Shown one piece after another: positions 1-64,000 of a stretch of 64,000 nucleotides of DNA. Source of the DNA: Spartobacteria bacterium LR76. Its GTDB lineage: Bacteria; Verrucomicrobiota; Verrucomicrobiia; Chthoniobacterales; Terrimicrobiaceae. Under the pieces are notes generated by a model. That model saw only the letters and a list, made by a program, of their open reading frames with translations. It was not told the origin of the DNA and made no database searches. The position numbers were made by a program, and so were the translations under genes. Numbering within the stretch: the first letter of the stretch is position 1; each line of letters starts with the position of its first letter. Location: positions 1-64,000 of the forward strand of contig QAYZ01000014.1 in the NCBI GenBank assembly GCA_003054655.1, read 5' to 3'.

Positions 1-255
1 CATATCACAGCACAACCCGCGCCATTTACCTCCTAAATCCGCCTTATCTTAATGCCATTCAGGCCCGACCCCTCCTGCCCACACCGACCCCTCCTGCCCA
101 CACTGGTTTACCCCTCGCCTTCGCATGCCATCCGCTTTGCCATGCGACATGGTTTACGACCCGCCGCAGGTATGGGCCACCGCCCCTTGACAGGCCCCCC
201 GACCTTTGCGATGTAGTGCGCGCACGCAACTGGTTTCCCTCCCTCTGGGGGACGC
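1..255. other. Intergenic region with a short tandem repeat and a dispersed repeat
   Basis: I see no convincing gene here. Positions 41-61 carry a 21-bp sequence that recurs exactly at 9333-9353, and positions 42-73 recur inverted with a few mismatches at 9121-9152. Positions 67-104 are two tandem copies of a 19-bp unit beginning GACCCCTCCTGCC, differing only in the last base. A TTGACA hexamer at 187-192 could be a -35 element for the gene starting at 256 or 289, but no good -10 accompanies it. The repeats resemble relics of a REP-like or small mobile element; this is inference. Confidence 0.55.
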
Positions 256-2730
256 GTGTTGACCAATCTCAAACTGCGCCCACGTCCCATGATGTCTGCC
301 CGTCGTTTATCCGTTTTCGCTCCACTTGCCTGCATCGGCCTCGCCCTGTTCGCCGTCGGCTCACCGGCTCACGCTGGCGGAATCACGACAAACTGGCTGC
401 CGGCAGGCGCGGGCGATTTCATGGAGAACGCCAACTGGTCCGACAATGTCCCGCAGATGGAGGGCTACGGGAATACCGGCTTCTTCACCATCAACAACGG
501 CGGCGAGGCCCAGCTCTCCGTCAGCCACGAGGTCGCCAGCGGTCAACTCGGCCAGAGCTCCGGGCAATCCGGCACCCTCACCCTCCAGACCGGCTCAAAC
601 CTCATCCTGAAGCGCAATGACCTGGAGGACAACACCTACGGCACCATCTACGTCGGCGGGGCAGGGCAGGGCACGCTGAATCTCACCGGCGGCACCCTCA
701 GCGGGGTGGACCTCCGAGTGGCCAGCGCCTCCGGCGGCACCGGTAGCGTGACCTTCTCCGGCGGCGCGCTGAATCTCACCGGCGTCCTTTACCTCGGCGA
801 CGGCGGCACCGGCACGCTCAACCAGACCGTCGGCGTATCGACTCTCTCCAGCGCCATCATCGGCGCATCCAGCACCGGCTCCGGCACCCTCACCGCCACC
901 GGTGGCCTCCTCGATATCGATGACCTCACCGTCGGCGGGACAGGCTCGGGCACCCTCTCGGTCAGCGGCACAGCCACCCTCCAGACCGCTTCCGTCGTCG
1001 TGGGAAGCAACTCCGGCTCCACCGGCACGGCCACCCTCAGCGGCACTACTTGGACAAACTCCGGCAATATCACCGTCGGCGGGGCGGGGCAGGGCAGCCT
1101 CACCATCGAAAATGGTGCCGCCCTCACCGTGGACGGCTCGCTATCGCTCTCCGGCACCTCCGGCGGTAGCGGCACCCTCGTGTTGAATGCCTCCACTCTC
1201 GACGTCGGTCTTTTCCTCACCATCGGCGAGAGCGGCAATGGCACCGCCACCATCTCCAATGGCAGCACGCTTACTGCCGACTCCATCGTCGTCTCCGGCG
1301 AGTCCCCCGCGCCCGCCTCCTCCCTCACCGTGACGGGCTCCACCATCATCGCCGGGCAGATCGCTGGCATGAGCAATGGCAGCGCCTCCTTTGCCGACTC
1401 CACCATCCGCGTCACGGAGGACAATGCCGCCTTTTTCCTCGGCCTCGACGAGGTCTCCCTGCTCGGCGCCAGCAACACCTTTGATACCCAGCAGTATCAC
1501 ATCAGCACGAGTGCCGCCCTGCTCGGCACCGCCCGCCTCATCAAGACCGGCACCGGCAGCCTCGCCCTCCTCGGTGCCAGCACCTACGCCGGAGGCACCT
1601 ACCTCCAGCAGGGCGAGATCGTGGTAAACAATGCCTCCTCTCTCGGCACCGGCGCTCTTGAGATGGACACCAGCGAACTCCGCTCGACCGCCACCGCCAC
1701 GCTCGCCACCGCCGAACTCACCGTGAATGCCGCCCAGGCCGCCACGTTCTCCACCGCCGCCTCCACCACGCTCACGCTCGACCTGGCGTCTCTGGACCTC
1801 GGTGATGACGCCACCCTCCGCTTCGGCAGCGCGGGCAATACCGGCACGATCCTCTTCGGTGCCGACACGGTGAACGCCACGCCCGGCGGCACCGGGATTC
1901 TCAGCCTGGAATACGGCTCCCTCACCGCCACCGATGCCGCCCTCGGCACCGTCGCCTCCCGCGTGAGCAAGGTCTTTGTCAAAGACGGCGCCGTGCTCAA
2001 CTTCAACGACCAGTCCTCCTCCATCGACATCGGCATCCTTGAGGGCGACGGCTTCCTCACCACCGGCAACAGCGTCCAGACGACCGTCACCGTCCGCTCC
2101 GGCCACTTCGGCGGCCAGCTAGCCACCCCCGGCCAGATCGTGAAGGAAGGCTCCGGCACCCTCACCCTCTCCGGCGCGCCGCAGATCTCGGGTGGCATCA
2201 CCGTGAATGCCGGCACCCTCCTCCTGAATGGCGCGGCCAACAGCGATGTCTTCGTCACCGATGGCACTCTCGGCGGCACCGGCTCAGCCGATGTCGTCAC
2301 CCTCCAGGGCGGCACGATGAATCCCGGCGAGATCGGCGAGGCCGGCACCTTCACCGCCGATGCTCTCGTCTGGGTCGATGGCGACATGGTCTTTGACCTG
2401 GGCGCCACCCCCGCCGCCTCCGACCAGCTCATCCTCACCGGCGGCCTCTACGGCCAGGGCACCACCTACAGCTTCCTCTTCAATCTCGCCCCCGGCACCG
2501 TCCTGAATACCACCTACACCCTCATCACGTTCGGCAGCCAGGACATCGCCCTGAACGCCTTCACCATCGCAAACACCGACGGCCTCGAGGGCACCTTTGC
2601 CTACAACGGCTCCACCCTTGAGTTCACCCTCACCGCCGTCCCCGAGCCCGGCAGCCTGATGTTGGCGGGAGCGGGATTGGCTGTCGTGGTGATAAGCCGG
2701 TTCCGGAAGCGTAAGTCCCCAATCGCTTAA
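256..2730 (+). CDS. PEP-CTERM surface protein with autotransporter-type beta-strand repeats
   Basis: The 824-residue exported protein is predicted to form a repetitive beta-helix. The N-terminus has a signal peptide (basic MMSARRLS, hydrophobic core, cleavage near AHAGG). The body is Gly/Thr/Ser-rich, with many repeats of the form VGGAGxGTLxLxGG. At least two match the autotransporter-associated beta-strand pattern: one near residue 430 (IKTGTGSLALLGASTYAGGT) and one near residue 630 (KEGSGTLTLSG). The end is a PEP-CTERM signal: VPEPGS, a hydrophobic stretch, then RFRKRK. PEP-CTERM proteins are sorted by an exosortase, which is not in this window. The start may be GTG 256 (GGGGGA just upstream) or ATG 289/292, which gives a more normal signal peptide. 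Its partners are unknown. Confidence 0.88.
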   Translation: MLTNLKLRPRPMMSARRLSVFAPLACIGLALFAVGSPAHAGGITTNWLPAGAGDFMENANWSDNVPQMEGYGNTGFFTINNGGEAQLSVSHEVASGQLGQSSGQSGTLTLQTGSNLILKRNDLEDNTYGTIYVGGAGQGTLNLTGGTLSGVDLRVASASGGTGSVTFSGGALNLTGVLYLGDGGTGTLNQTVGVSTLSSAIIGASSTGSGTLTATGGLLDIDDLTVGGTGSGTLSVSGTATLQTASVVVGSNSGSTGTATLSGTTWTNSGNITVGGAGQGSLTIENGAALTVDGSLSLSGTSGGSGTLVLNASTLDVGLFLTIGESGNGTATISNGSTLTADSIVVSGESPAPASSLTVTGSTIIAGQIAGMSNGSASFADSTIRVTEDNAAFFLGLDEVSLLGASNTFDTQQYHISTSAALLGTARLIKTGTGSLALLGASTYAGGTYLQQGEIVVNNASSLGTGALEMDTSELRSTATATLATAELTVNAAQAATFSTAASTTLTLDLASLDLGDDATLRFGSAGNTGTILFGADTVNATPGGTGILSLEYGSLTATDAALGTVASRVSKVFVKDGAVLNFNDQSSSIDIGILEGDGFLTTGNSVQTTVTVRSGHFGGQLATPGQIVKEGSGTLTLSGAPQISGGITVNAGTLLLNGAANSDVFVTDGTLGGTGSADVVTLQGGTMNPGEIGEAGTFTADALVWVDGDMVFDLGATPAASDQLILTGGLYGQGTTYSFLFNLAPGTVLNTTYTLITFGSQDIALNAFTIANTDGLEGTFAYNGSTLEFTLTAVPEPGSLMLAGAGLAVVVISRFRKRKSPIA

Positions 2731-3011
2731 AAAATAGCGGGGAAGGGGGCAGCCCTATAATATTTATCTCGTGAAGCGTGCAAGCTGCGATCTGGAGATT
2801 TCCTGCGCAGACGCCTGCCACGGTTATTGCCTCGAATGCCGTCCCCACCAGGGGAGAGTCCGCGAAGTGGGTTCGGCGTGTGGCTGCTCGCGGCCTTGTT
2901 GAGTATCCCCAAGCTGTCGGGATGAGGCAATGCAGGTGCAAGCCGGGGCGCGCGGGAGGCGTCGCGTCGCGGCTGGTGTTGTGCCGGGAGTGAAGCCGGG
3001 CGAGGGGGCGG
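2731..3011. other. Intergenic region, no gene recognised
   Basis: About 280 bp separate the PEP-CTERM gene from the convergent lipoprotein gene. A TATAAT hexamer occurs at 2756-2761 but lacks a clear -35 partner. I found no RNA gene, terminator or repeat that I could support. Confidence 0.4.
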
Positions 3012-3308
3012 CTACTGGCTCGCCTGCGGCGGGGTGGTGGTGTCCGTCGTGTCGGTTGTCACGGTGGTGTCGGACTTCTTCTCGGATTTCTTTTCGATCT
3101 TCTGGCCCACGGTGCCGATGGCATTAAGGAGCTTGATCGGGGGCGGGGCGTTGTGGAGGAGGGCCTTGCGGGCGAGGGTGCCGCTGGGCTGGGGTGTCTC
3201 GGCGCTGGAGTCGGCGGTGTCGCTGCTGGACGAGCAGGCGGCGAGGGCGGCCAGCGGGAGGAGCAGGAGTGCTCGGCGGAGCGGAGCCAGGAGATACCGG
3301 AGCTTCAT
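3012..3308 (-). CDS. Small putative lipoprotein
   Basis: The 98-residue protein begins with a lipoprotein signal peptide: basic MKLRYLLAPLRR, a Leu-rich core and the lipobox LAAC at residues 22-25. The predicted mature N-terminal Cys is followed by a Ser-rich linker (SSSSDTADSS). The rest is low complexity, with a Lys/Glu/Ser stretch and a Thr/Asp-rich tail. No enzymatic motif is visible. It is transcribed divergently from the LytS-type kinase gene at 3432. The lipid anchor is a confident reading; the function is unknown. Confidence 0.7.
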   Translation of the reverse strand: MKLRYLLAPLRRALLLLPLAALAACSSSSDTADSSAETPQPSGTLARKALLHNAPPPIKLLNAIGTVGQKIEKKSEKKSDTTVTTDTTDTTTPPQASQ

Positions 3309-3431
3309 GGCGGGAAATGTGAACGGAGGAGGCCGGGGGATGGCACGATTTTCTTCACGAAACCGCCGAAAAATTTCACGAAACGCCCGCCCGGCGCGGT
3401 TTGGGGGCTTTTTTCCTGACTCGGGCTGCGT

Positions 3432-4511
3432 ATGGTGTCGGGCGTGAAGCTCGGAATCTCCCTCGACCCGGATCGCCGGGAAGGTCTCTTCTGGAGGCTG
3501 CAGGCCTTTGGCTGGGGCGGGACGCTGGTCACGTCGGTGACGATGACGAGCTATCTCTCGCTGGAGAATGGCCCCGCGCTTTCGATCTTTCGCACGGTCT
3601 TTGCGGTGGTGGTGTCGGCGTGGATCCTGAGGCCGATCTACCGGACTATGCGGGCATCAAAGCCGGTGCTCACCCCGTTTCGGGTCGTGGCGATCTTTGC
3701 CTTCTGCGTTTCGCTGGGCATCGCCGATACCGTGTCGACGCTCGGGCTGGCCAGCATCCTGGGGGTGAATCGCGTGATGGAGGGGCTGCGGGAGGTCTTC
3801 ATCGTGAGCTCGCTCATGCGCGGGGCGCTCTATGTGTTCTGGACGGTGCTGTACTTTGGCATTCATTCGCTGCTCGACGCCCAGCAGGAGCAGCTCCGCG
3901 CCGCCCGCACCGAGGCCGCCCTGCGCTCGGGGGAACTCCAGATGCTGCGCTCGCAGGTGAACCCGCATTTCCTCTTCAACTCGCTCAACTCCCTGCTCGC
4001 CTCCTCCGACGAACCCGCCACCGTGCGCCAGCTCACGCTCGCGCTCACGGATTACCTGCGTTTCTCGCTCCAGCAGCGCGGGGACTTTGAGCGCCTCGGC
4101 GTGGAGCTGGCCGCCTTGCAGAGCTACCTGCAGGTGGAAAAGGTGCGCTTCGAGGAAAACTTTGAGTACGCCATCGAGACCGGCCCCGGCGTGGCCGATG
4201 TGAAGGCCCCCGTAGCGCTCATCCAGCCCGTCTTGGAGAACGCGATCAAGTACGGCCAGCTCGCCGCCATCCGCCCGCTGCGGATCGCGATCCGCTCGGT
4301 CATCGAGGACGGTTCGCTTGTCGTGACGGTGACAAACTCCGGCTACTGGGTGGAACCCGGCACGCATCCCTCCACCGGCATCGGCCTGACCAATCTCCGC
4401 CGCCGTCTCCAGCTCCTCTACGGCGACCGAGCCTCGGTCGCGCTGGAGCCTGCCGAGGCCAGCGTCACCGCGCGCATCCGGCTCCCGATTGCCCCGCCCA
4501 CGCTCGTATGA
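3432..4511 (+). CDS. LytS/YpdA-type membrane sensor histidine kinase
   Basis: The 359-residue sensor kinase has an N-terminal membrane region of about four hydrophobic segments (residues 25-155). A short coiled segment precedes a His_kinase domain whose phospho-acceptor motif NPHFLFNSLNSL starts near residue 177. A HATPase region follows, with the N box ENAIKYG near 269 and the G box STGIGLTNLRRR near 315. It should autophosphorylate and pass the phosphate to the LytTR regulator encoded next, with which it overlaps by 4 bp (ATGA). The sensed signal is unknown. Related pairs control cell-envelope, carbon-uptake or surface-protein genes. Confidence 0.9.
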   Translation: MVSGVKLGISLDPDRREGLFWRLQAFGWGGTLVTSVTMTSYLSLENGPALSIFRTVFAVVVSAWILRPIYRTMRASKPVLTPFRVVAIFAFCVSLGIADTVSTLGLASILGVNRVMEGLREVFIVSSLMRGALYVFWTVLYFGIHSLLDAQQEQLRAARTEAALRSGELQMLRSQVNPHFLFNSLNSLLASSDEPATVRQLTLALTDYLRFSLQQRGDFERLGVELAALQSYLQVEKVRFEENFEYAIETGPGVADVKAPVALIQPVLENAIKYGQLAAIRPLRIAIRSVIEDGSLVVTVTNSGYWVEPGTHPSTGIGLTNLRRRLQLLYGDRASVALEPAEASVTARIRLPIAPPTLV

Positions 4512-5233
4512 TCTCTCCGCTCCGCGCTCTCCTCGTCGATGATGAACCCCCCGCCCGCCGCTGGCTGGCCCGGCTGCTGCGCGACCGTGCCGATGTCGCG
4601 CTCGCCGGGGAGGCCGGCACGGTGGAGGAGGCGGCGCGTGTGGCCGCCGAGGTGCGGCCCGACGTGGTCTTCCTCGATGTGCAGATGCCGCCCGCCAATG
4701 GCTTTGACCTCCTGCCGCACCTGCCGCCCGGCACCCGGGTCGTCTTCGTCACCGCGCACGACAGCTATGCCGTGCGCGCCTTTCAGACCAACGCCCTCGA
4801 CTACCTCCTCAAGCCCGTCCACCCCGAGCGCCTGGAGGAAACCCTCCGGCGGCTGCGCCTCCAGCCCGCGCCTGCGGTATCGGCTGCTCCGTCGGAAAGG
4901 CTGGGCCTCGACGATCTCGCGCCCCTGCGCGACGGGCGCACTTTGCACATGGCGCGGGTGGGGGACATCGCCGCCATCGAGGCCGAGGGAGCCTATACCC
5001 GCGTGCATGTATCGGGCCAGTCCCCGGTCGTCGTGCTGCGCCGTGTGAAGGAATGGGAGGAGATATTGCCTGCGCCTCCCTTTGTCCGCATGGAGCGCTC
5101 GCTCATCGTGAACCTCAGCCGCATCCGCGCCGCCGAGGGCGGGACCCGCGAGGAAACCCGCCTCCTCCTCCGCGATGCGGGCGAGATCGTCCTCGGCCGC
5201 GCCGCCTCCCGCCGGCTGCGCCGGCTTTTGTGA
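4508..5233 (+). CDS. LytTR-family response regulator
   Basis: The 241-residue regulator has a CheY-like receiver domain at residues 6-115. It carries acidic residues D11-D12, the predicted phosphorylated D57 in VFLDVQMPP, and the conserved Lys near 102 in YLLKPV. A C-terminal LytTR DNA-binding domain spans about residues 140-241 (VGDIAAIEAEGAYTRVHV, then FVRMERSLIVNLSRI). The start overlaps the stop of the kinase gene, so the two form a translationally coupled two-component system. Targets cannot be read from the sequence. Confidence 0.93.
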   Translation: MISPLRALLVDDEPPARRWLARLLRDRADVALAGEAGTVEEAARVAAEVRPDVVFLDVQMPPANGFDLLPHLPPGTRVVFVTAHDSYAVRAFQTNALDYLLKPVHPERLEETLRRLRLQPAPAVSAAPSERLGLDDLAPLRDGRTLHMARVGDIAAIEAEGAYTRVHVSGQSPVVVLRRVKEWEEILPAPPFVRMERSLIVNLSRIRAAEGGTREETRLLLRDAGEIVLGRAASRRLRRLL

Positions 5234-5537
5234 CGTTCACCCCGGCTCGATCACAGCCCGCCGCTTCCGGCACCCGGTAAATCGAGAGGAGTCTCTGGAG
5301 GCGGAGGGCGCTTCCTGAGCGTTTTTGCGAGGCTGTTTTCCTCAGTGCCTCCCCTGTCTTGATGCCATGGCAAAGCTGCCTCCCCTCCGCAGTTTTCTCC
5401 CGCAGTTTCTTTCCGTCGACTACGTAGCGGCCCCTATTTTCCGCTTTTGGAGGAGTCCCTGCCCCTCTCGGTATCAGCCTCGGCGAGTTTCCTGTTGTGG
5501 GGCGATGCCGGGTTGGGGATGGTCGTCCATCTTGTCG
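5234..5537. other. Intergenic region upstream of a duplicated small cassette
   Basis: No gene is recognised. From about 5455 the sequence resembles the region upstream of the second cassette copy (about 9430-9484): CCTCTC..ATC, then a block around TTTCC(T/G)GTTG. The duplicated segment therefore extends beyond the coding part. Confidence 0.4.
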
Positions 5538-5786
5538 ATGAGGGATGGCATAAAGAGTCTGTTGGCGAATATCCTCGGGTTTTCCCGCAAGGACGAGCCT
5601 GACGTTGCGCGGTTGCGGGCGGTCACGGCGGCGCAGATTCCCCTGGCCTCACCCGCCGAGGTGGAGATCTCCGAGGTGCGGTGCGGGAATGAAACCATCT
5701 TCTGGAGGGCGCTGTGCCGGGGGCGGTGCTACCACTGCCACTCGGGCGGGTCGTTTTGCGATGTGACAGTGACGCGGGTGGGGTGA
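5538..5786 (+). CDS. Small unknown protein, copy 1 of a duplicated cassette
   Basis: The 82-residue open frame from ATG 5538 has no domain I recognise. It is clearly related to the product at 9485-9943. Shared elements in order are KSL..N.LGF, TAAQI, VEIS.VR.GNET.FWR, then a Cys/His motif (CHS) and a final DV.VTRVG. Here the protein stops right after VTRVG, while the other copy continues. It holds five Cys, including C-Y-H-C-H, so metal binding is possible. The matching Met of the second copy is ATA here, so the start used is uncertain. It may be a gene fragment. Confidence 0.45.
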   Translation: MRDGIKSLLANILGFSRKDEPDVARLRAVTAAQIPLASPAEVEISEVRCGNETIFWRALCRGRCYHCHSGGSFCDVTVTRVG

Positions 5787-5953
5787 TGGAAACTCCCCGG
5801 CAAACCGTCGCTTGGTCGCTGCGCGCGGTGGCTCTGCTGATGCCGGACTTTGCCGTCCGGCGGTTTCGATTTCTTTGCTCCGGCAGGTTCCCCCGGTCTT
5901 CGCGGCTGTGGAGCAGGGGCATACTGTGCCTTCTCTATGGCTCATTCGCTGCC

Positions 5954-6439
5954 GTGATTCTCCCCGCCCTGCCTCGCCGCATCACCCCGCTTCGCTCGCT
6001 GCTGCTTACTCTCCTCCTGCTGGGCATCGCTGGCGGAAGCAATGCCTTTGCCCAAGAGCAATCGCCAGCCATCCGCATTCTGATGGACGCCCCCGGTCCC
6101 GGCTATCGCGAGATGGCGGCGCAGCCCGTCCCCGGCTCCGCCTCCGCCCCCCAGCCCGTGCTCTCGTACCAGCCCGGCGACATCCGCTCCGCGAAGCTCG
6201 TGCCCGCCGCCGGTGACGGGACGAGTCAGATCCAGCTCACCTTTCAGCCGCAGGCCATCGTGCAGGTGAAAGAGTACATCGAGTTCAACAAGGCAAAGCC
6301 AATATGCGTGGAGATCGGCGACTACATCCTGCCGCTCGACACCGCAAAGACCCTGCCCTGGACTGGCTCCGTCTGGCTGGAGGCCCGCCCCACGGCAAAG
6401 GCCCGCACCATTCTCGGTACGCTCAGCCCGACGAAATAA
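5954..6439 (+). CDS. Exported protein of unknown function
   Basis: Starting at GTG 5954, the product is 161 residues with a good signal peptide: basic PRRITPLRS, a Leu-rich core and a cleavage site near SNAFA-QEQ. The same frame is open upstream to about 5714, where earlier ATGs (for example 5786) are possible. I prefer 5954 because it places the signal peptide at the N-terminus. The mature part contains a predicted beta-rich segment (IQLTFQPQAIVQVKEYIEF) and no catalytic motif that I recognise. The short gap suggests possible co-transcription with 6484. Confidence 0.55.
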   Translation: MILPALPRRITPLRSLLLTLLLLGIAGGSNAFAQEQSPAIRILMDAPGPGYREMAAQPVPGSASAPQPVLSYQPGDIRSAKLVPAAGDGTSQIQLTFQPQAIVQVKEYIEFNKAKPICVEIGDYILPLDTAKTLPWTGSVWLEARPTAKARTILGTLSPTK

Positions 6440-6483
6440 TAATCCGCCCCGCCGCTTTTTTCTGAGAAAGGAACGAAATCCAC

Positions 6484-6975
6484 ATGGCAAAACTCTCGGA
6501 ATCCGCCGTCCAGATTTACCAGGAGTATATGGATATGCTGCGGAAGCTATCCTGCAATCTCACGTCCCAGCCCTGGTTCGCCGAGGCCCCCTGGTTTGTG
6601 AGCAAAGGGATTTACGCGCGCGGCATCTCGCTCCAGCTCGCCCAGATCCATTGGCACAACCACGAGGGGCAGGGAATTCACCTGGAGACATGGATCGATG
6701 CCGACGCCGTAGCCCGCAAGGAGGTTTTCCTGGTGATGCACGTCGAGCCTCATGTTCCGAACCGGGCGGCTTTCAACGAGAAGTTTTGGCGTCTCGCCCA
6801 AGGGAAATTGCAGTCATGGGAGGGATTTCAACTCAACGAAAACAATGCGATGGAACTGTGGAAAAAGCGGGTGCCGCTATCGAAAACGGCGACGGCTTTG
6901 ACCGAGGAGTTCAATCGGGTGAAAGACCTTGCGCCGGAGATAGACCGGGCCTTGAAAAAATCCGCCGCGCCGTAA
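6484..6975 (+). CDS. Conserved-looking cytoplasmic protein of unknown function
   Basis: The 163-residue soluble protein has no signal peptide or membrane segment. It is rich in Trp, His and charged residues (PWFAEAPWFVSKGIYARG, then IHWHNHEGQGIHLETWID), followed by a helical C-terminus. No family is recognised. The composition and an unambiguous ATG 45 bp after the previous stop support a real gene. Confidence 0.65.
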   Translation: MAKLSESAVQIYQEYMDMLRKLSCNLTSQPWFAEAPWFVSKGIYARGISLQLAQIHWHNHEGQGIHLETWIDADAVARKEVFLVMHVEPHVPNRAAFNEKFWRLAQGKLQSWEGFQLNENNAMELWKKRVPLSKTATALTEEFNRVKDLAPEIDRALKKSAAP

Positions 6976-7044
6976 CATCCCCGGCTCGCTTCGGCAGAAA
7001 TCCCAGGCGTTGCTCTCGTTACGGGAGCGGCGTATCCTGAAGCC

Positions 7045-7803
7045 ATGAAGACCGGTCGTCTCGACGGGAAGGTGGCCCTCATCACCGGAGGCACGAGCGG
7101 CATCGGCCTCGCCACGGCCCAGCGATTCATCGCCGAGGGCGCACGGGTCATCGTGGTGGGGCGGAAGCAGGAAAAACTCGACGCCGCCGTGCAGTCGCTC
7201 GGTGACAGGGCCATGGGCATCGCCGCCGACGTGGGCAGCGTCTCCGGACTCGACGCGCTCGCCGCGCAGGTGCGCGAAGCGGCTGATCGCCTCGACATCC
7301 TCTTTGCCAATGCGGGCCTCGGCTCGTTCGTGCCCTTTGAGCGCGTCACGGAGGAGTATTTCGACCGCTGCTTTGACACGAATGTGAAGGGCGTCTTCTT
7401 CACCGTGCAAAAGCTCGCGCCGCTCATGCCGCCAGGCGGCTCGATCATTCTCACCGGCTCGATGGTTTCCGCGCAGGGCGTCGAGGCCTTCGGCGTCTAT
7501 TCTGCGACCAAGGCGGCCATCCGCTCGTTTGCCCGCTCGATGTGTGTCGACCTCAAGGCGCGCGGCCTTCGCGTCAATGTCGTCTCGCCCGGCAAGATCG
7601 TCACCGAGCGCTACACGACGGAACTCGGCTTCACCGCGCAGCAGATCGAGGAGTTCAAAGCCCGCAATTCTGCGCTCACTCCGCTCGGCCGCACGGGAGA
7701 ACCCTCCGAGGTTGCCAGCGCCGTGCTCTTCCTTGCCTCCGCCGAGAGCAGCTTCATTACCGGCATCGAGCTCTTCGTCGACGGCGGCCTGGCGCAGATT
7801 TAG
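7045..7803 (+). CDS. SDR-family NAD(P)-dependent oxidoreductase
   Basis: The 252-residue classical short-chain dehydrogenase/reductase has the cofactor motif TGGTSGIG at residues 14-21, NAG at 89-91, and the catalytic tetrad N113/S139/Y152/K156 (YSATK). The C-terminal region includes the usual SPG and FVDGG motifs. It should reduce or oxidise a carbonyl/hydroxyl substrate with NAD(H) or NADP(H). Arg/Lys residues after the second strand (GRKQEK) lean towards NADP. The substrate cannot be inferred and no pathway neighbours are present. Confidence 0.93.
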   Translation: MKTGRLDGKVALITGGTSGIGLATAQRFIAEGARVIVVGRKQEKLDAAVQSLGDRAMGIAADVGSVSGLDALAAQVREAADRLDILFANAGLGSFVPFERVTEEYFDRCFDTNVKGVFFTVQKLAPLMPPGGSIILTGSMVSAQGVEAFGVYSATKAAIRSFARSMCVDLKARGLRVNVVSPGKIVTERYTTELGFTAQQIEEFKARNSALTPLGRTGEPSEVASAVLFLASAESSFITGIELFVDGGLAQI

Positions 7804-7846
7804 GCATAGGCAATACGTCGGCATTCGCCGAACCAGAAAACCAGGA

Positions 7847-7975
7847 GAAAACCAGGGGTCAGTGTGCAAGATCTTGCAGGCGAGCGCCGCGTGAACGAAC
7901 GCGAAAAGGAGCGTAGCGCTGCGCCGGGGAGTGTGCGGAGATCAGGCCAAAACGCACCGAAATGCGCTGCCCCAA
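7847..7975. repeat. Dispersed direct repeat, copy A
   Basis: A roughly 129-bp sequence beginning GAAAACCAGGGGTCAGTGTG recurs in the same orientation at 10411-10535 with high identity. Both copies contain the perfect 14-bp palindrome TGCAAGATCTTGCA (7865-7878 here). The first 20 bp recur with one change at 9114-9133. It follows the SDR gene directly. The type resembles the flanks of REP/RAYT-type elements, but no transposase is present. Confidence 0.8.
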
Positions 7976-8075
7976 GCCCTTCAGGAGTTCATCCAAGAGG
8001 GGAAAACGGGGGTCAGGCGTCAAAGATCAAAAATGACACTCCGGTTTCCCTGGACGCGAGTTCCTGCGCCATTCC

Positions 8076-8981
8076 TCACGGAGCAGGCTTGGCGTCAGGT
8101 TTAGCGCCAAAGCCGCGTTCCTTCAGCCACACGAGGCAGTCGCTGGTCCAGCGGTGGCCGTTGCCCAGGCCCATGCCGTGGCCGCCTTTTTCGTAGATAT
8201 GCAGCTCGAAGGGCACGCCCTTCTCCCGGAGCGCGGCCGCAAAGGCCGTGGAGTTTTCCATCTTTACGCCCTTGTCCTCCCACGTATGCCAGATGAAGCA
8301 GGGCGGAGTTTCCGGCGTGACCTGTTTCTCGTTGGAAAGCAGCTCCACCAGGGCCGGGTCCGGGTTTGGCCCCAAGAGATTGCTTTTGGAACCCTGGTGC
8401 GTGTTCGGCCCCATCGTGATCACGGCATAACACAGCACGCCCAGGTCGGGACGGGAGCTTTCCCGCTCCACGGGATCCGGGGATTGAGGATTTCCCGCGT
8501 CGAAGTGCGTCAGGATCGTCGAGGCGAGGTGCCCGCCCGCGCTGGACCCCATCACGCCCACACGACGAGGATCGATCTTCCATTCCTCCGCTTTCTGGCG
8601 GGTGAGCCGTACCGCGCGCGCGGCATCGTTAAGCATGGCCGGGTGACGATATCCGGACTTGCCGAGGCGGTATTTCACGACGATGCCGGCGATGCCATTT
8701 TCGTTCAGCCACTTGGCGTAACCCTCCCCCTCGTGGCTGGCCAGCCCTCCGTAGCCGCCGCCGGGGAAGATCACCATGGCCGCGCCCGTGGCCTTCTCCG
8801 GCTCGGGCAGATAGACGGTGACGGTGGGAATGTCCTTCGGCTCGTTGCCCAAAGCCCCCGGCGCTCCATCCGGCCACAAAGGCAGGGGATCAAGAACCCT
8901 GGCGGAAAGCACGGCCGTCATCGCCACGGAAAAAGCCAGCGCGAGCAAAGCCCGATCGAACATGCGGGGAACGAATTTCAT
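8076..8981 (-). CDS. Secreted alpha/beta-hydrolase, acetyl-xylan-esterase-like
   Basis: The 301-residue protein has a signal peptide (basic start, hydrophobic residues 10-26). Alpha/beta-hydrolase features include the oxyanion-type motif PGGGY near residue 73, the nucleophile elbow GSSAGG with Ser147, a candidate acid Asp236 (WEDKGV) and His268 (GGHGMG). This arrangement matches esterases often annotated as BD-FAE or endo-1,4-xylanase B-like, which remove acyl groups from plant polysaccharides. The gene stands alone on the minus strand between repeat sequences. The hydrolase fold is secure; the substrate is inferred. Confidence 0.9.
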   Translation of the reverse strand: MKFVPRMFDRALLALAFSVAMTAVLSARVLDPLPLWPDGAPGALGNEPKDIPTVTVYLPEPEKATGAAMVIFPGGGYGGLASHEGEGYAKWLNENGIAGIVVKYRLGKSGYRHPAMLNDAARAVRLTRQKAEEWKIDPRRVGVMGSSAGGHLASTILTHFDAGNPQSPDPVERESSRPDLGVLCYAVITMGPNTHQGSKSNLLGPNPDPALVELLSNEKQVTPETPPCFIWHTWEDKGVKMENSTAFAAALREKGVPFELHIYEKGGHGMGLGNGHRWTSDCLVWLKERGFGAKPDAKPAP

Positions 8982-9484
8982 CAGGGGAAAGACATATTCC
9001 TTCCACCAGCAAAAGACCAGCCTCCCACCTCACCTCTCCGTGGCTCTTGGTTTCTCAGTGGGCGGCCTGCCAGAACCTCTCTGTTTTCATGAATATCACA
9101 AAACGAAACGAGGGAAAACTAGGGGTCAGTGTGGAATGGCGGTAAGATAAGGAAGCTTTTCGAGGGAGAGATTCCCGTGCAAAACGCTCGAAAAGCGCCT
9201 AAGAGCAGGCTTCGGCCCGGCGGTCGGGTTTCGAGGTTCCTCGTAAATTGCCTGGGAGGGAAGGAATCGGTCCGGAGCAAGACAGATCAATGCCAGCGAC
9301 TCCCTTAGACAGGGCGAAATACTCTGAAACTGGCCTTATCTTAATGCCATTCACGCCTACCCCTGCTTCAGCCATGACAACTCAGTCAGTACGTACTACC
9401 CCTTAGTTTCAGCTCCCCAATCGAGCCATCTAGCCTCTCCCCATCGGCTTCAGCAAATTTCCGGTTGAGGGGGGATCCCCAGTT
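8982..9484. other. Gene-free accessory region with inverted repeats
   Basis: About 500 bp hold no convincing gene. Positions 9114-9152 contain the shared GAAAACTAGGGGTCAGTGTG block followed by GGAATGGCGGTAAGATAAGG, an inverted relative of window positions 42-73. A direct relative of the same sequence lies at 9333-9353, so the two inverted copies bound about 230 bp. Inside is a perfect 10-bp hairpin stem (9155-9164 with 9187-9196). The layout fits a small non-autonomous element, but no target-site duplication was identified. Confidence 0.5.
9121..9353. repeat. Putative small element bounded by inverted repeats
   Basis: The ends are 9121-9152 (on the minus strand CCTTATCTTACCGCCATTC...) and 9333-9353 (GCCTTATCTTAATGCCATTC). 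They share about 17 of 19 positions in inverted orientation. The interior has the hairpin stem GCTTTTCGAG at 9155-9164 pairing with 9187-9196. A further copy of the end lies at 41-61. There is no coding capacity, so any movement would need a transposase supplied elsewhere. Confidence 0.4.
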
Positions 9485-9943
9485 GTGGATGCTCGTCAGA
9501 TTGGCATGAAGAGTCTATTCGTGAATGTCCTTGGGTTTCCCTGCAAGGAGGATGCTGGCATTGCCAAGCTCATGGCATTCACTGCAGCTCAGATCTTCAT
9601 GGCTGAAGTTTTAGGTGTGGAAATTTCCGATGTACGGCGGGGAAACGAAACAGTGTTCTGGAGAGTAAAGTACCGGGCGAGGAACTATAATTGCCACTCT
9701 GATGGGTTGTTCCTCGATGTGGCTGTAACCAGGGTGGGGCGGGCGACATATATGGAGACGACTCTAGAAATCCATACAATGCCGAGGATGGCGCTGTTCT
9801 GTGGAGATGACGTCTCATGTCGAAATGGGGCAAATGCAGCCTATCGCAGTATCGACAGCGTGTCGTTCGATTTACGTTCGCAGAAAATATTGCTCGCTCG
9901 TATTTTCAGTAGTTTTACCTGTCAGCACAACGCTACCGAGTAA
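9485..9943 (+). CDS. Unknown protein, copy 2 of the duplicated cassette
   Basis: The open frame gives 152 residues from GTG 9485, or 145 from ATG 9506 (MKSLFVNVLGF), the start favoured by similarity to the copy at 5538. Shared blocks are KSL..N.LGF, TAAQI, VEIS(D/E)VR.GNET(V/I)FWR, CHS.G and DV.VTRVG. After VTRVG this copy continues for about 70 residues that copy 1 lacks (RATYMETTLEIHTMPR and onwards). The region is visibly more AT-rich than most of the window, which suggests foreign origin or relaxed selection. No known domain is recognised. Confidence 0.55.
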   Translation: MDARQIGMKSLFVNVLGFPCKEDAGIAKLMAFTAAQIFMAEVLGVEISDVRRGNETVFWRVKYRARNYNCHSDGLFLDVAVTRVGRATYMETTLEIHTMPRMALFCGDDVSCRNGANAAYRSIDSVSFDLRSQKILLARIFSSFTCQHNATE

Positions 9944-9976
9944 TAAACCAAAACCCAACACACCAGAAAGTATATT

Positions 9977-10378
9977 ATGGCAGAAGAAACCGTATTCTCA
10001 GACAGTAATGTAAATGTTACCACGACCCGCGTAATCATAAGTGGCACAACATATGCGCTACGTAACATTACCTCGGTCAAGATGGCAATGACCCCAGCCA
10101 AAATGGGATGCGCGATTCTGCTGCTCATATTTGGCATTTTAGCTCTCCTTGTAGGCCTTACAGGATTTTCGGAAAGTACTTCCACGGGTTTTGTTGGTCT
10201 TGTCTTCGCTGGGGTTATTTTGGGGCTCGCAATACTTTGGCTTCGAAGCAGCAAGCCGCGGTATCATGTTGCAATCGCTAGCGCTTCAGGGGAAGCGCAT
10301 GCTTTAACGTCTATGGATAAGGACTATATTGAGAAGGTTGTTGCGAGCATTAACGAGGCGATTATTCGATATCAATAA
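9977..10378 (+). CDS. Small membrane protein, DUF6232-like
   Basis: The 133-residue protein resembles the DUF6232 architecture: a short N-terminal beta-rich part (VNVTTTRVIISGTTYALRNITSVK), two hydrophobic segments at about residues 45-62 and 70-88, and a C-terminal cytoplasmic part (YHVAIASASGEAHALTS, then a helix ending in EAIIRYQ). Proteins of this type have no established function. It lies 33 bp after the cassette-2 gene in the same AT-richer stretch and may share its transcript. A T-rich run at 10394-10400 follows the stop. Confidence 0.75.
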   Translation: MAEETVFSDSNVNVTTTRVIISGTTYALRNITSVKMAMTPAKMGCAILLLIFGILALLVGLTGFSESTSTGFVGLVFAGVILGLAILWLRSSKPRYHVAIASASGEAHALTSMDKDYIEKVVASINEAIIRYQ

Positions 10379-10410
10379 GATGCGAGCAGGTGCGTTTTTT
10401 AGTCCCTGAG

Positions 10411-10535
10411 GAAAACCAGGGGTCAGTGTGCAAGATCTTGCAGGCGATCTCCGCGTGAACGAACGCGAAAAGGAGCGGAGTGCTGGGCGGGAATGTGCGG
10501 ACTTCATGCCAAAACGCACCGAAATGCGCTGCCCA
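10411..10535. repeat. Dispersed direct repeat, copy B
   Basis: This is the second copy of the repeat at 7847-7975, in the same orientation, again with the 14-bp palindrome TGCAAGATCTTGCA at 10429-10442. It ends just upstream of the hipBA operon. The two copies enclose the esterase, the small inverted element, cassette copy 2 and the DUF6232-like gene, so recombination between them could delete or mobilise this roughly 2.5-kb segment. Confidence 0.8.
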
Positions 10536-10617
10536 ATGCGCCCGGCGTTTCGGCTGGCCACATGGGAAGGGGCTGGATTCTCGGACTCTCTGCCTGCGCA
10601 AAGAGAGTTCTGGAGAA

Positions 10618-10656
10618 ATGTATGCTTCATGATACATTGAGTGCGGAATTGTATCA
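10618..10656 (+). promoter_or_regulatory. Putative HipB operator region
   Basis: Upstream of hipB are three related half-sites: ATGTAT (10618-10623), TGATACA (10630-10636) and TGTATCA (10650-10656). The last two are perfect inverted repeats separated by 13 bp. HipB-type antitoxins bind inverted repeats in their own promoter, although the E. coli HipB site has a different sequence. Autoregulation through these boxes is inferred from position and symmetry only. Confidence 0.45.
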
Positions 10657-10669
10657 CCAAGGCGACAAA

Positions 10670-11005
10670 ATGCCGACTCCACATCAACCCAGTGCCGCCG
10701 TGCGGCGCGTCCTGCGCAAGCTCGGGGCGGACATCCATGATGCCCGCCGCCGTCGTCGTCTTCCCATGGCGGTTGTCGCGGATCGCGCCTTCACCACCCG
10801 GGCGACGTTGCAGCGGGTGGAGCGGGGGGATACCTCGGTCAGCATCGGTATTTACGCAGCCGTCCTCAATGCTCTCGGCCTGCTGGACGCCCTTGGCCAG
10901 ATCGCCGATATCGGGCGCGACGAAGTCGGACAGGCGCTTGCGAGCGAGGCGTTGCCGCGACGGATTCATCTGCCGCGCAAAACACGAAAGCCACCCGATG
11001 CCTGA
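10670..11005 (+). CDS. hipB: HipB-like antitoxin, HTH transcriptional regulator
   Basis: From ATG 10670 the product is 111 residues. It has an XRE-type helix-turn-helix at about residues 17-70 (LGADIHDARRRRRLPMAVVADRAFTTRATLQRVERGD) and a basic C-terminal tail (RRIHLPRKTRK). The frame is open further upstream, but 10670 directly follows the operator-like repeats and gives a normal antitoxin length. Its last 8 bp overlap the hipA start (ATGCCTGA). It should bind DNA, repress the operon and neutralise HipA. Confidence 0.85.
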   Translation: MPTPHQPSAAVRRVLRKLGADIHDARRRRRLPMAVVADRAFTTRATLQRVERGDTSVSIGIYAAVLNALGLLDALGQIADIGRDEVGQALASEALPRRIHLPRKTRKPPDA

Positions 11006-12239
11006 CTTTGAAGTCCATATCGATCGGGATGGCCGCACTCTCCTTGTCGGATTGGCCCGCAGCAATCGCGTGCGCGGCAAGGAGGTCATCGGCTTTGAAT
11101 ACGCCGACTCCTGGCTGGATGACCCCGAGAGCTTTGCCATCGAACCCTCGCTGGGCCTGACTCCGGGCACCTTTAATCCTCCCGCAGGACAGGCCGTATT
11201 TGGGGCGATCGGCGACTCCGCGCCCGACACCTGGGGGCGGCGGCTCATGCAGCGGGCCGAGCGACGGCTGGCGGTGCGCCAGCGACGCGCCGTTCGGACA
11301 TTGTCGGAAAGCGATTACCTGCTCGGCGTCTCCGACCAGACCCGGCTGGGGGCGCTCCGGTTCAGGCGGGATGATGAGTTCCAGGCTCCGGTGACCTCGG
11401 GCGTTCCCGCGCTGGTTGATCTCGGTCGATTGCTGCAAATCTCCGACCGCATCCTGCGCGACGAGGAAACCGACGAGGACTTGACGCTGATTTTTGCTCC
11501 CGGCTCCTCACTGGGCGGAGCGCGGCCAAAGGCCTCGGTCCTCGATCAGCACGGGCATCTCTCCATTGCGAAGTTCCCCAAGGAAACCGACGAGTACAGC
11601 ATCGAGACCTGGGAGGAAATCGCCCTCCGCCTCGCCGGGCGGGCGGGAATCGCCACTCCGCACCACGAGTTGCTCAAGATCGCGGGCAAGGCCGTGCTGC
11701 TTTCGCGGCGGTTCGATCGCGACGGAGAGCATCGCGTCCCCTTTCTCTCCGCCCTGGCCATGATGTCCGCTCGCGACGGCGAGCGGGGGAGTTATCCCGA
11801 GATGGTCGATGTCCTTTCGCGGCAGGGAGCCCGGGCCAGGGCCGATGCCCACGCGCTTTATCGCAGGGTGGTCTTTAATGTCCTCATCTCCAATGTGGAC
11901 GACCATCTGCGCAATCACGGCTTTCTCTGGCAGGGCAAGGCCGGCTGGGTGCTCTCTCCGGCGTATGATCTCAACCCGGTGCCGGTCGATCTCAAAGCCC
12001 GCATCCTGACGACCAATATCGACCTCGAGGAAGGCACCTGCTCGCTCGATCTGCTGGAATCCGCCGCCGGATATTTCAGTCTTACCTTGTCCTCCGCCCG
12101 AGGGATCATCAAGGAGGTGGCGGAGGCCGTCGCCACCTGGCGGGACGTGGCAAAAGCGGTGGGCGCCCGAGCCTCGGAGGTCTCCCGCATGTCCAGCGCC
12201 TTCGAGCACGATGACCTGCGACGGGCTCTCGCGCTTTGA
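10998..12239 (+). CDS. hipA: HipA-family serine/threonine kinase toxin
   Basis: The 413-residue protein starts at ATG 10998, overlapping hipB. An N-terminal HipA_N-type segment (about residues 5-105: LARSNRVRGKEVIGFEY, FGAIGDSAPDTWGRRL) precedes the HipA_C kinase fold. Visible motifs are the Gly-rich GSSLGGARPKAS near 168-178, the catalytic loop NVDDHLRNHGF at 299-309, and AYDLNP near 322. No break or missing key residue is seen, so the kinase appears intact. E. coli HipA phosphorylates glutamyl-tRNA synthetase and causes dormancy; the target here is unknown. With hipB it forms a type II toxin-antitoxin module next to repeats. Confidence 0.92.
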   Translation: MPDFEVHIDRDGRTLLVGLARSNRVRGKEVIGFEYADSWLDDPESFAIEPSLGLTPGTFNPPAGQAVFGAIGDSAPDTWGRRLMQRAERRLAVRQRRAVRTLSESDYLLGVSDQTRLGALRFRRDDEFQAPVTSGVPALVDLGRLLQISDRILRDEETDEDLTLIFAPGSSLGGARPKASVLDQHGHLSIAKFPKETDEYSIETWEEIALRLAGRAGIATPHHELLKIAGKAVLLSRRFDRDGEHRVPFLSALAMMSARDGERGSYPEMVDVLSRQGARARADAHALYRRVVFNVLISNVDDHLRNHGFLWQGKAGWVLSPAYDLNPVPVDLKARILTTNIDLEEGTCSLDLLESAAGYFSLTLSSARGIIKEVAEAVATWRDVAKAVGARASEVSRMSSAFEHDDLRRALAL

Positions 12240-12323
12240 AGCGTCGCACGTTTGGGGCAGGCCGGGGAAACTCTGCCTGATCTCTGGCGGATGAAGATGT
12301 GGAGATCGAGTCGGCAGAGCGCC

Positions 12324-12698
12324 CTACCGGTCTTTTTTCCAGCAGACGAAGCGATTATTTTTCGTGCACATCATTGCCTGGGTGACGGCTTCAAAGTCAA
12401 AACCCGGAAACCGTTCATCGGCGACAGCCAGCAGCAATCCACTGTCTGTTGCCCCGTTGGGAATGGCGATGCCCTTGCCTTCGACCGGCCCGATCAGCAT
12501 GAAGTAGCAGTCCTCGACGGCAGGCCCTTCGTCCGTGGTGAGAACTCCCACCTCAATGATGTCGCTCCAGGCCAGGCGTTGCTCGGTGTCATCGGCTTTG
12601 ATGTGGATGATGGAATTCTCATCGACCCTCACTGTTCCCAGGGGATTGGGTTTCGCCTCGGGCTTTTTGGAAAAGAGTCCCTTCAGAAACTTCCACAT
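12324..12698 (-). CDS. Conserved hypothetical protein
   Basis: The 124-residue soluble protein has a Lys-rich N-terminus (MWKFLKGLFSKKPEAKP). A compact domain follows with the pattern WSDIIEVGVLTTDEGPAVED, then IAIPNGATDSG, FPGFDFEAVTQAM and NNRFVCWKK. I recognise this combination as typical of widespread small hypothetical proteins, without an assigned function. It is convergent with hipA and lies 32 bp before the ispH stop, read in the same direction from upstream ispH. It may therefore be transcribed with ispH. Confidence 0.75.
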   Translation of the reverse strand: MWKFLKGLFSKKPEAKPNPLGTVRVDENSIIHIKADDTEQRLAWSDIIEVGVLTTDEGPAVEDCYFMLIGPVEGKGIAIPNGATDSGLLLAVADERFPGFDFEAVTQAMMCTKNNRFVCWKKDR

Positions 12699-12730
12699 AA
12701 TATCGAGGTGGTTTGCTTCTTAGCGAGTCG

Positions 12731-13879
12731 CTACTCCGTCTCCCCCCGCAACTCCAGCATGCGCTTGATCGAGTCCTCGATCAGGTTGTTGGGGCAGCTC
12801 GCGCCGGCGGTGATGCCGACGGTGAGGAGTTCCTTTTGCGGGAGCCATCCGCGCGTCACGACCTCCAGCTTGTGGTGGATGTCAAAGTGCCGGATCTCGT
12901 CGCCCGAGAGCAGGCACGAAGCGTTGCGGATGAACCACGTCGGGAGCTTCTTTTCGCCGATCTCGACGAGGTGCGTCGTATTCGAGCTGTTGTAGCCGCC
13001 GACGACGAGCAGGAGGTCGAGGGATTCCTCGAGCAGGCCAAAGAGCGCGTCCTGCCGCTCCTGCGTGGCTCCGCAGATGGTGTCAAAGTAGCGGAAATTC
13101 TCCGTGCTGCCGGTGTCGCGGTCGGCGATGGCCTGGCGCAGCATGCCCTGGATCTGCTCGGTCTCGCTGCGCAGCATGGTCGTCTGGTTCGCCACGCCGA
13201 TGCGGTGCAGATGCACGTCGGGGTCGAAGCCCCTAGAGTGCGCGTTCCAGAACCGCGTGAGAAAGGCATTCTTGTCGCCCTTGCCCCGGATGTAATCGCA
13301 CACGATCTCCGTCTCCTTCGTGTCGAGCACGACGAGGTAATGCCCGTCGCCTTTCGGCCCGAGCGCGCGCGATGCGGTGGCGCGGGTTTCCTCGTGCGAG
13401 GCCTTGCCATGGATCACGCTCGTGACCTGTTCGTTGGCATTCTGCCGCACGCGCTTCCACACGCTCATCACGTCGCCGCAGGTGGTGTCGACGATCTGGC
13501 AGCCGCGCGCCTTGATGGCCGCCACGGTATCCACCTCCGCGCCAAAGGCCGGCACGATCACAACATCCTCCGCCTGCAAGTCCTCGATATCCGCATCCGC
13601 CGGATGCGCCGCGAGGTGCCGGATGCCCATGCTCGAAAGCTGGGCGTTCACGTCGGGATTGTGAATGATCTCGCCGAGGAGCGAGATGCGCTTGTCGGGA
13701 AACACCTTGCGCGCCGCGTAGGCGAGGTCGATGGCGCGCTCGACGCCGTAGCAAAAGCCAAACTGCTTCGCCAGCCGCACCACTGTGTTGCCCCGGCGCA
13801 TCACGCCGCCGCCGCCGCGGATCGTCTCCACGAGCTGGCTGCGGTAGTGGCTTTCGACTTCGGCCTGCACGCGGGACAT
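12731..13879 (-). CDS. ispH: 4-hydroxy-3-methylbut-2-enyl diphosphate reductase
   Basis: IspH catalyses the last MEP-pathway step, forming IPP and DMAPP with a [4Fe-4S] cluster. The three cluster Cys are C43 (FGFCYGVERA), C134 (DTTCGDV) and C269 (TICGATQERQD) in the 382-residue form from ATG 13879. HGKASHEET and the C-terminal GASCPNN are also present. This is the long IspH type, as in cyanobacteria, not the roughly 315-residue E. coli type. The frame stays open upstream to a TTG at 14026. That TTG lies inside TTGACA, a plausible -35 element, so I favour the shorter start, although related proteins carry extra N-terminal residues. Confidence 0.93.
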   Translation of the reverse strand: MSRVQAEVESHYRSQLVETIRGGGGVMRRGNTVVRLAKQFGFCYGVERAIDLAYAARKVFPDKRISLLGEIIHNPDVNAQLSSMGIRHLAAHPADADIEDLQAEDVVIVPAFGAEVDTVAAIKARGCQIVDTTCGDVMSVWKRVRQNANEQVTSVIHGKASHEETRATASRALGPKGDGHYLVVLDTKETEIVCDYIRGKGDKNAFLTRFWNAHSRGFDPDVHLHRIGVANQTTMLRSETEQIQGMLRQAIADRDTGSTENFRYFDTICGATQERQDALFGLLEESLDLLLVVGGYNSSNTTHLVEIGEKKLPTWFIRNASCLLSGDEIRHFDIHHKLEVVTRGWLPQKELLTVGITAGASCPNNLIEDSIKRMLELRGETE

Positions 13880-14076
13880 CACATCCGGCGTGCGCAGGTT
13901 GACCCGGGCGGGAGAGGGTGGGTTGGGCGTGCTCAGTGGGCTTGTGGGCGTAAGGATTGCGTTTGGTCGGACTTTGCCGACTCGGATGTCGTTCCGACAG
14001 AAAAGCGGATCGCCCCCGGTTGTCAAATCCCGACAACTGCTATTGCACCCCGGAGCGTGCTTCGTATGATCCTTGG

Positions 14077-14601
14077 ATGATCGAGGAACACGACTTTCAC
14101 TACGCGCTGGAAAATACCCGCGTCGTGATCCAGCCGCAGCGCACGATCGAGACCTTTGGCTCGACCAGCTTCCGGTTCCTCCTCGTGAGCGAGCTCCTCG
14201 ACCAGGTGAATGTCGTCCGTGTACGCGGCGGGCGTATCGAGGCCGAGCGCCCGCGCATCGTTGCGCCGCATCATTTCCGCAAGCTCCTCCTCGACGGCTT
14301 CGGCGATTCCGCCCGGGAATACGCCGATGCGGTGGAAAAGCTCTCCGGCGTCGCCCAGATCCTCCGCTACGGCTTCGAACTCCGCAAAACCGACCTGGAG
14401 CAAAACCTCGTCCACGACCCGCTGGAGGTGGTAGTCGCTCGGCTGGAGGAGGATATGCGGAGCCGCAATGACCCCATGGACACCCTCATCACCGGCGTCG
14501 ACGACGCCTGGGAGGTCTGCCTCCTGAAGTTCACCATGGACCTCATCCAGCGCTCCGCCGGGGGCAATGTCGATGAGTGGAAGCGTCGCGGGCTCATCTG
14601 A
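14077..14601 (+). CDS. Conserved hypothetical protein
   Basis: The 174-residue protein from ATG 14077 has no signal peptide or membrane segment. The N-terminal half is beta-rich (FHYALENTRVVIQPQRTIET, then LLDQVNVVRVRGGRIEAERP). The C-terminal half is helical and acidic. No catalytic motif is recognised. It is divergent from ispH and is followed by the LysM protein after 52 bp. The frame extends upstream, but the upstream part overlaps the ispH promoter region and reads as low-quality coding. Confidence 0.7.
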   Translation: MIEEHDFHYALENTRVVIQPQRTIETFGSTSFRFLLVSELLDQVNVVRVRGGRIEAERPRIVAPHHFRKLLLDGFGDSAREYADAVEKLSGVAQILRYGFELRKTDLEQNLVHDPLEVVVARLEEDMRSRNDPMDTLITGVDDAWEVCLLKFTMDLIQRSAGGNVDEWKRRGLI

Positions 14602-14653
14602 GTTTGCATCCCGTTCCCGGAATGGTTTCTAATACCCGTCGATTGACCAGGAC

Positions 14654-15478
14654 ATGATGATACTCGTTCGCGCCCTCATCATTCTCTTGCTCGCCGGGGC
14701 CATCTTTGGCGGTTCGGCGTACTTTGCCTATGAGCTGTACTGGAAACCCCAGCAGCTCGACCGCGAGGACAAGAAAATGCAGGCCGAGGCCCCGCCGCCG
14801 ACGCCCCCGCCGGATTACTCCATCGCCGTCTTTGACAAGACCGTCCAGTCGCTCAAGACCTCCACGCCCGAGGAGGGCCGCAAGGCTCTGGCCGACTTCA
14901 TCGCGCAGAATCCCGCCTCGCCCAAGGTGGGCGACGCCAAGCGCCTCCTCGGCGACATGAATGTCACCGACCTCTTCACCCCCTCCACCGCCGGGGGCAA
15001 GGTGCCCTACACCGTGGGTCGCGGCGATGCGCTCGCCAAGGTGGCGTCGAAGATGAAGACCAACGCCGACCTCATCTACCGCGTCAACAACCTCGAGACG
15101 ATCAATCTCTCCATCGGCCAGCAGCTCTACATCCCCCAACTCGCCACCACCATCGCCGTGGATCGTAAAGCCAAGACGCTCACGGTGTTAAACAACGGCG
15201 TTTTCTTCAAGGAGTACCCTCTCATTTCCGCCAAGGGCACGACCGTCGGCAACAACAAGGTCGCCGACAAGATCGCCCTCAATGGCTCGACCCGCGTCGC
15301 CTTTGGCGATAAAAACTATGCAGGTGCAGACCGCTGGCTCATGCTCGGCGGAGGCGTCGCCATCCGGGGTGGCGATGCGGCAGCGGAGACCCATCCCGTC
15401 GGTTTCATCGTTCCGACCGGCGATATGGAGGAAATCTTTCTGCTTGTTTCCCGCGGAACCCCGGTAACCATCCAGTGA
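14654..15478 (+). CDS. Membrane-anchored LysM protein with degenerate L,D-transpeptidase-like domain
   Basis: The 274-residue protein begins with an uncleaved-looking membrane anchor (residues 3-27) and a Pro-rich linker (APPPTPPPDY). A LysM peptidoglycan-binding module spans about residues 116-161 (YTVGRGDALAKVASKM, then GQQLYIP). The C-terminal part resembles a YkuD L,D-transpeptidase in layout: IAVDRKAKTLTVLNNGV, then FLLVSRGTPVTI at the end. Where active enzymes have HG...SxGC(I/V)R, this protein reads AIRGGDAAAETHPVGFIV and has no catalytic Cys. I infer a non-catalytic wall-binding protein. It is 7 bp upstream of accA. Confidence 0.75.
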   Translation: MMILVRALIILLLAGAIFGGSAYFAYELYWKPQQLDREDKKMQAEAPPPTPPPDYSIAVFDKTVQSLKTSTPEEGRKALADFIAQNPASPKVGDAKRLLGDMNVTDLFTPSTAGGKVPYTVGRGDALAKVASKMKTNADLIYRVNNLETINLSIGQQLYIPQLATTIAVDRKAKTLTVLNNGVFFKEYPLISAKGTTVGNNKVADKIALNGSTRVAFGDKNYAGADRWLMLGGGVAIRGGDAAAETHPVGFIVPTGDMEEIFLLVSRGTPVTIQ

Positions 15479-15485
15479 CTTTTTC

Positions 15486-16445
15486 ATGAAAATCCAAGCC
15501 CTTGAATTTGAGAAGCCCATCGTGGAACTCGAGCAGAAGCTCGAAGAGATCAAAAAGCACGTGCAGGGGCAGGATATCGACCTCGATCCCGAGGTGCGCA
15601 CCATGCAGGAAAAAGTAGAGGCGACACGCCGCGACATTTATGCCAACCTCACAGCCTGGCAGCGCGTGCAAATCGCCCGTCATACGTCCCGCCCCTTTTT
15701 CCTCGATTACGTCGACCAGGCCTTCACCGATTTCGTTGAGCTGAAAGGTGATCGCCTGTTCGGCGACGACGCCTCCATGCCCGGAGGACTCGCCAAGGTG
15801 GGTCCGCATCGTTGCGTCGTCATCGGCCAGCAAAAAGGCCGCGACGTGAAGGAAAACCTCCTGCGCAACTTCGGCAGCCCGCATCCCGAGGGTTACCGCA
15901 AGGCGCTGCGTCTCATGCGCATGGCGGAGAAGTTCCGCCTGCCCGTCGTCGCCCTCATTGACACTCCCGGTGCGTATCCCGGTGTCGGCGCCGAGGAGCG
16001 CCACATCGCCGAGGCCATCGCGGTGAATCTCCGCGAGATGATGGTTCTGGAAACCCCGATCGTTGCCGTGGTCATCGGCGAGGGCGGGTCCGGCGGAGCC
16101 CTCGGCATCGGCGTGGCCGACCGCGTGCTCATGCTGGAAAATGCCTACTACTCGGTCATCAGCCCCGAGGGTTGCGCCGCCATTCTCTGGAAGCACCGCA
16201 AGCACGCCCCGGAGGCCGCCGAGGCCCTCAAGCTCAACGCCTCGGAACTCCAGAAACTCGGCGTCATCGACGGTGTCATCCCCGAGCCCCTCGGCGGAGC
16301 CCATCGCGACCCCGAGGCCGCCTCGCTCCTCCTGCGCGATGCCATCGTCAGCGCCCTCGACGAACTCGTCCCCGTCGCCACGAACAAGCTGCTCCAGAAG
16401 CGCTACGACAAGTTCCGTGGCATGGGCCGTTTCATCGAAGGATAA
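15486..16445 (+). CDS. accA: Acetyl-CoA carboxylase carboxyltransferase subunit alpha
   Basis: The 319-residue protein is full length for AccA. The N-terminal coiled region (FEKPIVELEQKLEEIKKH) leads into the carboxyltransferase domain, with GDDASMPGGLAKV, QKGRDVKENLLRNFG, PVVALIDTPGAYPGVGAEERHIAEAIA and GEGGSGGALGIGVADRVLMLENA, all characteristic. With AccD it transfers the carboxyl group from biotin to acetyl-CoA to make malonyl-CoA. accD is not in this window. The gene follows the LysM gene by 7 bp and may be co-transcribed with it. Confidence 0.97.
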   Translation: MKIQALEFEKPIVELEQKLEEIKKHVQGQDIDLDPEVRTMQEKVEATRRDIYANLTAWQRVQIARHTSRPFFLDYVDQAFTDFVELKGDRLFGDDASMPGGLAKVGPHRCVVIGQQKGRDVKENLLRNFGSPHPEGYRKALRLMRMAEKFRLPVVALIDTPGAYPGVGAEERHIAEAIAVNLREMMVLETPIVAVVIGEGGSGGALGIGVADRVLMLENAYYSVISPEGCAAILWKHRKHAPEAAEALKLNASELQKLGVIDGVIPEPLGGAHRDPEAASLLLRDAIVSALDELVPVATNKLLQKRYDKFRGMGRFIEG

Positions 16446-16850
16446 GGCGAAGTCGGAGGTGGGATTTCGGAAGTCGGAAGTTTTTGCTCCGGCCCCGTGG
16501 CCGCTTCGATCAGAACGGGCGGCGGCGCTTTGCCGCCTGCCTGAGGGAGATTCGGACCACGCTCCTTTGTCGGATCGCTTACGCATCGAGACGTAGGGGC
16601 GGCCTTCACCGGCCTGCGGGGGCGGCATTTGGAAATGCAGCCTTTCTTTCCGCGCATGAGCGACGAGGGAACCCGCGTCTGGCGAATCTCCGCCCATGAG
16701 CGCCAGCCGCGAGGCGACCGAAACCGCCCTCCATTCCTCCTCGTTCAAGCGGCCCCCCTCATCGGAGCAAGAACTTCCGACTTCCGGAATCCCACTTCCG
16801 CGTTCGTCCCGCTCTGGACAGACGCGCCGCCATGACCGAGATTCCCGCCT
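16446..16850. other. Gene-free region between accA and dsbD
   Basis: Most of this 405-bp interval lies between two 44-bp inverted repeats (16448-16491 and 16763-16806). No gene is convincing. The interior is GC-rich and not obviously repetitive. It may be a miniature inverted-repeat element or a long hairpin. Confidence 0.6.
16448..16806. repeat. Pair of 44-bp inverted repeats flanking 271 bp
   Basis: The arm at 16448-16491 and the reverse complement of 16763-16806 agree at 39 of 44 positions by hand alignment. They share the blocks GTGGGATT, CGGAAGTCGGAAGTT and TTGCTCCG. Arms of this length and identity are not expected by chance and suggest terminal inverted repeats of a small element. The first arm begins 3 bp after the accA stop, and the second ends 45 bp before dsbD. 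Confidence 0.75.
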
Positions 16851-16853
16851 GTG

Positions 16854-18956
16854 ATGCGCGGCCTCCTCGTTGTCCTCTTTCTCGCTGTTTCGTGTCTTCA
16901 GGCTCCGGCCCAGGTTCATCAGGGCCAGACGCTGGTGACAGCATCGCTCGTGGCCGACACCTCGGCCATCGTGCCGGGCCAGCCCTTTCAGGTCGGCCTC
17001 CTGCTCAAGATGGCCCCGACGTGGCACACCTACTGGCGATACGGCGGCGACGCCGGATTTCCCACTACGCTCGACTGGATGCTGCCGCCCGGTTTCGCCG
17101 CTGGACCGATTGAGTGGCCTCTGCCCGAGCGCCTGAAGGAGCCCGGCGACATCGAGGTCTACGCCTACGGGGACGAGACGATGCTCCTCGTCACCATCGT
17201 TCCGCCTGCCAATCTCACTGAGAAAACCGTCACTCTCCGCGCGAAATCCTCCTGGCTCGTCTGCGCCGAGATTTGCATCCCCGGCAAGGCCGATCTGGAA
17301 CTGACTCTTCCCGTCGCCCCGTCCGCCGAGCCTGCCAATCAGGAGCTTTTTGCCAGATACCGCGCCCAGCTCCCGAGCGCCGAGCCGCCGCCCTACCAGC
17401 TCGCCTGGACACAGGGCAAGGACGGCCTCGGCCTGGAGATCACCGGTCTCCCGCCCTCCGCACCCGTCGATGTCTTCCCCATTCCCACCGCCGACCAGCA
17501 GGTGCAGCATCCGGCTACGACCATCACCGGCCCCGGCTCCGCGGTAGTCGCCATCCCTGGCGTGAGTTCCATCCAGGGCGTGCTCGTCGTGGGTTCCGGT
17601 GCGGATCGTCGCGGCTGGATGATCTCATCCTCCGATACCGTGGAGGCCACCGCGACGCCCGCTCCTCAAGCCTCCGCCGCTTCGGCCATCAGCGGCGTGC
17701 CGCCCGTGACCTTCCCGCTCTGGAAGGCGCTCCTCTTCGGCTTCCTCGGCGGCATGATCCTGAACCTCATGCCGTGCGTCCTGCCGGTCATCTCGCTCAA
17801 GATTTTCGGCTTTATCCGGCAGGCGGGTGAGCATCCGGCAAAGATCTTCCGCCACGGTCTCGCCTTCACGGCGGGCATCTTCGCGTGGTTCCTCGGCCTC
17901 GCCATCCTCATCGTCGCCCTCCAATCAGCGGGGAATCACGTCACCTGGGCATTCCAGTTCCAGAACCCGTGGTTCAACTTCTTCACCGCCTGCATCGTCT
18001 TCGTCTTCGCCCTCAATCTCTTCGGCGTCTTTGAGATCATCCTCCCCGGTCAGGCCAGCAACGCCCTGGCCGAAGCCTCCTCCGGCTCCGGTTACGCAGG
18101 GTCGTTTTTCCAGGGTGTCTTCGCCACGCTGCTTGCCACGCCTTGCACCGCGCCTTTCCTCGGCCCCGCGCTCGGCTTTGCTCTCAGCCAGTCCGCCGTC
18201 GTCATCTTTGCCATGTTTGCCTCCGTCTCGCTCGGCATGGCGGCACCGTATCTCCTGCTCTCCGCCCAGCCCGGCTGGATGAAGATCCTGCCACGGCCCG
18301 GCGCGTGGATGGAGCGGCTGAAGCAGTTCATGGGCTTCCCGCTCATCGCCACCCTCATCTGGCTCCTCAGCGTCATCGGCGGGCAGAAGGGCCTCGACGG
18401 CGTCATCTGGACGCTCGCCTTTCTCGTCTGTCTCGGCCTCGCCTGCTGGATCTACGGCTCCTTCTGCGGTCCGCTGACGAAACCCGCCACGCGCTTCCTC
18501 GCCATCATTACCGCACTTGCCATCATCGCCATCGGGGCATGGCAGTTCGTCGCGCTCGCCTTTGTCCAAAGCCAGCCCCCGACTGCCACGGCGGAGGCCC
18601 CGGCGGGAAAGGATGGTATTGACTGGGTGCCCTTCTCGCAAAAGGCCCTCGACGATCTCCGCGCCAAAGGCACTCCCGTCTTCGTCGACTTCACCGCCGA
18701 CTGGTGCATCTCGTGCAAGTTCAACGAACGCACCGCCATCAATGTCCCCGCCGTGCGCCAGCTCCTCCGCGACCGTGGCATCGTCGCGATGAAGGCCGAC
18801 TGGACGAATGCCAATCCCGAGATCACCGCTGCTCTCCAGGCCTTTGGCCGCGCCGGGGTGCCGTTCTACGTCTTTTACCCCGCCAACCACGCGGAACCCG
18901 TCACCCTGCCGGAATTACTCACACAAACCATCGTTCTCGACGCTCTTTCGAAATAA
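16854..18956 (+). CDS. dsbD: DsbD-family thiol:disulfide interchange protein
   Basis: The 700-residue inner-membrane protein carries electrons from cytoplasmic thioredoxin to periplasmic disulfide substrates. It has a signal peptide and an N-terminal periplasmic domain at about residues 25-190, with the Cys pair of CAEICIPGKADL. Eight or so membrane segments contain the conserved Cys motifs MPCVLPV and ATPCTAPFLGPALGFA. A C-terminal thioredoxin domain carries DWCISC near residue 617. All three redox modules are therefore present. GTG 16851 is an alternative start one codon upstream. The extended N-terminal domain resembles the ScsB-like branch. Confidence 0.93.
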   Translation: MRGLLVVLFLAVSCLQAPAQVHQGQTLVTASLVADTSAIVPGQPFQVGLLLKMAPTWHTYWRYGGDAGFPTTLDWMLPPGFAAGPIEWPLPERLKEPGDIEVYAYGDETMLLVTIVPPANLTEKTVTLRAKSSWLVCAEICIPGKADLELTLPVAPSAEPANQELFARYRAQLPSAEPPPYQLAWTQGKDGLGLEITGLPPSAPVDVFPIPTADQQVQHPATTITGPGSAVVAIPGVSSIQGVLVVGSGADRRGWMISSSDTVEATATPAPQASAASAISGVPPVTFPLWKALLFGFLGGMILNLMPCVLPVISLKIFGFIRQAGEHPAKIFRHGLAFTAGIFAWFLGLAILIVALQSAGNHVTWAFQFQNPWFNFFTACIVFVFALNLFGVFEIILPGQASNALAEASSGSGYAGSFFQGVFATLLATPCTAPFLGPALGFALSQSAVVIFAMFASVSLGMAAPYLLLSAQPGWMKILPRPGAWMERLKQFMGFPLIATLIWLLSVIGGQKGLDGVIWTLAFLVCLGLACWIYGSFCGPLTKPATRFLAIITALAIIAIGAWQFVALAFVQSQPPTATAEAPAGKDGIDWVPFSQKALDDLRAKGTPVFVDFTADWCISCKFNERTAINVPAVRQLLRDRGIVAMKADWTNANPEITAALQAFGRAGVPFYVFYPANHAEPVTLPELLTQTIVLDALSK

Positions 18957-19086
18957 TTTTTCGTGGGCTGAAATGCCGGAAACGTACGCAATATTGCAAC
19001 TGGTTGACGCCGGAGAGTGTGCAATGTTGTGTAAGGAATTGTGGGTTAAGTTGCTGATTTGCTTAATGTTGTAAGATTTGCGGCGA

Positions 19087-19115
19087 TTGACAGAAAGGAC
19101 GGGATTTCTTATTTG
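19087..19115 (+). promoter_or_regulatory. Possible promoter of the small PEP-CTERM gene
   Basis: TTGACA at 19087-19092 and TATTTG at 19110-19115 are separated by 17 bp. The predicted start of transcription would lie only a few bases before ATG 19127, which implies a leaderless or nearly leaderless message. The -35 is perfect and the -10 is weak. Confidence 0.35.
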
Positions 19116-19126
19116 CCTCACTTGGC

Positions 19127-19525
19127 ATGAAGGCGTCTCCTATTCTGGTTGCATTGGCGATTTTCTCTCTCGCCTCTTCCTCTCGCTGCTTCGCCGAGTC
19201 TCGTGGAAATACTGTCGGCTTCAACAGCATGAGCCAGCTCGGGCTGGGTCAGTTTTCGGTCAATATGGCAGGCGATACCTTCTCCAATGTGAATGGCATC
19301 ACTTTCGAGTCTGATCAGAGATTACGGGTATTTGCCGACACTTTCGTGAGCAGTCCAGCGCCCGTGAGCCTTCTCGAGATGGCCTGCGAGACCGGGGCGG
19401 GTACGGCCTTGGCCGCGAAGACCCCCGGCCGCTTCCGGGTTCCGGAACCGACCACGATCGCTCTCTTTTTTGCCGCGGTCGGGACGCTGCTCCTCTTTCG
19501 CCGCCGACGACGCCGGATGGCTTAA
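19127..19525 (+). CDS. Small PEP-CTERM protein
   Basis: The 132-residue exported protein has a signal peptide (MKASPILVALAIFSLASSSRCFA) and a short Gly/Asn/Ser-containing body. It ends with a PEP-CTERM signal: VPEPTT, a hydrophobic segment (IALFFAAVGTLLLF) and an Arg-rich tail (RRRRRR). The mature region is only about 80 residues, small for the class. It should be exported and processed by an exosortase not encoded here. A strong terminator follows. The function of the mature part is unknown. Confidence 0.85.
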   Translation: MKASPILVALAIFSLASSSRCFAESRGNTVGFNSMSQLGLGQFSVNMAGDTFSNVNGITFESDQRLRVFADTFVSSPAPVSLLEMACETGAGTALAAKTPGRFRVPEPTTIALFFAAVGTLLLFRRRRRRMA

Positions 19526-19555
19526 GGCATCGGCGGTTCAATCATCAGTCGGTTT

Positions 19556-19584
19556 ACGGGAGGGCATTCACCCTCCCGTTTTTT
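19556..19584 (+). terminator. Rho-independent terminator
   Basis: A perfect 9-bp stem (ACGGGAGGG with CCCTCCCGT, loop CATTCA) is followed by a run of T. It terminates the small PEP-CTERM gene and lies directly between it and the convergent clpB gene. Confidence 0.88.
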
Positions 19585-19594
19585 ATGATCCGGC

Positions 19595-22158
<2,564 letters not shown>

Positions 22159-22162
<4 letters not shown>

Positions 22163-22178
22163 ACTATTCTAAGTATGC
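22159..22178 (-). promoter_or_regulatory. Inverted repeat overlapping the clpB start codon
   Basis: Read with clpB, GCATACT and AGTATGC form a perfect 7-bp inverted repeat around a 6-bp centre, and the clpB ATG is inside the second arm. Upstream are TTGACG and, 17 bp later, CATACT, a usable promoter that would give a near-leaderless transcript. The element could be an operator or, in RNA, a hairpin hiding the start codon. It does not match the CIRCE, CtsR or HspR consensus as I know them. Confidence 0.5.
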
Positions 22179-22280
22179 TCCCACCGCCCCGCCGCGTCAA
22201 TTTGACTCCCATCAGCCCCGAAAATCCCCCTGTGGGAAACACTGGAGAAATCCACGGGTTTCCACGATAATTCCCGCCGG

Positions 22281-23381
22281 ATGTACTCCTTCCTCGATCA
22301 CAAGCTGGAACGCTTCACGCTCTCCAACGGGCTGGCCGCTCTGCTTGCCCGCACCGCCAAGGCCGAGGGGGGAGGGGAGAAGCTTGAGGGCCTCGAGCCC
22401 GCGTTGCTGGACTCTCTGCGTCGCACTTCTATCATCACTTCAGCCGTCGCCTCCTGTGCCATCGAGGGCATTACGGTTTCCGAGGCGCAAGCCGCCTCCC
22501 TGGCTGATCGGCAGGCATCTCCCTCCCGGCGCGAGGAGCGCGAGGTGCTCAACTACAAGGACGCGCTCGACTATCTTTACGCGGCAAAGCCCGCCGATCT
22601 CCGCCCGACCCCGGAACTCATCCGCACTCTGCACCGCCTCGCCATGGCGGGAAGCGCCCATGCGGGCGTTTTCAAAACGCGGGATAATTCGATCATCGAG
22701 CGCACCGCCTCCGGCGACCGGCTCCGCTTTTCTCCGCTGGGATTCGCGATGACGCCCCAGGCCATTGAGAGCCTCTGCCTTTCCTACAGCGAAGCCATCA
22801 ACAAGGAAACCGCTGCTCCCCAGATCTGCGTGGCCGCGCTCGTTCTGGACCTCACCTGCATCCATCCGTTTCTCGATGGAAATGGCCGCGTCTCCCGTCT
22901 GCTGACCATCGCCGCCCTGCTGGAGCTGGGCCTCAAAATGCCGCGCTTCGTTTCGCTGGAGGAGATCGTTCAAAACCGCGATACGCAATATTACGCAGCG
23001 CTCAAGGCCTCATCCGAGGGATGGCATACCGGGAATCACGACCTCGCCCCCTTTGTCCGCTTCCACCTGGAAACCATCGCCACCGGGTATGACGACCTGA
23101 GCCTGAAGATCGCACGCACCCGGGAGCCGGTAACCGTGATTTTCGACGAATCGATCCACGCTCCCGTGCGAGATCGGGCTTTTGCCGAGTTTCGCCAGAC
23201 CTACGAAAACGCCGCCTGGAAGACGGACAACCTCCGCCGCGTTGCCCGCAAGATCGGGATCGAAGGATACTCTTCCACGGTGGAATCCGAGGTGTTCGAA
23301 AAACTGAAACATGCTCATCGGCTGGCGGAGAGATGCCTGCAAAAGGCGGAGTTCCACCTCCACAGTCACCCTCAGGAGTAA
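22281..23381 (+). CDS. Fic-domain protein, probable AMPylase
   Basis: The 366-residue protein carries the Fic core motif HPFLDGNGRVSRLL near residue 195, which transfers AMP (or another nucleotide moiety) to target hydroxyls. An N-terminal helix contains SCAIEG near residue 57, fitting the inhibitory (S/T)xxxE(G/N) motif, so this is a self-inhibited, class II-type Fic protein. A C-terminal segment may be a winged-helix-like region. It starts at ATG 22281, divergent from clpB. The target is unknown. A terminator follows. Confidence 0.9.
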   Translation: MYSFLDHKLERFTLSNGLAALLARTAKAEGGGEKLEGLEPALLDSLRRTSIITSAVASCAIEGITVSEAQAASLADRQASPSRREEREVLNYKDALDYLYAAKPADLRPTPELIRTLHRLAMAGSAHAGVFKTRDNSIIERTASGDRLRFSPLGFAMTPQAIESLCLSYSEAINKETAAPQICVAALVLDLTCIHPFLDGNGRVSRLLTIAALLELGLKMPRFVSLEEIVQNRDTQYYAALKASSEGWHTGNHDLAPFVRFHLETIATGYDDLSLKIARTREPVTVIFDESIHAPVRDRAFAEFRQTYENAAWKTDNLRRVARKIGIEGYSSTVESEVFEKLKHAHRLAERCLQKAEFHLHSHPQE

Positions 23382-23388
23382 TCCCACC

Positions 23389-23415
23389 GGCCCTACCCGT
23401 TGATAGGGTCTTTTT
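23389..23415 (+). terminator. Probable rho-independent terminator after the Fic gene
   Basis: GGCCCTA pairs with TAGGGTC (one G-T pair) around an 8-base loop and is followed by five T residues. It lies 8 bp after the Fic stop. Confidence 0.55.
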
Positions 23416-23457
23416 CTGTTGCGGATTCCGTTGCGCCGCATCCAGACTGCGCGCCGA

Positions 23458-24759
23458 ATGAACAACCTGAGCCTCGCCATTCAGTTCCTCCTGCAACTGG
23501 CGGTCATCCTGGTTTTCTGCCGTATCGTCGGGGCCATCGCGGCCCGCTTCGGGCAGCCTCAGGTCGTGGCCGAGATGATCGCAGGCGTCATGCTCGGGCC
23601 GTCTCTCTTGGGGCTGTTCTTTCCCGACTTTCAGCAGGCGCTCTTCCCGTGGGACCCGACCCAGAAAACCCGCGACACCCAGAGCTACCTCTTTCCCGCC
23701 TCCCAGCTCGGCCTCGCGCTCTACATGTTCGTCGTCGGCATTGAGTTCCGCGTCGACATCGTGCGGCAGAATCTCCGCAGTTCCGTCGCCGTCTCCGTGG
23801 CTGGAATGGCCGCGCCCTTCGTCCTCGGGGCCGCGCTCGCCTGGGGCATCTACCAGTGGACCGACCTCTTTCCCGAGCGCACCTCGCTTTCCAATGCCAT
23901 GATCTTCCTGGGCGCGTCCATGTGCATCACCGCCTTCCCGATGCTCGCCCGCATCATTCACTTCAAGGGCCTCGCCGGGACCACCATGGGCACCGTCGCC
24001 CTCGGTGCCGGTGCGATCGACGATGCGACCGCGTGGTGCCTGCTCGCCGTCGTCCTCGCCAGCTTCGATAACAACTGGAGCCACGCCATCACCAACATCG
24101 CGGGCGGCGCGGGCTACGTGGCCGTCGCCTTTCTCGTCATTCGTCCGCTGCTCGGCTACTGCCAGCGCTGGATCACCAAAAACGACGAACTCACCGAATC
24201 CGGCCTCGTCCTCTGCCTCGCCCTCATGGCGGCGGGCGCGTGGTTTACCGACCTCATCGGCATGCACGCCGTCTTTGGCGCGTTCGTCATGGGAGCCGCC
24301 ATGCCGCGCGGCATCGTGGGCCGCGACCTCATCGCCCGCATCCAGCCGCTCACCGTCGCGCTGCTGCTCCCGCTCTTCTTCACCTACTCGGGCCTGAATA
24401 CCCGCATCGGCCTGCTCAATACCGGCTTCCTCTGGCTCATCTGCGGCGCGGTGCTCGTCGCCGCCGTGCTGGGCAAGGGCGTTGCCTGCTGGTTCGCCGC
24501 CCGCGCCACCGGCCTTCCAAACCGCGAGGCTCTCGGCATCGGCACCCTCATGAATGCCCGCGGCCTCATGGAGCTCATCATCATCAACATCGGCCTCCAG
24601 CGAGGACTTATCTCGCCCGAGATCTTCGCCACCCTCGTCATCATGGCCGTCATCACCACCCTCATGGCCTCACCCATCTTCGAGCGCCTCGTCGGCAGCC
24701 GCAACCCCCCGCAATCTCCCGCCCCGCCCACCGTCGGCCCGCAGCCCGCGCTGCTGTAG
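23458..24759 (+). CDS. Cation/proton antiporter, CPA2 family
   Basis: The 433-residue integral membrane protein has about 12-13 hydrophobic segments and the KefB/NapA-type fold. It opens with LAVILVFCRIVGAIAARFGQPQVVAEMIAGVMLGPSLLG, typical of the family. A core segment carries GAGAIDDATAW, whose acidic pair (IDD) corresponds to the ion-binding residues. There is no C-terminal TrkA-N or USP domain, so it is the short form. It should exchange Na+ or K+ for H+. I chose ATG 23458 because the upstream extension to a TTG at 23419 is basic and non-membrane. Confidence 0.9.
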   Translation: MNNLSLAIQFLLQLAVILVFCRIVGAIAARFGQPQVVAEMIAGVMLGPSLLGLFFPDFQQALFPWDPTQKTRDTQSYLFPASQLGLALYMFVVGIEFRVDIVRQNLRSSVAVSVAGMAAPFVLGAALAWGIYQWTDLFPERTSLSNAMIFLGASMCITAFPMLARIIHFKGLAGTTMGTVALGAGAIDDATAWCLLAVVLASFDNNWSHAITNIAGGAGYVAVAFLVIRPLLGYCQRWITKNDELTESGLVLCLALMAAGAWFTDLIGMHAVFGAFVMGAAMPRGIVGRDLIARIQPLTVALLLPLFFTYSGLNTRIGLLNTGFLWLICGAVLVAAVLGKGVACWFAARATGLPNREALGIGTLMNARGLMELIIINIGLQRGLISPEIFATLVIMAVITTLMASPIFERLVGSRNPPQSPAPPTVGPQPALL

Positions 24760-24839
24760 TATTGCCTGCGCCTCATTCTGCGCAGCCGGTATTTTCTCCA
24801 TCCTCCCGGGCTCGCTTCTTGTTCCGGGGATGCCTGAAC

Positions 24840-25505
24840 TTACCTGCCGCGGGAAACGCCCGGCACGGCGGGCAGCTCCGCTAGCGAGGAGATGTGGTAT
24901 CGCGCCGTGTCGGAGCGGGGCACGTGCGGGCGCAGCGTTTGCACGGTGGGAATGCCGAGGCTGTTGCCCGCCGCGATTTCCGAGTCGGCATTGTCGCCCA
25001 CGACGAGGGCCTCGGCGGGGGCGAGGCCGTGGCTGGCAAGGATGCGCTGGAACCACCCCTTTTTCCCAAGGCGCGCCGGTTCATCGATCGCGTCGACATA
25101 CGTCTCGTGCAGGTACTGGTCGAGATTCAGGGCGCGGATCTTGCTTTCCTGCAGGCACCGGAATCCCGAGGTCACCAGCACGCGCCTCTGGGGGAGCCGC
25201 AGCAGTTCCGTCAAGTCCCCGTATCCGTGCATGGGATGGAGCACTTCCATCCGCGAAAAGGCTTCCCATCCGGCTTTCAGCATCTTCCGCGAGAATCCAT
25301 GCCGCTCCGCCACCCAGTCCAGCGGATGCCGCCAGCAGTCGGCAAACGCCGCCTCCAGTGCCTCCTCGCCCAGCCTGCCATGTCCGGCCTCTCGTATGGC
25401 CTGAAACCCTTCCTCAAAGAGTTCCTCGCCCACCTCGCGGGCATCGGCGAGGCAGTTGTCGAGGTCAAAGATCACCAGCCTTGTTGCGGGGGTGGCGTCG
25501 GTCAT
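24840..25505 (-). CDS. HAD-superfamily hydrolase
   Basis: The 221-residue protein carries HAD motif I as IFDLDNCLAD (D14, D16), motif II as VTSGF, Lys in KKGWFQRIL (motif III) and motif IV as VVGDNADSEIAAG. A helical cap lies between motifs I and II, as in phosphatases of the phosphoglycolate-phosphatase or GMP/pyrimidine-nucleotidase type. The substrate is not predictable. ATG 25505 puts motif I at the usual distance from the N-terminus. Its stop faces the end of the antiporter gene. Confidence 0.88.
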   Translation of the reverse strand: MTDATPATRLVIFDLDNCLADAREVGEELFEEGFQAIREAGHGRLGEEALEAAFADCWRHPLDWVAERHGFSRKMLKAGWEAFSRMEVLHPMHGYGDLTELLRLPQRRVLVTSGFRCLQESKIRALNLDQYLHETYVDAIDEPARLGKKGWFQRILASHGLAPAEALVVGDNADSEIAAGNSLGIPTVQTLRPHVPRSDTARYHISSLAELPAVPGVSRGR

Positions 25506-25720
25506 GGCTGGGATGCGGTGCCGGGCCGGGTTTCCCGGCGGGCCGTCCGGATGCGCCCGATGATTGCGGGCAGGGCAACCGAGGGATCGAAACCAGAGGC
25601 GTTCGCCGGGCAAAATCGATTCATGCGTATCGTTCGACAGACGAAACGGCTACCAGTCTTCTCCCCAAAGCTCCAGCGCCAAACCTTCCCGGGGGCGGGA
25701 AAACCTCCTTCCGGGGAGGC

Positions 25721-27043
25721 TCAGGGAATCGCGAGGAAAAGCTTCGCCGCGAGGCCCAGAACAGCCGAACCCGCCACGACCGGAAGCACCGGCCAGCGGC
25801 CCTTCCAGATGCCGAGGAAAAACACGACCGCCAGGGCCAGCGCAAAAAAATCGACCCGCTGCGGCCCCGGGAAGATCACATGAATCCCGAACCAGACCGC
25901 GAGGTTCAGGATGATCCCCGCCACCGCCGCCGTGATGGTCGAAAGAGCGCCGCTCAGGACGCGCGAGCCGCGCAGCCTTTCCATGTACGGCGCGCCCGTC
26001 AGGACAAAAAGGAAGCTCGGGACAAAGGTCACCCAGAGCGTCACCATCGCCCCCAACGTGCCGGCCGCCAGCGGCGGCAGGGTGCCGGGATGCTGCCATG
26101 CGGCCAGGAACCCGACGAACTCCAGCACCAGGATCAGCGGTCCCGGCGTCGTCTCGGCCAGCCCCAGCCCTGCCACCATCTGTGACGCGGTCAGCCAGTG
26201 ATAATGCTCCACCGCCTGCTGCGCGACGAAGGGCAGCACCGCGTACGCGCCGCCAAAGGTCACCAGCGCCGCCTTGCTGAAAAACATCCCCAGGCTGGCA
26301 AAGATCGCCTCGGGCCACAGGCAGGCCAGCGCCACCGGCGTCCACCACAGGAGCAGGCAGGTCACGGCGATGCGCACGGTCCGGCCATGGTCGAGCGGTT
26401 CGCGGTCGGGCAGGGGAGCCGCCGCCTCGCCGGAGGGTGGCCGGGCGAAAGAACGCGGATACCATCGCGCCCCGGCCGCGCCGATCATCGCGGCCGTCGC
26501 GATCACCGCGAGGAAGGAAATCTTGAAGACAAACAACGCGACAAACGCCGCCGCGGCCACCGCCCACATCGCCCGGTTGCGCAGGGCTGTGCGCCCGATC
26601 CGCAGCACCGCCGCCGCCACGATCGCGATCACCGCCGGCTGCAAACCGTAGAATATGGCCGCGATGGCCGGGACCGATCCCGCCGCGGCATAGAGCCAGC
26701 TCAGCGCCCAGAGCAGGATCGCCGCAGGCAGGACGAAAAGCGCTCCCGCCACCACGCCGCCCGCCGTTCCATGCAGCCGCCACCCGATATAGGTCGCCAG
26801 TTGCTGCGCCTCCGGGCCGGGCAGGAGCATGCAGAAGTTCAGCGCATGCAGGAACCGCTCCTCGCTGATCCAGCGTTTCCGGTCCACCAGGTCCGTGTGC
26901 ATGATCGCAATCTGCCCCGCCGGCCCGCCAAAGCTGATGCACCCCAGCCGGAACCAATACCGGGCTGCCTCCCAGAATGTCGGCCTGACAGCGGCCGGGG
27001 CGGGTGGTTCGGGGTTCTCTGGCATGGACTTGCGCGACATCAT
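25721..27043 (-). CDS. chrA: Chromate transporter, two-domain CHR family
   Basis: The 440-residue membrane protein has two homologous CHR domains. The first holds FRLGCISFGGPAGQIA and MLLPGPEAQQLATYIGWRLHG. The second has FFSKAALVTFGGAYAVLPFV and ETTPGPLILVLEFVGF. These FGGP and PGP signatures are diagnostic for ChrA-type transporters, which export chromate by proton or sulfate-linked exchange. The long form with both halves fused is complete. It is divergent from the type II secretion operon, whose Pho-like box lies in the shared upstream region. Resistance is inferred from the family. Confidence 0.92.
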   Translation of the reverse strand: MMSRKSMPENPEPPAPAAVRPTFWEAARYWFRLGCISFGGPAGQIAIMHTDLVDRKRWISEERFLHALNFCMLLPGPEAQQLATYIGWRLHGTAGGVVAGALFVLPAAILLWALSWLYAAAGSVPAIAAIFYGLQPAVIAIVAAAVLRIGRTALRNRAMWAVAAAAFVALFVFKISFLAVIATAAMIGAAGARWYPRSFARPPSGEAAAPLPDREPLDHGRTVRIAVTCLLLWWTPVALACLWPEAIFASLGMFFSKAALVTFGGAYAVLPFVAQQAVEHYHWLTASQMVAGLGLAETTPGPLILVLEFVGFLAAWQHPGTLPPLAAGTLGAMVTLWVTFVPSFLFVLTGAPYMERLRGSRVLSGALSTITAAVAGIILNLAVWFGIHVIFPGPQRVDFFALALAVVFFLGIWKGRWPVLPVVAGSAVLGLAAKLFLAIP

Positions 27044-27083
27044 TCCAGAACGAAGGGAAAAGCAAAACCGACTTTCCGGGCCT

Positions 27084-27101
27084 TCGTTACAATCTTGTCA
27101 C
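27084..27101 (+). promoter_or_regulatory. Pho-box-like site upstream of the type II secretion operon
   Basis: TCGTTAC-AATC-TTGTCAC is two 7-bp direct repeats separated by 4 bp, the geometry of a PhoB box (E. coli CTGTCAT-N4-CTGTCAT). It lies 87 bp before ATG 27189 and in the same orientation as two further sites at 39123 and 61925. Phosphate control is inferred; no phoB gene is present in the window. Confidence 0.6.
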
Positions 27102-27188
27102 GCAAGCGCCGTTGTGGTTGCCTTTTCCCTCGGTAGCCTCCCCAACGCACAATCCCACCTTTGCCTAGTCGGCCAGCCTATTCCAGTT

Positions 27189-28244
27189 ATGTGTGTTTTC
27201 CAGATGTCGCAGTGGCCGCACGCCCGCTCGTTGGGCCGGGCTGCCCTGGCGATTTTTGCCGCGTTGGTTCTCGCCTCCGGCTCTCTCCGGGCCGCCGACA
27301 CCGCCTCTTTTGATTTCCCGGTCAAGGACTCCACCGAGATCCCCGCCCGGCTGGCCGGGCCGGTGAAGCAGATCGTCTCCTCCGACAGCATCGGGTACAC
27401 GATCTTTGCCCTTCAACCGGCGAATCCCGGCGAGGAAGTCCTCGTCACCGTCGTCTTCGAGGATGGTTCGGAGGGCGGCCCCGCTCTCCTCTGGATTGAC
27501 GACTCCGGCCAGCAGGTCACGCTTTCCTCCAGCCTCTCCGACGGGGTGGAGGGCCGGAACCAGCGCACCGTCGCCATCCCCGTGGCCTCGGCTCTTTCCG
27601 GCGGGAGACTCGTGATCTCCGGCGATCAATCGAGGGTCCTCCGCGTCCGCCTCGACTGGCTCGCTCCGGTCTCCACCCTCGCTGCCGCCGACCAGCGACC
27701 CGGCCGGTATCTGGCGAATGACCGCCTCATCCCGGTCGATGCGGTCAATGGTCAGCCGCCCGTCGCCGAACCCGATGCCTGGATCGGCAAGGTCTACGAG
27801 GCCTTCCTCCAGGAGGAGCCGGCTTCGCTCGATGGAGCCGTCGAGTTTGTCGTTCCCCTCGGCGAGGTCGCCTCCCAGGTGCTGCTCTCCGCCCGCTTTC
27901 TTGGCCTCCCGCTCGACCAGGGTGTCTCCGTGTGGCTGAATGAGAAATACATCGGTGAACTGCGCCCCCAGGTGCCTCCGCTGACCGATGCCGGCTACAT
28001 CGTCGATGAATCCGGCGACTCGTCCTATGCAGGGTGGCGGTCGGGTTCCCTCCTCATCCGCGCCTCCGATCTTTCGCAGGGGGAAAATTCGCTCGTCGTC
28101 TCCACCAGCTCCTCCGGTGTCTACATCCGCGATGCCGCGCTCCAGCTTCGCCCGGCAGCCTCTCCGGCTCCATCCCCAGGCCAGACCGTCTCCGCCGGAG
28201 ACTCCGTCGATCTCGATTCGCAAAACCTCGATCTCTCGCCATAG
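27189..28244 (+). CDS. Exported protein heading the type II secretion operon
   Basis: The 351-residue protein has a signal peptide (cleavage near LRA-ADT; alternative start ATG 27204). Two beta-rich segments follow: one resembling a jelly-roll or carbohydrate-binding fold (FEDGSEGGPALLWIDDSGQQ, RLVISGDQSRVLRVRLDWL) and one with VSVWLNEKYIGELRP and GVYIRDAALQLRP. I do not recognise a named family. It ends in a Pro/Ser-rich tail and is 6 bp upstream of gspG. It may be an accessory periplasmic or surface component of the secretion machine, or a substrate. Confidence 0.65.
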   Translation: MCVFQMSQWPHARSLGRAALAIFAALVLASGSLRAADTASFDFPVKDSTEIPARLAGPVKQIVSSDSIGYTIFALQPANPGEEVLVTVVFEDGSEGGPALLWIDDSGQQVTLSSSLSDGVEGRNQRTVAIPVASALSGGRLVISGDQSRVLRVRLDWLAPVSTLAAADQRPGRYLANDRLIPVDAVNGQPPVAEPDAWIGKVYEAFLQEEPASLDGAVEFVVPLGEVASQVLLSARFLGLPLDQGVSVWLNEKYIGELRPQVPPLTDAGYIVDESGDSSYAGWRSGSLLIRASDLSQGENSLVVSTSSSGVYIRDAALQLRPAASPAPSPGQTVSAGDSVDLDSQNLDLSP

Positions 28245-28250
28245 TTACTC

Positions 28251-28688
28251 ATGAGCTTTCCGTCCTCTTTCCCGTCCTCCCGGTCCTCCCTGCAATCCGG
28301 CTACACGCTGGTGGAGATCATGATCGTGCTCGGCATCATCGCCGTGCTCGCCGGGTCGGCCATCTACATGCTCGTCGGCAGCGTCGATACCGCCAAGGAC
28401 CAGCGCGTCGACTCCGACATCCAGGCCATCAAGCAGCAGCTCAGCCTCTACGAGATGCAAAATTACACCTACCCGACGACCGCCCAGGGCCTCGAGGCGC
28501 TCGTCGTGCGGCCCTCGACCGAACCTGTCCCCCGCAAATGGCGTCAACTCTTGAAAGCCGTGCCTCTCGATCCCTGGGGCACCCCTTACCAGTATGCCTT
28601 TCCGGGCAAGAAAACCCCCGGCGGTTTTGACCTCTACTCCTTGGGACCAGACCGCAAGCCGAGTGAGGATGACGTGCCGAAGAACTAG
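28251..28688 (+). CDS. gspG: Type II secretion major pseudopilin GspG
   Basis: The 145-residue pseudopilin has a short leader and a cleavage/methylation site SG-YTLVEIMIVLGIIAVLAG (Glu at mature +5). The GspG-specific middle follows (DSDIQAIKQQLSLYEMQNYTYPTTAQGLEALV). The C-terminal WGTPYQYAFPGKK and FDLYSLGPD are the calcium-site region of the family. It should form the pseudopilus shaft. No prepilin peptidase gene lies in the window. It overlaps the next gene by 20 bp. Confidence 0.95.
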   Translation: MSFPSSFPSSRSSLQSGYTLVEIMIVLGIIAVLAGSAIYMLVGSVDTAKDQRVDSDIQAIKQQLSLYEMQNYTYPTTAQGLEALVVRPSTEPVPRKWRQLLKAVPLDPWGTPYQYAFPGKKTPGGFDLYSLGPDRKPSEDDVPKN

Positions 28689-29142
28689 GCGCCTCGCAGG
28701 CCGCAGCCGGGCCTTTACCCTCATCGAGGTCATCATCGCCCTGGCGATCATTGCGATCATCTTCGTCGCCCTCATCCCTCTGGCCGCGCCGTCGCTCTCC
28801 GAGCGCAGGCTCCGCCACGCGATGGACGACATCGTGGCCTTCGTCCGCTCCCATCGCCTCGCCGCCGAGTCCGCCGGCAGCGAGGTGTTCATTCAGTGCC
28901 ACTCCGACGGCCTCATGGTGAACCAGAAGTCTCTCGCCGGTCGCGTGGAGATGCCCGACGTGCGAATGTCCATCCGCTTCCCCGGCGGCAAAATGGAGCG
29001 CGCCCACGGGCAGGTATGGCGCATCCTGCCCTGCGGCGTCGTCCTCCCCGCCACCGTGCGTCTGGAGGATGGCGGCTCCTGGCTGGAGGTGGATGTCGAT
29101 CCGCTCACCGGCGACATCCTGGAGGAGCGGTACTCGCTCTAG
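28669..29142 (+). CDS. gspH: Minor pseudopilin, GspH-like
   Basis: The 157-residue protein from ATG 28669 has the prepilin motif RA-FTLIEVIIALAIIAIIFVALI, with Ala instead of the usual Gly at -1, and a beta-rich globular part ending near the stop. Its place after gspG and its size fit GspH. The upstream frame overlaps gspG and is not needed. The assignment by letter is positional. Confidence 0.8.
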   Translation: MTCRRTRRLAGRSRAFTLIEVIIALAIIAIIFVALIPLAAPSLSERRLRHAMDDIVAFVRSHRLAAESAGSEVFIQCHSDGLMVNQKSLAGRVEMPDVRMSIRFPGGKMERAHGQVWRILPCGVVLPATVRLEDGGSWLEVDVDPLTGDILEERYSL

Positions 29143-29148
29143 CTCCAT

Positions 29149-29535
29149 ATGAGCAGGAGGACGTTCTCGAGGGGCTTCACCCTCATGGAGGTGCTGGTCG
29201 CCACGGCCGTCTTTGCCTTCGCCGTGCTCGGGCTGCTCTTTGCCCTCAATGTCACCACCGACGCCGCCCGCGAGACCCTGCGCCAGCAAGCCATCCGCGC
29301 CGAACTGCAAAACCGCCTCGCCCGTCTTTCCGCCCCGCCTTACGTCGCCGGCCGCCAGACCGAGGACCGCGACGGCATCACCTACGCCTCGGAGATCACC
29401 AGCGAGCAGGTCAAGGCCTCCGACCTCACCCTGCTCGGCGGGTATTGGCGCATCCGCGTCACCGCCTCCTGGAAGGAAAACGGCAAAAAATATGAATGGG
29501 ACGTCTCCCATCTCGCCTTCAATGCGAAGCAATAG
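29149..29535 (+). CDS. gspI: Minor pseudopilin, GspI-like
   Basis: The 128-residue protein has the prepilin motif SRG-FTLMEVLVATAVFAFAVLGLLFAL. The T-L-M-E-V-L-V-A form is typical of GspI. The rest is a small globular domain with the segment VKASDLTLLGGYWRIRVTASW. It probably forms part of the pseudopilus tip complex with H, J and K. Its end overlaps gspJ by 14 bp. Confidence 0.85.
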   Translation: MSRRTFSRGFTLMEVLVATAVFAFAVLGLLFALNVTTDAARETLRQQAIRAELQNRLARLSAPPYVAGRQTEDRDGITYASEITSEQVKASDLTLLGGYWRIRVTASWKENGKKYEWDVSHLAFNAKQ

Positions 29536-30157
29536 CCGCCCCGCCGCCTTCACTCTCGTCGAGGTGATCATCGCCATGGTGGTCTTCATGCTGCTCGTGG
29601 GCGGCATCTTCACCGTGGTCGGCGTCTCCACCACCTCCGCCCGCGAGGTCACCGCCATCCGGCTCCAGGGCGCTCGTATTGACTCCCTCCAGACCCTCCT
29701 GCGCTCGATCTTTCTCAATCTCCCCCCCGATGCCCGCATCGACCTGCGCATGCGCGAGGTCAAGGGCGGCGCCGCCGTGGAACTGCTCATCTTTCCCGCG
29801 CCGGATTTCATGGACTTCCAAACCGGCGGCAGCGGGGCGGGCCTCGCCATCGCGGCTCTGCCCGACGGGCGCGGTGCCTGCACCGTCTCCATGGCCAACT
29901 TTCGCTCGCCTGTCGGTGAGGAGCGTGAAAAGGAGATCGCCGCCGCCGCGTGGATTCCGCTCCTGCCCGACGTGCGCTCCGTCCGCTGGAGGTTTGGCCT
30001 GGCCGGCCAGCCGGTCCTCCAGGAGACGTGGGATGCCAACTCGGGCCGCCCCGTCTTTGTGGTTTTTGATCTCGCCCTCACGGATGGGGCGAGGCCGGAG
30101 TTCACCTTCGGCGTTCCCATCCTGACCCAGGGCTCCGCCCGCCCGCCTCGCAACTGA
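29522..30157 (+). CDS. gspJ: Minor pseudopilin, GspJ-like
   Basis: The 211-residue protein from ATG 29522 has the prepilin motif PAA-FTLVEVIIAMVVFMLLVGGIFTVV followed by a long helix and a beta-rich C-terminal domain (RSVRWRFGLAGQPVLQETW). Length and order fit GspJ, the larger tip pseudopilin. Ala at -1 again replaces Gly. Its stop overlaps the gspK start (TGATG). Confidence 0.83.
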   Translation: MRSNSRPAAFTLVEVIIAMVVFMLLVGGIFTVVGVSTTSAREVTAIRLQGARIDSLQTLLRSIFLNLPPDARIDLRMREVKGGAAVELLIFPAPDFMDFQTGGSGAGLAIAALPDGRGACTVSMANFRSPVGEEREKEIAAAAWIPLLPDVRSVRWRFGLAGQPVLQETWDANSGRPVFVVFDLALTDGARPEFTFGVPILTQGSARPPRN

Positions 30158-31071
30158 TGACCTCCCGACCCGACTCCCGGCTCTCGCGCGGCGCGGCGCT
30201 GCTCCTCACCCTCTGGTGCGTCGCCATCGTGGCCATCGTCGTCGTCACGCTCGCCCGCGTGGTCGATGCCGATGTCGATACCGAGAAGGTGCGGGTGAAA
30301 CGCTTCGAGGCCCGCGAACTCGCCCTCTCCGGCATGGCTCATGGGATGAACCCCAAGCTCGAGCGCGACAGCGACTTCTTTCATCACACCGCTCCCTCCG
30401 GCGGCGAATGGCATGTCCGGATCCTCGGAGAGGCCTCCCGCATCAATATCAACACCACCCTGGCCGACCGCGACAGCCCCATCCTGGAGCGTCTCTTTCG
30501 CCTCTGGGGACTCTCCGATGAGGAGGTGCGCGTCGTCACCGATTCCCTCGGCGACTGGGTGGATCGCGATGACCTCGCCCGCCTCAATGGCGCGGAACGG
30601 GAGCAGCTTCTCGACCAGGACCAGTACTCGCTCCCCGGGAATCGCAACTTCCGATCCGTCAATGAGATGGCGCGCGTGCGCGGCATGGACGCCGTGGCCC
30701 GGGTGAAGCCCGACTGGAGGGATTTCTTCACCGTCTACGGCAACGGAAAGATCGACATCCAGGATGCCTCTGCCGACGTGCTGGAGGCCGCCGGATTCAC
30801 CTCCACCCAGGCCGAGGCCATTATCGAGGTGCGCAATGGCGGCGACCGCCTCCCCGGTACGGACGACGATACCAAGATCAAGGATATGAACTGGGTCGCC
30901 GAGGCCGCCGGCATCGGCCCCGACCAGGCCCAGAGCGCCCTTCAGAATTTCCAGCTCACCTCCGAGCCGACCCGGGTCGAAAGTGTTGGCATCATCGGCG
31001 GAACCCGCTACCGCATCACCTCTGTGCTCGACCGCAAGCAGGGCACTCCGTTTAGTTGGGAGGAGGAATGA
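30157..31071 (+). CDS. gspK: Tip pseudopilin GspK-like
   Basis: The 304-residue protein begins with SRGAALLLTLWCVAIVAIVVVTLARVV, the GspK-type N-terminal helix lacking the +5 Glu. It continues with the helical domain characteristic of GspK (DLARLNGAEREQLLDQDQYSLPGNRNFRSVNEMARVRGMD) and a helix-hairpin-helix-like segment (KIDIQDASADVLEAAGFT). GspK caps the pseudopilus with I and J. It overlaps both neighbours by 1-4 bp. Confidence 0.88.
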   Translation: MTSRPDSRLSRGAALLLTLWCVAIVAIVVVTLARVVDADVDTEKVRVKRFEARELALSGMAHGMNPKLERDSDFFHHTAPSGGEWHVRILGEASRININTTLADRDSPILERLFRLWGLSDEEVRVVTDSLGDWVDRDDLARLNGAEREQLLDQDQYSLPGNRNFRSVNEMARVRGMDAVARVKPDWRDFFTVYGNGKIDIQDASADVLEAAGFTSTQAEAIIEVRNGGDRLPGTDDDTKIKDMNWVAEAAGIGPDQAQSALQNFQLTSEPTRVESVGIIGGTRYRITSVLDRKQGTPFSWEEE

Positions 31072-32252
31072 GCAAAAAAGCCACAGGCATCCGCGTCGTG
31101 CGGCCATGGTGCAATGGGTGGGAACGCTGGGAGCTGATCCCATCGTCGCCCGCCGCCGTGCGTCCGCTTGAGCTGGCCGTGGCCGGGGAGGGAGACCTCT
31201 TCGCCGTGCCTGCCCGGCAGGTCGTGGCCGTGCCGTTGTGGCTGGATTCCGACGATCCGGCCGTGGTCGATGCCTCCGTGCTGCTGGAGATGGAGGTGAG
31301 GGGATTTGCCTCCGAGGGCGCTCTGCCCGACGCCGCGGTGCGGCAGATCACCAAGGAAAATGGCCGCACGCTGGTGGTCGTGGCGGTCTTTCCCCCGGAT
31401 TTCGAAAAGCGCTTTCCCGACGTTGCCGCGCAGCGCTACGAGGTGTCTGCCGCCCTGCTTCCCCTCGATGAAGATTCGCTGACGGTGTGGCGGGAGGGCG
31501 GGGAATTCGTTGCGGCCTACACGCGCGGGAGGACGCTGGTGTACTGGACGACCTGGGACGCCGCCGCCACCGGGCGCGAGGTGCAGACCTGGCTGAGATC
31601 CGCCACGCTCGGCCTGCTGGCCTCCGGCGTCATCACCCGCCGCCCGGTTCACGTCGTGGTCGATGACGGCCTCAGTGTTTCTGATCTCGGGTTTGACTTC
31701 ATCCCGGTCGTGCGTCCGCTCGGCCCCCCGGTTCCCGATGCGGCGCAGTGCGGCTGGCGGCCCGCCTCCGCCATCGAGGCGGAGCGGCGCAAGCTCGGTC
31801 GCGCCCGGTTTCGGCGTATCGGGCTGGCTGTCGCTGTCGCCTACGCACTCATCGCTGCCGTCGCGGGCGGGTATCTGGCCTGGCTCCATGTGCAGGCCGC
31901 ACGGCTTTCCGCCGACGTGGACTCGCTCCAGGCGGAGGCCGCGCAGATCCAGCCCATCATTCGCCAGTGGCAATCCGTCGGCTCCAGCATCGACTCGCGG
32001 CGCTTCCCGCTTGAGATCCTGCGCCAGGTCGTCGAGAGCCTGCCGCCGCAGGGCATCCGGCTCACCATCTTTGATGTGACTCCCGAGCGGATCACCGTGG
32101 AGGGCGAGGCGATTTCGGCCTCCCATGCCACCAGATATTTTGAAACCGTCTCCCACCAGGGCGGGATGACCGATATCGACTGGCAGATGCCGCCCCCGGC
32201 CCTCCTGCCCAACAACACCGCGCGATTCCAGATCGTCGGCACCTCCCGATGA
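31068..32252 (+). CDS. gspL: GspL/PilM-PilN-like inner-membrane assembly protein
   Basis: The 394-residue protein from ATG 31068 overlaps gspK by 4 bp. A cytoplasmic actin-like (PilM/GspL-type) N-terminal part precedes a single membrane segment at about residues 250-275 (IGLAVAVAYALIAAVAGGYLAWL). A coiled-coil and a small PilN-like periplasmic ferredoxin-type domain end the protein (GIRLTIFDVTPERITVEGEA). It should link the GspE ATPase to the membrane platform. Confidence 0.78.
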   Translation: MSKKATGIRVVRPWCNGWERWELIPSSPAAVRPLELAVAGEGDLFAVPARQVVAVPLWLDSDDPAVVDASVLLEMEVRGFASEGALPDAAVRQITKENGRTLVVVAVFPPDFEKRFPDVAAQRYEVSAALLPLDEDSLTVWREGGEFVAAYTRGRTLVYWTTWDAAATGREVQTWLRSATLGLLASGVITRRPVHVVVDDGLSVSDLGFDFIPVVRPLGPPVPDAAQCGWRPASAIEAERRKLGRARFRRIGLAVAVAYALIAAVAGGYLAWLHVQAARLSADVDSLQAEAAQIQPIIRQWQSVGSSIDSRRFPLEILRQVVESLPPQGIRLTIFDVTPERITVEGEAISASHATRYFETVSHQGGMTDIDWQMPPPALLPNNTARFQIVGTSR

Positions 32253-32791
32253 GAAAGCTCAGCCCCAGCGAGACCCGCCTCCTCGTCATCTTCGGATGCG
32301 TCATCGCCCTCATCGCCAATCTTTTCGCCCTCCGCTGGTATGTCGGGGCGCGCCGTGCCGCCCTTGAGCGGATCTCCGATCTTCGCTCGATGGGCGCGGA
32401 GTACCGCTCCGTCGTCGCCGAACGCCCCGTCTGGGAGGCCCGCCAGCGCTGGATGGAGGCAAACCCGCCCCAGGCCTACGCCGGATGGCAGACGGAATCC
32501 GCCTTCGCCGAGGACATCCAGAAAAGCCTGCAAAAGGAGGGCATCGCCATTGATTCCCAAAGCCTCCGCGAGTCGCGCCACGAGGGCGATCTCGTCCGCA
32601 TGGAGCTGGAGCTCAGCCTCAAGGCCGATCTCGAGCACATCGTCCGCTGGCTCTATTCCATCCAGCAACCGGGCCGCTATATCGTCATCGAGGAGATGAC
32701 TCTCAAGTGCCTCGACAAGGGCGACACCATGATTGTTCGCTTGCGTGTCACCAGGATCGGAAAGATGGAAGGAGTCGCCAAGTCGTCATGA
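32249..32791 (+). CDS. gspM: GspM/PilO-like inner-membrane protein
   Basis: The 180-residue protein has one N-terminal membrane segment (LLVIFGCVIALIANLFALRW), a coiled-coil and a C-terminal ferredoxin-like domain (LVRMELELSLKADLEHIVRWLYSIQ, then VIEEMTLKCL). This is the GspM/PilO layout that pairs with GspL. It overlaps its neighbours by 4 bp on both sides. Confidence 0.78.
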   Translation: MRKLSPSETRLLVIFGCVIALIANLFALRWYVGARRAALERISDLRSMGAEYRSVVAERPVWEARQRWMEANPPQAYAGWQTESAFAEDIQKSLQKEGIAIDSQSLRESRHEGDLVRMELELSLKADLEHIVRWLYSIQQPGRYIVIEEMTLKCLDKGDTMIVRLRVTRIGKMEGVAKSS

Positions 32792-33399
32792 TCATGCGCC
32801 TTTCCGTGCCGGTCTTCGTTTTTGCAGCGCTCCTCGGCGTCGCCATCGCCCAGGAGCCGGCTGGCTTTGATCCCGGGTCCCGCGAGCTCTCCTACTATCG
32901 GATCATCTGGGAAAAGTCGCCCTTCGTCGCCCGCACCGCGGATACCGCCCCCCAGGGGCCGGCCCTGGCCCAGCGATTTGCGCTCACCGGTCTCGCCACG
33001 CTCGGCGACCGCCAGCTCGTCTTTCTCCTCGACCGCAATACGCTCACCCGCGTCGTCGTCGGCAATGGCAAGGACCAGTCCGGCGTCCAGATCATCTCGA
33101 TTCAGAATCCCGAACGCCTCAAGGAGGCCTCCGTCACCATCCGCCTCGGCAACGAGGAGGCCGCCCTGAAGTACGATCCCGGTGTCGCCCTCGCCGCCAA
33201 TCAATCCGCCCAGCCTGCTCCCGTCGGCCCGGGAGGAGGTCCGCCCGGCGGACCGGGGAATGGTGCCAATTCCAACATCCCGCCGACACCCGGACAGACC
33301 GCCTCGCAAGCCCAGCCCGGCGGCAACCCCCCTCCCGCCAACCGGCAGCTCCGCCGCCGCCTGATTAATTTCGGCAACCAAACCAATACCACCCGATGA
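32788..33399 (+). CDS. GspC/PilP-like periplasmic protein
   Basis: The 203-residue protein from ATG 32788 (or 32794) has a signal peptide (cleavage near IAQ-EPA). A small beta domain (about residues 50-115: FALTGLATLGDRQLVFLLDR, VVVGNGKDQSGVQIISI, ASVTIRLGNEEAALKYDP) follows. The end is a long Pro/Gly/Gln-rich tail. The beta domain follows the pattern of the GspC homology region or PilP, which contacts the secretin. It sits directly before the secretin gene and overlaps both neighbours. The assignment is by pattern and position. Confidence 0.6.
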   Translation: MIMRLSVPVFVFAALLGVAIAQEPAGFDPGSRELSYYRIIWEKSPFVARTADTAPQGPALAQRFALTGLATLGDRQLVFLLDRNTLTRVVVGNGKDQSGVQIISIQNPERLKEASVTIRLGNEEAALKYDPGVALAANQSAQPAPVGPGGGPPGGPGNGANSNIPPTPGQTASQAQPGGNPPPANRQLRRRLINFGNQTNTTR

Positions 33400-35753
33400 G
33401 ATCTCTCCTCGCCGCTCTCGCCTTCTCCCTGCTCGCCTCCTGGGCCATGGCCCAGGCTCCCGCGCCTGCATCACCCGCTCCCGGCAATCCCGCCGCCCCA
33501 ACCGGACCGAAGGATACGAAGCTCCAGCTCCCCAACAACCCGATCAGCGACGTGCTGGAGTTTTACGAGGCTCTCACCAAGAAGCGACTCATCCGCGACG
33601 CCACCCTCACCGGCCCCAACCTCTCCATCGAGGCCCCCGACTTTGTCACCCGCGAGGAGGCGATCAGCATGATCGAGGCCGCTCTCCTGCTCAACGGCTA
33701 CTCCATCGTCCCGGTCGACGACAGCACGGTGAAGATCCTCGGCAACACCAAGCAGCCCCGCAGCGAATCCGTCCCGCTTTTCTCCGGCCCCGCCTCCAGC
33801 CTGCCAAATAGCGACCAGGTCATCTCCTACTTCATGCCGCTCTCGTACGTCTCCAGCGACGAGGCGGTGAATATCTTCAACTCCTACGTCGTCCTTCGCC
33901 CCTACGGCTCGATCATTTCCGTGCCCAATGTGAACGCCGTCGTCATCACGGAAAACGTCCCCCTCGTGAGGCGCCTCATCGACCTGCGCAAGGTCATCGA
34001 CGTACAGGGCGCCACGACCGTCACCGAGTTTTTCCCGCTCCAGCGTGCGGATGCCACCAAGGTGCAGGAAATGCTCGGTGCCATCTTTGAGAACTCCGGC
34101 ACCACCTCCGCGCCCCGCCCCGCCGCGCCGCCCGCCGGGGGCGCTCCCACCACCTCCAATGCGACCGCCATCAAGGCCGCCGGCGGCAATGGCGTGCAGA
34201 TCTTCGCCGACATCCGCACGAACCGCGTCCTCGTCATCGCCCCGGAGAAGCAGATGCCCTACATCCGCAAGCTCATCACCGACCTCGACGGAGCCGCTTC
34301 CTTCGAGGAACCCTACGAGCGCTTGCTCCAGTACGTCCGCGCCGCCGACATCCTGCCCGTCCTCGCCAACATGCTCACGGATGATCCGGAGAAGCAGAAG
34401 GAGTTTGAGTCTCAGCAGAATATGAACGACCTGAACCCCAATTCCGGTTCCAATCGAGGATCAGGTGGAGACAGCGGATCGTCCGGATTTGGCGGCGGGG
34501 GCTATGGAGGCTCGGGCGGTTCGTCCAGCTCGGGCGGCACCAAGCCCGACAGGCTGCAGGACCCGAACGAAAGCACCGCCCCGCTTTCCAAGATCGTCGG
34601 CAACGCCCGCATCATCGCCGACCGCAGCGTGAACAAGATCATCGTCATCGGCCCGCCGGACAGCCGCATCCGCGCCGCCAAGATCCTTGAGCTCCTCGAC
34701 CAGCAGCCCAAGCAGATCTACCTCGCCGTGGTCATCGGCCAGCTCACCTTGGGCGACGGCATCGAGGCGGGCGTGGATTACCTCATCCACACCGATAACC
34801 TGAAGGTCCTCGGGCAGGGCACTGCGGCCAACCTCGGCAACCTCATACAGGGGCGCAACGCCACGATTGATATCGTTCCCGGCACATCCACCGCCGTCAA
34901 TGCCGCCACCGACGTCGCCAGCACGGCGGCCAGCACCGCCCTGCCTCTCCTCTCTGGGCTGACGGTCTTTGGATCGTTCGGCGATTCGGTGGATATCCTG
35001 GTCCGCGCCCTCGGAACGAGCAACAAATTCGAGGTCATCTCCCGCCCGGTCGTTTACACGGTCAATAACAAGAAGGCCGTCATCAGCTCCGGCCAGCAGG
35101 TTCCGGTGCCGGAGAGCTCTCTGACCTCGGCGGTTTCGTCCAATACCACCACGGACTCCTCATCCATCGCTTCGACGATTGATTACAAGGACGTCGTCCT
35201 CAAGCTGGAGGTCATCCCGCTCATTAACTCCGAGAACGAGGTCACCCTCACCATCGCGCAGCAAAATGACAACGTGCAGGAGTACGTGCAGATTTCCAAC
35301 AACAGCGTTCCCGTCGTCGGCACCCAGGAGCTGCGCACGACCGTCACCGTGCCCAACCGCAACACCGTCGTCCTCGGCGGACTCATCACCGACCAGGAGA
35401 CTCGCGTGCAGACCGGCATCCCCTTCCTCAAGGATGTCCCCGGCCTCGGCTATCTCTTCTCTACCACCAAAAAGGACGTCACCCGCCGCGAGCTCATCGT
35501 CATGATCCAGCCCTTCATCATCGACAATAACCAGAAGCTCATGGAGGCCAACACCATCGAGCGCAACAACACCAGCTTCCCGACGACGATCTACGAGGAC
35601 AAGATCCCCGTCCGCAAGGCCATCCTCCCCGAGACCCCGCGCGCCGAGCAGCAGCGCAAGGCCGAGGAGGCCCGGCAGAAGCAGGAGGAGGCCGCTCGCA
35701 AGGCCGCCCAGCGCCAGCTCAAGCTCCAGCAGAAACAACAGCAGGCCAACTGA
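33396..35753 (+). CDS. gspD: Type II secretion secretin GspD
   Basis: The 785-residue outer-membrane secretin has a signal peptide and N-domains of the GspD kind: an N0-like NNPISDVLEFYEALTKKRLI at about 45, then NVNAVVITENVPLVRRLIDL. A Gly/Ser-rich loop lies near residues 347-375. The C-terminal secretin domain has VPVPESS, EVTLTIAQQND, TTVTVPNRNTVVLGGLI and VPGLGYLFSTTKKDVTRRELIVMIQP. The end is a Gln/Lys-rich coiled tail instead of a typical S-domain. It should form the export channel. No pilotin gene is recognised nearby. Confidence 0.95.
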   Translation: MRSLLAALAFSLLASWAMAQAPAPASPAPGNPAAPTGPKDTKLQLPNNPISDVLEFYEALTKKRLIRDATLTGPNLSIEAPDFVTREEAISMIEAALLLNGYSIVPVDDSTVKILGNTKQPRSESVPLFSGPASSLPNSDQVISYFMPLSYVSSDEAVNIFNSYVVLRPYGSIISVPNVNAVVITENVPLVRRLIDLRKVIDVQGATTVTEFFPLQRADATKVQEMLGAIFENSGTTSAPRPAAPPAGGAPTTSNATAIKAAGGNGVQIFADIRTNRVLVIAPEKQMPYIRKLITDLDGAASFEEPYERLLQYVRAADILPVLANMLTDDPEKQKEFESQQNMNDLNPNSGSNRGSGGDSGSSGFGGGGYGGSGGSSSSGGTKPDRLQDPNESTAPLSKIVGNARIIADRSVNKIIVIGPPDSRIRAAKILELLDQQPKQIYLAVVIGQLTLGDGIEAGVDYLIHTDNLKVLGQGTAANLGNLIQGRNATIDIVPGTSTAVNAATDVASTAASTALPLLSGLTVFGSFGDSVDILVRALGTSNKFEVISRPVVYTVNNKKAVISSGQQVPVPESSLTSAVSSNTTTDSSSIASTIDYKDVVLKLEVIPLINSENEVTLTIAQQNDNVQEYVQISNNSVPVVGTQELRTTVTVPNRNTVVLGGLITDQETRVQTGIPFLKDVPGLGYLFSTTKKDVTRRELIVMIQPFIIDNNQKLMEANTIERNNTSFPTTIYEDKIPVRKAILPETPRAEQQRKAEEARQKQEEAARKAAQRQLKLQQKQQQAN

Positions 35754-35756
35754 TCC

Positions 35757-37463
35757 ATGCAAGACGGCGATTCACTCGTGGAGTTCTTCAGCCGGGCCGG
35801 TGAGGAGTCGGGCTTTCCCGACATCACCGAGATCCGCTCCCGCGTCGCCTCGGCGCTCCAGCTCCAGCAGTCGCCCGTCCGCAGCGTCCTCGATATCACC
35901 GGCCTGCCGGAGACCGAGTTCCTCCACTCGCTCGCCAGCCAGCTCGGCGTCGAGTGGTTCGCCCCGTCGAATACCCTCGATCCGCAAAACGAGCATTTCC
36001 CCGCCCGCCTCGCGCTGCGGTATCACCTCGTCCCGATCACGATGACCAGGGCGCACATCACCCTCGCCGGGTATGATCCGCTCGATCTCGTGGCGATCTC
36101 CGCCGTGCGCCAGGCCTTTCCTCAACACCGCGTGCAGTTCGTCGCCTCCACGCGCAAATTCGTCCTCAATGCCATCCGCGAGCGCTACGGCGTCGGCGCG
36201 GAGACTTTTGAGGAGCTCCTCGAGGGCCGCCAGGATCTCGACCACCTGGAGGCGACCGAGGAGGTGAACGTCCTCGATAGCGAGGACTCCGAGGCCTCGG
36301 TGATGAAGTTCGTCAACCAGATCATGCGCGAGGCGCTGAATGAGCGCGCCACCGATATCCACGTCGAGCCGCTCGGCACCGATCTGCGCATCCGCTACCG
36401 CATCGACGGCGTCCTCCACGAGGTGCCCGTCCCGCAGAAGATCAAGCTCCTCCAGGCCTCCGTCCTCTCGCGCATCAAGATCATGGCCGGCCTCGACATC
36501 GCCGAGCGCCGCATCCCTCAGGATGGCCGTATCAATCTCGAGCTCTCCGGCAAGCCCATCGACGTGCGCGTCGCCACCATCCCGTCTGTCACCGGAGAAA
36601 CCATCAGCCTCCGGCTCCTCGGCCAGGAGCGTTTTGACTTTTCCCGCCTCGGCCTCGATGCGGCCTCCGAGAGCGTCATTCGCGGCCTCCTCGCCATGCC
36701 CAACGGCATCGTCCTCGTCACCGGCCCCACCGGTTGCGGCAAGTCGACCAGCCTCTACACCTTTCTCTCCTCGCTCAATACCAAGGAGCGCCGCATCGTC
36801 ACCATCGAGGACCCGGTGGAAAACAAGCTCCCCGGCGTGATCCAGATCGCCGTGCGCCCGGAGATCAACCTCACCTTTGCCAACGCCCTGCGCAGCGTGC
36901 TCCGCGGCGACCCGAATGTCATCATGGTCGGCGAAATGCGCGACCTGGAAACCGCCGAGATCGCCGTGCGTTCCGCCCTCACCGGCCACCTCGTTTTCAG
37001 CACCCTGCACACGAATGACGCCGTGGGTGGCATCACGCGTCTCATGGATGTCGGCGTCGAGCCGTTCCTCATCAGCTCCGCCGTGCGCGCCTTCATCGCC
37101 CAGCGCCTCGTCCGCCGCCTCTGCCACGAGTGCCGCCGCCCGGTCTCGCCGAAGCAGTGGGAATCCGCCGGTCTTTTCGTCCCCGATGGCCACCACGTGT
37201 ACGAACCCGGCGGCTGCGAGGCCTGCCGCGGCACGGGTTACCGGGGCCGCACCGCGCTTTACGAGATCTGCCTCGTGAGTCCGAACCTCCAGGAGCTCAT
37301 CCAGCAAAAGGCCACCTTCAAGAACCTCCGCCGCCTCGCTCGCGAGGAGGGCATGATCACTCTGCGCGAGTACGGCTGGATGCGCGTCCGCGACGGACTC
37401 ACCTCGCCCGCCGAGGTGCTCCGCGTCACCACCGTGGAGTCGGATGCCGCCGCCGAGGGCTGA
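35757..37463 (+). CDS. gspE: Type II secretion ATPase GspE
   Basis: The 568-residue assembly ATPase has an N-terminal T2SSE_N domain, then the AAA-type core with Walker A GPTGCGKST near residue 323, Asp box TIEDPVE, Walker B region and His box HLVFSTLHTNDA. A tetracysteine zinc motif (CHEC ... CEAC) lies near residues 460-490, as in GspE rather than PilT. It powers pseudopilus assembly. It starts 3 bp after gspD. Confidence 0.96.
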   Translation: MQDGDSLVEFFSRAGEESGFPDITEIRSRVASALQLQQSPVRSVLDITGLPETEFLHSLASQLGVEWFAPSNTLDPQNEHFPARLALRYHLVPITMTRAHITLAGYDPLDLVAISAVRQAFPQHRVQFVASTRKFVLNAIRERYGVGAETFEELLEGRQDLDHLEATEEVNVLDSEDSEASVMKFVNQIMREALNERATDIHVEPLGTDLRIRYRIDGVLHEVPVPQKIKLLQASVLSRIKIMAGLDIAERRIPQDGRINLELSGKPIDVRVATIPSVTGETISLRLLGQERFDFSRLGLDAASESVIRGLLAMPNGIVLVTGPTGCGKSTSLYTFLSSLNTKERRIVTIEDPVENKLPGVIQIAVRPEINLTFANALRSVLRGDPNVIMVGEMRDLETAEIAVRSALTGHLVFSTLHTNDAVGGITRLMDVGVEPFLISSAVRAFIAQRLVRRLCHECRRPVSPKQWESAGLFVPDGHHVYEPGGCEACRGTGYRGRTALYEICLVSPNLQELIQQKATFKNLRRLAREEGMITLREYGWMRVRDGLTSPAEVLRVTTVESDAAAEG

Positions 37464-37465
37464 CA

Positions 37466-38698
37466 ATGGAGACTTTTTCCTACAAGGCCGCCGGTCCCGG
37501 CGGCGTGGAATCCGGCACGCTCCAGGCCCGCTCCAAGGCCGAGGCCTACCAGCGCCTCATCTCCCGCCAGCTCCGCCCCATCACCATCGAGCGCGCGGGC
37601 GAGGGTGGGGACGCGTCGGCGCTGAGGAAATCCACTGGCGCGGTCGAGTTCACCGGGCGCCTCTCCGCCAATGAACTCCTCCTTTTCACCGAGGAGCTTT
37701 CCGAGCTTCTCGATTCCGGCCTCCAGCTCGACCCCGCCCTGCGCGTCATGGAGTCGAGCAAGGACAGCCCGAATATCGCCAAAGCCTCCGCCTTCCTCCG
37801 CCAGGAGGTGCGCGACGGCGTGAGCTTTTCCAATGCCCTCCGGCGCTGCGGCACCGGATTCTCCGAGCTCTTTTGCAGCACCGTCGCCGCGGGCGAGGCC
37901 GCCGGGGCTCTGCCCAAGATCCTGAAGCGCCAGTCCGAGTACCTCGCCGTCATCCTCGACCTCCGCAAGCGCATCGTCGCCGCCCTCATCTACCCGAGCA
38001 TCGTTTTCGCCGCCGGCATCATGCTCATGGTCATCTTCATGACCTTTCTCCTGCCGCAGCTCACCGTCCTGCTCGGCAAGACGGGCAAGAAGCTCCCGCT
38101 CATGACTCAGATCATGATCGACACGAGCGACTTCATCACGCACTACGGCATCTTTGTCCTCGCCGCGCTGGTCGCCCTCGCCATCGGCTTCTGGGGGTGG
38201 AAGCGCAGCCCCGACGGCCGCGCCGCCTGGGATCAGTTCAAACTCCGCATCCCCCTCATCGGCGGCATCCTCACCGGGAAGTTCCTCGCCGAGTTCTGCC
38301 AGACGCTCGCCACGCTCCTGAACAACGGCGTCACCTTGCTCAACGCCCTCGCGCTTTTCCAGCACGCCACGGGCAATGTCTATCTTCAGAAGCTCCTCTC
38401 CGCCATCGTCGAGCGCGTAGGCGAGGGGGCTTCGCTCGCCGCCACCCTGCGCAGCCAGCCGTTCTTTCCCGGCATGCTCTGCGACATCGTCACCGTCGGC
38501 GAGCAAAGCGGCGACCTCGCCGCCTCCCTCCAGCGCGGAGCCAAGCGCTACGACCGCGAGTTTGCCCATCAGATCGAGCGCCTCACCGCCTTTATCCAGC
38601 CCCTCACGATTTTCGTCGTCGCCATCTTCGTCGGGGTGGTCGCCTATTCCATGATCACGGGCATCCTTTCCTCCGTCGCCAGCCTCCGCCCGTCATGA
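37466..38698 (+). CDS. gspF: Type II secretion platform protein GspF
   Basis: The 410-residue inner-membrane platform protein has two T2SSF domains (about residues 70-190 and 270-395) and three hydrophobic segments. Characteristic stretches are LLLFTEELSELLDSGLQLDPAL in the first and FCQTLATLLNNGVTLLNALAL in the second. The ATG at 37466 follows the gspE stop by 2 bp. The frame is open upstream, but that portion is antisense-like noise within gspE. Confidence 0.95.
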   Translation: METFSYKAAGPGGVESGTLQARSKAEAYQRLISRQLRPITIERAGEGGDASALRKSTGAVEFTGRLSANELLLFTEELSELLDSGLQLDPALRVMESSKDSPNIAKASAFLRQEVRDGVSFSNALRRCGTGFSELFCSTVAAGEAAGALPKILKRQSEYLAVILDLRKRIVAALIYPSIVFAAGIMLMVIFMTFLLPQLTVLLGKTGKKLPLMTQIMIDTSDFITHYGIFVLAALVALAIGFWGWKRSPDGRAAWDQFKLRIPLIGGILTGKFLAEFCQTLATLLNNGVTLLNALALFQHATGNVYLQKLLSAIVERVGEGASLAATLRSQPFFPGMLCDIVTVGEQSGDLAASLQRGAKRYDREFAHQIERLTAFIQPLTIFVVAIFVGVVAYSMITGILSSVASLRPS

Positions 38699-39099
38699 GC
38701 CGCCTGCTCTTCGCGCTCCTGCTGCTGCTCCCCGGCGCGCTTTTCGGCGCTTCGAGCCGCGCGGAGCTCATCTTCAACATCCAGTCGGCGATCAAGACGC
38801 AAAACTCCGCCGCTCTTGCCCAGTGCTTCAACTTTGACGGTGCCGACGACGCCACCCGCAAGGCCTACGCCCGCGTCATCAAGAGCATGTGCACCTGGCC
38901 CGCTCCCATCGTGCAAACCTCGGAACGCGACGGCAAGGGCCAGCTCAAGATGGTGAAGGACGGCCGCTCCGTGCATCTCAATGGCGACTGGACCTTTCAG
39001 GTGCACCTCTACGCCTCTCCCGATAAAAAGCAGGGGTTTGTCTTCCCCGCCGGGCAGGTCCGCGGCGATTATTACATATTGCTAGCTATCCCGGATTAG
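38695..39099 (+). CDS. Small exported protein at the end of the secretion operon
   Basis: The 134-residue protein overlaps gspF by 4 bp. It has a signal peptide (MSRLLFALLLLLPGALFGAS) and a single small domain (IFNIQSAIKTQNSAALAQCF, then LNGDWTFQVHLYASPDKKQGFVFPAGQVRGDYYILLAIPD). No family is recognised. Position and coupling imply a role in, or secretion by, the type II system. Confidence 0.65.
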   Translation: MSRLLFALLLLLPGALFGASSRAELIFNIQSAIKTQNSAALAQCFNFDGADDATRKAYARVIKSMCTWPAPIVQTSERDGKGQLKMVKDGRSVHLNGDWTFQVHLYASPDKKQGFVFPAGQVRGDYYILLAIPD

Positions 39100-39122
39100 G
39101 CATCACCACAGGGCTGCGGGGT

Positions 39123-39140
39123 TTGTTACAAAACCGTAAC
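39123..39140 (+). promoter_or_regulatory. Pho-box-like site upstream of the two-partner secretion operon
   Basis: TTGTTAC-AAAA-CCGTAAC is two 7-bp direct repeats with a 4-bp A tract, closely matching PhoB-box geometry. It lies 48 bp before ATG 39189. It is the best of the three sites together with 61925. Confidence 0.65.
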
Positions 39141-39188
39141 CTGTGGCCGTTTGACCCATTTTAAAGCGCACGGTCAGATTAGGCGTTC

Positions 39189-40871
39189 ATGCCTAGGCCG
39201 TGTTTTCACAGTTCAACTCTCCGCCGCGTCCGCGTGGTGGGTACGTCGCTTCGTCGCGGCGTGCTCGCCTGTGTCTGCGTGTCGGGCCTGTTGAGCCTGC
39301 GCGTCTCGGCCCAGGAAACCGTCGCTACCGCTTCGGCGCAACCTCCTGCCGACCAGCAGGCTGCGCAACAACCGTCCGCCGAGGAACCAACGCTTTACAT
39401 TCGTGAATATCGCGTCGTCGGATCGAAGGCCCTCGATCGCGGTTCCGTGGAGGAGGCCGTCTACGGCTATCTCGGGCCGGGTCGCACCGCGCAGGACGTG
39501 GAGGGCGCTCGCGCCGCACTCGAGAAAACCTATCGCGACAAGGGGTTTCAGACCGTTTCTGTTAGCGTTCCCATGCAGCGCGCCGCCAATGGCGTGGTCT
39601 TTCTCCAGGTCGCCGAGGCTCCGGTCGGCCGTCTCCGCGTCAATGGCTCGCGCTTCTACGATATTAACAAAATCAAGGCCCGCGTCCCTTCGCTGGCCCA
39701 GGGCACGCTGCCTAATTTTAACAAGGTCGAGAAAGAGATCATCGCGCTCAATCAATCCGGCGACCTCCAGATCACGCCCTCTCTCTCGGCGGGCGTCATG
39801 CCCGGAACGGTCGACGTGAATCTCCTCGTCAAGGACAAGCTCCCGCTGCATGGAAGCGTGGAGTTGAACAACCGCTACAGCGCGAACACCACGCCGCTGC
39901 GGCTGGACCTGAGCCTGCGGTACGACAACCTCTGGCAGCTCGGGCACACGATCGGGTTTGGGTTTCAGATCGCGCCGCAGCGCATCCAGGACGCGCTGAT
40001 TTACTCTGGATACTACATCGCGCCCGTGCCGGGCGTGGACTGGCTGAGCGTGATGGCGCAGGCCATCCGGCAGAACAGCAACGTGTCGACGCTGGGTGGT
40101 TCCGCCGTGGCGGGCAACGGCTCGGTCATCGGCGGGCGGCTTCTCTTTGACCTGCCGGGCAAGAAAGGCTTCTTCCACTCGGCAAACTTCGGAGCGGATT
40201 ACAAGGACTTCACCCAGGATCTGAGCATCAACGGAGCGACGACGGGATCGCCCATCCAGTATTTCCCGTTCTCACTCAGCTACACGGCGGCCTGGGTGGG
40301 CAAGAACTACCAGACCGAGTTTAGCGGCGGGGTGACGTGGAGCTTCCGCGGGATCGGCAGCGACGAGACGGATTTCGACAACCGGCGTTATGCGTCGGAT
40401 GCGAGCTTCTTCTACTTCCGTGGGAGCCTGGGCAATACGCTGGATCTGCCCTGGGGTTTTCAGGCGTATGGACTCGTCCAGGGCCAGGCCAGCGCGCAGC
40501 CGCTGGTGGATACCGAGGAGTTTGCGCTCGGCGGTTTGAATACCGTGCGCGGATATCTGGAAAGCGCGGTGCTGGGCGACAGCGCCTTTGCCGGGACGCT
40601 GGAGCTGCGCAGCCCGTCGCTCTTGTGGTGGGCGCCGGAGGGCAACGAATGGCGCGTCTTCGGGTTCCTCGATGGCGGTGTGGCCTGGGTGAACGACCCG
40701 CTGCCCGAGCAGCAGGATGAGTTCAGCCTGGCGAGCGCGGGCGTCGGCAGCACGATCAGGCTCTTTGAACATCTGAACGGCTCCGTCGTGCTGGGCGTGC
40801 CCTTCATCACCCAAAGCCCGAACACCGCGTACGACCCGCTGCTTTCCTTCCGGGTCTGGGGCGAACTGTAA
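39189..40871 (+). CDS. TpsB outer-membrane transporter, ShlB/FhaC family
   Basis: The 560-residue protein exports the TpsA adhesin across the outer membrane. It has a signal peptide (cleavage near VSA-QET), two POTRA domains at about residues 66-140 and 141-217, and a 16-strand-type barrel from about 218. The conserved TpsB motif NTVRGYLES lies near residue 450, and the barrel ends in an aromatic-poor WGEL. Leu codon use changes from mostly CTC to mostly CTG around nt 39840, at the POTRA/barrel junction. The gene leads an operon with ExbB, ExbD, TonB and the giant TpsA at 48057. It corresponds in context to P. aeruginosa PdtB. Confidence 0.93.
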   Translation: MPRPCFHSSTLRRVRVVGTSLRRGVLACVCVSGLLSLRVSAQETVATASAQPPADQQAAQQPSAEEPTLYIREYRVVGSKALDRGSVEEAVYGYLGPGRTAQDVEGARAALEKTYRDKGFQTVSVSVPMQRAANGVVFLQVAEAPVGRLRVNGSRFYDINKIKARVPSLAQGTLPNFNKVEKEIIALNQSGDLQITPSLSAGVMPGTVDVNLLVKDKLPLHGSVELNNRYSANTTPLRLDLSLRYDNLWQLGHTIGFGFQIAPQRIQDALIYSGYYIAPVPGVDWLSVMAQAIRQNSNVSTLGGSAVAGNGSVIGGRLLFDLPGKKGFFHSANFGADYKDFTQDLSINGATTGSPIQYFPFSLSYTAAWVGKNYQTEFSGGVTWSFRGIGSDETDFDNRRYASDASFFYFRGSLGNTLDLPWGFQAYGLVQGQASAQPLVDTEEFALGGLNTVRGYLESAVLGDSAFAGTLELRSPSLLWWAPEGNEWRVFGFLDGGVAWVNDPLPEQQDEFSLASAGVGSTIRLFEHLNGSVVLGVPFITQSPNTAYDPLLSFRVWGEL

Positions 40872-40880
40872 AAAATTTCT

Positions 40881-42704
40881 ATGCAGGTAAGAACATTCAT
40901 AACGGCCATGGCTTTGCTGGGGGCGACCCTTGCAACGGGAAGCGCGTGGTGGGACAAGGACTGGACGGCGCGCAAATCGTTCACGATCGACCCGACGGCG
41001 CAGGGCGGTGACATATCGGAGCCGGTCGGCCCCGGCGTCGTGCTGGTGCGCCTGCACAGCGGGAATTTCAACTTTGGAGCAGTCAAGGAGGACGGCAGCG
41101 ACCTGCGCTTCGTCGCCGAGGACGACAAGACCGTGCTGCCCCACCAGATCGAGAAATGGGACGGGCTGCTCAACGAGGCCTTCGTCTGGGTCAAGGCCCC
41201 CGAGATCAAGCCTGGGGCGAAAGCGACCTTCTGGCTCTACACCGGCAACCCCGAGGCGACCGCGCTGGACGCGAAGGAAGCCAAGGGCGCGTACGACGCC
41301 GACACCGTGCTGGTCTACCACTTTGCCGGAGCCGGAGCGCCGCAGGACGCGAGCGAAGCAGGCAATACGGCGGAAAACGCCGGGACGGCCTCCGAGGGAG
41401 CGATCATCGGCGGCGGCCTGCGCCTGCTGGGAGCAAATCCGCTGGTTTTGCCCGGATCGAGCTCGCTGGAATGGTCCGACGGCCAGGCCTTCACCTGGTC
41501 GGCCTGGATCAAGGAAAGCACGCCCGCGGCGAATGCCACGCTCTTCAACCGCACGGCGGGAGGCAATGGCTTCCGCATCGGCGTCGACAACGGCGCGCCC
41601 TTCGTCGAGGTGACCGACGCCGGCGGAGTCAAACGCACGCCCGCCGGACAGCCGCTGCCCGCCGCGAGCTGGAAGCATCTCGCCGTCGTTTCCGATGGAG
41701 CCAAAATCAAGCTCCTCGTCGATGGCGCGGAATATGCCTCCCTCGATGCAAAGGTGCCTGCGATCAACGGCCCGTCCTATCTGGGCGCGACCGGCCCCGA
41801 TGCGACGGGCGGATTCGTCGGCGAGCTCGATGAGTTGGTGATTTCCAAGATCGCGCGCCCGGCGGGCTGGGTGAAATTCACCGCCATCAACCAGGGCGGC
41901 AGCGACGCCAGCACGAAGCTGCTCGTTCCCGGCGAAGACGAGGGCGGCGAGGGACACAGCACGATGGACCACATCATGGAGCACGTGTCGATCTTTGGCG
42001 ACATCAGCAAGTCGCTCACCTTCGACGGTTGGGCGGTCATCGTCCTCTGCTCCATCATGGCCATCCTCGGGTGGGGCGTGGCGGTGCAAAAATTCCTCTA
42101 CCTCAACCGGGTCAAGAAAGGCACCGACCAGTTCATCCAGCAGTGGGAGGAGGTTTCCTCCGATCTCACGAAGATCGACCACGCCGACGAGGCCAGCGTG
42201 AAGGCCCTCGGCGGGGCCAGCGTCAAGCAGCAGAAGCTCATGCTGCAAAGCCCGCTCTATCACATCTATCACATCGGTTCGAAGGAGATCAGCCACCGCA
42301 TCAAGGAGGATAAAAACAAGGGTCTCTCCGCCCGCTCGATCCAGGCCATCCGCGCCAGCCTCGAGGGCGGCCTCGTCCGCGAGGTGCAGCACCTCAACGG
42401 CAAGCTCGTGTTTCTCACCATCAGCATCGCGGGCGGCCCCTACCTCGGGCTGCTCGGCACGGTCATCGGCGTTATGATCACGTTTGCGACCATTGCCAAG
42501 ACGGGCGAGGTGGAAGTCAATTCCATCGCTCCCGGTATCGCGGGCGCGCTGCTCGCCACCGTGGCGGGCCTGTTGGTGGCCATTCCCGCGCTCTTTGCCT
42601 ACAGCTACCTGAGCACGCGCATCAAGGAAACCGTCAGCACGATGCAGACGTTCATCGACGAATTCGTGACGAAGATGGCGGAGTTCTACCCCACGCCGGA
42701 ATAA
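40881..42704 (+). CDS. exbB: ExbB/TolQ proton channel fused to DUF2341 and LamG-like domains
   Basis: The 607-residue fusion has a signal peptide and a DUF2341 domain (about residues 18-115: WWDKDWTARKSFTID, then TFWLYTGNP). A LamG/concanavalin-like domain follows (about 130-330: FTWSAWIKES, WKHLAVVSDGAKIKLLVDG, GFVGELDELVIS). The MotA/TolQ/ExbB channel begins with a membrane segment near 375 and has the core GGPYLGLLGTVIGVMITF and GIAGALLATVAGLLVAIPALFAYSYL. The large extracytoplasmic part could bind glycan or the adhesin. With ExbD and TonB it should supply proton-motive energy to an outer-membrane partner. Confidence 0.92.
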   Translation: MQVRTFITAMALLGATLATGSAWWDKDWTARKSFTIDPTAQGGDISEPVGPGVVLVRLHSGNFNFGAVKEDGSDLRFVAEDDKTVLPHQIEKWDGLLNEAFVWVKAPEIKPGAKATFWLYTGNPEATALDAKEAKGAYDADTVLVYHFAGAGAPQDASEAGNTAENAGTASEGAIIGGGLRLLGANPLVLPGSSSLEWSDGQAFTWSAWIKESTPAANATLFNRTAGGNGFRIGVDNGAPFVEVTDAGGVKRTPAGQPLPAASWKHLAVVSDGAKIKLLVDGAEYASLDAKVPAINGPSYLGATGPDATGGFVGELDELVISKIARPAGWVKFTAINQGGSDASTKLLVPGEDEGGEGHSTMDHIMEHVSIFGDISKSLTFDGWAVIVLCSIMAILGWGVAVQKFLYLNRVKKGTDQFIQQWEEVSSDLTKIDHADEASVKALGGASVKQQKLMLQSPLYHIYHIGSKEISHRIKEDKNKGLSARSIQAIRASLEGGLVREVQHLNGKLVFLTISIAGGPYLGLLGTVIGVMITFATIAKTGEVEVNSIAPGIAGALLATVAGLLVAIPALFAYSYLSTRIKETVSTMQTFIDEFVTKMAEFYPTPE

Positions 42705-42708
42705 GCCC

Positions 42709-43110
42709 ATGGACGCCGGAGGAGACAACAAGAGTTACGACGACATCAACGTCACGCCGATGGTGGATCTCTACCTCGTGCTGCTGCTGATCTTCATCAT
42801 CATGACGACGGCAGGCGTGCAGGGCGTGAAGGTCGATCTCCCCAAGGCAAGCAAGAGCCCCGCGCTGGAAGGCCCCAAGAGCAAGGCGATCACCGTGAAC
42901 AACGAAGGCAAGATCTTCCTCGATACCGTGCCCGTGACCCTGCCCGAGCTGGAGCAAAAGCTCAGCCAGCACAAGGCGAAGTTCCCGGACTTCCCGGTCG
43001 TCATTCGCGGCGACCGGCTCACCCACTATCAGGGCGTGATGGACGTGCTCAACGTCGTCGGTCGCCTCGGGCTGACCAAGGTCGGCCTCGCTACCGAAGC
43101 CAGCAAATAA
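42709..43110 (+). CDS. exbD: ExbD/TolR-type biopolymer transport protein
   Basis: The 133-residue protein has one membrane segment with the conserved Asp: INVTPMVDLYLVLLLIFIIM (the D in MVDL is the protonated residue of ExbD/TolR). A periplasmic domain follows (VTLPELEQKLSQ, then VVIRGDRLTHYQGVMDVLNVV). It starts 4 bp after exbB and is the stator partner of the fused ExbB. Confidence 0.95.
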   Translation: MDAGGDNKSYDDINVTPMVDLYLVLLLIFIIMTTAGVQGVKVDLPKASKSPALEGPKSKAITVNNEGKIFLDTVPVTLPELEQKLSQHKAKFPDFPVVIRGDRLTHYQGVMDVLNVVGRLGLTKVGLATEASK

Positions 43111-43116
43111 GCCCTC

Positions 43117-43815
43117 ATGCAGGACGAAGACACACCCACATTCTTCCAGCGCTACCGCGTGATCATCATCGCGGCCGGCGTCGTCGCGCTCATCGCGGCC
43201 GGGTGGGTTGCCTTCGGACCGAAGAAGGAAAAGAAGCGCAGGTCGACCGCGAGCGTGATGAACATCATGCCTCCGCTGCCCCCGCCGCCACCACCACCGA
43301 CCCCGCCGCCCGCGACGCCGCCTCCCCCGCAGGAGCCGCCGCCGGAGCAGACGAAGCAGCCGGAATTCCAACCCGAGGAGCAGCCTGCTCCTGAACCGCC
43401 GCAGCCGCCCGACAACCCGCCGCCCGCCATGGGCACGGCGCTGCAGGGCGACGGCCCCAACAGCTTTGGCCTTTCCGGCACCGGCAACGGTCTCATCGGA
43501 GGCCGCGGCAATGGCAAGGGCGGGGGAGGAGGAACCAAATACGGCTGGTACGCAGGGCAGGTCCAGGCCCGCGTGCTCGAGGCGATGCAGAGGCATCGCA
43601 AGCTGCGCAGTTCTGCCCTGACGGTGCAGGTGCGGATCTGGGCCGACAGCAACGGGCGCGTGACGCGCGCCAAGGTGAGCGGCACGAGCGGAGACGCCGC
43701 CACCGACCAGGCCCTCGAGCGCGAAGTGCTCACGGGCCTGCAACTCAGCCAGCCGCCGCCCGAGGGCATGCCCATGCCCATCGTGATGCGCATCACCGCG
43801 CGACGACCCAACTAG
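43117..43815 (+). CDS. tonB: TonB-family energy transducer
   Basis: The 232-residue protein has one N-terminal membrane helix (VIIIAAGVVALIAAGWVAF). A Pro-rich periplasmic spacer (PPPPPPTPPPATPPPPQEPP, then a Glu/Pro/Gln run) and a Gly-rich linker lead to a TonB C-terminal domain (about 150-232: VQARVLEAMQRHRKLRSSAL, VQVRIWADSNGRVTRAKVSG). It should carry energy from ExbB/ExbD to an outer-membrane protein. No TonB-dependent receptor is encoded in the window, so the candidates are the TpsB and the porin of the same operon. Confidence 0.92.
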   Translation: MQDEDTPTFFQRYRVIIIAAGVVALIAAGWVAFGPKKEKKRRSTASVMNIMPPLPPPPPPPTPPPATPPPPQEPPPEQTKQPEFQPEEQPAPEPPQPPDNPPPAMGTALQGDGPNSFGLSGTGNGLIGGRGNGKGGGGGTKYGWYAGQVQARVLEAMQRHRKLRSSALTVQVRIWADSNGRVTRAKVSGTSGDAATDQALEREVLTGLQLSQPPPEGMPMPIVMRITARRPN

Positions 43816-43820
43816 TTTTC

Positions 43821-46511
43821 ATGAAGAGACAGACCAACCCACGCCGAATGATGAATTGCCTCCTCCTGCTCGCAGGCGGAGTGGCTCCGCTCGTCGGCGC
43901 GCACGGCCAGGAATCTGCCCATCCGGCGCCCTCGCCCATCATCAACCAGAGCGGCGGACGCACCCGCATCATTTTCGACTACGCCGAGCCGACTCCGGTG
44001 GCTGCCTCGCCGACGCCCACGCCTGCGGCGACCCCGACCGCCTCGACCTCGCTCTCCACACCCGAGCCCTGGCCGCTCGGCACGCCTGTGCCCGCCGCCA
44101 CCCCGGAAAGCACCCCGGCAGCGACTCCCACACCTGCCGCGATTTCCACGCCGGAACCAGCCGCCACGCCCGAGCCGGTGGCGACGCCGACTCCCACGCC
44201 CATCGCCGCCACAACCCCGGTTTATCTCAATACCCCGACGCCGAAGCCGCTGACCGACATCACGCCGACCCCGGCCAGCCCCGTCGCCGAGGCGACGTCC
44301 ATTCAGGCCGAGGCGACGCCTGCGCCTTCGCCAGTTGAAGCTGCGCCAGCTCCGGCGGTAGCGGAAGCCACTCCGGCCCCGAGCGCTGCCCCGGTCGTTT
44401 CAGAAACCACCCCGACGCCCGCACCGAGCGCCGCGCCCGCAGTGGCGGAAGCCACGCCCGCGCCGACGCCGGAGGAAACCCCGTTGGAACAGCGCCCGGC
44501 GGAAGTCTTCCCGAATCCCGCCGCCAAACCGCAGGCCATCGCCACCTCGCCGACTCCGTCGGTCGCGCCCGCCCCGGCCACCCTGGATGCCGCATTTCCT
44601 GCTCCCACCGCCCCGCCGCAGCCCGTGGCCGCGATCGATCCGCAGCCCGTCGCGGAGCCTGCTCCGACCCCGCAGCCCGTGCACACAGCCGCCGCGCCTC
44701 AGGCCGAGTCGGTGCCCGATGTCGCCGCCGCCGCCGAATCAGCCAACCTCGCGCTGCCCGGCGCGCAGGACAAGCGCCCCGCCTCGGATAACGTGACGAT
44801 CAACCTCATCAACAAGCTCGTCCAGCGCGGCCTCCTCACCAAGGAGGACGCCAAGGACATGATCGCCCAAGCCGAGGCGGAAGCCGAAGCCGCCCGCGCG
44901 CAGGCCCAGGCCGACATGTTTGCCATCGCGCAGGTCGCCGCCGCCCAGGCCGTGAGCGACCAGGGTGCAGTGGCTCAAGCCCAGGCCGGACCCGCGCCAT
45001 CCGATAGCGATGTGCGCGTGACCTACATCCCCGAGCCGGTCAAAACGCAGATTAAAGAGGACATCAAAATGGAACTGGTCAACGAGAGCCGCGCCTCCGG
45101 CAAGCCGCTCCTCGGCCCGAATGTTGCGAGCTTCCTGCCCGCCTGGGTCAACCGCGTCCATCCCTTCTTTGACCTGCGCCTGCGCTACGAAGGCATCTTC
45201 TATCCCGAGGGCAACGACGTCACTGGCGCGTTCCCGAACTTCAACTCCATCAACACCGGCCAGCCCTTCAACACCGCAGGCGACCAGTTCTCGCCGCAGT
45301 ACAACGCCGACCAGAACCGCAACCGCTTCCGCATCCGCGTGCGCGGCGGAGCCGAGATGGATCTGACCGACAACTTCACCACCGGGTTCCGCATCGCCAC
45401 CGGCGAAACCAATTCCCCCGTCACGACCAACCAGACCATCGGCCTGGCCAACAATGGGCAGGGCGGCCAGTTCAGCAAATACGCCATCTGGCTCGACCGC
45501 GCGTATTTGAAATACGAGCTTAGCGCGAAGGATGAGGACCGCAGCCTCTCCGTCATCGGCGGCCGCTTCGACAACCCTTTCTTCAACACCTCGCTCATCT
45601 GGGATGACGATCTCGGCTTTGACGGCGCAGCCATGGTGGCTCGCTACCAGGTCTTCGACGGATTCACCCCATGGCTCGTGGGCGGAGCGTTCCCGGTCTA
45701 CAACACCGACCTGAACTTCTCGTCCAACCAGCCGCAGAAGTTCGCCAGCTACGACAAGTTCCTCTTCGGCGGCCAGCTCGGCTTTGACTGGTCCCCGGCC
45801 AAGGACTGGAAGGTGAAGTTTGGCGCGGCCTATTACTACTTCTACAACATCGAGGGCAAGCTCTCCGATCCCTACACCCCGCAGAACATCAACGACGCGG
45901 GCAACACGGACAACAGCCGCCCGTCCTTCGCCCAGAAGGGCAACACCTACATGGCCCTGCGCGACATCGTGCCCGATGCAAGCAACGATTATGGCACAAT
46001 CAACCAGTGGCAGTACTACGGCCTCGCGACGAAGTTCCAGGACTTCACCGTGACCGCACGTATTGACTACAATGGCTGGGAACCCGTCCAGGTGTCGCTC
46101 ATCGGCGAGTACATCCAGAACCTCGCCTTCAACAGCAGCGCGATCAATGAAATCGCCGTCAACAACCGCGGCGCGGTCGACACGACCGAGCTGGACACCA
46201 TCGGCGACTTCGAGGGCAGCCCCTACGGCTGGAACATCGAGCTGCGCGTGGGCACTCCCGCACTGGCCAAGGCGTGGGACTGGTACATCTCCGGCGGCTA
46301 CCGCTACATCGGCTCGGATTCCGTGGTCGACGGTTTCAACGACTCCGACTTCGGCCTCGGCGGCACCAACATGCAGGGCTACACCGTCGGCGCGGCCGTC
46401 GCGCTCAACCCCAACGTCTGGCTGGCCGTGCGCTGGTACGGCGCGGAAAACATCGCCGGGCCGACCTACAAGGTCGACGTCTTCCAGTTCGACCTCAACG
46501 CCAAGTTCTAA
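43821..46511 (+). CDS. Putative porin with a long Pro/Thr/Ala-rich N-terminal region
   Basis: The 896-residue exported protein has a signal peptide and a low-complexity region at about residues 50-290, dominated by TPTP, ATPE and APAP units. A short coiled segment (LLTKEDAKDMIAQAEAEAEAARAQAQ) follows, then an outer-membrane beta-barrel from about 430 (FDLRLRYEGIFYPEG, FRIRVRGGAEMDLTDNF), ending in DVFQFDLNAKF with a terminal Phe. The barrel resembles bacterial 'putative porin' families. The Pro-rich segment could span periplasm or wall and contact TonB. It is coupled to the next gene (TAATG). Confidence 0.85.
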   Translation: MKRQTNPRRMMNCLLLLAGGVAPLVGAHGQESAHPAPSPIINQSGGRTRIIFDYAEPTPVAASPTPTPAATPTASTSLSTPEPWPLGTPVPAATPESTPAATPTPAAISTPEPAATPEPVATPTPTPIAATTPVYLNTPTPKPLTDITPTPASPVAEATSIQAEATPAPSPVEAAPAPAVAEATPAPSAAPVVSETTPTPAPSAAPAVAEATPAPTPEETPLEQRPAEVFPNPAAKPQAIATSPTPSVAPAPATLDAAFPAPTAPPQPVAAIDPQPVAEPAPTPQPVHTAAAPQAESVPDVAAAAESANLALPGAQDKRPASDNVTINLINKLVQRGLLTKEDAKDMIAQAEAEAEAARAQAQADMFAIAQVAAAQAVSDQGAVAQAQAGPAPSDSDVRVTYIPEPVKTQIKEDIKMELVNESRASGKPLLGPNVASFLPAWVNRVHPFFDLRLRYEGIFYPEGNDVTGAFPNFNSINTGQPFNTAGDQFSPQYNADQNRNRFRIRVRGGAEMDLTDNFTTGFRIATGETNSPVTTNQTIGLANNGQGGQFSKYAIWLDRAYLKYELSAKDEDRSLSVIGGRFDNPFFNTSLIWDDDLGFDGAAMVARYQVFDGFTPWLVGGAFPVYNTDLNFSSNQPQKFASYDKFLFGGQLGFDWSPAKDWKVKFGAAYYYFYNIEGKLSDPYTPQNINDAGNTDNSRPSFAQKGNTYMALRDIVPDASNDYGTINQWQYYGLATKFQDFTVTARIDYNGWEPVQVSLIGEYIQNLAFNSSAINEIAVNNRGAVDTTELDTIGDFEGSPYGWNIELRVGTPALAKAWDWYISGGYRYIGSDSVVDGFNDSDFGLGGTNMQGYTVGAAVALNPNVWLAVRWYGAENIAGPTYKVDVFQFDLNAKF

Positions 46512-47185
46512 TGAAAAAACTATTAGCCATCCTGTTGCTGCTTAGCCCGGCGCTGCTCCATGCAGCGGGCGCCGAGGAGGGAGACCCCGTGGTCGCCAAG
46601 CTCCGCGAGGCCCTGCGCAACACCATGCTCCAGATGCGCGACGTGCAAGGCCAGCTCGCCAATGCCCAGGCCTCCCAGATCGCCAGCGACGCCAAGGTGA
46701 AGGAACTCACCGCCCAGAACGACAAGCTCACCAAGCAGATGATCGAGGACAAGAACGCCTCGACCAATACCATCGCCGAACTCAACACCCGGCTGGAGGA
46801 GCAGGGCGTCGTCATCCAGAAGCTCAACGCCACCGTCGACCAGTGGAAGCGCGGCTACAACGAAGCCACCGCCCTGGCTCAGAAGAAGGAGGCCGAGCGC
46901 GCCAAGGCCGCCGCCCAGATCATCAAGCTCGACCGCATCGTGGCCGACCAGCAGATCAAGAACGTCCAGATGTACAAGGTCGGCACCGAGATCCTCGACC
47001 GTTACGAGAAGTTCGGCCTCGGCGAGGCCATCCTCGCCCGCGAGCCCTTCGTCGGCATGACGCGCGCGAAGTTCCAGACCCTCATGCAGGACTATCAGGA
47101 CAAGCTCGTCGACCAGCGCATTTCCAGCACCAGCAGCAGTACTACCAGCCCAACTTCCAGCAGCAATGAAAGCCGTAACCATTAG
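46511..47185 (+). CDS. Exported coiled-coil protein
   Basis: The 224-residue protein has a signal peptide (MKKLLAILLLLSPALLHA), an extended coiled-coil (about residues 28-165, with ELTAQNDKLTKQMIEDKN and LNTRLEEQGVVIQKLNATVD) and a Ser/Thr/Asn-rich tail. It overlaps both the porin stop and the start of the isomerase gene. No enzyme motif is present. A periplasmic scaffold or chaperone for the giant adhesin is plausible from context only. Confidence 0.75.
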   Translation: MKKLLAILLLLSPALLHAAGAEEGDPVVAKLREALRNTMLQMRDVQGQLANAQASQIASDAKVKELTAQNDKLTKQMIEDKNASTNTIAELNTRLEEQGVVIQKLNATVDQWKRGYNEATALAQKKEAERAKAAAQIIKLDRIVADQQIKNVQMYKVGTEILDRYEKFGLGEAILAREPFVGMTRAKFQTLMQDYQDKLVDQRISSTSSSTTSPTSSSNESRNH

Positions 47186-48041
47186 CATCATCCTCCTCGC
47201 CGCCGCGCTGACCGTGCGCGCGCAGGACGCCACCACCGTCATCGCCAAGGTCGGCGACACCGAGCTCAAGGCCAGGGACCTCGCGCCCTACCTCGCCTCG
47301 CTGTCCGCCGACGACCGCGCCGCCCTGACCAAGAACCCCGCCCTCCTCAACCAGGTCGTGCGTTCGTTGATCCTTCAGCAGGTGCTCCTGAAAGAAGCCC
47401 TCTCGGCCAACTGGGACAAGCGCCCCGAGGTCGTCGAGCAGCTTGAGCGCCTGCGCAAGAACGCCATCGCCGAAGACTACCTCGTCACCGTCGCCAAGGT
47501 GCCCGACAACTACCCCGGCGAAACCGAACTCAAGACCGCCTACGACGCCCGCAAGGACCAGCTCCAGCTCCCGAAGCAATACCAGCTCGCCCAGATCTTC
47601 ATCGGAGCCGATGACGCCAACGCCCAGGCCAACCTCGACGCCGTAACCAAGGCGCTCAAGGCCGCCAACGCCGACTTCGCCGCCATCGCCAAGGACAAGA
47701 GCCAAGAACCCCAAAGCGCCGCCCGCGGAGGAGAAATCGGCTGGCTCACCATCGCCGCCGTCCAGCCCGAGATCCGCGAACGCCTCGCCAATGCTAACAA
47801 AGGCACCGTCACCGAAGCCATCCGCCTTCCCGACGGCTGGCACATCATCAAGGTCCTCGACGTGCGCGAACCCCGCACCGCCACCCTCGAGGAGGTCAAA
47901 CCCCGCCTCATCGAGGTCCTGCGCAACGAACGCGCCAAGTCCAACCGCGAAGCCTACCTCGCCCAGCTCCAGCAAAAGAACCCCGTCTCCCTCAACGAAC
48001 TCGCCCTCGGCTCCATCCTCGCCGGACCAGTCAAAAACTAA
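47166..48041 (+). CDS. Parvulin-type peptidyl-prolyl isomerase, SurA/PpiC-like
   Basis: The 291-residue protein has a signal peptide (cleavage near VRA-QDA) and a helical SurA-like N-terminal part. The rotamase (PpiC) domain spans about residues 135-240 (QLAQIFIGADDANAQANLD, ARGGEIGWLTIAAV, GTVTEAIRLPDGWHIIKVLD). A helical tail follows. Periplasmic chaperones of this type keep outer-membrane and TPS substrates unfolded. It ends 15 bp before the giant tpsA, so a dedicated TpsA chaperone is likely. Confidence 0.92.
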   Translation: MKAVTISIILLAAALTVRAQDATTVIAKVGDTELKARDLAPYLASLSADDRAALTKNPALLNQVVRSLILQQVLLKEALSANWDKRPEVVEQLERLRKNAIAEDYLVTVAKVPDNYPGETELKTAYDARKDQLQLPKQYQLAQIFIGADDANAQANLDAVTKALKAANADFAAIAKDKSQEPQSAARGGEIGWLTIAAVQPEIRERLANANKGTVTEAIRLPDGWHIIKVLDVREPRTATLEEVKPRLIEVLRNERAKSNREAYLAQLQQKNPVSLNELALGSILAGPVKN

Positions 48042-48056
48042 CCCTTCCGCCCTCGC

Positions 48057-51000
48057 GTGAAACTCCTCCGCACCACGATCGTCCGCCGCCTGAGCCGTCC
48101 CACGGGACTGCTCATTGCGGCGCTCTGCCTGCTAGCCCTGGTCCGCCTCGGCTACGCCGGCGACATCCTGCGCGGAGGAGCAGCCAATATTCCCGGGAAG
48201 CGAAGCGGCTCGTCGGCGACTTCCTCGGCATCGAATGAAGCCGCGGCGAATGTCAACGCGGCAGCCAAGGATCGTCTTGCGCGTACTACCGCCGCCGTGA
48301 ACGCGGTCAAGAACATGCAGCAGAAGGCTGCTGCCGCCGCTTCCGTACCCGATGGATTGGGGACAGGGGGTCTCAAGGTTCTCGAAGGAGCCGGCGCCCG
48401 TTGGACCGGCGCGAGCTTGCCGACCCAGAGCGGTACTACCGTCAATATCCGGCAGAATGAAGCCCAGGCGATTCTTCACTGGGAGACATTCAATGTGGGA
48501 CGACAAACGAACCTGAATTTCGACCAGAGCAAAGGCGGTTCCGATGTCGGGAAATGGGTCGCCTTCAACAAGGTTTTCGACCCGTCCGGAAAGCCGTCGC
48601 AGATTCTCGGCCAGATCAATGCTCAGGGACAGGTTTATATCATCAATCAAAACGGTATTATCTTCGGCGGCGGCAGCCAGGTGAATACCCGCGCGCTGGT
48701 GGCCTCCTCTCTGCCGATCAACGACAACCTGATCGAGCAAGGCTTGTTGAACCTTTCGGCTACCAGTCCGGAGTTCCTCTTTTCGGCCATTACCCAGGGT
48801 ACGTTTGTTCCTCCGACGGCGCTTACGACCGATGGCCGTCCTGGCGCTGTCCAGGTGGAGAAGGGGGCTGTCATTGAAGCGACCGTCTCCGGGGATGGAA
48901 ACGGCGGGCGGGTCGCGCTGGTCGGCCCTACCGTACGCAATAGCGGACGTATCACCACCCCGGCAGGCCAGACGATCTTGGCGGCCGGACTTCAGGTGGG
49001 GTTCGATGCTCATGACAGTGCCGACCCGAGCTTGCGAGGACTCGATACCTACATCGGCGCGGTTGGCAGTTACGCAGGCGAGGTGGTCAATGACGGCGTT
49101 ATTGAGGCCGCCGCCGGCAGCATCACCATGGCAGGCAAGACCCTGCGGCAAAACGGAGTGATCGATAGCGTGACCACCGTCACCCTGAACGGGCGCATCG
49201 ATCTTCAAGCCAGTTATAACGCAGTCCCCAACTATAGCTACGACCCGGCATCGCCTTCAGGGACCACGACCTTTCTGCATCAGGACTCCGGAAGTGTTCT
49301 TTTCGGCGACGGAAGTGTCACCCGGGTCCTGCCCGACCTCGAAAGCGCCCTCACCACGGTGGGAACGGAATTGCCGCTTTCCTCTCAAATCAATGTCCGC
49401 GGTCGGGACGTTTACTTCGGCGCTGATGCCATGATGCAGGCATCGAGCGGTGAAGTGACTATCCAGGCCGGGACATGGGCTCCTGTGACGGTTACCACTT
49501 CCGGCACCGAGCAACAAATCACCAGATCAGGCAAGGAGTTCCTCTACAACGCAGGCAACGTCTATCTGGAGTCGGGGGCCTTCATCGACGTGGCGGGAAT
49601 CACGGACGTCGCGGTACCGCTGGAAAACTCGATCGTTACCGTCCAGTTGCGAGGAAACGAACTGGCCGTATCGCCGCTGCAGCGCGACAGCGCGGTACGC
49701 GGCACCAGCCTCGTTATCGATCTCCGGAAGATCGGCACGTATAATGGACGGAGCTGGATCGGTACACCTCTGGGCGATACATCTGCGTTTGCTGATGTTA
49801 TTCAGCGGACGGCCGGTCAGCTCTCGGTGGCCGGCGGCACGATCGATATCGAAGCTGGCGGCGCGGTGATCGCAAAGCGAGGATCGATCCTCGACGTCTC
49901 CGGCGGCTATTCCGTCATGCAGGGCGGAACGGTCAAGACGAGCCGCCTCCTGGTGGATGGAAACCTCGTGTCTATTGAGGACGCGACCCCGGATAGGGTG
50001 TATGACGGGATCTATTCTGGAACTTCCACCCGCAGCCACGCGAAGTGGGGCGTCTCCAAAACCTACGCGCTTCCATTGGCTCCGGAGGGTGCATCCATGC
50101 AGAGTGATTATATCGAGGGAGCGGCCGGCGGCACTCTTCGGATCACGGCCCCGACCATGGCTCTGGACGGCGATTTGATTGGTCGTACCATTGATGGCAC
50201 TCGGCAGTTGCGAGGCAGTGATTCCACCAGCGAGCTGGCGCCAGGATCTTCCCTGCGCCTTGCCTTTGAAAAGGACGGCTCGGCCCTCTTCTTCGGCGAT
50301 TATCGAAGGTTGTCTCCCACGCCCCCCACCGTCACTTTCGGCCAGGAAGGAGCCGAGGGAGGGATTGCGGAGTTTGTTGAGCAGGCGGAGAGTTTGCTCG
50401 CGCCTCAACGGCAGGGCTCGTTCTCGCTCGCCGCCGATTTCTACACGCGTTCCGGCTTCAGTTCCGTCGATATCGAAAACTCGGCAGGAGACTTTGAGCT
50501 GCCATCGGGCGTTTTGATCGAGATGCCGGCCGAGGGGACGCTGGCTGTGACCTCGCGCAATGCACGTGTCGAAGGATCGATTCGCAGCCCGGGCGGTACG
50601 ATCTCCATCACGTCTTACAACCTGTCGAAATACGCCGCAGCCCTTCTGCGTGCTGACAATACGAGCCAGACACCCGACCCCGCAGGCGGAGCAGGATCGG
50701 TTCTCGTCGGAAGCAGTTCGCGTCTGGACGTGTCTGGATCGATTGTCGACGACCGGGTCGAGCTCGCTGGTGATGTGCTTCACCCGATAGCGATAAAGGG
50801 AGGATCGGTTTCACTCATCGGCTACGACGTCGAGCTCCGGCAAGGGGCGGTGATCGACGCATCGGGAGGCGTCTATGCCTCGTCCGGCGGCGGCATGACC
50901 TATGGCGATGGCGGCAGTATCAAGATCGAGGCCGGCAATGATCCCGGGTTTGCCTCGCTGCTCGGGGGGAGGCTGCTGCTCGGGGCTGATCTGCGCGGCT

Positions 51001-54000
51001 ACTCCGGAGCTGACGGCGGCTCTCTTTCCATCAAGGCGCCGATGATCCAGATCGGCGGCCTTGGCGCTGATCCTGATACGCTTCTTCTCCAGCCTTCGTT
51101 CTTTAGTCAAGGAGGGTTCTCCCAATTTAATCTCACGGGCATCGGGCGCCCTGCTGCGACCGCTGCCGCTGCGAGTGTCGTACAGTCCTTCGATCCCGCA
51201 ATCTATGTGGCACCCGGAACCACGATCGCACCATATAGTGAGAGCCTGACCTATGATGCGAGAATCAACGGAGCAACCAGTGACAGCCTCCAGAGGATGG
51301 TAAAGCCGCTCGGTGAGAGGACTCCGGTAAGCATAGGGTTATATTCCCAAACCATTCGCAACGAACTGATCGATCCCGTGACCTCCATCGCAGGCCAGGG
51401 ACTGGTGGTGCGGCGAGGGGATATCGTGATTTCCCAAGGGGTCAAGATCGCCACGGAACCCGGCGGATCCATTACCCTCGACGGATCGACGGTCGCTGTC
51501 TTCGGCAGCCTGATCGCACCCGGTGGGGAGATAACCATCACCGGGGATGATTCCTTCCCGCTGAATTCGGTCGATGCGCAGGCTGCGCTTTTCGCTCGCA
51601 CGACTGTCTATCTGGACTCCTCCGCCCGGCTCTCTGCTGCGGGCGTTGTCGTGCCTTTCAGCGATCCGTATGGACGTCGTATCGGCACCCTGTTTGATGG
51701 AGGTGCCATTTCTGTAAGCGGCAATATTGTTGCGGAGTCCGGGGCGATCCTGGATGTGTCCGGTGCCTCGGCCACGCTGGAATACCATCCCTCCCGTCTG
51801 GGACAGGATATGACATCCCTTGTAAGCGCACGCTCCGGCGTTCTTGCCAAACCTTACGGTTTGCAGGTCGTTGCGGTGAGAGTTGATTCCGACGGCGGTT
51901 CGATCGAGCTGGCTGGAGGACAGATGCTGTATTCCCAGGCGGAGCTATACGGTGCCGCAGGCGGGCCCTCCGCGGCAGGCGGCACTCTGGCGGTGTCTTC
52001 CGGTCGGTTTTACATCAACAACACCACGGACCGTACCTCCTCCGATATCAACCTGATAGTCACCCAGTCTGCCAGCGGCCTTGGGGATGCGCCTCGCGGC
52101 GTGGGGCTGGCCGTCAGCGACCGCTCCGGCTCGGTCCTCGCTGGCATCGGCCGGTTTTCGGTGGATGCTTTTGACCGTGGGGGCTTTGATTCCCTCGACC
52201 TCGGCTTCAACTACGTGGAAGCATCTCCATTTTCCTACGGAGGAAATGTCCGATTCGAGGGAGACGTCAATATCACCGCTCGAGGTTCGCTCCGTGTGGC
52301 CGCAGGCGGCGTCATTGAGGCAACGGGCTCTGTTTCCCTGGCGGCTTCCTATGTCGCGGTGGGCCAGGAGTTCCGGGCTCCGCTCAACCCGAGCGATATC
52401 TATGTGCCCTTTCAGCGCGTAAATCCTGCCGATCCCACCCAGGTGCAGAACTACGGTCTCGCTCCGACAAACGGCTCCGGCAGCCTCCGGATATCGGGCG
52501 ACCTCATCGATATCGGCACCCTCTCGTTGCAAAAGATCGGGAATGCGTCTCTCATTGCCGCGGGTGGAGACATACGTGGCAATGGCACCCTGAATATTGC
52601 TGGCAGCCTCTCGCTCACCGCCGCGCAGGTTTATCCCACCACGCTCGCCGATTTCAAAATCTTCGCCTATGACTCGGCCGCAGGCCCTGGCTCCGTCACC
52701 ATTTCAGCCTCAGGCCGCGCCCAGGCCCCGCTCTCCGGTGCCGGCAACCTGGCGATCTATGCCTCGCAGATCACCCAGAGCGGCGTGCTGCTGGCCCCAT
52801 TTGGAACGATCACTCTCGGATGGGATGGAACGGATCTGGACACCTCCGATGCTGATCTCGACGCTCCCTTCGACATCATTTCCAGGGGTGCCCAGGCCAC
52901 GCCGACCTCCAGCAGTGTCGTTCTTGCCAGCGGCAGTGTGACTTCCGTATCGGGCCTGGACTACTGGACGGGCGAGCAAATCCTCGTGCCGATTGGCCGC
53001 AGCTCGGATGGCTTGTCGATCATCGACGCCCGTGGCATCAATGTCACCGTCTCCGGCCTGCCGGAAAAGCAGGTGCTTATCGCCGGACAGAGTGTGACTA
53101 CCGAGGCTGGCTCCGTGGTCGATCTGCGCGGCGGAGGCGACCTTTTTGCCTACCGCTGGGTGTCTGGCAACGGTGGTACCACCGACGTTCTCGGCGTGGG
53201 CACCACGGAATGGTCCGCAGGGTCATCCTACGAATCAGGTGCCCTGGTGAGCTACGGAGGGAAAACCTGGTCGGCTCGCGTGGCGATCGACCCCGAGGAC
53301 TTTGCTCAAGGTGCTGGTCCCACCCCCGCCACCGGTCGTTATTGGCTTAGCCTCCCGGAGTCGTACGCCATCGTCCCGGGCTATACCAGCGGGTTCGCTC
53401 CCTATTCCGCTTTTAACACCGGCAGCAATTCCGGCCTGCTTGAGGGCGACGCCGGATTCGTGGACCCGGGTCTCGCTACGGGCAGCCAGATCACTCTGCG
53501 CGGCGTGAGCGGACTGCCCGACGGGACATACACGCTTTTGCCCAGCCGGTATGCGCTGCTCCCGGGTGCCTATCTCGTGACGCCGACATCTGATTCGCTG
53601 CGACTCGGCTATGTGAATTCGGAAGGAGCCACCATTACCAGCGGGTTCATTACCAGCAGTTTCAACACCCCGGAGGAGAGCCCCGCCCTGCAAAGCGTGT
53701 TTGAAGTTGTCTCTGCCGACGTCCTTGGCAATCGAGCCCAGTACGAGGTCTTCGATTTGAGCGCGTTCCTTACCGAGGCTGCGGTTCGACTAGGGGTGGA
53801 CGAGGTCCAGCGTCGCCCGGCTGACTCCGGTTATCTCAGCCTGCACGGCAACACCGCGCTCAGTCTTTCCGGCAGCGTTTTATCCAGGCCGACTGCCGAC
53901 GGCGCACGGGGCTCGCGCATCGATATCAGCAGCCTTTCCGACATCACCATCGGCAATATTGCCTCCTCCGGCATCGTGCTGGATCCTGCGGTCCTGAATG

Positions 54001-57000
54001 CCTTCGGGGCCGAAAGCCTCGTGATCGGCGGCCAGCGAAAGTTCTCCGATGACGGCGCGACCTTGACCGTGCGCACCCCGAATATCATCGTGAACAACGC
54101 AGGCGCGCCTCTGGTCGGGTCTGATATCACCCTTGCCGCGCTGAATCAGCTTAGCTTCCTGGCGGGTTCTTCCATCATCGCGAATGGGAGCCGGAGCGAG
54201 GCGGCGGATACCTACCTGCTCACCGGCCGCGGAGCTGCCGTGCGCGTGAGCGTAGACCGTTCCGCCCAGATTTCACGGACGGCGCCCACCAGTTCAAATC
54301 TCGCCCACCTTGTGATTCAGGACGGTGTTTCGATCAGCGGCGCGGCGGCGATCCTGGACTCCAGCTATTCATTTGAGATCGGCCAGGCCGCTTCCCTCAA
54401 CGCAGATACGCTGACATTTGGGGCCGGCCAGATCAGCATCGTGCTGGCCGGTAATCCCGTGCTGGCGGGGTCCACCGTCCCTCAGCATCTTGTCCTTGCG
54501 GGTTCATTGCTGCAAGCCGTTCAGCAGAGCGATTCGCTTACGCTCAAGACTTACCAGAGCAGCATCGACATCTATGGAGACGGTGTGTTTGGCAGTTCGT
54601 CTTCGCTCTCTTTGGAGACAGGCAGCATACGCGGGTTTGGGCAGACGGGCGCAGGTGCGACGCTCCAGACAGGGATATTGCAACTCTCCAACCCTGCCGA
54701 CATCGCTGCCGCCGGGTCGATCATTGCTCCCTCGGGCAGCCTGATCGTCAATGCGGATAACGTCATCCTGGCGGGGGGTGAGATCGCTCTTTCGCAGTTT
54801 GCTAATGTCATAATCAACTCGCGGAGGGGGGTGCTGTTCTCCGGCGATGGAGACCTCGCCGTCGAGAAGGATATCACCATCAACACCCCGGTCCTTGCTG
54901 CAAGCAACGGCGCCGATCAGGGCATCAGCTCCGGAGGGCTTGTTCAGATTAACGATCTGGGCGAGGCCGGAAATGTCAGCAGCGGATTGGGCGCAAGCCT
55001 CGCGATCAAGGGATTGGCGGTTTCTGTGAATTCCGACATCAGCCTGCCCAGCGGCTTGCTCGAGCTGCGAGCCACCGGCGGTGATGTGACGATCGGCGGC
55101 CAGCTTAGCGTCGCAGGCATCACCCAGAGTTTCTATGACACGCAGGCATCGTCGAACGGCGGGACCGTCCGGCTGATCTCCGATACCGGCGATGTTGTTT
55201 TGGCCGCCGGAGGCCATGTCAGCGTGGATTCCCAGGCCGAGGCGGGAGCGATTATCGTCGAGGCCGCCAATGGAGAGTTCCTCTCGCAGGGCACTATTAG
55301 CGGACGCTCTGGGGATGGCCTCCAGGGAGGCGACTTTGCCCTGGATGCGTGGGAGCTTCCTTCCTTCTCCGCGCTGAACACCCTTTTGACATCCGGCGGA
55401 TTCGACGGAACCCAGCAAATCCGTGTGCGCAATGGCAATGTACTGGTTTCTGGCCTTGTCCGTGCCAATGACTTCTCGCTCTCGGCCGACCGGGGATCGA
55501 TCACCGTGGCGGGAACCATCGATGCCAGCGGGTTTACGGGCGGATCGATTGTCCTCTCAGCCAAAGGTGATCTGGTGCTCCTGGCCGGTTCTCTCCTGGA
55601 CGCTTCCGCCCGCTACTTTGATAATGCAGGCAAGGGAGGAAACATCAGGCTCGAGACCCAGAGCGTTCTCGATATCCGCTCCGGATCAGATATCGACTTG
55701 TCCGTTGATGAGTATGTCGCCGGAGGCTACCAGACGCCGGGCAGCAGCGCGTTTTACGGGCAATTCCAAGGAACCCTGCATCTCCGGGCGCCTCGTATCG
55801 GGAATGATGTTGCGATCAACTCCATCCAGGGTCGCATAGAAGGAGCATCCTCCATCCTGGTGGAAGCCTATCGCGTATACGATCGGACGGGTGTCGGCAC
55901 CCTCGACAATACCCTGCGCGATACCATGAATGCGGATAATGCCAGCTTCATGAACGCGGGTTATGCCGCGATGGAGGCGAGATTGCTCAGCGGCAATCCC
56001 AATGTGGGCGATGTCTCTCCCGTCCTCGTCATTGCTCCCGGAGTCGAAATCATCAACACCACCGGCGATCTGGTCCTCGGCACCTCGACCTCAAGCAATA
56101 CGGCGGACTGGAATCTCGCCACCTTCCGATACGGACCCAAGGGAGCGCCGGGTGTGCTCACCCTGCGGGCGGCCGGCGATATTGTTTTCAATAATGCTCT
56201 CAGCGATGGCTTTAACGCCGTGAGCGCCACGGCCGCCAATGGAAACTCCAGCCTCTGGCTGGCGACCCTGATGGCTATCAATTCGGCCCTCCCGATCAAT
56301 ACGCAGTCATGGTCCTACCGCATTGCCTCCGGTGCCGATTTCACCGGGGCGGACTTCCGTTCGTTGCAGTCTGCCGAGGCCCTCATTGCCTCTGGAAAAG
56401 GCTCCGTTATTGTCGGTGAGTTCTATGCCGCCGTGCCAAACACCGCCGCCAACGCGGTCGGGCAGAACGGCCTGACGGCCAACAGCCTCGCCATCACGGG
56501 CAGTGGCTCCCGCACCCGATATGAGGTGGTGCGCACCGGTACGGGATCGATCGATATTGCCGCGGGCATCGACGTCCAGTTGCGCAATCAGTTTGCCACC
56601 ATCTACACTGCGGGCGTCGCTCTCCCCACTCCCACGCAGATCTTCCAGCCGGGCGACTTTGTCGTGCCATTGAACAGGCCTACCGGTCACCCGGCGCAGG
56701 ATCCCATCACCCAGGGAGCCATCCAGCAAGCCTACGCCCCGGTCTATGCCATGGCGGGGGGAGACCTGGCGATCTCGGCCCAGCGCGATATTGGAAGGTT
56801 CACGCTGTATAACGGGGAGATCATCGCGGACAGTTCGCGCCAGCTTCCGACCAACTGGCTCTACCGTCGCGGCTATGTGGATCCCACCACCGGATTGTTC
56901 GGCGTCGGCGGCGTCACCACCAGCTCTCCGACGACGACGTTCAACGACCCGTCCGCCTCGACCACGTGGTGGATCGACTACAGTAATTTCTTCCAGGGCT

Positions 57001-59684
57001 TCGGCGCGCTGGGCGGTGGAAATATCGACCTCTCTGCCAGCCGGGACCTTGTGAATGCCGATGCCGTCATCCCCACCAATGCGCGCATGGCGGGCCGCGA
57101 TCCATCCACCGGCCTCAATATCGCCCCCGATGCCAGCAAGCTGCTCGAGCACGGCGGCGGCGATCTCAGTGTCTACGCTGGCCGCAACATCGACGGCGGC
57201 TCTTTCCTCGTGGAGCGAGGCACGGGAACCTTGTTCGCCGATGGCGACATCACCACAAACTCCGCCCGCTCGATCTCCCGCGGTATTCTCGCCGGGTCCA
57301 CCGCTGAGATCCTCGACCCTCTTACCTGGATGCCTGTCATGCTCTACGGAGGCAAGACCTCCTTCGATGTGACCGCCCGCGGCAACGTCCTCATCGGCCC
57401 CGCGATCAACACCTTCTTCCTCCCGCAGGGATTGAACAACAAATACTGGTACAAGACCCAGTTCAACACGCTCTCCGACGAGGCCTCGCTTTCCGTCACC
57501 TCCTACGGCGGGGATGTTACCCATCGCTTCAGCGTGACCATGCCGGGCGAGCAGCAGGCCATACCGATCCTCTCCGCCTACATGCGGCAGTTTACCATTA
57601 ATGCCGCCTACGCTGCCTACTATCAGCCGTGGATTCGCATGAGCGAGAACCGCCTGTCTTCCTTCCAGACGATCCTGAGTGTCGGCTTCCCGACCCTGCG
57701 CAGCACCGCCTTTATCGGGGACATCAATCTCGTTGGCACCTACAATCTCGCTCCTTCCAGCGTCGGCACGCTCGATCTCCTGGCCGGTGGCAGTATCGTC
57801 GGGCTCCAGCCCTCAGGAAAGACAACCGTCGTCGTCAATGGCGTCAATACCGAGGTTACCGCCTGGACCAGCGCCTCCATCAATGTTTCCGATGCCGACC
57901 CGGACTCTCTGCCCACGATCACGTCTCCGCTCGCCTACCAGGCTCTCGTCGGGCGCGCTCTCCTCAATATCCGCGACTCCCAGGTGGACCCGCTCGGCAC
58001 TGTCTCCCCGGCATTCCGTGAGACAGGCTCCTATTCCGGCGTGAATGCCTCCGTCTCGGTCAAGTCCGCCTTGCACGCCTCCTATCTCCTGCACAGTAAC
58101 GACTCCAACCCGGTTCGCGTCTATGCCACCGGCGGCGACATCACCGGGCTTACGCTGTACTCTCCGAAGTTCAGCCGCATCGTGGCCGATCAGGATATTT
58201 CCGACATTGCCTTCTATCTCCAGAACGTTTCCTCGGAGAATGTCAGCATCGTTTCCGCCGGCAGAGACCTCATCCCGTATAACGAAAATACCGCGATCCG
58301 CTCGATCGCCCGCAATATCGCTCTCTTCAATTACATCGTGGATCCCGCGAGGTCCACGGTCCTTACCGACGCAAATGGTATTGCCATCTCCACCACGACG
58401 CTGCCCGGAGATATTCAGATCGGCGGTCCCGGCTCGCTGGAGATCCTCGCCGGACGAAACTTCGATCTCGGCACCGGCGCAAACTTCACGGATGGCACCG
58501 GCGTCGGCGTCTCCAGCATCGGGCGGTACCGCAACCCGTTCCTGCCCTTTGAGGGGGCCGATCTCTTTGTCATGTCCGGCATTCATTCATCGGACGGAGG
58601 TGCCGCCGTGGGCCTGATGCAGAGCGATCTCGCCATCGAGAGCTTTCTCTCCGCCTATGCCTCCGGCCTGCTCCTCGACGACGGCTATGCCGGCGACGAT
58701 GCCGAGGAGTGGCGGGCCATGGCGGCGATTCGCCTTCTCTTTAGCATTGCTCGCGATGACAGCGGCGGGGCTGAGGCTGATGCCGCGCTCGCCACGCTCA
58801 TGCCGGTCTCCGCTTCATCCTCCTCACGCTCCGCCCGGGAGTATGGCTGGGGACCGTGGCAAAGCCTGGGCGACGCCTTCCCCGACGGCCAGATCTCGAC
58901 ACGAGTCCGGGATATCCGGACCACCAGCGGAGGATCGATTACCATGCTGGCTCCGAGTTCCGGTATTTCCATGGCCCCGGAGATTTATGGAAACCCGCTT
59001 ACTCCTCCCGGCATCGTCACCGAGTACGGAGGCGAGGTTTCGATCTTTATCAACAATGATCTCAATATCGGGCAGGCGCGAATCTTCACTCTTCGCGGCG
59101 GCGATATGACCATCTGGTCCGCCAATGGCAGCATCGCTGCCGGATCGGCTGCCAAGACCGTCGTCAGCGCTCCGCCTACCCGCGTAAGTATCGACTCAAC
59201 CAGCGCGGAAGTGCAGACCGATCTCGGCGGCCTCGCCACTGGCGGCGGTATCGGCGTGCTCGCATCGGTCAAGGATGTCGAGCCTGGCAACGTCTATCTC
59301 ATCGCTCCGCGCGGCGCGGTGGATGCCGGCGATGCGGGTATTCGCGCCACGGGCGACATCAGCGTGGCCGCGCAGACCGTGCTCAATGCCGACAACATTT
59401 CCGCTGCCGGTACGTCGACGGGTGTTCCGGCCACCGCTGCGCCTGCTGCTCCCAATATTGCCGGTCTCACCTCCGGGGCCAGTGCCTCTGCGGCCACCGC
59501 CGCTGCTGCCGCCGACACCGCAAGCAGGTCGCAGCAGAACGCGCCGCCGGAGGAAACCCCGTCGCTTATCACGGTTGACGTTCTTGGCTATGGCGGAGGG
59601 GAGGAGGATTCCGTGCCCGCTCCCGCCTCCCGCCGGGACGGCTCCGAGGATGACGAGAGGCGCCAGGATCAGGCCGCCCTCTAG
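48057..59684 (+). CDS. Giant TpsA exoprotein, filamentous-haemagglutinin family with DUF3739-type end
   Basis: The 3875-residue secreted protein starts at GTG 48057 with an extended signal peptide (hydrophobic residues 17-34). The TPS export domain spans about residues 120-330 and has IRQNEAQAILHWETFNVG, QVYIINQNGIIFGG and TRALVASSLPI. A very long beta-helical body of Gly/Ser/Asp repeats follows. Near residues 1717-1766 a segment (TEWSAGSSYESGALVSYGGK, ending GRYW) looks like a CBM5/12 chitin-binding module. The last 1000 residues resemble the DUF3739 domain (QRDIGRFTLYNGEI, GGGNIDLSASRDLVNADAV). The tail is acidic and hydrophilic, with no anchor. The upstream TpsB should export it; an adhesin or biofilm role is inferred. 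Confidence 0.93.
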   Translation: MKLLRTTIVRRLSRPTGLLIAALCLLALVRLGYAGDILRGGAANIPGKRSGSSATSSASNEAAANVNAAAKDRLARTTAAVNAVKNMQQKAAAAASVPDGLGTGGLKVLEGAGARWTGASLPTQSGTTVNIRQNEAQAILHWETFNVGRQTNLNFDQSKGGSDVGKWVAFNKVFDPSGKPSQILGQINAQGQVYIINQNGIIFGGGSQVNTRALVASSLPINDNLIEQGLLNLSATSPEFLFSAITQGTFVPPTALTTDGRPGAVQVEKGAVIEATVSGDGNGGRVALVGPTVRNSGRITTPAGQTILAAGLQVGFDAHDSADPSLRGLDTYIGAVGSYAGEVVNDGVIEAAAGSITMAGKTLRQNGVIDSVTTVTLNGRIDLQASYNAVPNYSYDPASPSGTTTFLHQDSGSVLFGDGSVTRVLPDLESALTTVGTELPLSSQINVRGRDVYFGADAMMQASSGEVTIQAGTWAPVTVTTSGTEQQITRSGKEFLYNAGNVYLESGAFIDVAGITDVAVPLENSIVTVQLRGNELAVSPLQRDSAVRGTSLVIDLRKIGTYNGRSWIGTPLGDTSAFADVIQRTAGQLSVAGGTIDIEAGGAVIAKRGSILDVSGGYSVMQGGTVKTSRLLVDGNLVSIEDATPDRVYDGIYSGTSTRSHAKWGVSKTYALPLAPEGASMQSDYIEGAAGGTLRITAPTMALDGDLIGRTIDGTRQLRGSDSTSELAPGSSLRLAFEKDGSALFFGDYRRLSPTPPTVTFGQEGAEGGIAEFVEQAESLLAPQRQGSFSLAADFYTRSGFSSVDIENSAGDFELPSGVLIEMPAEGTLAVTSRNARVEGSIRSPGGTISITSYNLSKYAAALLRADNTSQTPDPAGGAGSVLVGSSSRLDVSGSIVDDRVELAGDVLHPIAIKGGSVSLIGYDVELRQGAVIDASGGVYASSGGGMTYGDGGSIKIEAGNDPGFASLLGGRLLLGADLRGYSGADGGSLSIKAPMIQIGGLGADPDTLLLQPSFFSQGGFSQFNLTGIGRPAATAAAASVVQSFDPAIYVAPGTTIAPYSESLTYDARINGATSDSLQRMVKPLGERTPVSIGLYSQTIRNELIDPVTSIAGQGLVVRRGDIVISQGVKIATEPGGSITLDGSTVAVFGSLIAPGGEITITGDDSFPLNSVDAQAALFARTTVYLDSSARLSAAGVVVPFSDPYGRRIGTLFDGGAISVSGNIVAESGAILDVSGASATLEYHPSRLGQDMTSLVSARSGVLAKPYGLQVVAVRVDSDGGSIELAGGQMLYSQAELYGAAGGPSAAGGTLAVSSGRFYINNTTDRTSSDINLIVTQSASGLGDAPRGVGLAVSDRSGSVLAGIGRFSVDAFDRGGFDSLDLGFNYVEASPFSYGGNVRFEGDVNITARGSLRVAAGGVIEATGSVSLAASYVAVGQEFRAPLNPSDIYVPFQRVNPADPTQVQNYGLAPTNGSGSLRISGDLIDIGTLSLQKIGNASLIAAGGDIRGNGTLNIAGSLSLTAAQVYPTTLADFKIFAYDSAAGPGSVTISASGRAQAPLSGAGNLAIYASQITQSGVLLAPFGTITLGWDGTDLDTSDADLDAPFDIISRGAQATPTSSSVVLASGSVTSVSGLDYWTGEQILVPIGRSSDGLSIIDARGINVTVSGLPEKQVLIAGQSVTTEAGSVVDLRGGGDLFAYRWVSGNGGTTDVLGVGTTEWSAGSSYESGALVSYGGKTWSARVAIDPEDFAQGAGPTPATGRYWLSLPESYAIVPGYTSGFAPYSAFNTGSNSGLLEGDAGFVDPGLATGSQITLRGVSGLPDGTYTLLPSRYALLPGAYLVTPTSDSLRLGYVNSEGATITSGFITSSFNTPEESPALQSVFEVVSADVLGNRAQYEVFDLSAFLTEAAVRLGVDEVQRRPADSGYLSLHGNTALSLSGSVLSRPTADGARGSRIDISSLSDITIGNIASSGIVLDPAVLNAFGAESLVIGGQRKFSDDGATLTVRTPNIIVNNAGAPLVGSDITLAALNQLSFLAGSSIIANGSRSEAADTYLLTGRGAAVRVSVDRSAQISRTAPTSSNLAHLVIQDGVSISGAAAILDSSYSFEIGQAASLNADTLTFGAGQISIVLAGNPVLAGSTVPQHLVLAGSLLQAVQQSDSLTLKTYQSSIDIYGDGVFGSSSSLSLETGSIRGFGQTGAGATLQTGILQLSNPADIAAAGSIIAPSGSLIVNADNVILAGGEIALSQFANVIINSRRGVLFSGDGDLAVEKDITINTPVLAASNGADQGISSGGLVQINDLGEAGNVSSGLGASLAIKGLAVSVNSDISLPSGLLELRATGGDVTIGGQLSVAGITQSFYDTQASSNGGTVRLISDTGDVVLAAGGHVSVDSQAEAGAIIVEAANGEFLSQGTISGRSGDGLQGGDFALDAWELPSFSALNTLLTSGGFDGTQQIRVRNGNVLVSGLVRANDFSLSADRGSITVAGTIDASGFTGGSIVLSAKGDLVLLAGSLLDASARYFDNAGKGGNIRLETQSVLDIRSGSDIDLSVDEYVAGGYQTPGSSAFYGQFQGTLHLRAPRIGNDVAINSIQGRIEGASSILVEAYRVYDRTGVGTLDNTLRDTMNADNASFMNAGYAAMEARLLSGNPNVGDVSPVLVIAPGVEIINTTGDLVLGTSTSSNTADWNLATFRYGPKGAPGVLTLRAAGDIVFNNALSDGFNAVSATAANGNSSLWLATLMAINSALPINTQSWSYRIASGADFTGADFRSLQSAEALIASGKGSVIVGEFYAAVPNTAANAVGQNGLTANSLAITGSGSRTRYEVVRTGTGSIDIAAGIDVQLRNQFATIYTAGVALPTPTQIFQPGDFVVPLNRPTGHPAQDPITQGAIQQAYAPVYAMAGGDLAISAQRDIGRFTLYNGEIIADSSRQLPTNWLYRRGYVDPTTGLFGVGGVTTSSPTTTFNDPSASTTWWIDYSNFFQGFGALGGGNIDLSASRDLVNADAVIPTNARMAGRDPSTGLNIAPDASKLLEHGGGDLSVYAGRNIDGGSFLVERGTGTLFADGDITTNSARSISRGILAGSTAEILDPLTWMPVMLYGGKTSFDVTARGNVLIGPAINTFFLPQGLNNKYWYKTQFNTLSDEASLSVTSYGGDVTHRFSVTMPGEQQAIPILSAYMRQFTINAAYAAYYQPWIRMSENRLSSFQTILSVGFPTLRSTAFIGDINLVGTYNLAPSSVGTLDLLAGGSIVGLQPSGKTTVVVNGVNTEVTAWTSASINVSDADPDSLPTITSPLAYQALVGRALLNIRDSQVDPLGTVSPAFRETGSYSGVNASVSVKSALHASYLLHSNDSNPVRVYATGGDITGLTLYSPKFSRIVADQDISDIAFYLQNVSSENVSIVSAGRDLIPYNENTAIRSIARNIALFNYIVDPARSTVLTDANGIAISTTTLPGDIQIGGPGSLEILAGRNFDLGTGANFTDGTGVGVSSIGRYRNPFLPFEGADLFVMSGIHSSDGGAAVGLMQSDLAIESFLSAYASGLLLDDGYAGDDAEEWRAMAAIRLLFSIARDDSGGAEADAALATLMPVSASSSSRSAREYGWGPWQSLGDAFPDGQISTRVRDIRTTSGGSITMLAPSSGISMAPEIYGNPLTPPGIVTEYGGEVSIFINNDLNIGQARIFTLRGGDMTIWSANGSIAAGSAAKTVVSAPPTRVSIDSTSAEVQTDLGGLATGGGIGVLASVKDVEPGNVYLIAPRGAVDAGDAGIRATGDISVAAQTVLNADNISAAGTSTGVPATAAPAAPNIAGLTSGASASAATAAAAADTASRSQQNAPPEETPSLITVDVLGYGGGEEDSVPAPASRRDGSEDDERRQDQAAL

Positions 59685-59691
59685 TTCCCTG

Positions 59692-61920
59692 ATGTCCTCG
59701 ATTCAACGCTTGCGATCTGCGAAAAAGCGGCAGTCGCCATCCCGAGATGCGTCCACATATTTCTGCTCTCTCTGGGAGCGACGGTTGGGCGCAGTCGTGC
59801 TGGTCTTTCTGCTCCTCGGATCGCTGCTGGTGATCTCGGCAGATTCCGTCATGCGCTGGGAGGGCGTGGAAAGACTCTCCCGGCAGTATTTCTCCGATGT
59901 GCCTCCGGGCAGCATGCCGGTTTCACCTGGCGCATTTGAGCGTCGGCTCGTTCTTCCCTTTTCCTCGATGGATGCGCGCTGGTGGGTGCTGCATACCGAG
60001 GAGGCGATTCGGGACGGGTCGCTTCGCGTCAGGTCCACCTCGCTGGACAATGCGCCCTTCGGTCGCGAGGTGCACTGGAGTTCATTGTTGGTCTGGGTGC
60101 TGGATACACTCGCTCACTTCCTGGGCTGGGAGAGCGGACGTCCCGCCGCCTCCTGTGTCGCCGATGCAGCTCTCTATGCCGGGCCGCTGCTGCTGGCGGC
60201 CGCAATCCTCTTGCTCGGCGGCCTCGCGGCGAAGCGGTTTGGGATTTCCGCCGCGGGCTGGTTCATTCTGGTCTGGATCACCTCCGTGCCCTTGTATCTG
60301 ACATTTCAGGCGGGAGAGGCGGATCATCATGGGATTGTGCTCACGTTTCTTGCCGGGCAGTCCCTGTGTCTGCTGGCGGGCGTGGCTCCCGATCGGTATT
60401 CCCGGCTCCTTCCTTTCGAGGTGGCGCGTCGCTGGTTTGGACTGGCGGGCATCCTCGGGGGACTGGCCCTTTGGGTGAGCGCGGCGACAGCCCTTCCCGC
60501 CATCCTCGGCTGCGGCCTCGGCGCCCTCGCCCGGGCCTTCCTGGTCAGGAGCGAGCAAAGGCAATACTCCAGTCTGTGGCTGGTGTGGAGCGGGTGCGGA
60601 GCGCTCACCGGATTTTTATTCTACCTCGTGGAGTATTTTCCGGATCACCTGGGCTGGCGTCTGGAGGTCAACCATCCGTTGTATTCGCTCGCCTGGCTCG
60701 GCGGGGGATATGTGCTGCAGTGTGCTTCCGCCGTCCTGCGGGGAGAAAGCGTGTTGCCTCGCGGCTGCCGCCTGATTCTGCTCTGCCTGGCGTTTTGCGC
60801 GGTCCTACTGCCCGTCCTTCTCATTTTACTCCGTCCTGGCGACACCTTCTGGGTCGCGGACAGGTTCCTTCTGGCTCTGCACCGCGAGTATATCCAGGAG
60901 ATCCGCTCGCTCTGGGTCACGGTGCGAAACTCGACCAGCTCTCTGGCCTTGCTGAACTACCTCGCCTGGCCTGTCTTTGCCGTCCTCTCCCTGGTCTGGC
61001 TATGGTGGCGGCGGGAGCTGTCGGGCATGGTCCGCGGGGCGCTCGTGCTCACGGTATTGCCTGCTCTTGTTCTGCAGGGACTGACCTTTATGCAGGTGCG
61101 CTGGGCCTCTGCCTCGCTGGGTTTGTGGGCGGTTGTCATCCTGGCCGTCGTGGTTGCATCGCGATGCCGCACGGGAGCCCCCGTCATCGTGCGCTGGGGG
61201 CTGCCGCTCGTCGCGGCCGTTTCGATCCTGCTCGCTCTCTTCCCGCAGCTTGCGCTCTCCGTCACCCGCTCGCAGATGGACTTCAAGGCAAAGTTCAACC
61301 CCGAGGACGGCTCCGGCCTCCTCGTCCGCGACATCGCGGTGAGGCTGGTCCAAAGCTCGCCCCACTCCCTCCCGGTCGTCCTCTCGGGACCGAATTCCTC
61401 CACCGATCTCTCCTATTCCGCCGGGATCAAGACCATCGGGACCCTGTATTGGGAGAATATGCCGGGCCTCAAGCGCGCCGCGCGGATTTTCTCGGCGACG
61501 GACGGGGAGGATGCCCGCAGGCTTCTCATCGAGTCTGGCGTTACGCACATCGTCCTTCCCGCATGGGACAACTTTGCCGAGGCCTACGCCCGGCTGCTGC
61601 GGGAGTCCGGGGATGCCGCCGGCGATGTGGATATCCCGTTCTTCCGAGCCATCGTGGAGGGCCGGGAGTGCCCCCAGTGGTTGCGTCCGCTTTGCTATCC
61701 CATCCCCACCGCATCCGGCGTCGATACCAAATCGGTCAAGATCTTTGCCGTCATGCCAGACCAGGGCCGGTTTGATTCCTTTTTCTATCGCGGGGTCTAC
61801 CATGCCGAGGCCGGGGAATACGCCAGGGCCGCCGCCATGTTCGATCTCGCCCTGGCCGAGAACCCCGCCCATGAAGAGGCGCGCCGCTTCCGCGACTGGG
61901 CCCGCTCTCAGGCACAGTAA
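59692..61920 (+). CDS. Membrane glycosyltransferase, STT3/PglB-like GT-C fold
   Basis: The 742-residue protein from ATG 59692 has a basic N-terminus, about 12 membrane segments and an extracytoplasmic C-terminal part. The first loop reads RSTSLDNAPFGREVHWSSLL, like the bacterial STT3-related pattern NPP.G..HW. A later loop has GEADHHGIVLTF, like the (D/E)xDHH motif of STT3. The end (YARAAAMFDLALAENPAHEE) is TPR-like. It starts 8 bp after the giant adhesin gene, so glycosylation of the adhesin or a polymer ligase role is inferred. A GT39-type transferase is the alternative. Confidence 0.65.
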   Translation: MSSIQRLRSAKKRQSPSRDASTYFCSLWERRLGAVVLVFLLLGSLLVISADSVMRWEGVERLSRQYFSDVPPGSMPVSPGAFERRLVLPFSSMDARWWVLHTEEAIRDGSLRVRSTSLDNAPFGREVHWSSLLVWVLDTLAHFLGWESGRPAASCVADAALYAGPLLLAAAILLLGGLAAKRFGISAAGWFILVWITSVPLYLTFQAGEADHHGIVLTFLAGQSLCLLAGVAPDRYSRLLPFEVARRWFGLAGILGGLALWVSAATALPAILGCGLGALARAFLVRSEQRQYSSLWLVWSGCGALTGFLFYLVEYFPDHLGWRLEVNHPLYSLAWLGGGYVLQCASAVLRGESVLPRGCRLILLCLAFCAVLLPVLLILLRPGDTFWVADRFLLALHREYIQEIRSLWVTVRNSTSSLALLNYLAWPVFAVLSLVWLWWRRELSGMVRGALVLTVLPALVLQGLTFMQVRWASASLGLWAVVILAVVVASRCRTGAPVIVRWGLPLVAAVSILLALFPQLALSVTRSQMDFKAKFNPEDGSGLLVRDIAVRLVQSSPHSLPVVLSGPNSSTDLSYSAGIKTIGTLYWENMPGLKRAARIFSATDGEDARRLLIESGVTHIVLPAWDNFAEAYARLLRESGDAAGDVDIPFFRAIVEGRECPQWLRPLCYPIPTASGVDTKSVKIFAVMPDQGRFDSFFYRGVYHAEAGEYARAAAMFDLALAENPAHEEARRFRDWARSQAQ

Positions 61921-61924
61921 GGGA

Positions 61925-61942
61925 TTGTGACAAAATCGTAAC
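61925..61942 (+). promoter_or_regulatory. Pho-box-like site upstream of the Sel1-repeat gene
   Basis: TTGTGAC-AAAA-TCGTAAC has the same 7-4-7 form as the site at 39123, which it matches at 15 of 18 positions. A TATCCT hexamer 12 bp downstream could be the -10. It lies 38 bp before ATG 61980. Confidence 0.6.
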
Positions 61943-61979
61943 AACACGCCCGCCTATCCTTCGTTTACTATCCGCTCCC

Positions 61980-62879
61980 ATGCGAACTCTCCTGTCTATT
62001 TCCTTAATGGTTGTCGCCGCCATTAGCATTGCCTGTGCGGCCCCGGACAATGCACCCCTGCTTCCCCCGGATATTGCCTCGCTGGAGGCCAAAGCCGCCT
62101 CCGGAGATGCCGATGCGGCGGTGCAGGTCGGAAAGATGTACCTCGAGGGCAAGGGCGCGCCCAAAGACCCGGCCAAGGCGCTCAGCTATCTTCAGCGGGC
62201 GGCCGACCAGGGCAATGCCGCCGCCCAGGCCGGTCTCGGCTATCTTTTCGCCAAGGGAATCGCGGTGGCGAAAAACGAGGAAATGGCCCGCGAATGGTTC
62301 CGCAAAAGCGCGGAGCAGGGGTACGCCAAGGGCGAACTCAATTACGGGCAGTTTCTTCGCACCGGACTCGGCGGCGAGAAGGATTCCGCAAAGGGGATCG
62401 AGTGGATCACCAAGGCGGCCGACGCGGGCGACAAGGATGCCGTCTTTACCCTCGCGGAGATCTATTTCCTCGGTGAAAATGATGCGCTGCCGGATTACAA
62501 AAAAGCCTTTTCCTACGCGATCGTGAGCGCAGAGGCCGGAAACGCGGGCGCGCAAAACATAGTCGGCGTCTGCTATCGGGACGGCCTCGGCGTCGAGCGC
62601 GACATGGCAAAGGCCGAGCAGTGGTTCCTCAAGGCGGCGGAACAGGGCGAGGCCAAGGCGCAGAGCAATCTCGGGCACCTGATCAGCATCAATTCCGCCG
62701 ATCCGGCCCGCCGGCTCCAGGCGACCAAGTGGCTCGTCAAGGCTGCAACCCAGGGCGAACCCATGGCCAAGCGAACGCTCGGCGAGGTGAATCCCCAGAT
62801 CGCCTCCGCCCTGCTTATCAAGGAGAAAGCGAAGCAGAATCGTAATGCCGCCTCCGCCGATGGTAGTGGCTCACACTAA
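61980..62879 (+). CDS. Exported Sel1-repeat protein
   Basis: The 299-residue protein has a signal peptide (cleavage near ACA-APD). About six Sel1-like repeats follow: VQVGKMYLEGKGAPKDPAKA, AGLGYLFAKGIAVAKNEEMA, LNYGQFLRTGLGGEKDSAKG, and so on, each about 36 residues. SLR proteins are scaffolds for protein contacts in the envelope or signalling. It follows a Pho-like box and may belong to the same regulon as the secretion systems. A specific partner is unknown. Confidence 0.9.
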   Translation: MRTLLSISLMVVAAISIACAAPDNAPLLPPDIASLEAKAASGDADAAVQVGKMYLEGKGAPKDPAKALSYLQRAADQGNAAAQAGLGYLFAKGIAVAKNEEMAREWFRKSAEQGYAKGELNYGQFLRTGLGGEKDSAKGIEWITKAADAGDKDAVFTLAEIYFLGENDALPDYKKAFSYAIVSAEAGNAGAQNIVGVCYRDGLGVERDMAKAEQWFLKAAEQGEAKAQSNLGHLISINSADPARRLQATKWLVKAATQGEPMAKRTLGEVNPQIASALLIKEKAKQNRNAASADGSGSH

Positions 62880-63051
62880 TGGAGTTAGGAATGTGTCGAT
62901 ATTGTTGCATTTGATCCGTTGTCACTCCCCTGCCTAACGACTTTTATCCCTCCCGGAAACGCCATCTCTTTCCTGGATTCTTGCGCTGCCTTAACCGGTC
63001 CTGTGCGGCTCCTCGGAGAGGAAGGTGCGACACCCTAAAAACAAAAAAATA

Positions 63052-63930
63052 ATGAAAATTCTCTCAATCAAGGCGGCTCTCGTTGCTTTGGCGATCGGCG
63101 GAACGATTGCCACGGCGAGTGCGGAAAACGCTAACTACGCTCCGGGCGACCTGGTGATGTACTTCCAGAATCCCGGCGGCGCTGTGGGCTCCGATCAAAC
63201 GGTCATGGTCAGTCTGGGCAATGCCTCCACCGTCTTCCGTGACGGAGGAGACTTCCTCAATATCGCCAACATCGGCACTCTCCTGAGTGATACGTTCGGG
63301 GCGAACTGGTACGAACTCGATACGCTGTACTTTGGCGTCGCCGCCAACATCGGCACCTCGACGTTTGGAAACACGCTGACCAATGGTGATCCGCTGCGTA
63401 CGGTCTATCTGGGCCGTTCCCGCAATGACGTTGGTACGGTTGGGCAGGCCTCCTCGACGGCCTATGCGACCACGGATTACACGAATCTGGCTGGTAACAT
63501 CAATACGCAGAACAACGCGCTGGAGACAAAGGCGACGACTCAGGCTGCAGCGCTTAATACCACTGATTCGTCGGTCGATGAGCAGAACCCCTTCGTTGTT
63601 CCTGGCCAGCAGGATGAGGCCTTCGGAGCGATTCCGGGTGGCGTTCAGCAGGGCTTTGACACCGGCTCGTTCGGAACCTACGGCTCGGCCGGATCGGTTG
63701 AGGGCGCGCTGGATCTCTATCGCATCCAGGCGAAGAACACCATTTCCGGGCAGTACGGATATGGTTCTCCGAATGGCGTCGGCGAGTACCAGGGTACTCT
63801 GACCATCGACAACGCAGGCAACATCTCCTACATCACTGCTGTTCCCGAGCCGTCCACCTGGGCTCTCCTCGGCATCGGTGCTTTCGTTGTGATCTACATG
63901 GCCCGCCGCCGCTCCGTGGCCAAGGCCTGA
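63052..63930 (+). CDS. PEP-CTERM protein
   Basis: The 292-residue exported protein from ATG 63052 has a signal peptide (MKILSIKAALVALAIGGTIATASA), then YAPGDLVMYFQNPGGAVGSDQTVMVSLGNASTVFRD, a pattern I associate with PEP-CTERM proteins of Verrucomicrobiota. The C-terminus is VPEPSTWALLGIGAFVVIYMARRRS, a textbook PEP-CTERM sorting signal. Codon use is more balanced than in the operon genes (for example GTT, GAT), which may indicate high expression or different origin. The role of the mature protein is unknown. Confidence 0.92.
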   Translation: MKILSIKAALVALAIGGTIATASAENANYAPGDLVMYFQNPGGAVGSDQTVMVSLGNASTVFRDGGDFLNIANIGTLLSDTFGANWYELDTLYFGVAANIGTSTFGNTLTNGDPLRTVYLGRSRNDVGTVGQASSTAYATTDYTNLAGNINTQNNALETKATTQAAALNTTDSSVDEQNPFVVPGQQDEAFGAIPGGVQQGFDTGSFGTYGSAGSVEGALDLYRIQAKNTISGQYGYGSPNGVGEYQGTLTIDNAGNISYITAVPEPSTWALLGIGAFVVIYMARRRSVAKA

Positions 63931-63964
63931 TCCTTCTCCCAACATCATCTCATTCGCACTATCC

Positions 63965-64000
63965 ATGAAACTTAAAAATATCCTCCTTGGCGCGACCGCT
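63965..64000 (+). CDS. Start of an exported protein, cut by the window end
   Basis: Twelve codons (MKLKNILLGATA) run off the window. The basic start and emerging hydrophobic segment look like a signal peptide. It follows the PEP-CTERM gene by 34 bp and may be in the same transcript. Confidence 0.55.
   Translation, partial: MKLKNILLGATA

What the first reader, a model, noticed from the sequence alone, without database searches (positions are those of the whole stretch)
27189..61920. Hxc-like T2SS directly joined to a Pdt-like TPS: a candidate phosphate-starvation secretion island
A complete-looking pseudopilin/secretin/ATPase operon is followed by tpsB-exbB-exbD-tonB-porin-coiled coil-parvulin-tpsA. 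From memory, P. aeruginosa carries the phosphate-regulated Hxc T2SS beside pdtA/pdtB with exbB2, exbD2 and accessory genes including a PpiC-type isomerase. Finding the same combination with Pho-like boxes in a probable verrucomicrobial genome suggests that the two systems function and perhaps spread together.
Basis: partly seen in the sequence, partly recalled or inferred. Interest (0 to 1): 0.88.

Follow-up and report, generated by a model that had tools for sequence, protein, structure and literature searches.

The report
Phosphate-box island joining two secretion systems
In one genus of Verrucomicrobia, the genome's single type II secretion system lies next to a giant-adhesin secretion unit of the Pseudomonas Pdt kind, and both carry the DNA box found before the phosphate-uptake gene pstS, which suggests that distant phyla independently wired the same two machines to phosphate hunger.

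Summary
27189-38698 is a T2SS operon (a conserved signal-peptide protein, GspG-H-I-J-K-L-M, a GspC-like protein, GspD-E-F). 39189-59684 is tpsB-exbB-exbD-tonB-Porin_5-coiled coil-ppiC-tpsA, which matches pdtB-exbB2-exbD2-tonB4-PA0696-PA0697-PA0699 and pdtA of P. aeruginosa gene for gene. The 'Pho-like boxes' are real: an 11-bp-period repeat, GTNAC-N6-GTNAC, lies before the T2SS operon, before tpsB and before a downstream Sel1 gene. The same box sits 70 bp before pstS, and only about 11 sites exist genome-wide. Before tpsB it is conserved in 13 of 23 loci. Before the T2SS it occurs only in this genus, in 3 of 3 genomes. The interpretation needs correcting. Both systems are vertically inherited verrucomicrobial versions: the GspE tree excludes Hxc, and TpsB sits in a verrucomicrobial clade. 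In every other verrucomicrobial genome examined the two are unlinked. So they did not spread together; the T2SS was joined to an already phosphate-boxed TPS once, in this genus. Linkage also recurs in Pseudomonadota: 6 of 13 randomly drawn carriers, often with PstS/LapA-like proteins. I file it as a new variant of a known kind. Function, regulation and substrates are inferred.

The parts
27086..27101 (+). Pho-box-like direct repeat GTTACAATCTTGTCAC before the T2SS operon
   Evidence: identical 16-mer in G001 and G002; absent before the T2SS in 20 other loci of the order
27189..28244 (+). X27: signal-peptide protein of unknown fold, first gene of the T2SS operon
   Evidence: orthologs at the same place in T2SS operons across the order; no Pfam or PDB match
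28251..28688 (+). GspG major pseudopilin
   Evidence: PF08334 and TIGR01710 above cut-off
28636..29142 (+). GspH-like pseudopilin
   Evidence: N_methyl motif, position
29149..29535 (+). GspI-like pseudopilin
   Evidence: N_methyl motif, position
29510..30157 (+). GspJ-like pseudopilin
   Evidence: N_methyl motif, position
30157..31071 (+). GspK
   Evidence: PF21687
31068..32252 (+). GspL-like
   Evidence: position; orthologs in T2SS operons of the order; only a weak PilN hit
32249..32791 (+). GspM
   Evidence: T2SSM_b
32785..33399 (+). GspC-like small periplasmic protein
   Evidence: position and orthologs only
33396..35753 (+). GspD secretin, no lipobox
   Evidence: PF00263, Secretin_N, GspD N0; TIGR02517 best but below cut-off; sequence
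35757..37463 (+). GspE ATPase
   Evidence: PF00437, tree
37460..38698 (+). GspF
   Evidence: PF00482
38698..39099 (+). small secreted protein, found only in the genus
   Evidence: no Pfam match; found only in L070 and L072
39125..39140 (+). Pho-box-like direct repeat GTTACAAAACCGTAAC before tpsB
39189..40871 (+). TpsB (PdtB-type)
   Evidence: ShlB + POTRA_2, tree
40881..42704 (+). DUF2341-LamG-ExbB fusion
42709..43110 (+). ExbD
43117..43815 (+). TonB
43821..46511 (+). Porin_5 outer-membrane protein (PA0696-type)
   Evidence: E 3e-185
46511..47185 (+). periplasmic coiled coil (PA0697-type)
   Evidence: homologs in Pseudomonas units; long-helix model
47166..48041 (+). PpiC parvulin (PA0699-type)
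48057..59684 (+). TpsA, 3875 aa, TPS domain + DUF3739
   Evidence: only DUF3739 protein in the genome
61927..61942 (+). third Pho-box-like repeat, before the Sel1 gene 61980-62879; conserved in G001

Best explanation
A phosphate-starvation secretion island assembled within one verrucomicrobial genus. A Pdt-type TPS unit, already under a PhoB-type box in the ancestors of this order, gained the genome's only T2SS as an upstream neighbour, and the T2SS operon gained the same box. Proposed working (inferred): when phosphate is low, a PhoB-like regulator binds the 11-bp tandem repeats and turns on both operons together with pstS. The T2SS exports folded scavenging enzymes. TpsB, helped in the periplasm by PpiC and the coiled coil, threads the giant TpsA to the surface. 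ExbB-ExbD-TonB powers an outer-membrane step through TpsB or the Porin_5 barrel. Shown here: gene content, order, descent, boxes and their link to pstS. Not shown: regulation, export, substrates.
For: Pfam annotation. The same gene set in P. aeruginosa, whose hxc and pdt genes are co-controlled by VreI, itself under PhoB. Box before T2SS, tpsB, Sel1, pstS, an OprB porin and an LMWPc/ArsC-like gene; about 11 sites in 4.7 Mb, and 3 of them in this 35 kb. Box before tpsB in 13 of 23 loci, against a shuffle mean of 0.1, and before no other gene of the unit. T2SS box only in the genus: identical in 3 of 3 genomes, and 0 matches in 381 kb of 20 other T2SS loci. Trees: GspE within the verrucomicrobial clade at 100/100, TpsB in its family clade at 100/100. 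TPS unit syntenic in the other loci, T2SS elsewhere. Only one strong GspG in the genome.
Against: No expression data, and the PhoB-type regulator itself was not identified. The box matches only the 11-bp tandem form, not the E. coli letters. Adjacency in a single genus could be fortuitous: about 8% by my rough estimate over the roughly dozen genera checked. No phosphatase or LapA-like substrate lies in the island. The box before pstS was shown only inside the genus; elsewhere there is only a weak PstS-like hit (L309).
Confidence: 0.72

Rival explanations
1. Fortuitous neighbours: two ordinary, vertically inherited systems that happen to abut in one genus, with the TPS phosphate-controlled and the T2SS not functionally coupled to it.
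For: Linkage is absent in all other verrucomicrobial genomes with the TPS unit. T2SS operons elsewhere in the order have no box.
Against: In all three genomes the T2SS operon carries its own box, with 16 identical bases. The same linkage recurs in Pseudomonadota far above chance.
Confidence: 0.17
2. Horizontal transfer of an Hxc/Pdt island between Pseudomonadota and this lineage.
For: Same gene set and linkage. The alphaproteobacterial Methylosinus plasmid unit falls inside the verrucomicrobial TpsB clade, so TPS units do move.
Against: GspE and TpsB both branch with their own order's genes at strong support. GspD is about 23-29% identical in the linked Pseudomonadota loci, against 42-55% in most of the order.
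Confidence: 0.03
3. The box belongs to another OmpR-type regulator (envelope or general stress) rather than to PhoB.
For: The letters differ from CTGTCAT. Some boxed genes (Sel1, PEP-CTERM, ABC ATPase) are not obvious phosphate genes.
Against: pstS at 70 bp in two genomes; an ArsC-like gene under the box; 11-bp spacing; Pho-box letters are known to vary between species (PMC4415409).
Confidence: 0.1

Closest known systems
P. aeruginosa PdtA/PdtB locus (pdtA-phdA-pdtB-exbB2-exbD2-tonB4-PA0696..PA0699)
   Same: tpsB-exbB-exbD-tonB-porin-coiled coil-PpiC in the same order, giant TpsA, phosphate-type control
   Different: tpsA is last, not first; no phdA, no YbjN gene, no VreAIR sigma/anti-sigma genes; TpsB about 36-39% identical to Pseudomonas homologs
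P. aeruginosa Hxc T2SS with LapA
   Same: T2SS beside a Pdt unit with phosphate-type boxes
   Different: Belongs to another T2SS clade; secretin is not a lipoprotein; no LapA/PstS-like neighbour; it is the only T2SS of its genome, whereas P. aeruginosa has Xcp too (own knowledge)
Linked T2SS/Pdt loci elsewhere (Cupriavidus plasmid NZ_CP017750, Halomonas MAG, Halopseudomonas pelagia, P. chlororaphis, G369, G710, G505)
   Same: Same two systems within 5-40 kb
   Different: Different gene order; PstS/LapA-like PBP proteins in P. chlororaphis, G369 and G505, and a PhoB-like regulator in G369
Caulobacter T2SS next to ElpS (PMC2996285)
   Same: T2SS beside a phosphate-starvation gene
   Different: No TPS unit described there

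Membership tests
Type II secretion system | GspD secretin, GspE ATPase, GspF, GspG and minor pseudopilins in one operon | tested here: met
   D, E, F below NCBIfam equivalog cut-offs, G above
Hxc subfamily of T2SS | phylogenetic grouping with Hxc-type GspE | tested here: not met
   GspE in a verrucomicrobial clade (100/100); the P. chlororaphis and P. spelaei linked T2SS are elsewhere
Hxc subfamily of T2SS | liposecretin (N-terminal lipid anchor, HxcQ) | tested here: not met
   GspD N-terminus MRSLLAALAFSLLASWAMAQ has no cysteine; HxcQ anchor cited in PMC2996285
Hxc subfamily of T2SS | LapA-type substrate gene nearby | tested here: not met
   no PBP or phosphatase gene among the annotated genes of the island
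Hxc subfamily of T2SS | phosphate (PhoB) control | tested here: inconclusive
   shares a box with pstS; no expression test
Pdt-type TPS | gene set and order tpsB-exbB-exbD-tonB-porin-coiled coil-ppiC with tpsA | tested here: met
Pdt-type TPS | TpsA with TPS domain and DUF3739 | tested here: met
   DUF3739 not scanned in PdtA itself
Pdt-type TPS | VreI/VreR sigma factor control | tested here: not met
   no sigma/FecR genes found among the cluster's genes; present beside Methylosinus and Klebsiella units
Pdt-type TPS | secretion of TpsA by TpsB | not testable with these tools
   needs experiment
Pho regulon | direct repeat with 11-bp spacing shared with pst genes | tested here: met

The most novel reading that the evidence does not exclude
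T2SS and Pdt-type TPS form one functional scavenging device under phosphate hunger, for example T2SS-exported phosphatases held at the surface by the giant TpsA and fed to a TonB/ExbBD-linked porin, so that unrelated lineages repeatedly bring the two together. In this genus the sole T2SS was captured into the Pho regulon.
Probability: 0.3. Interest if true: 0.8.

Novelty: new variant of a known kind. Interest (0 to 1): 0.57.

Why it matters
The role of the PdtA unit, and of its ExbBD-TonB-porin genes, is poorly known (PMC7035377). A second, independent joining of a T2SS to such a unit under a phosphate box, in another phylum, and repeated joinings in Pseudomonadota, suggest that the two act together. 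That makes the function testable by comparison. It also gives a clean case of a whole secretion system apparently moving into a starvation regulon, by gain of one upstream box next to an already boxed neighbour.

Tried and rejected
E. coli-type Pho box pattern: chance level. Joint transfer from Pseudomonadota: rejected by both trees. An apparent second TPS copy and missing tpsA in G002: the first 7.9 kb of contig C3 is a 100% copy of C2, an assembly-end effect, and tpsA lies on C3. No paper found by these searches links T2SS and TPS to phosphate in Verrucomicrobia.

Full report
What is there. The window is G000:C9:1-64000 of a 4.75-Mb genome. From 27189 runs a T2SS operon: X27 (signal peptide, unknown), GspG, three more pseudopilins, GspK, L, M, a GspC-like protein, GspD, E, F. 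After a small genus-only gene comes tpsB, the DUF2341-LamG-ExbB fusion, exbD, tonB, Porin_5, coiled coil, ppiC and a 3875-aa tpsA with TPS and DUF3739 domains. P. aeruginosa has pdtA-phdA-pdtB-exbB2-exbD2-tonB4-PA0696 (porin)-PA0697-PA0698 (YbjN)-PA0699 (PpiC) beside hxc, regulated by VreI, itself under PhoB (PMC7035377).

Conservation of the parts. Full-length Porin_5 occurs in about 25 verrucomicrobial genomes found here besides G000, all within the window's class. In the fetched loci that reach far enough, tpsB-exbB-exbD-tonB-porin-coiled coil keeps its order (tonB was not detected in L081), with PpiC or TpsA sequence following. The T2SS lies upstream only in the three genomes of the window's genus. 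The T2SS itself is found in nearly all genomes of the order, on other contigs, with X27 as its first gene in several families. GspG positions confirm that the two are not found together outside the genus. The window's T2SS is the only one in its genome: one strong GspG, and the other secretins match only in the C-terminal part.

Descent. The GspE tree puts the window with its genus, then G032 of another family (98/93), inside a verrucomicrobial clade (100/100). The linked Pseudomonadota T2SS (P. chlororaphis, P. spelaei, Halopseudomonas, Halomonas, Cupriavidus, G444, G743) form another clade. G369 with G710, and G505, stand apart, though long branches make their places uncertain. The TpsB tree puts the window with G006 (92/77) in its family clade (100/100); only a Methylosinus plasmid unit intrudes in the verrucomicrobial part. 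So the joining in this genus is local and independent.

Linkage elsewhere. Of 13 Pseudomonadota genomes with the porin, from an even draw of about 400 (centre genome excluded), six have GspG within 40 kb (G369, G444, G505, G652, G710, G743). One has no T2SS, three have it on other contigs and three are cut by contig edges. Chance would give about 2-3% each (my estimate from genome size; the genomes are not fully independent). Named cases include P. spelaei, P. chlororaphis, H. pelagia and a Halomonas MAG, and a Cupriavidus plasmid. PBP_like_2 (PstS/LapA-like) proteins sit in the P. chlororaphis, G369 and G505 clusters and beside the Methylosinus and Methylomagnum TPS genes. G369 also has a PhoB-like response regulator there. 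Several fluorescent Pseudomonas have the unit unlinked.

The box. GTNAC-N6-GTNAC, an 11-bp-period direct repeat, lies before the T2SS operon (27086), tpsB (39125) and Sel1 (61927); shuffles of the window average 0.1. The stricter GTNACNAWNNYGTNAC has about 11 distinct sites in G000 (14 strand matches, control 3). Besides the three here they include pstS at 70 bp, conserved in G002, an OprB porin at 70 bp, and a divergent LMWPc/ArsC-like and ABC ATPase pair. Before tpsB it is found in 13 of 23 loci (10 of 12 in the family), against a shuffle mean of 0.095 and maximum of 2, and before no other gene of the unit; consensus tTGTKACRAAWYYGTAACa. In G026 and G006 boxes also precede tpsA genes. Before the T2SS it is found only in the genus: G001, G002 and G000 share GTTACAATCTTGTCAC within diverged flanks, while 20 T2SS loci of the order contain none in 381 kb. 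Pho-box letters are known to vary between species (PMC4415409).

Reading. The TPS unit was phosphate-boxed before the genus arose; the T2SS joined later and gained a box. Co-regulation is well supported at sequence level, but function is inferred. Adjacency in one genus alone would be weak evidence; the conserved, newly gained box and the recurrence in Pseudomonadota make coupling the better reading. No substrate of the T2SS is known; X27 has no recognisable fold.

Limits. P. aeruginosa itself was not fetched; its gene order is from the literature. Tree positions of long branches (G505, PilB outgroups) are unsure.

Noticed in passing
L152 and L148 (Klebsiella plasmids NZ_CP084804, NZ_CP065459): Pdt unit on Klebsiella plasmids; L152 is on a conjugative plasmid and also has a VreAIR-like receptor/sigma/FecR set and a LysR gene, nearly the P. 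aeruginosa locus without Hxc.
   Followed up: partly
61980-62879 and 63025-63930: A Sel1-repeat gene and a PEP-CTERM gene follow the island. The Sel1 gene has its own box, conserved in G001; in G002 a box lies before the PEP-CTERM homolog.
   Followed up: partly
59275-61920: Large multi-membrane protein with C-terminal TPR after tpsA, kept in G001 but not found beside tpsA in G002; possibly a glycosyltransferase, no Pfam match to the membrane part.
   Followed up: partly
L283 8220-19619: tpsA in G002 is only 45% identical to the window's, while its neighbours are 90-100% identical: the passenger evolves fast or is swapped.
   Followed up: no
L296 (G006:C5:9019): An additional tpsA-like gene away from the TPS unit has the same box upstream.
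   Followed up: no
L274 / L258: LMWPc/ArsC-like gene and an ABC ATPase share a divergent box: a possible phosphate/arsenate link.
   Followed up: no
L184 (PAQK01000084.1): A MAG titled Gemmatimonadetes carries a Pseudomonas-like Pdt unit; probably mislabelled or contaminated.
   Followed up: no
22281-23381 and 25721-27043: Fic-domain protein and a chromate transporter upstream of the island; ordinary neighbours.
   Followed up: no
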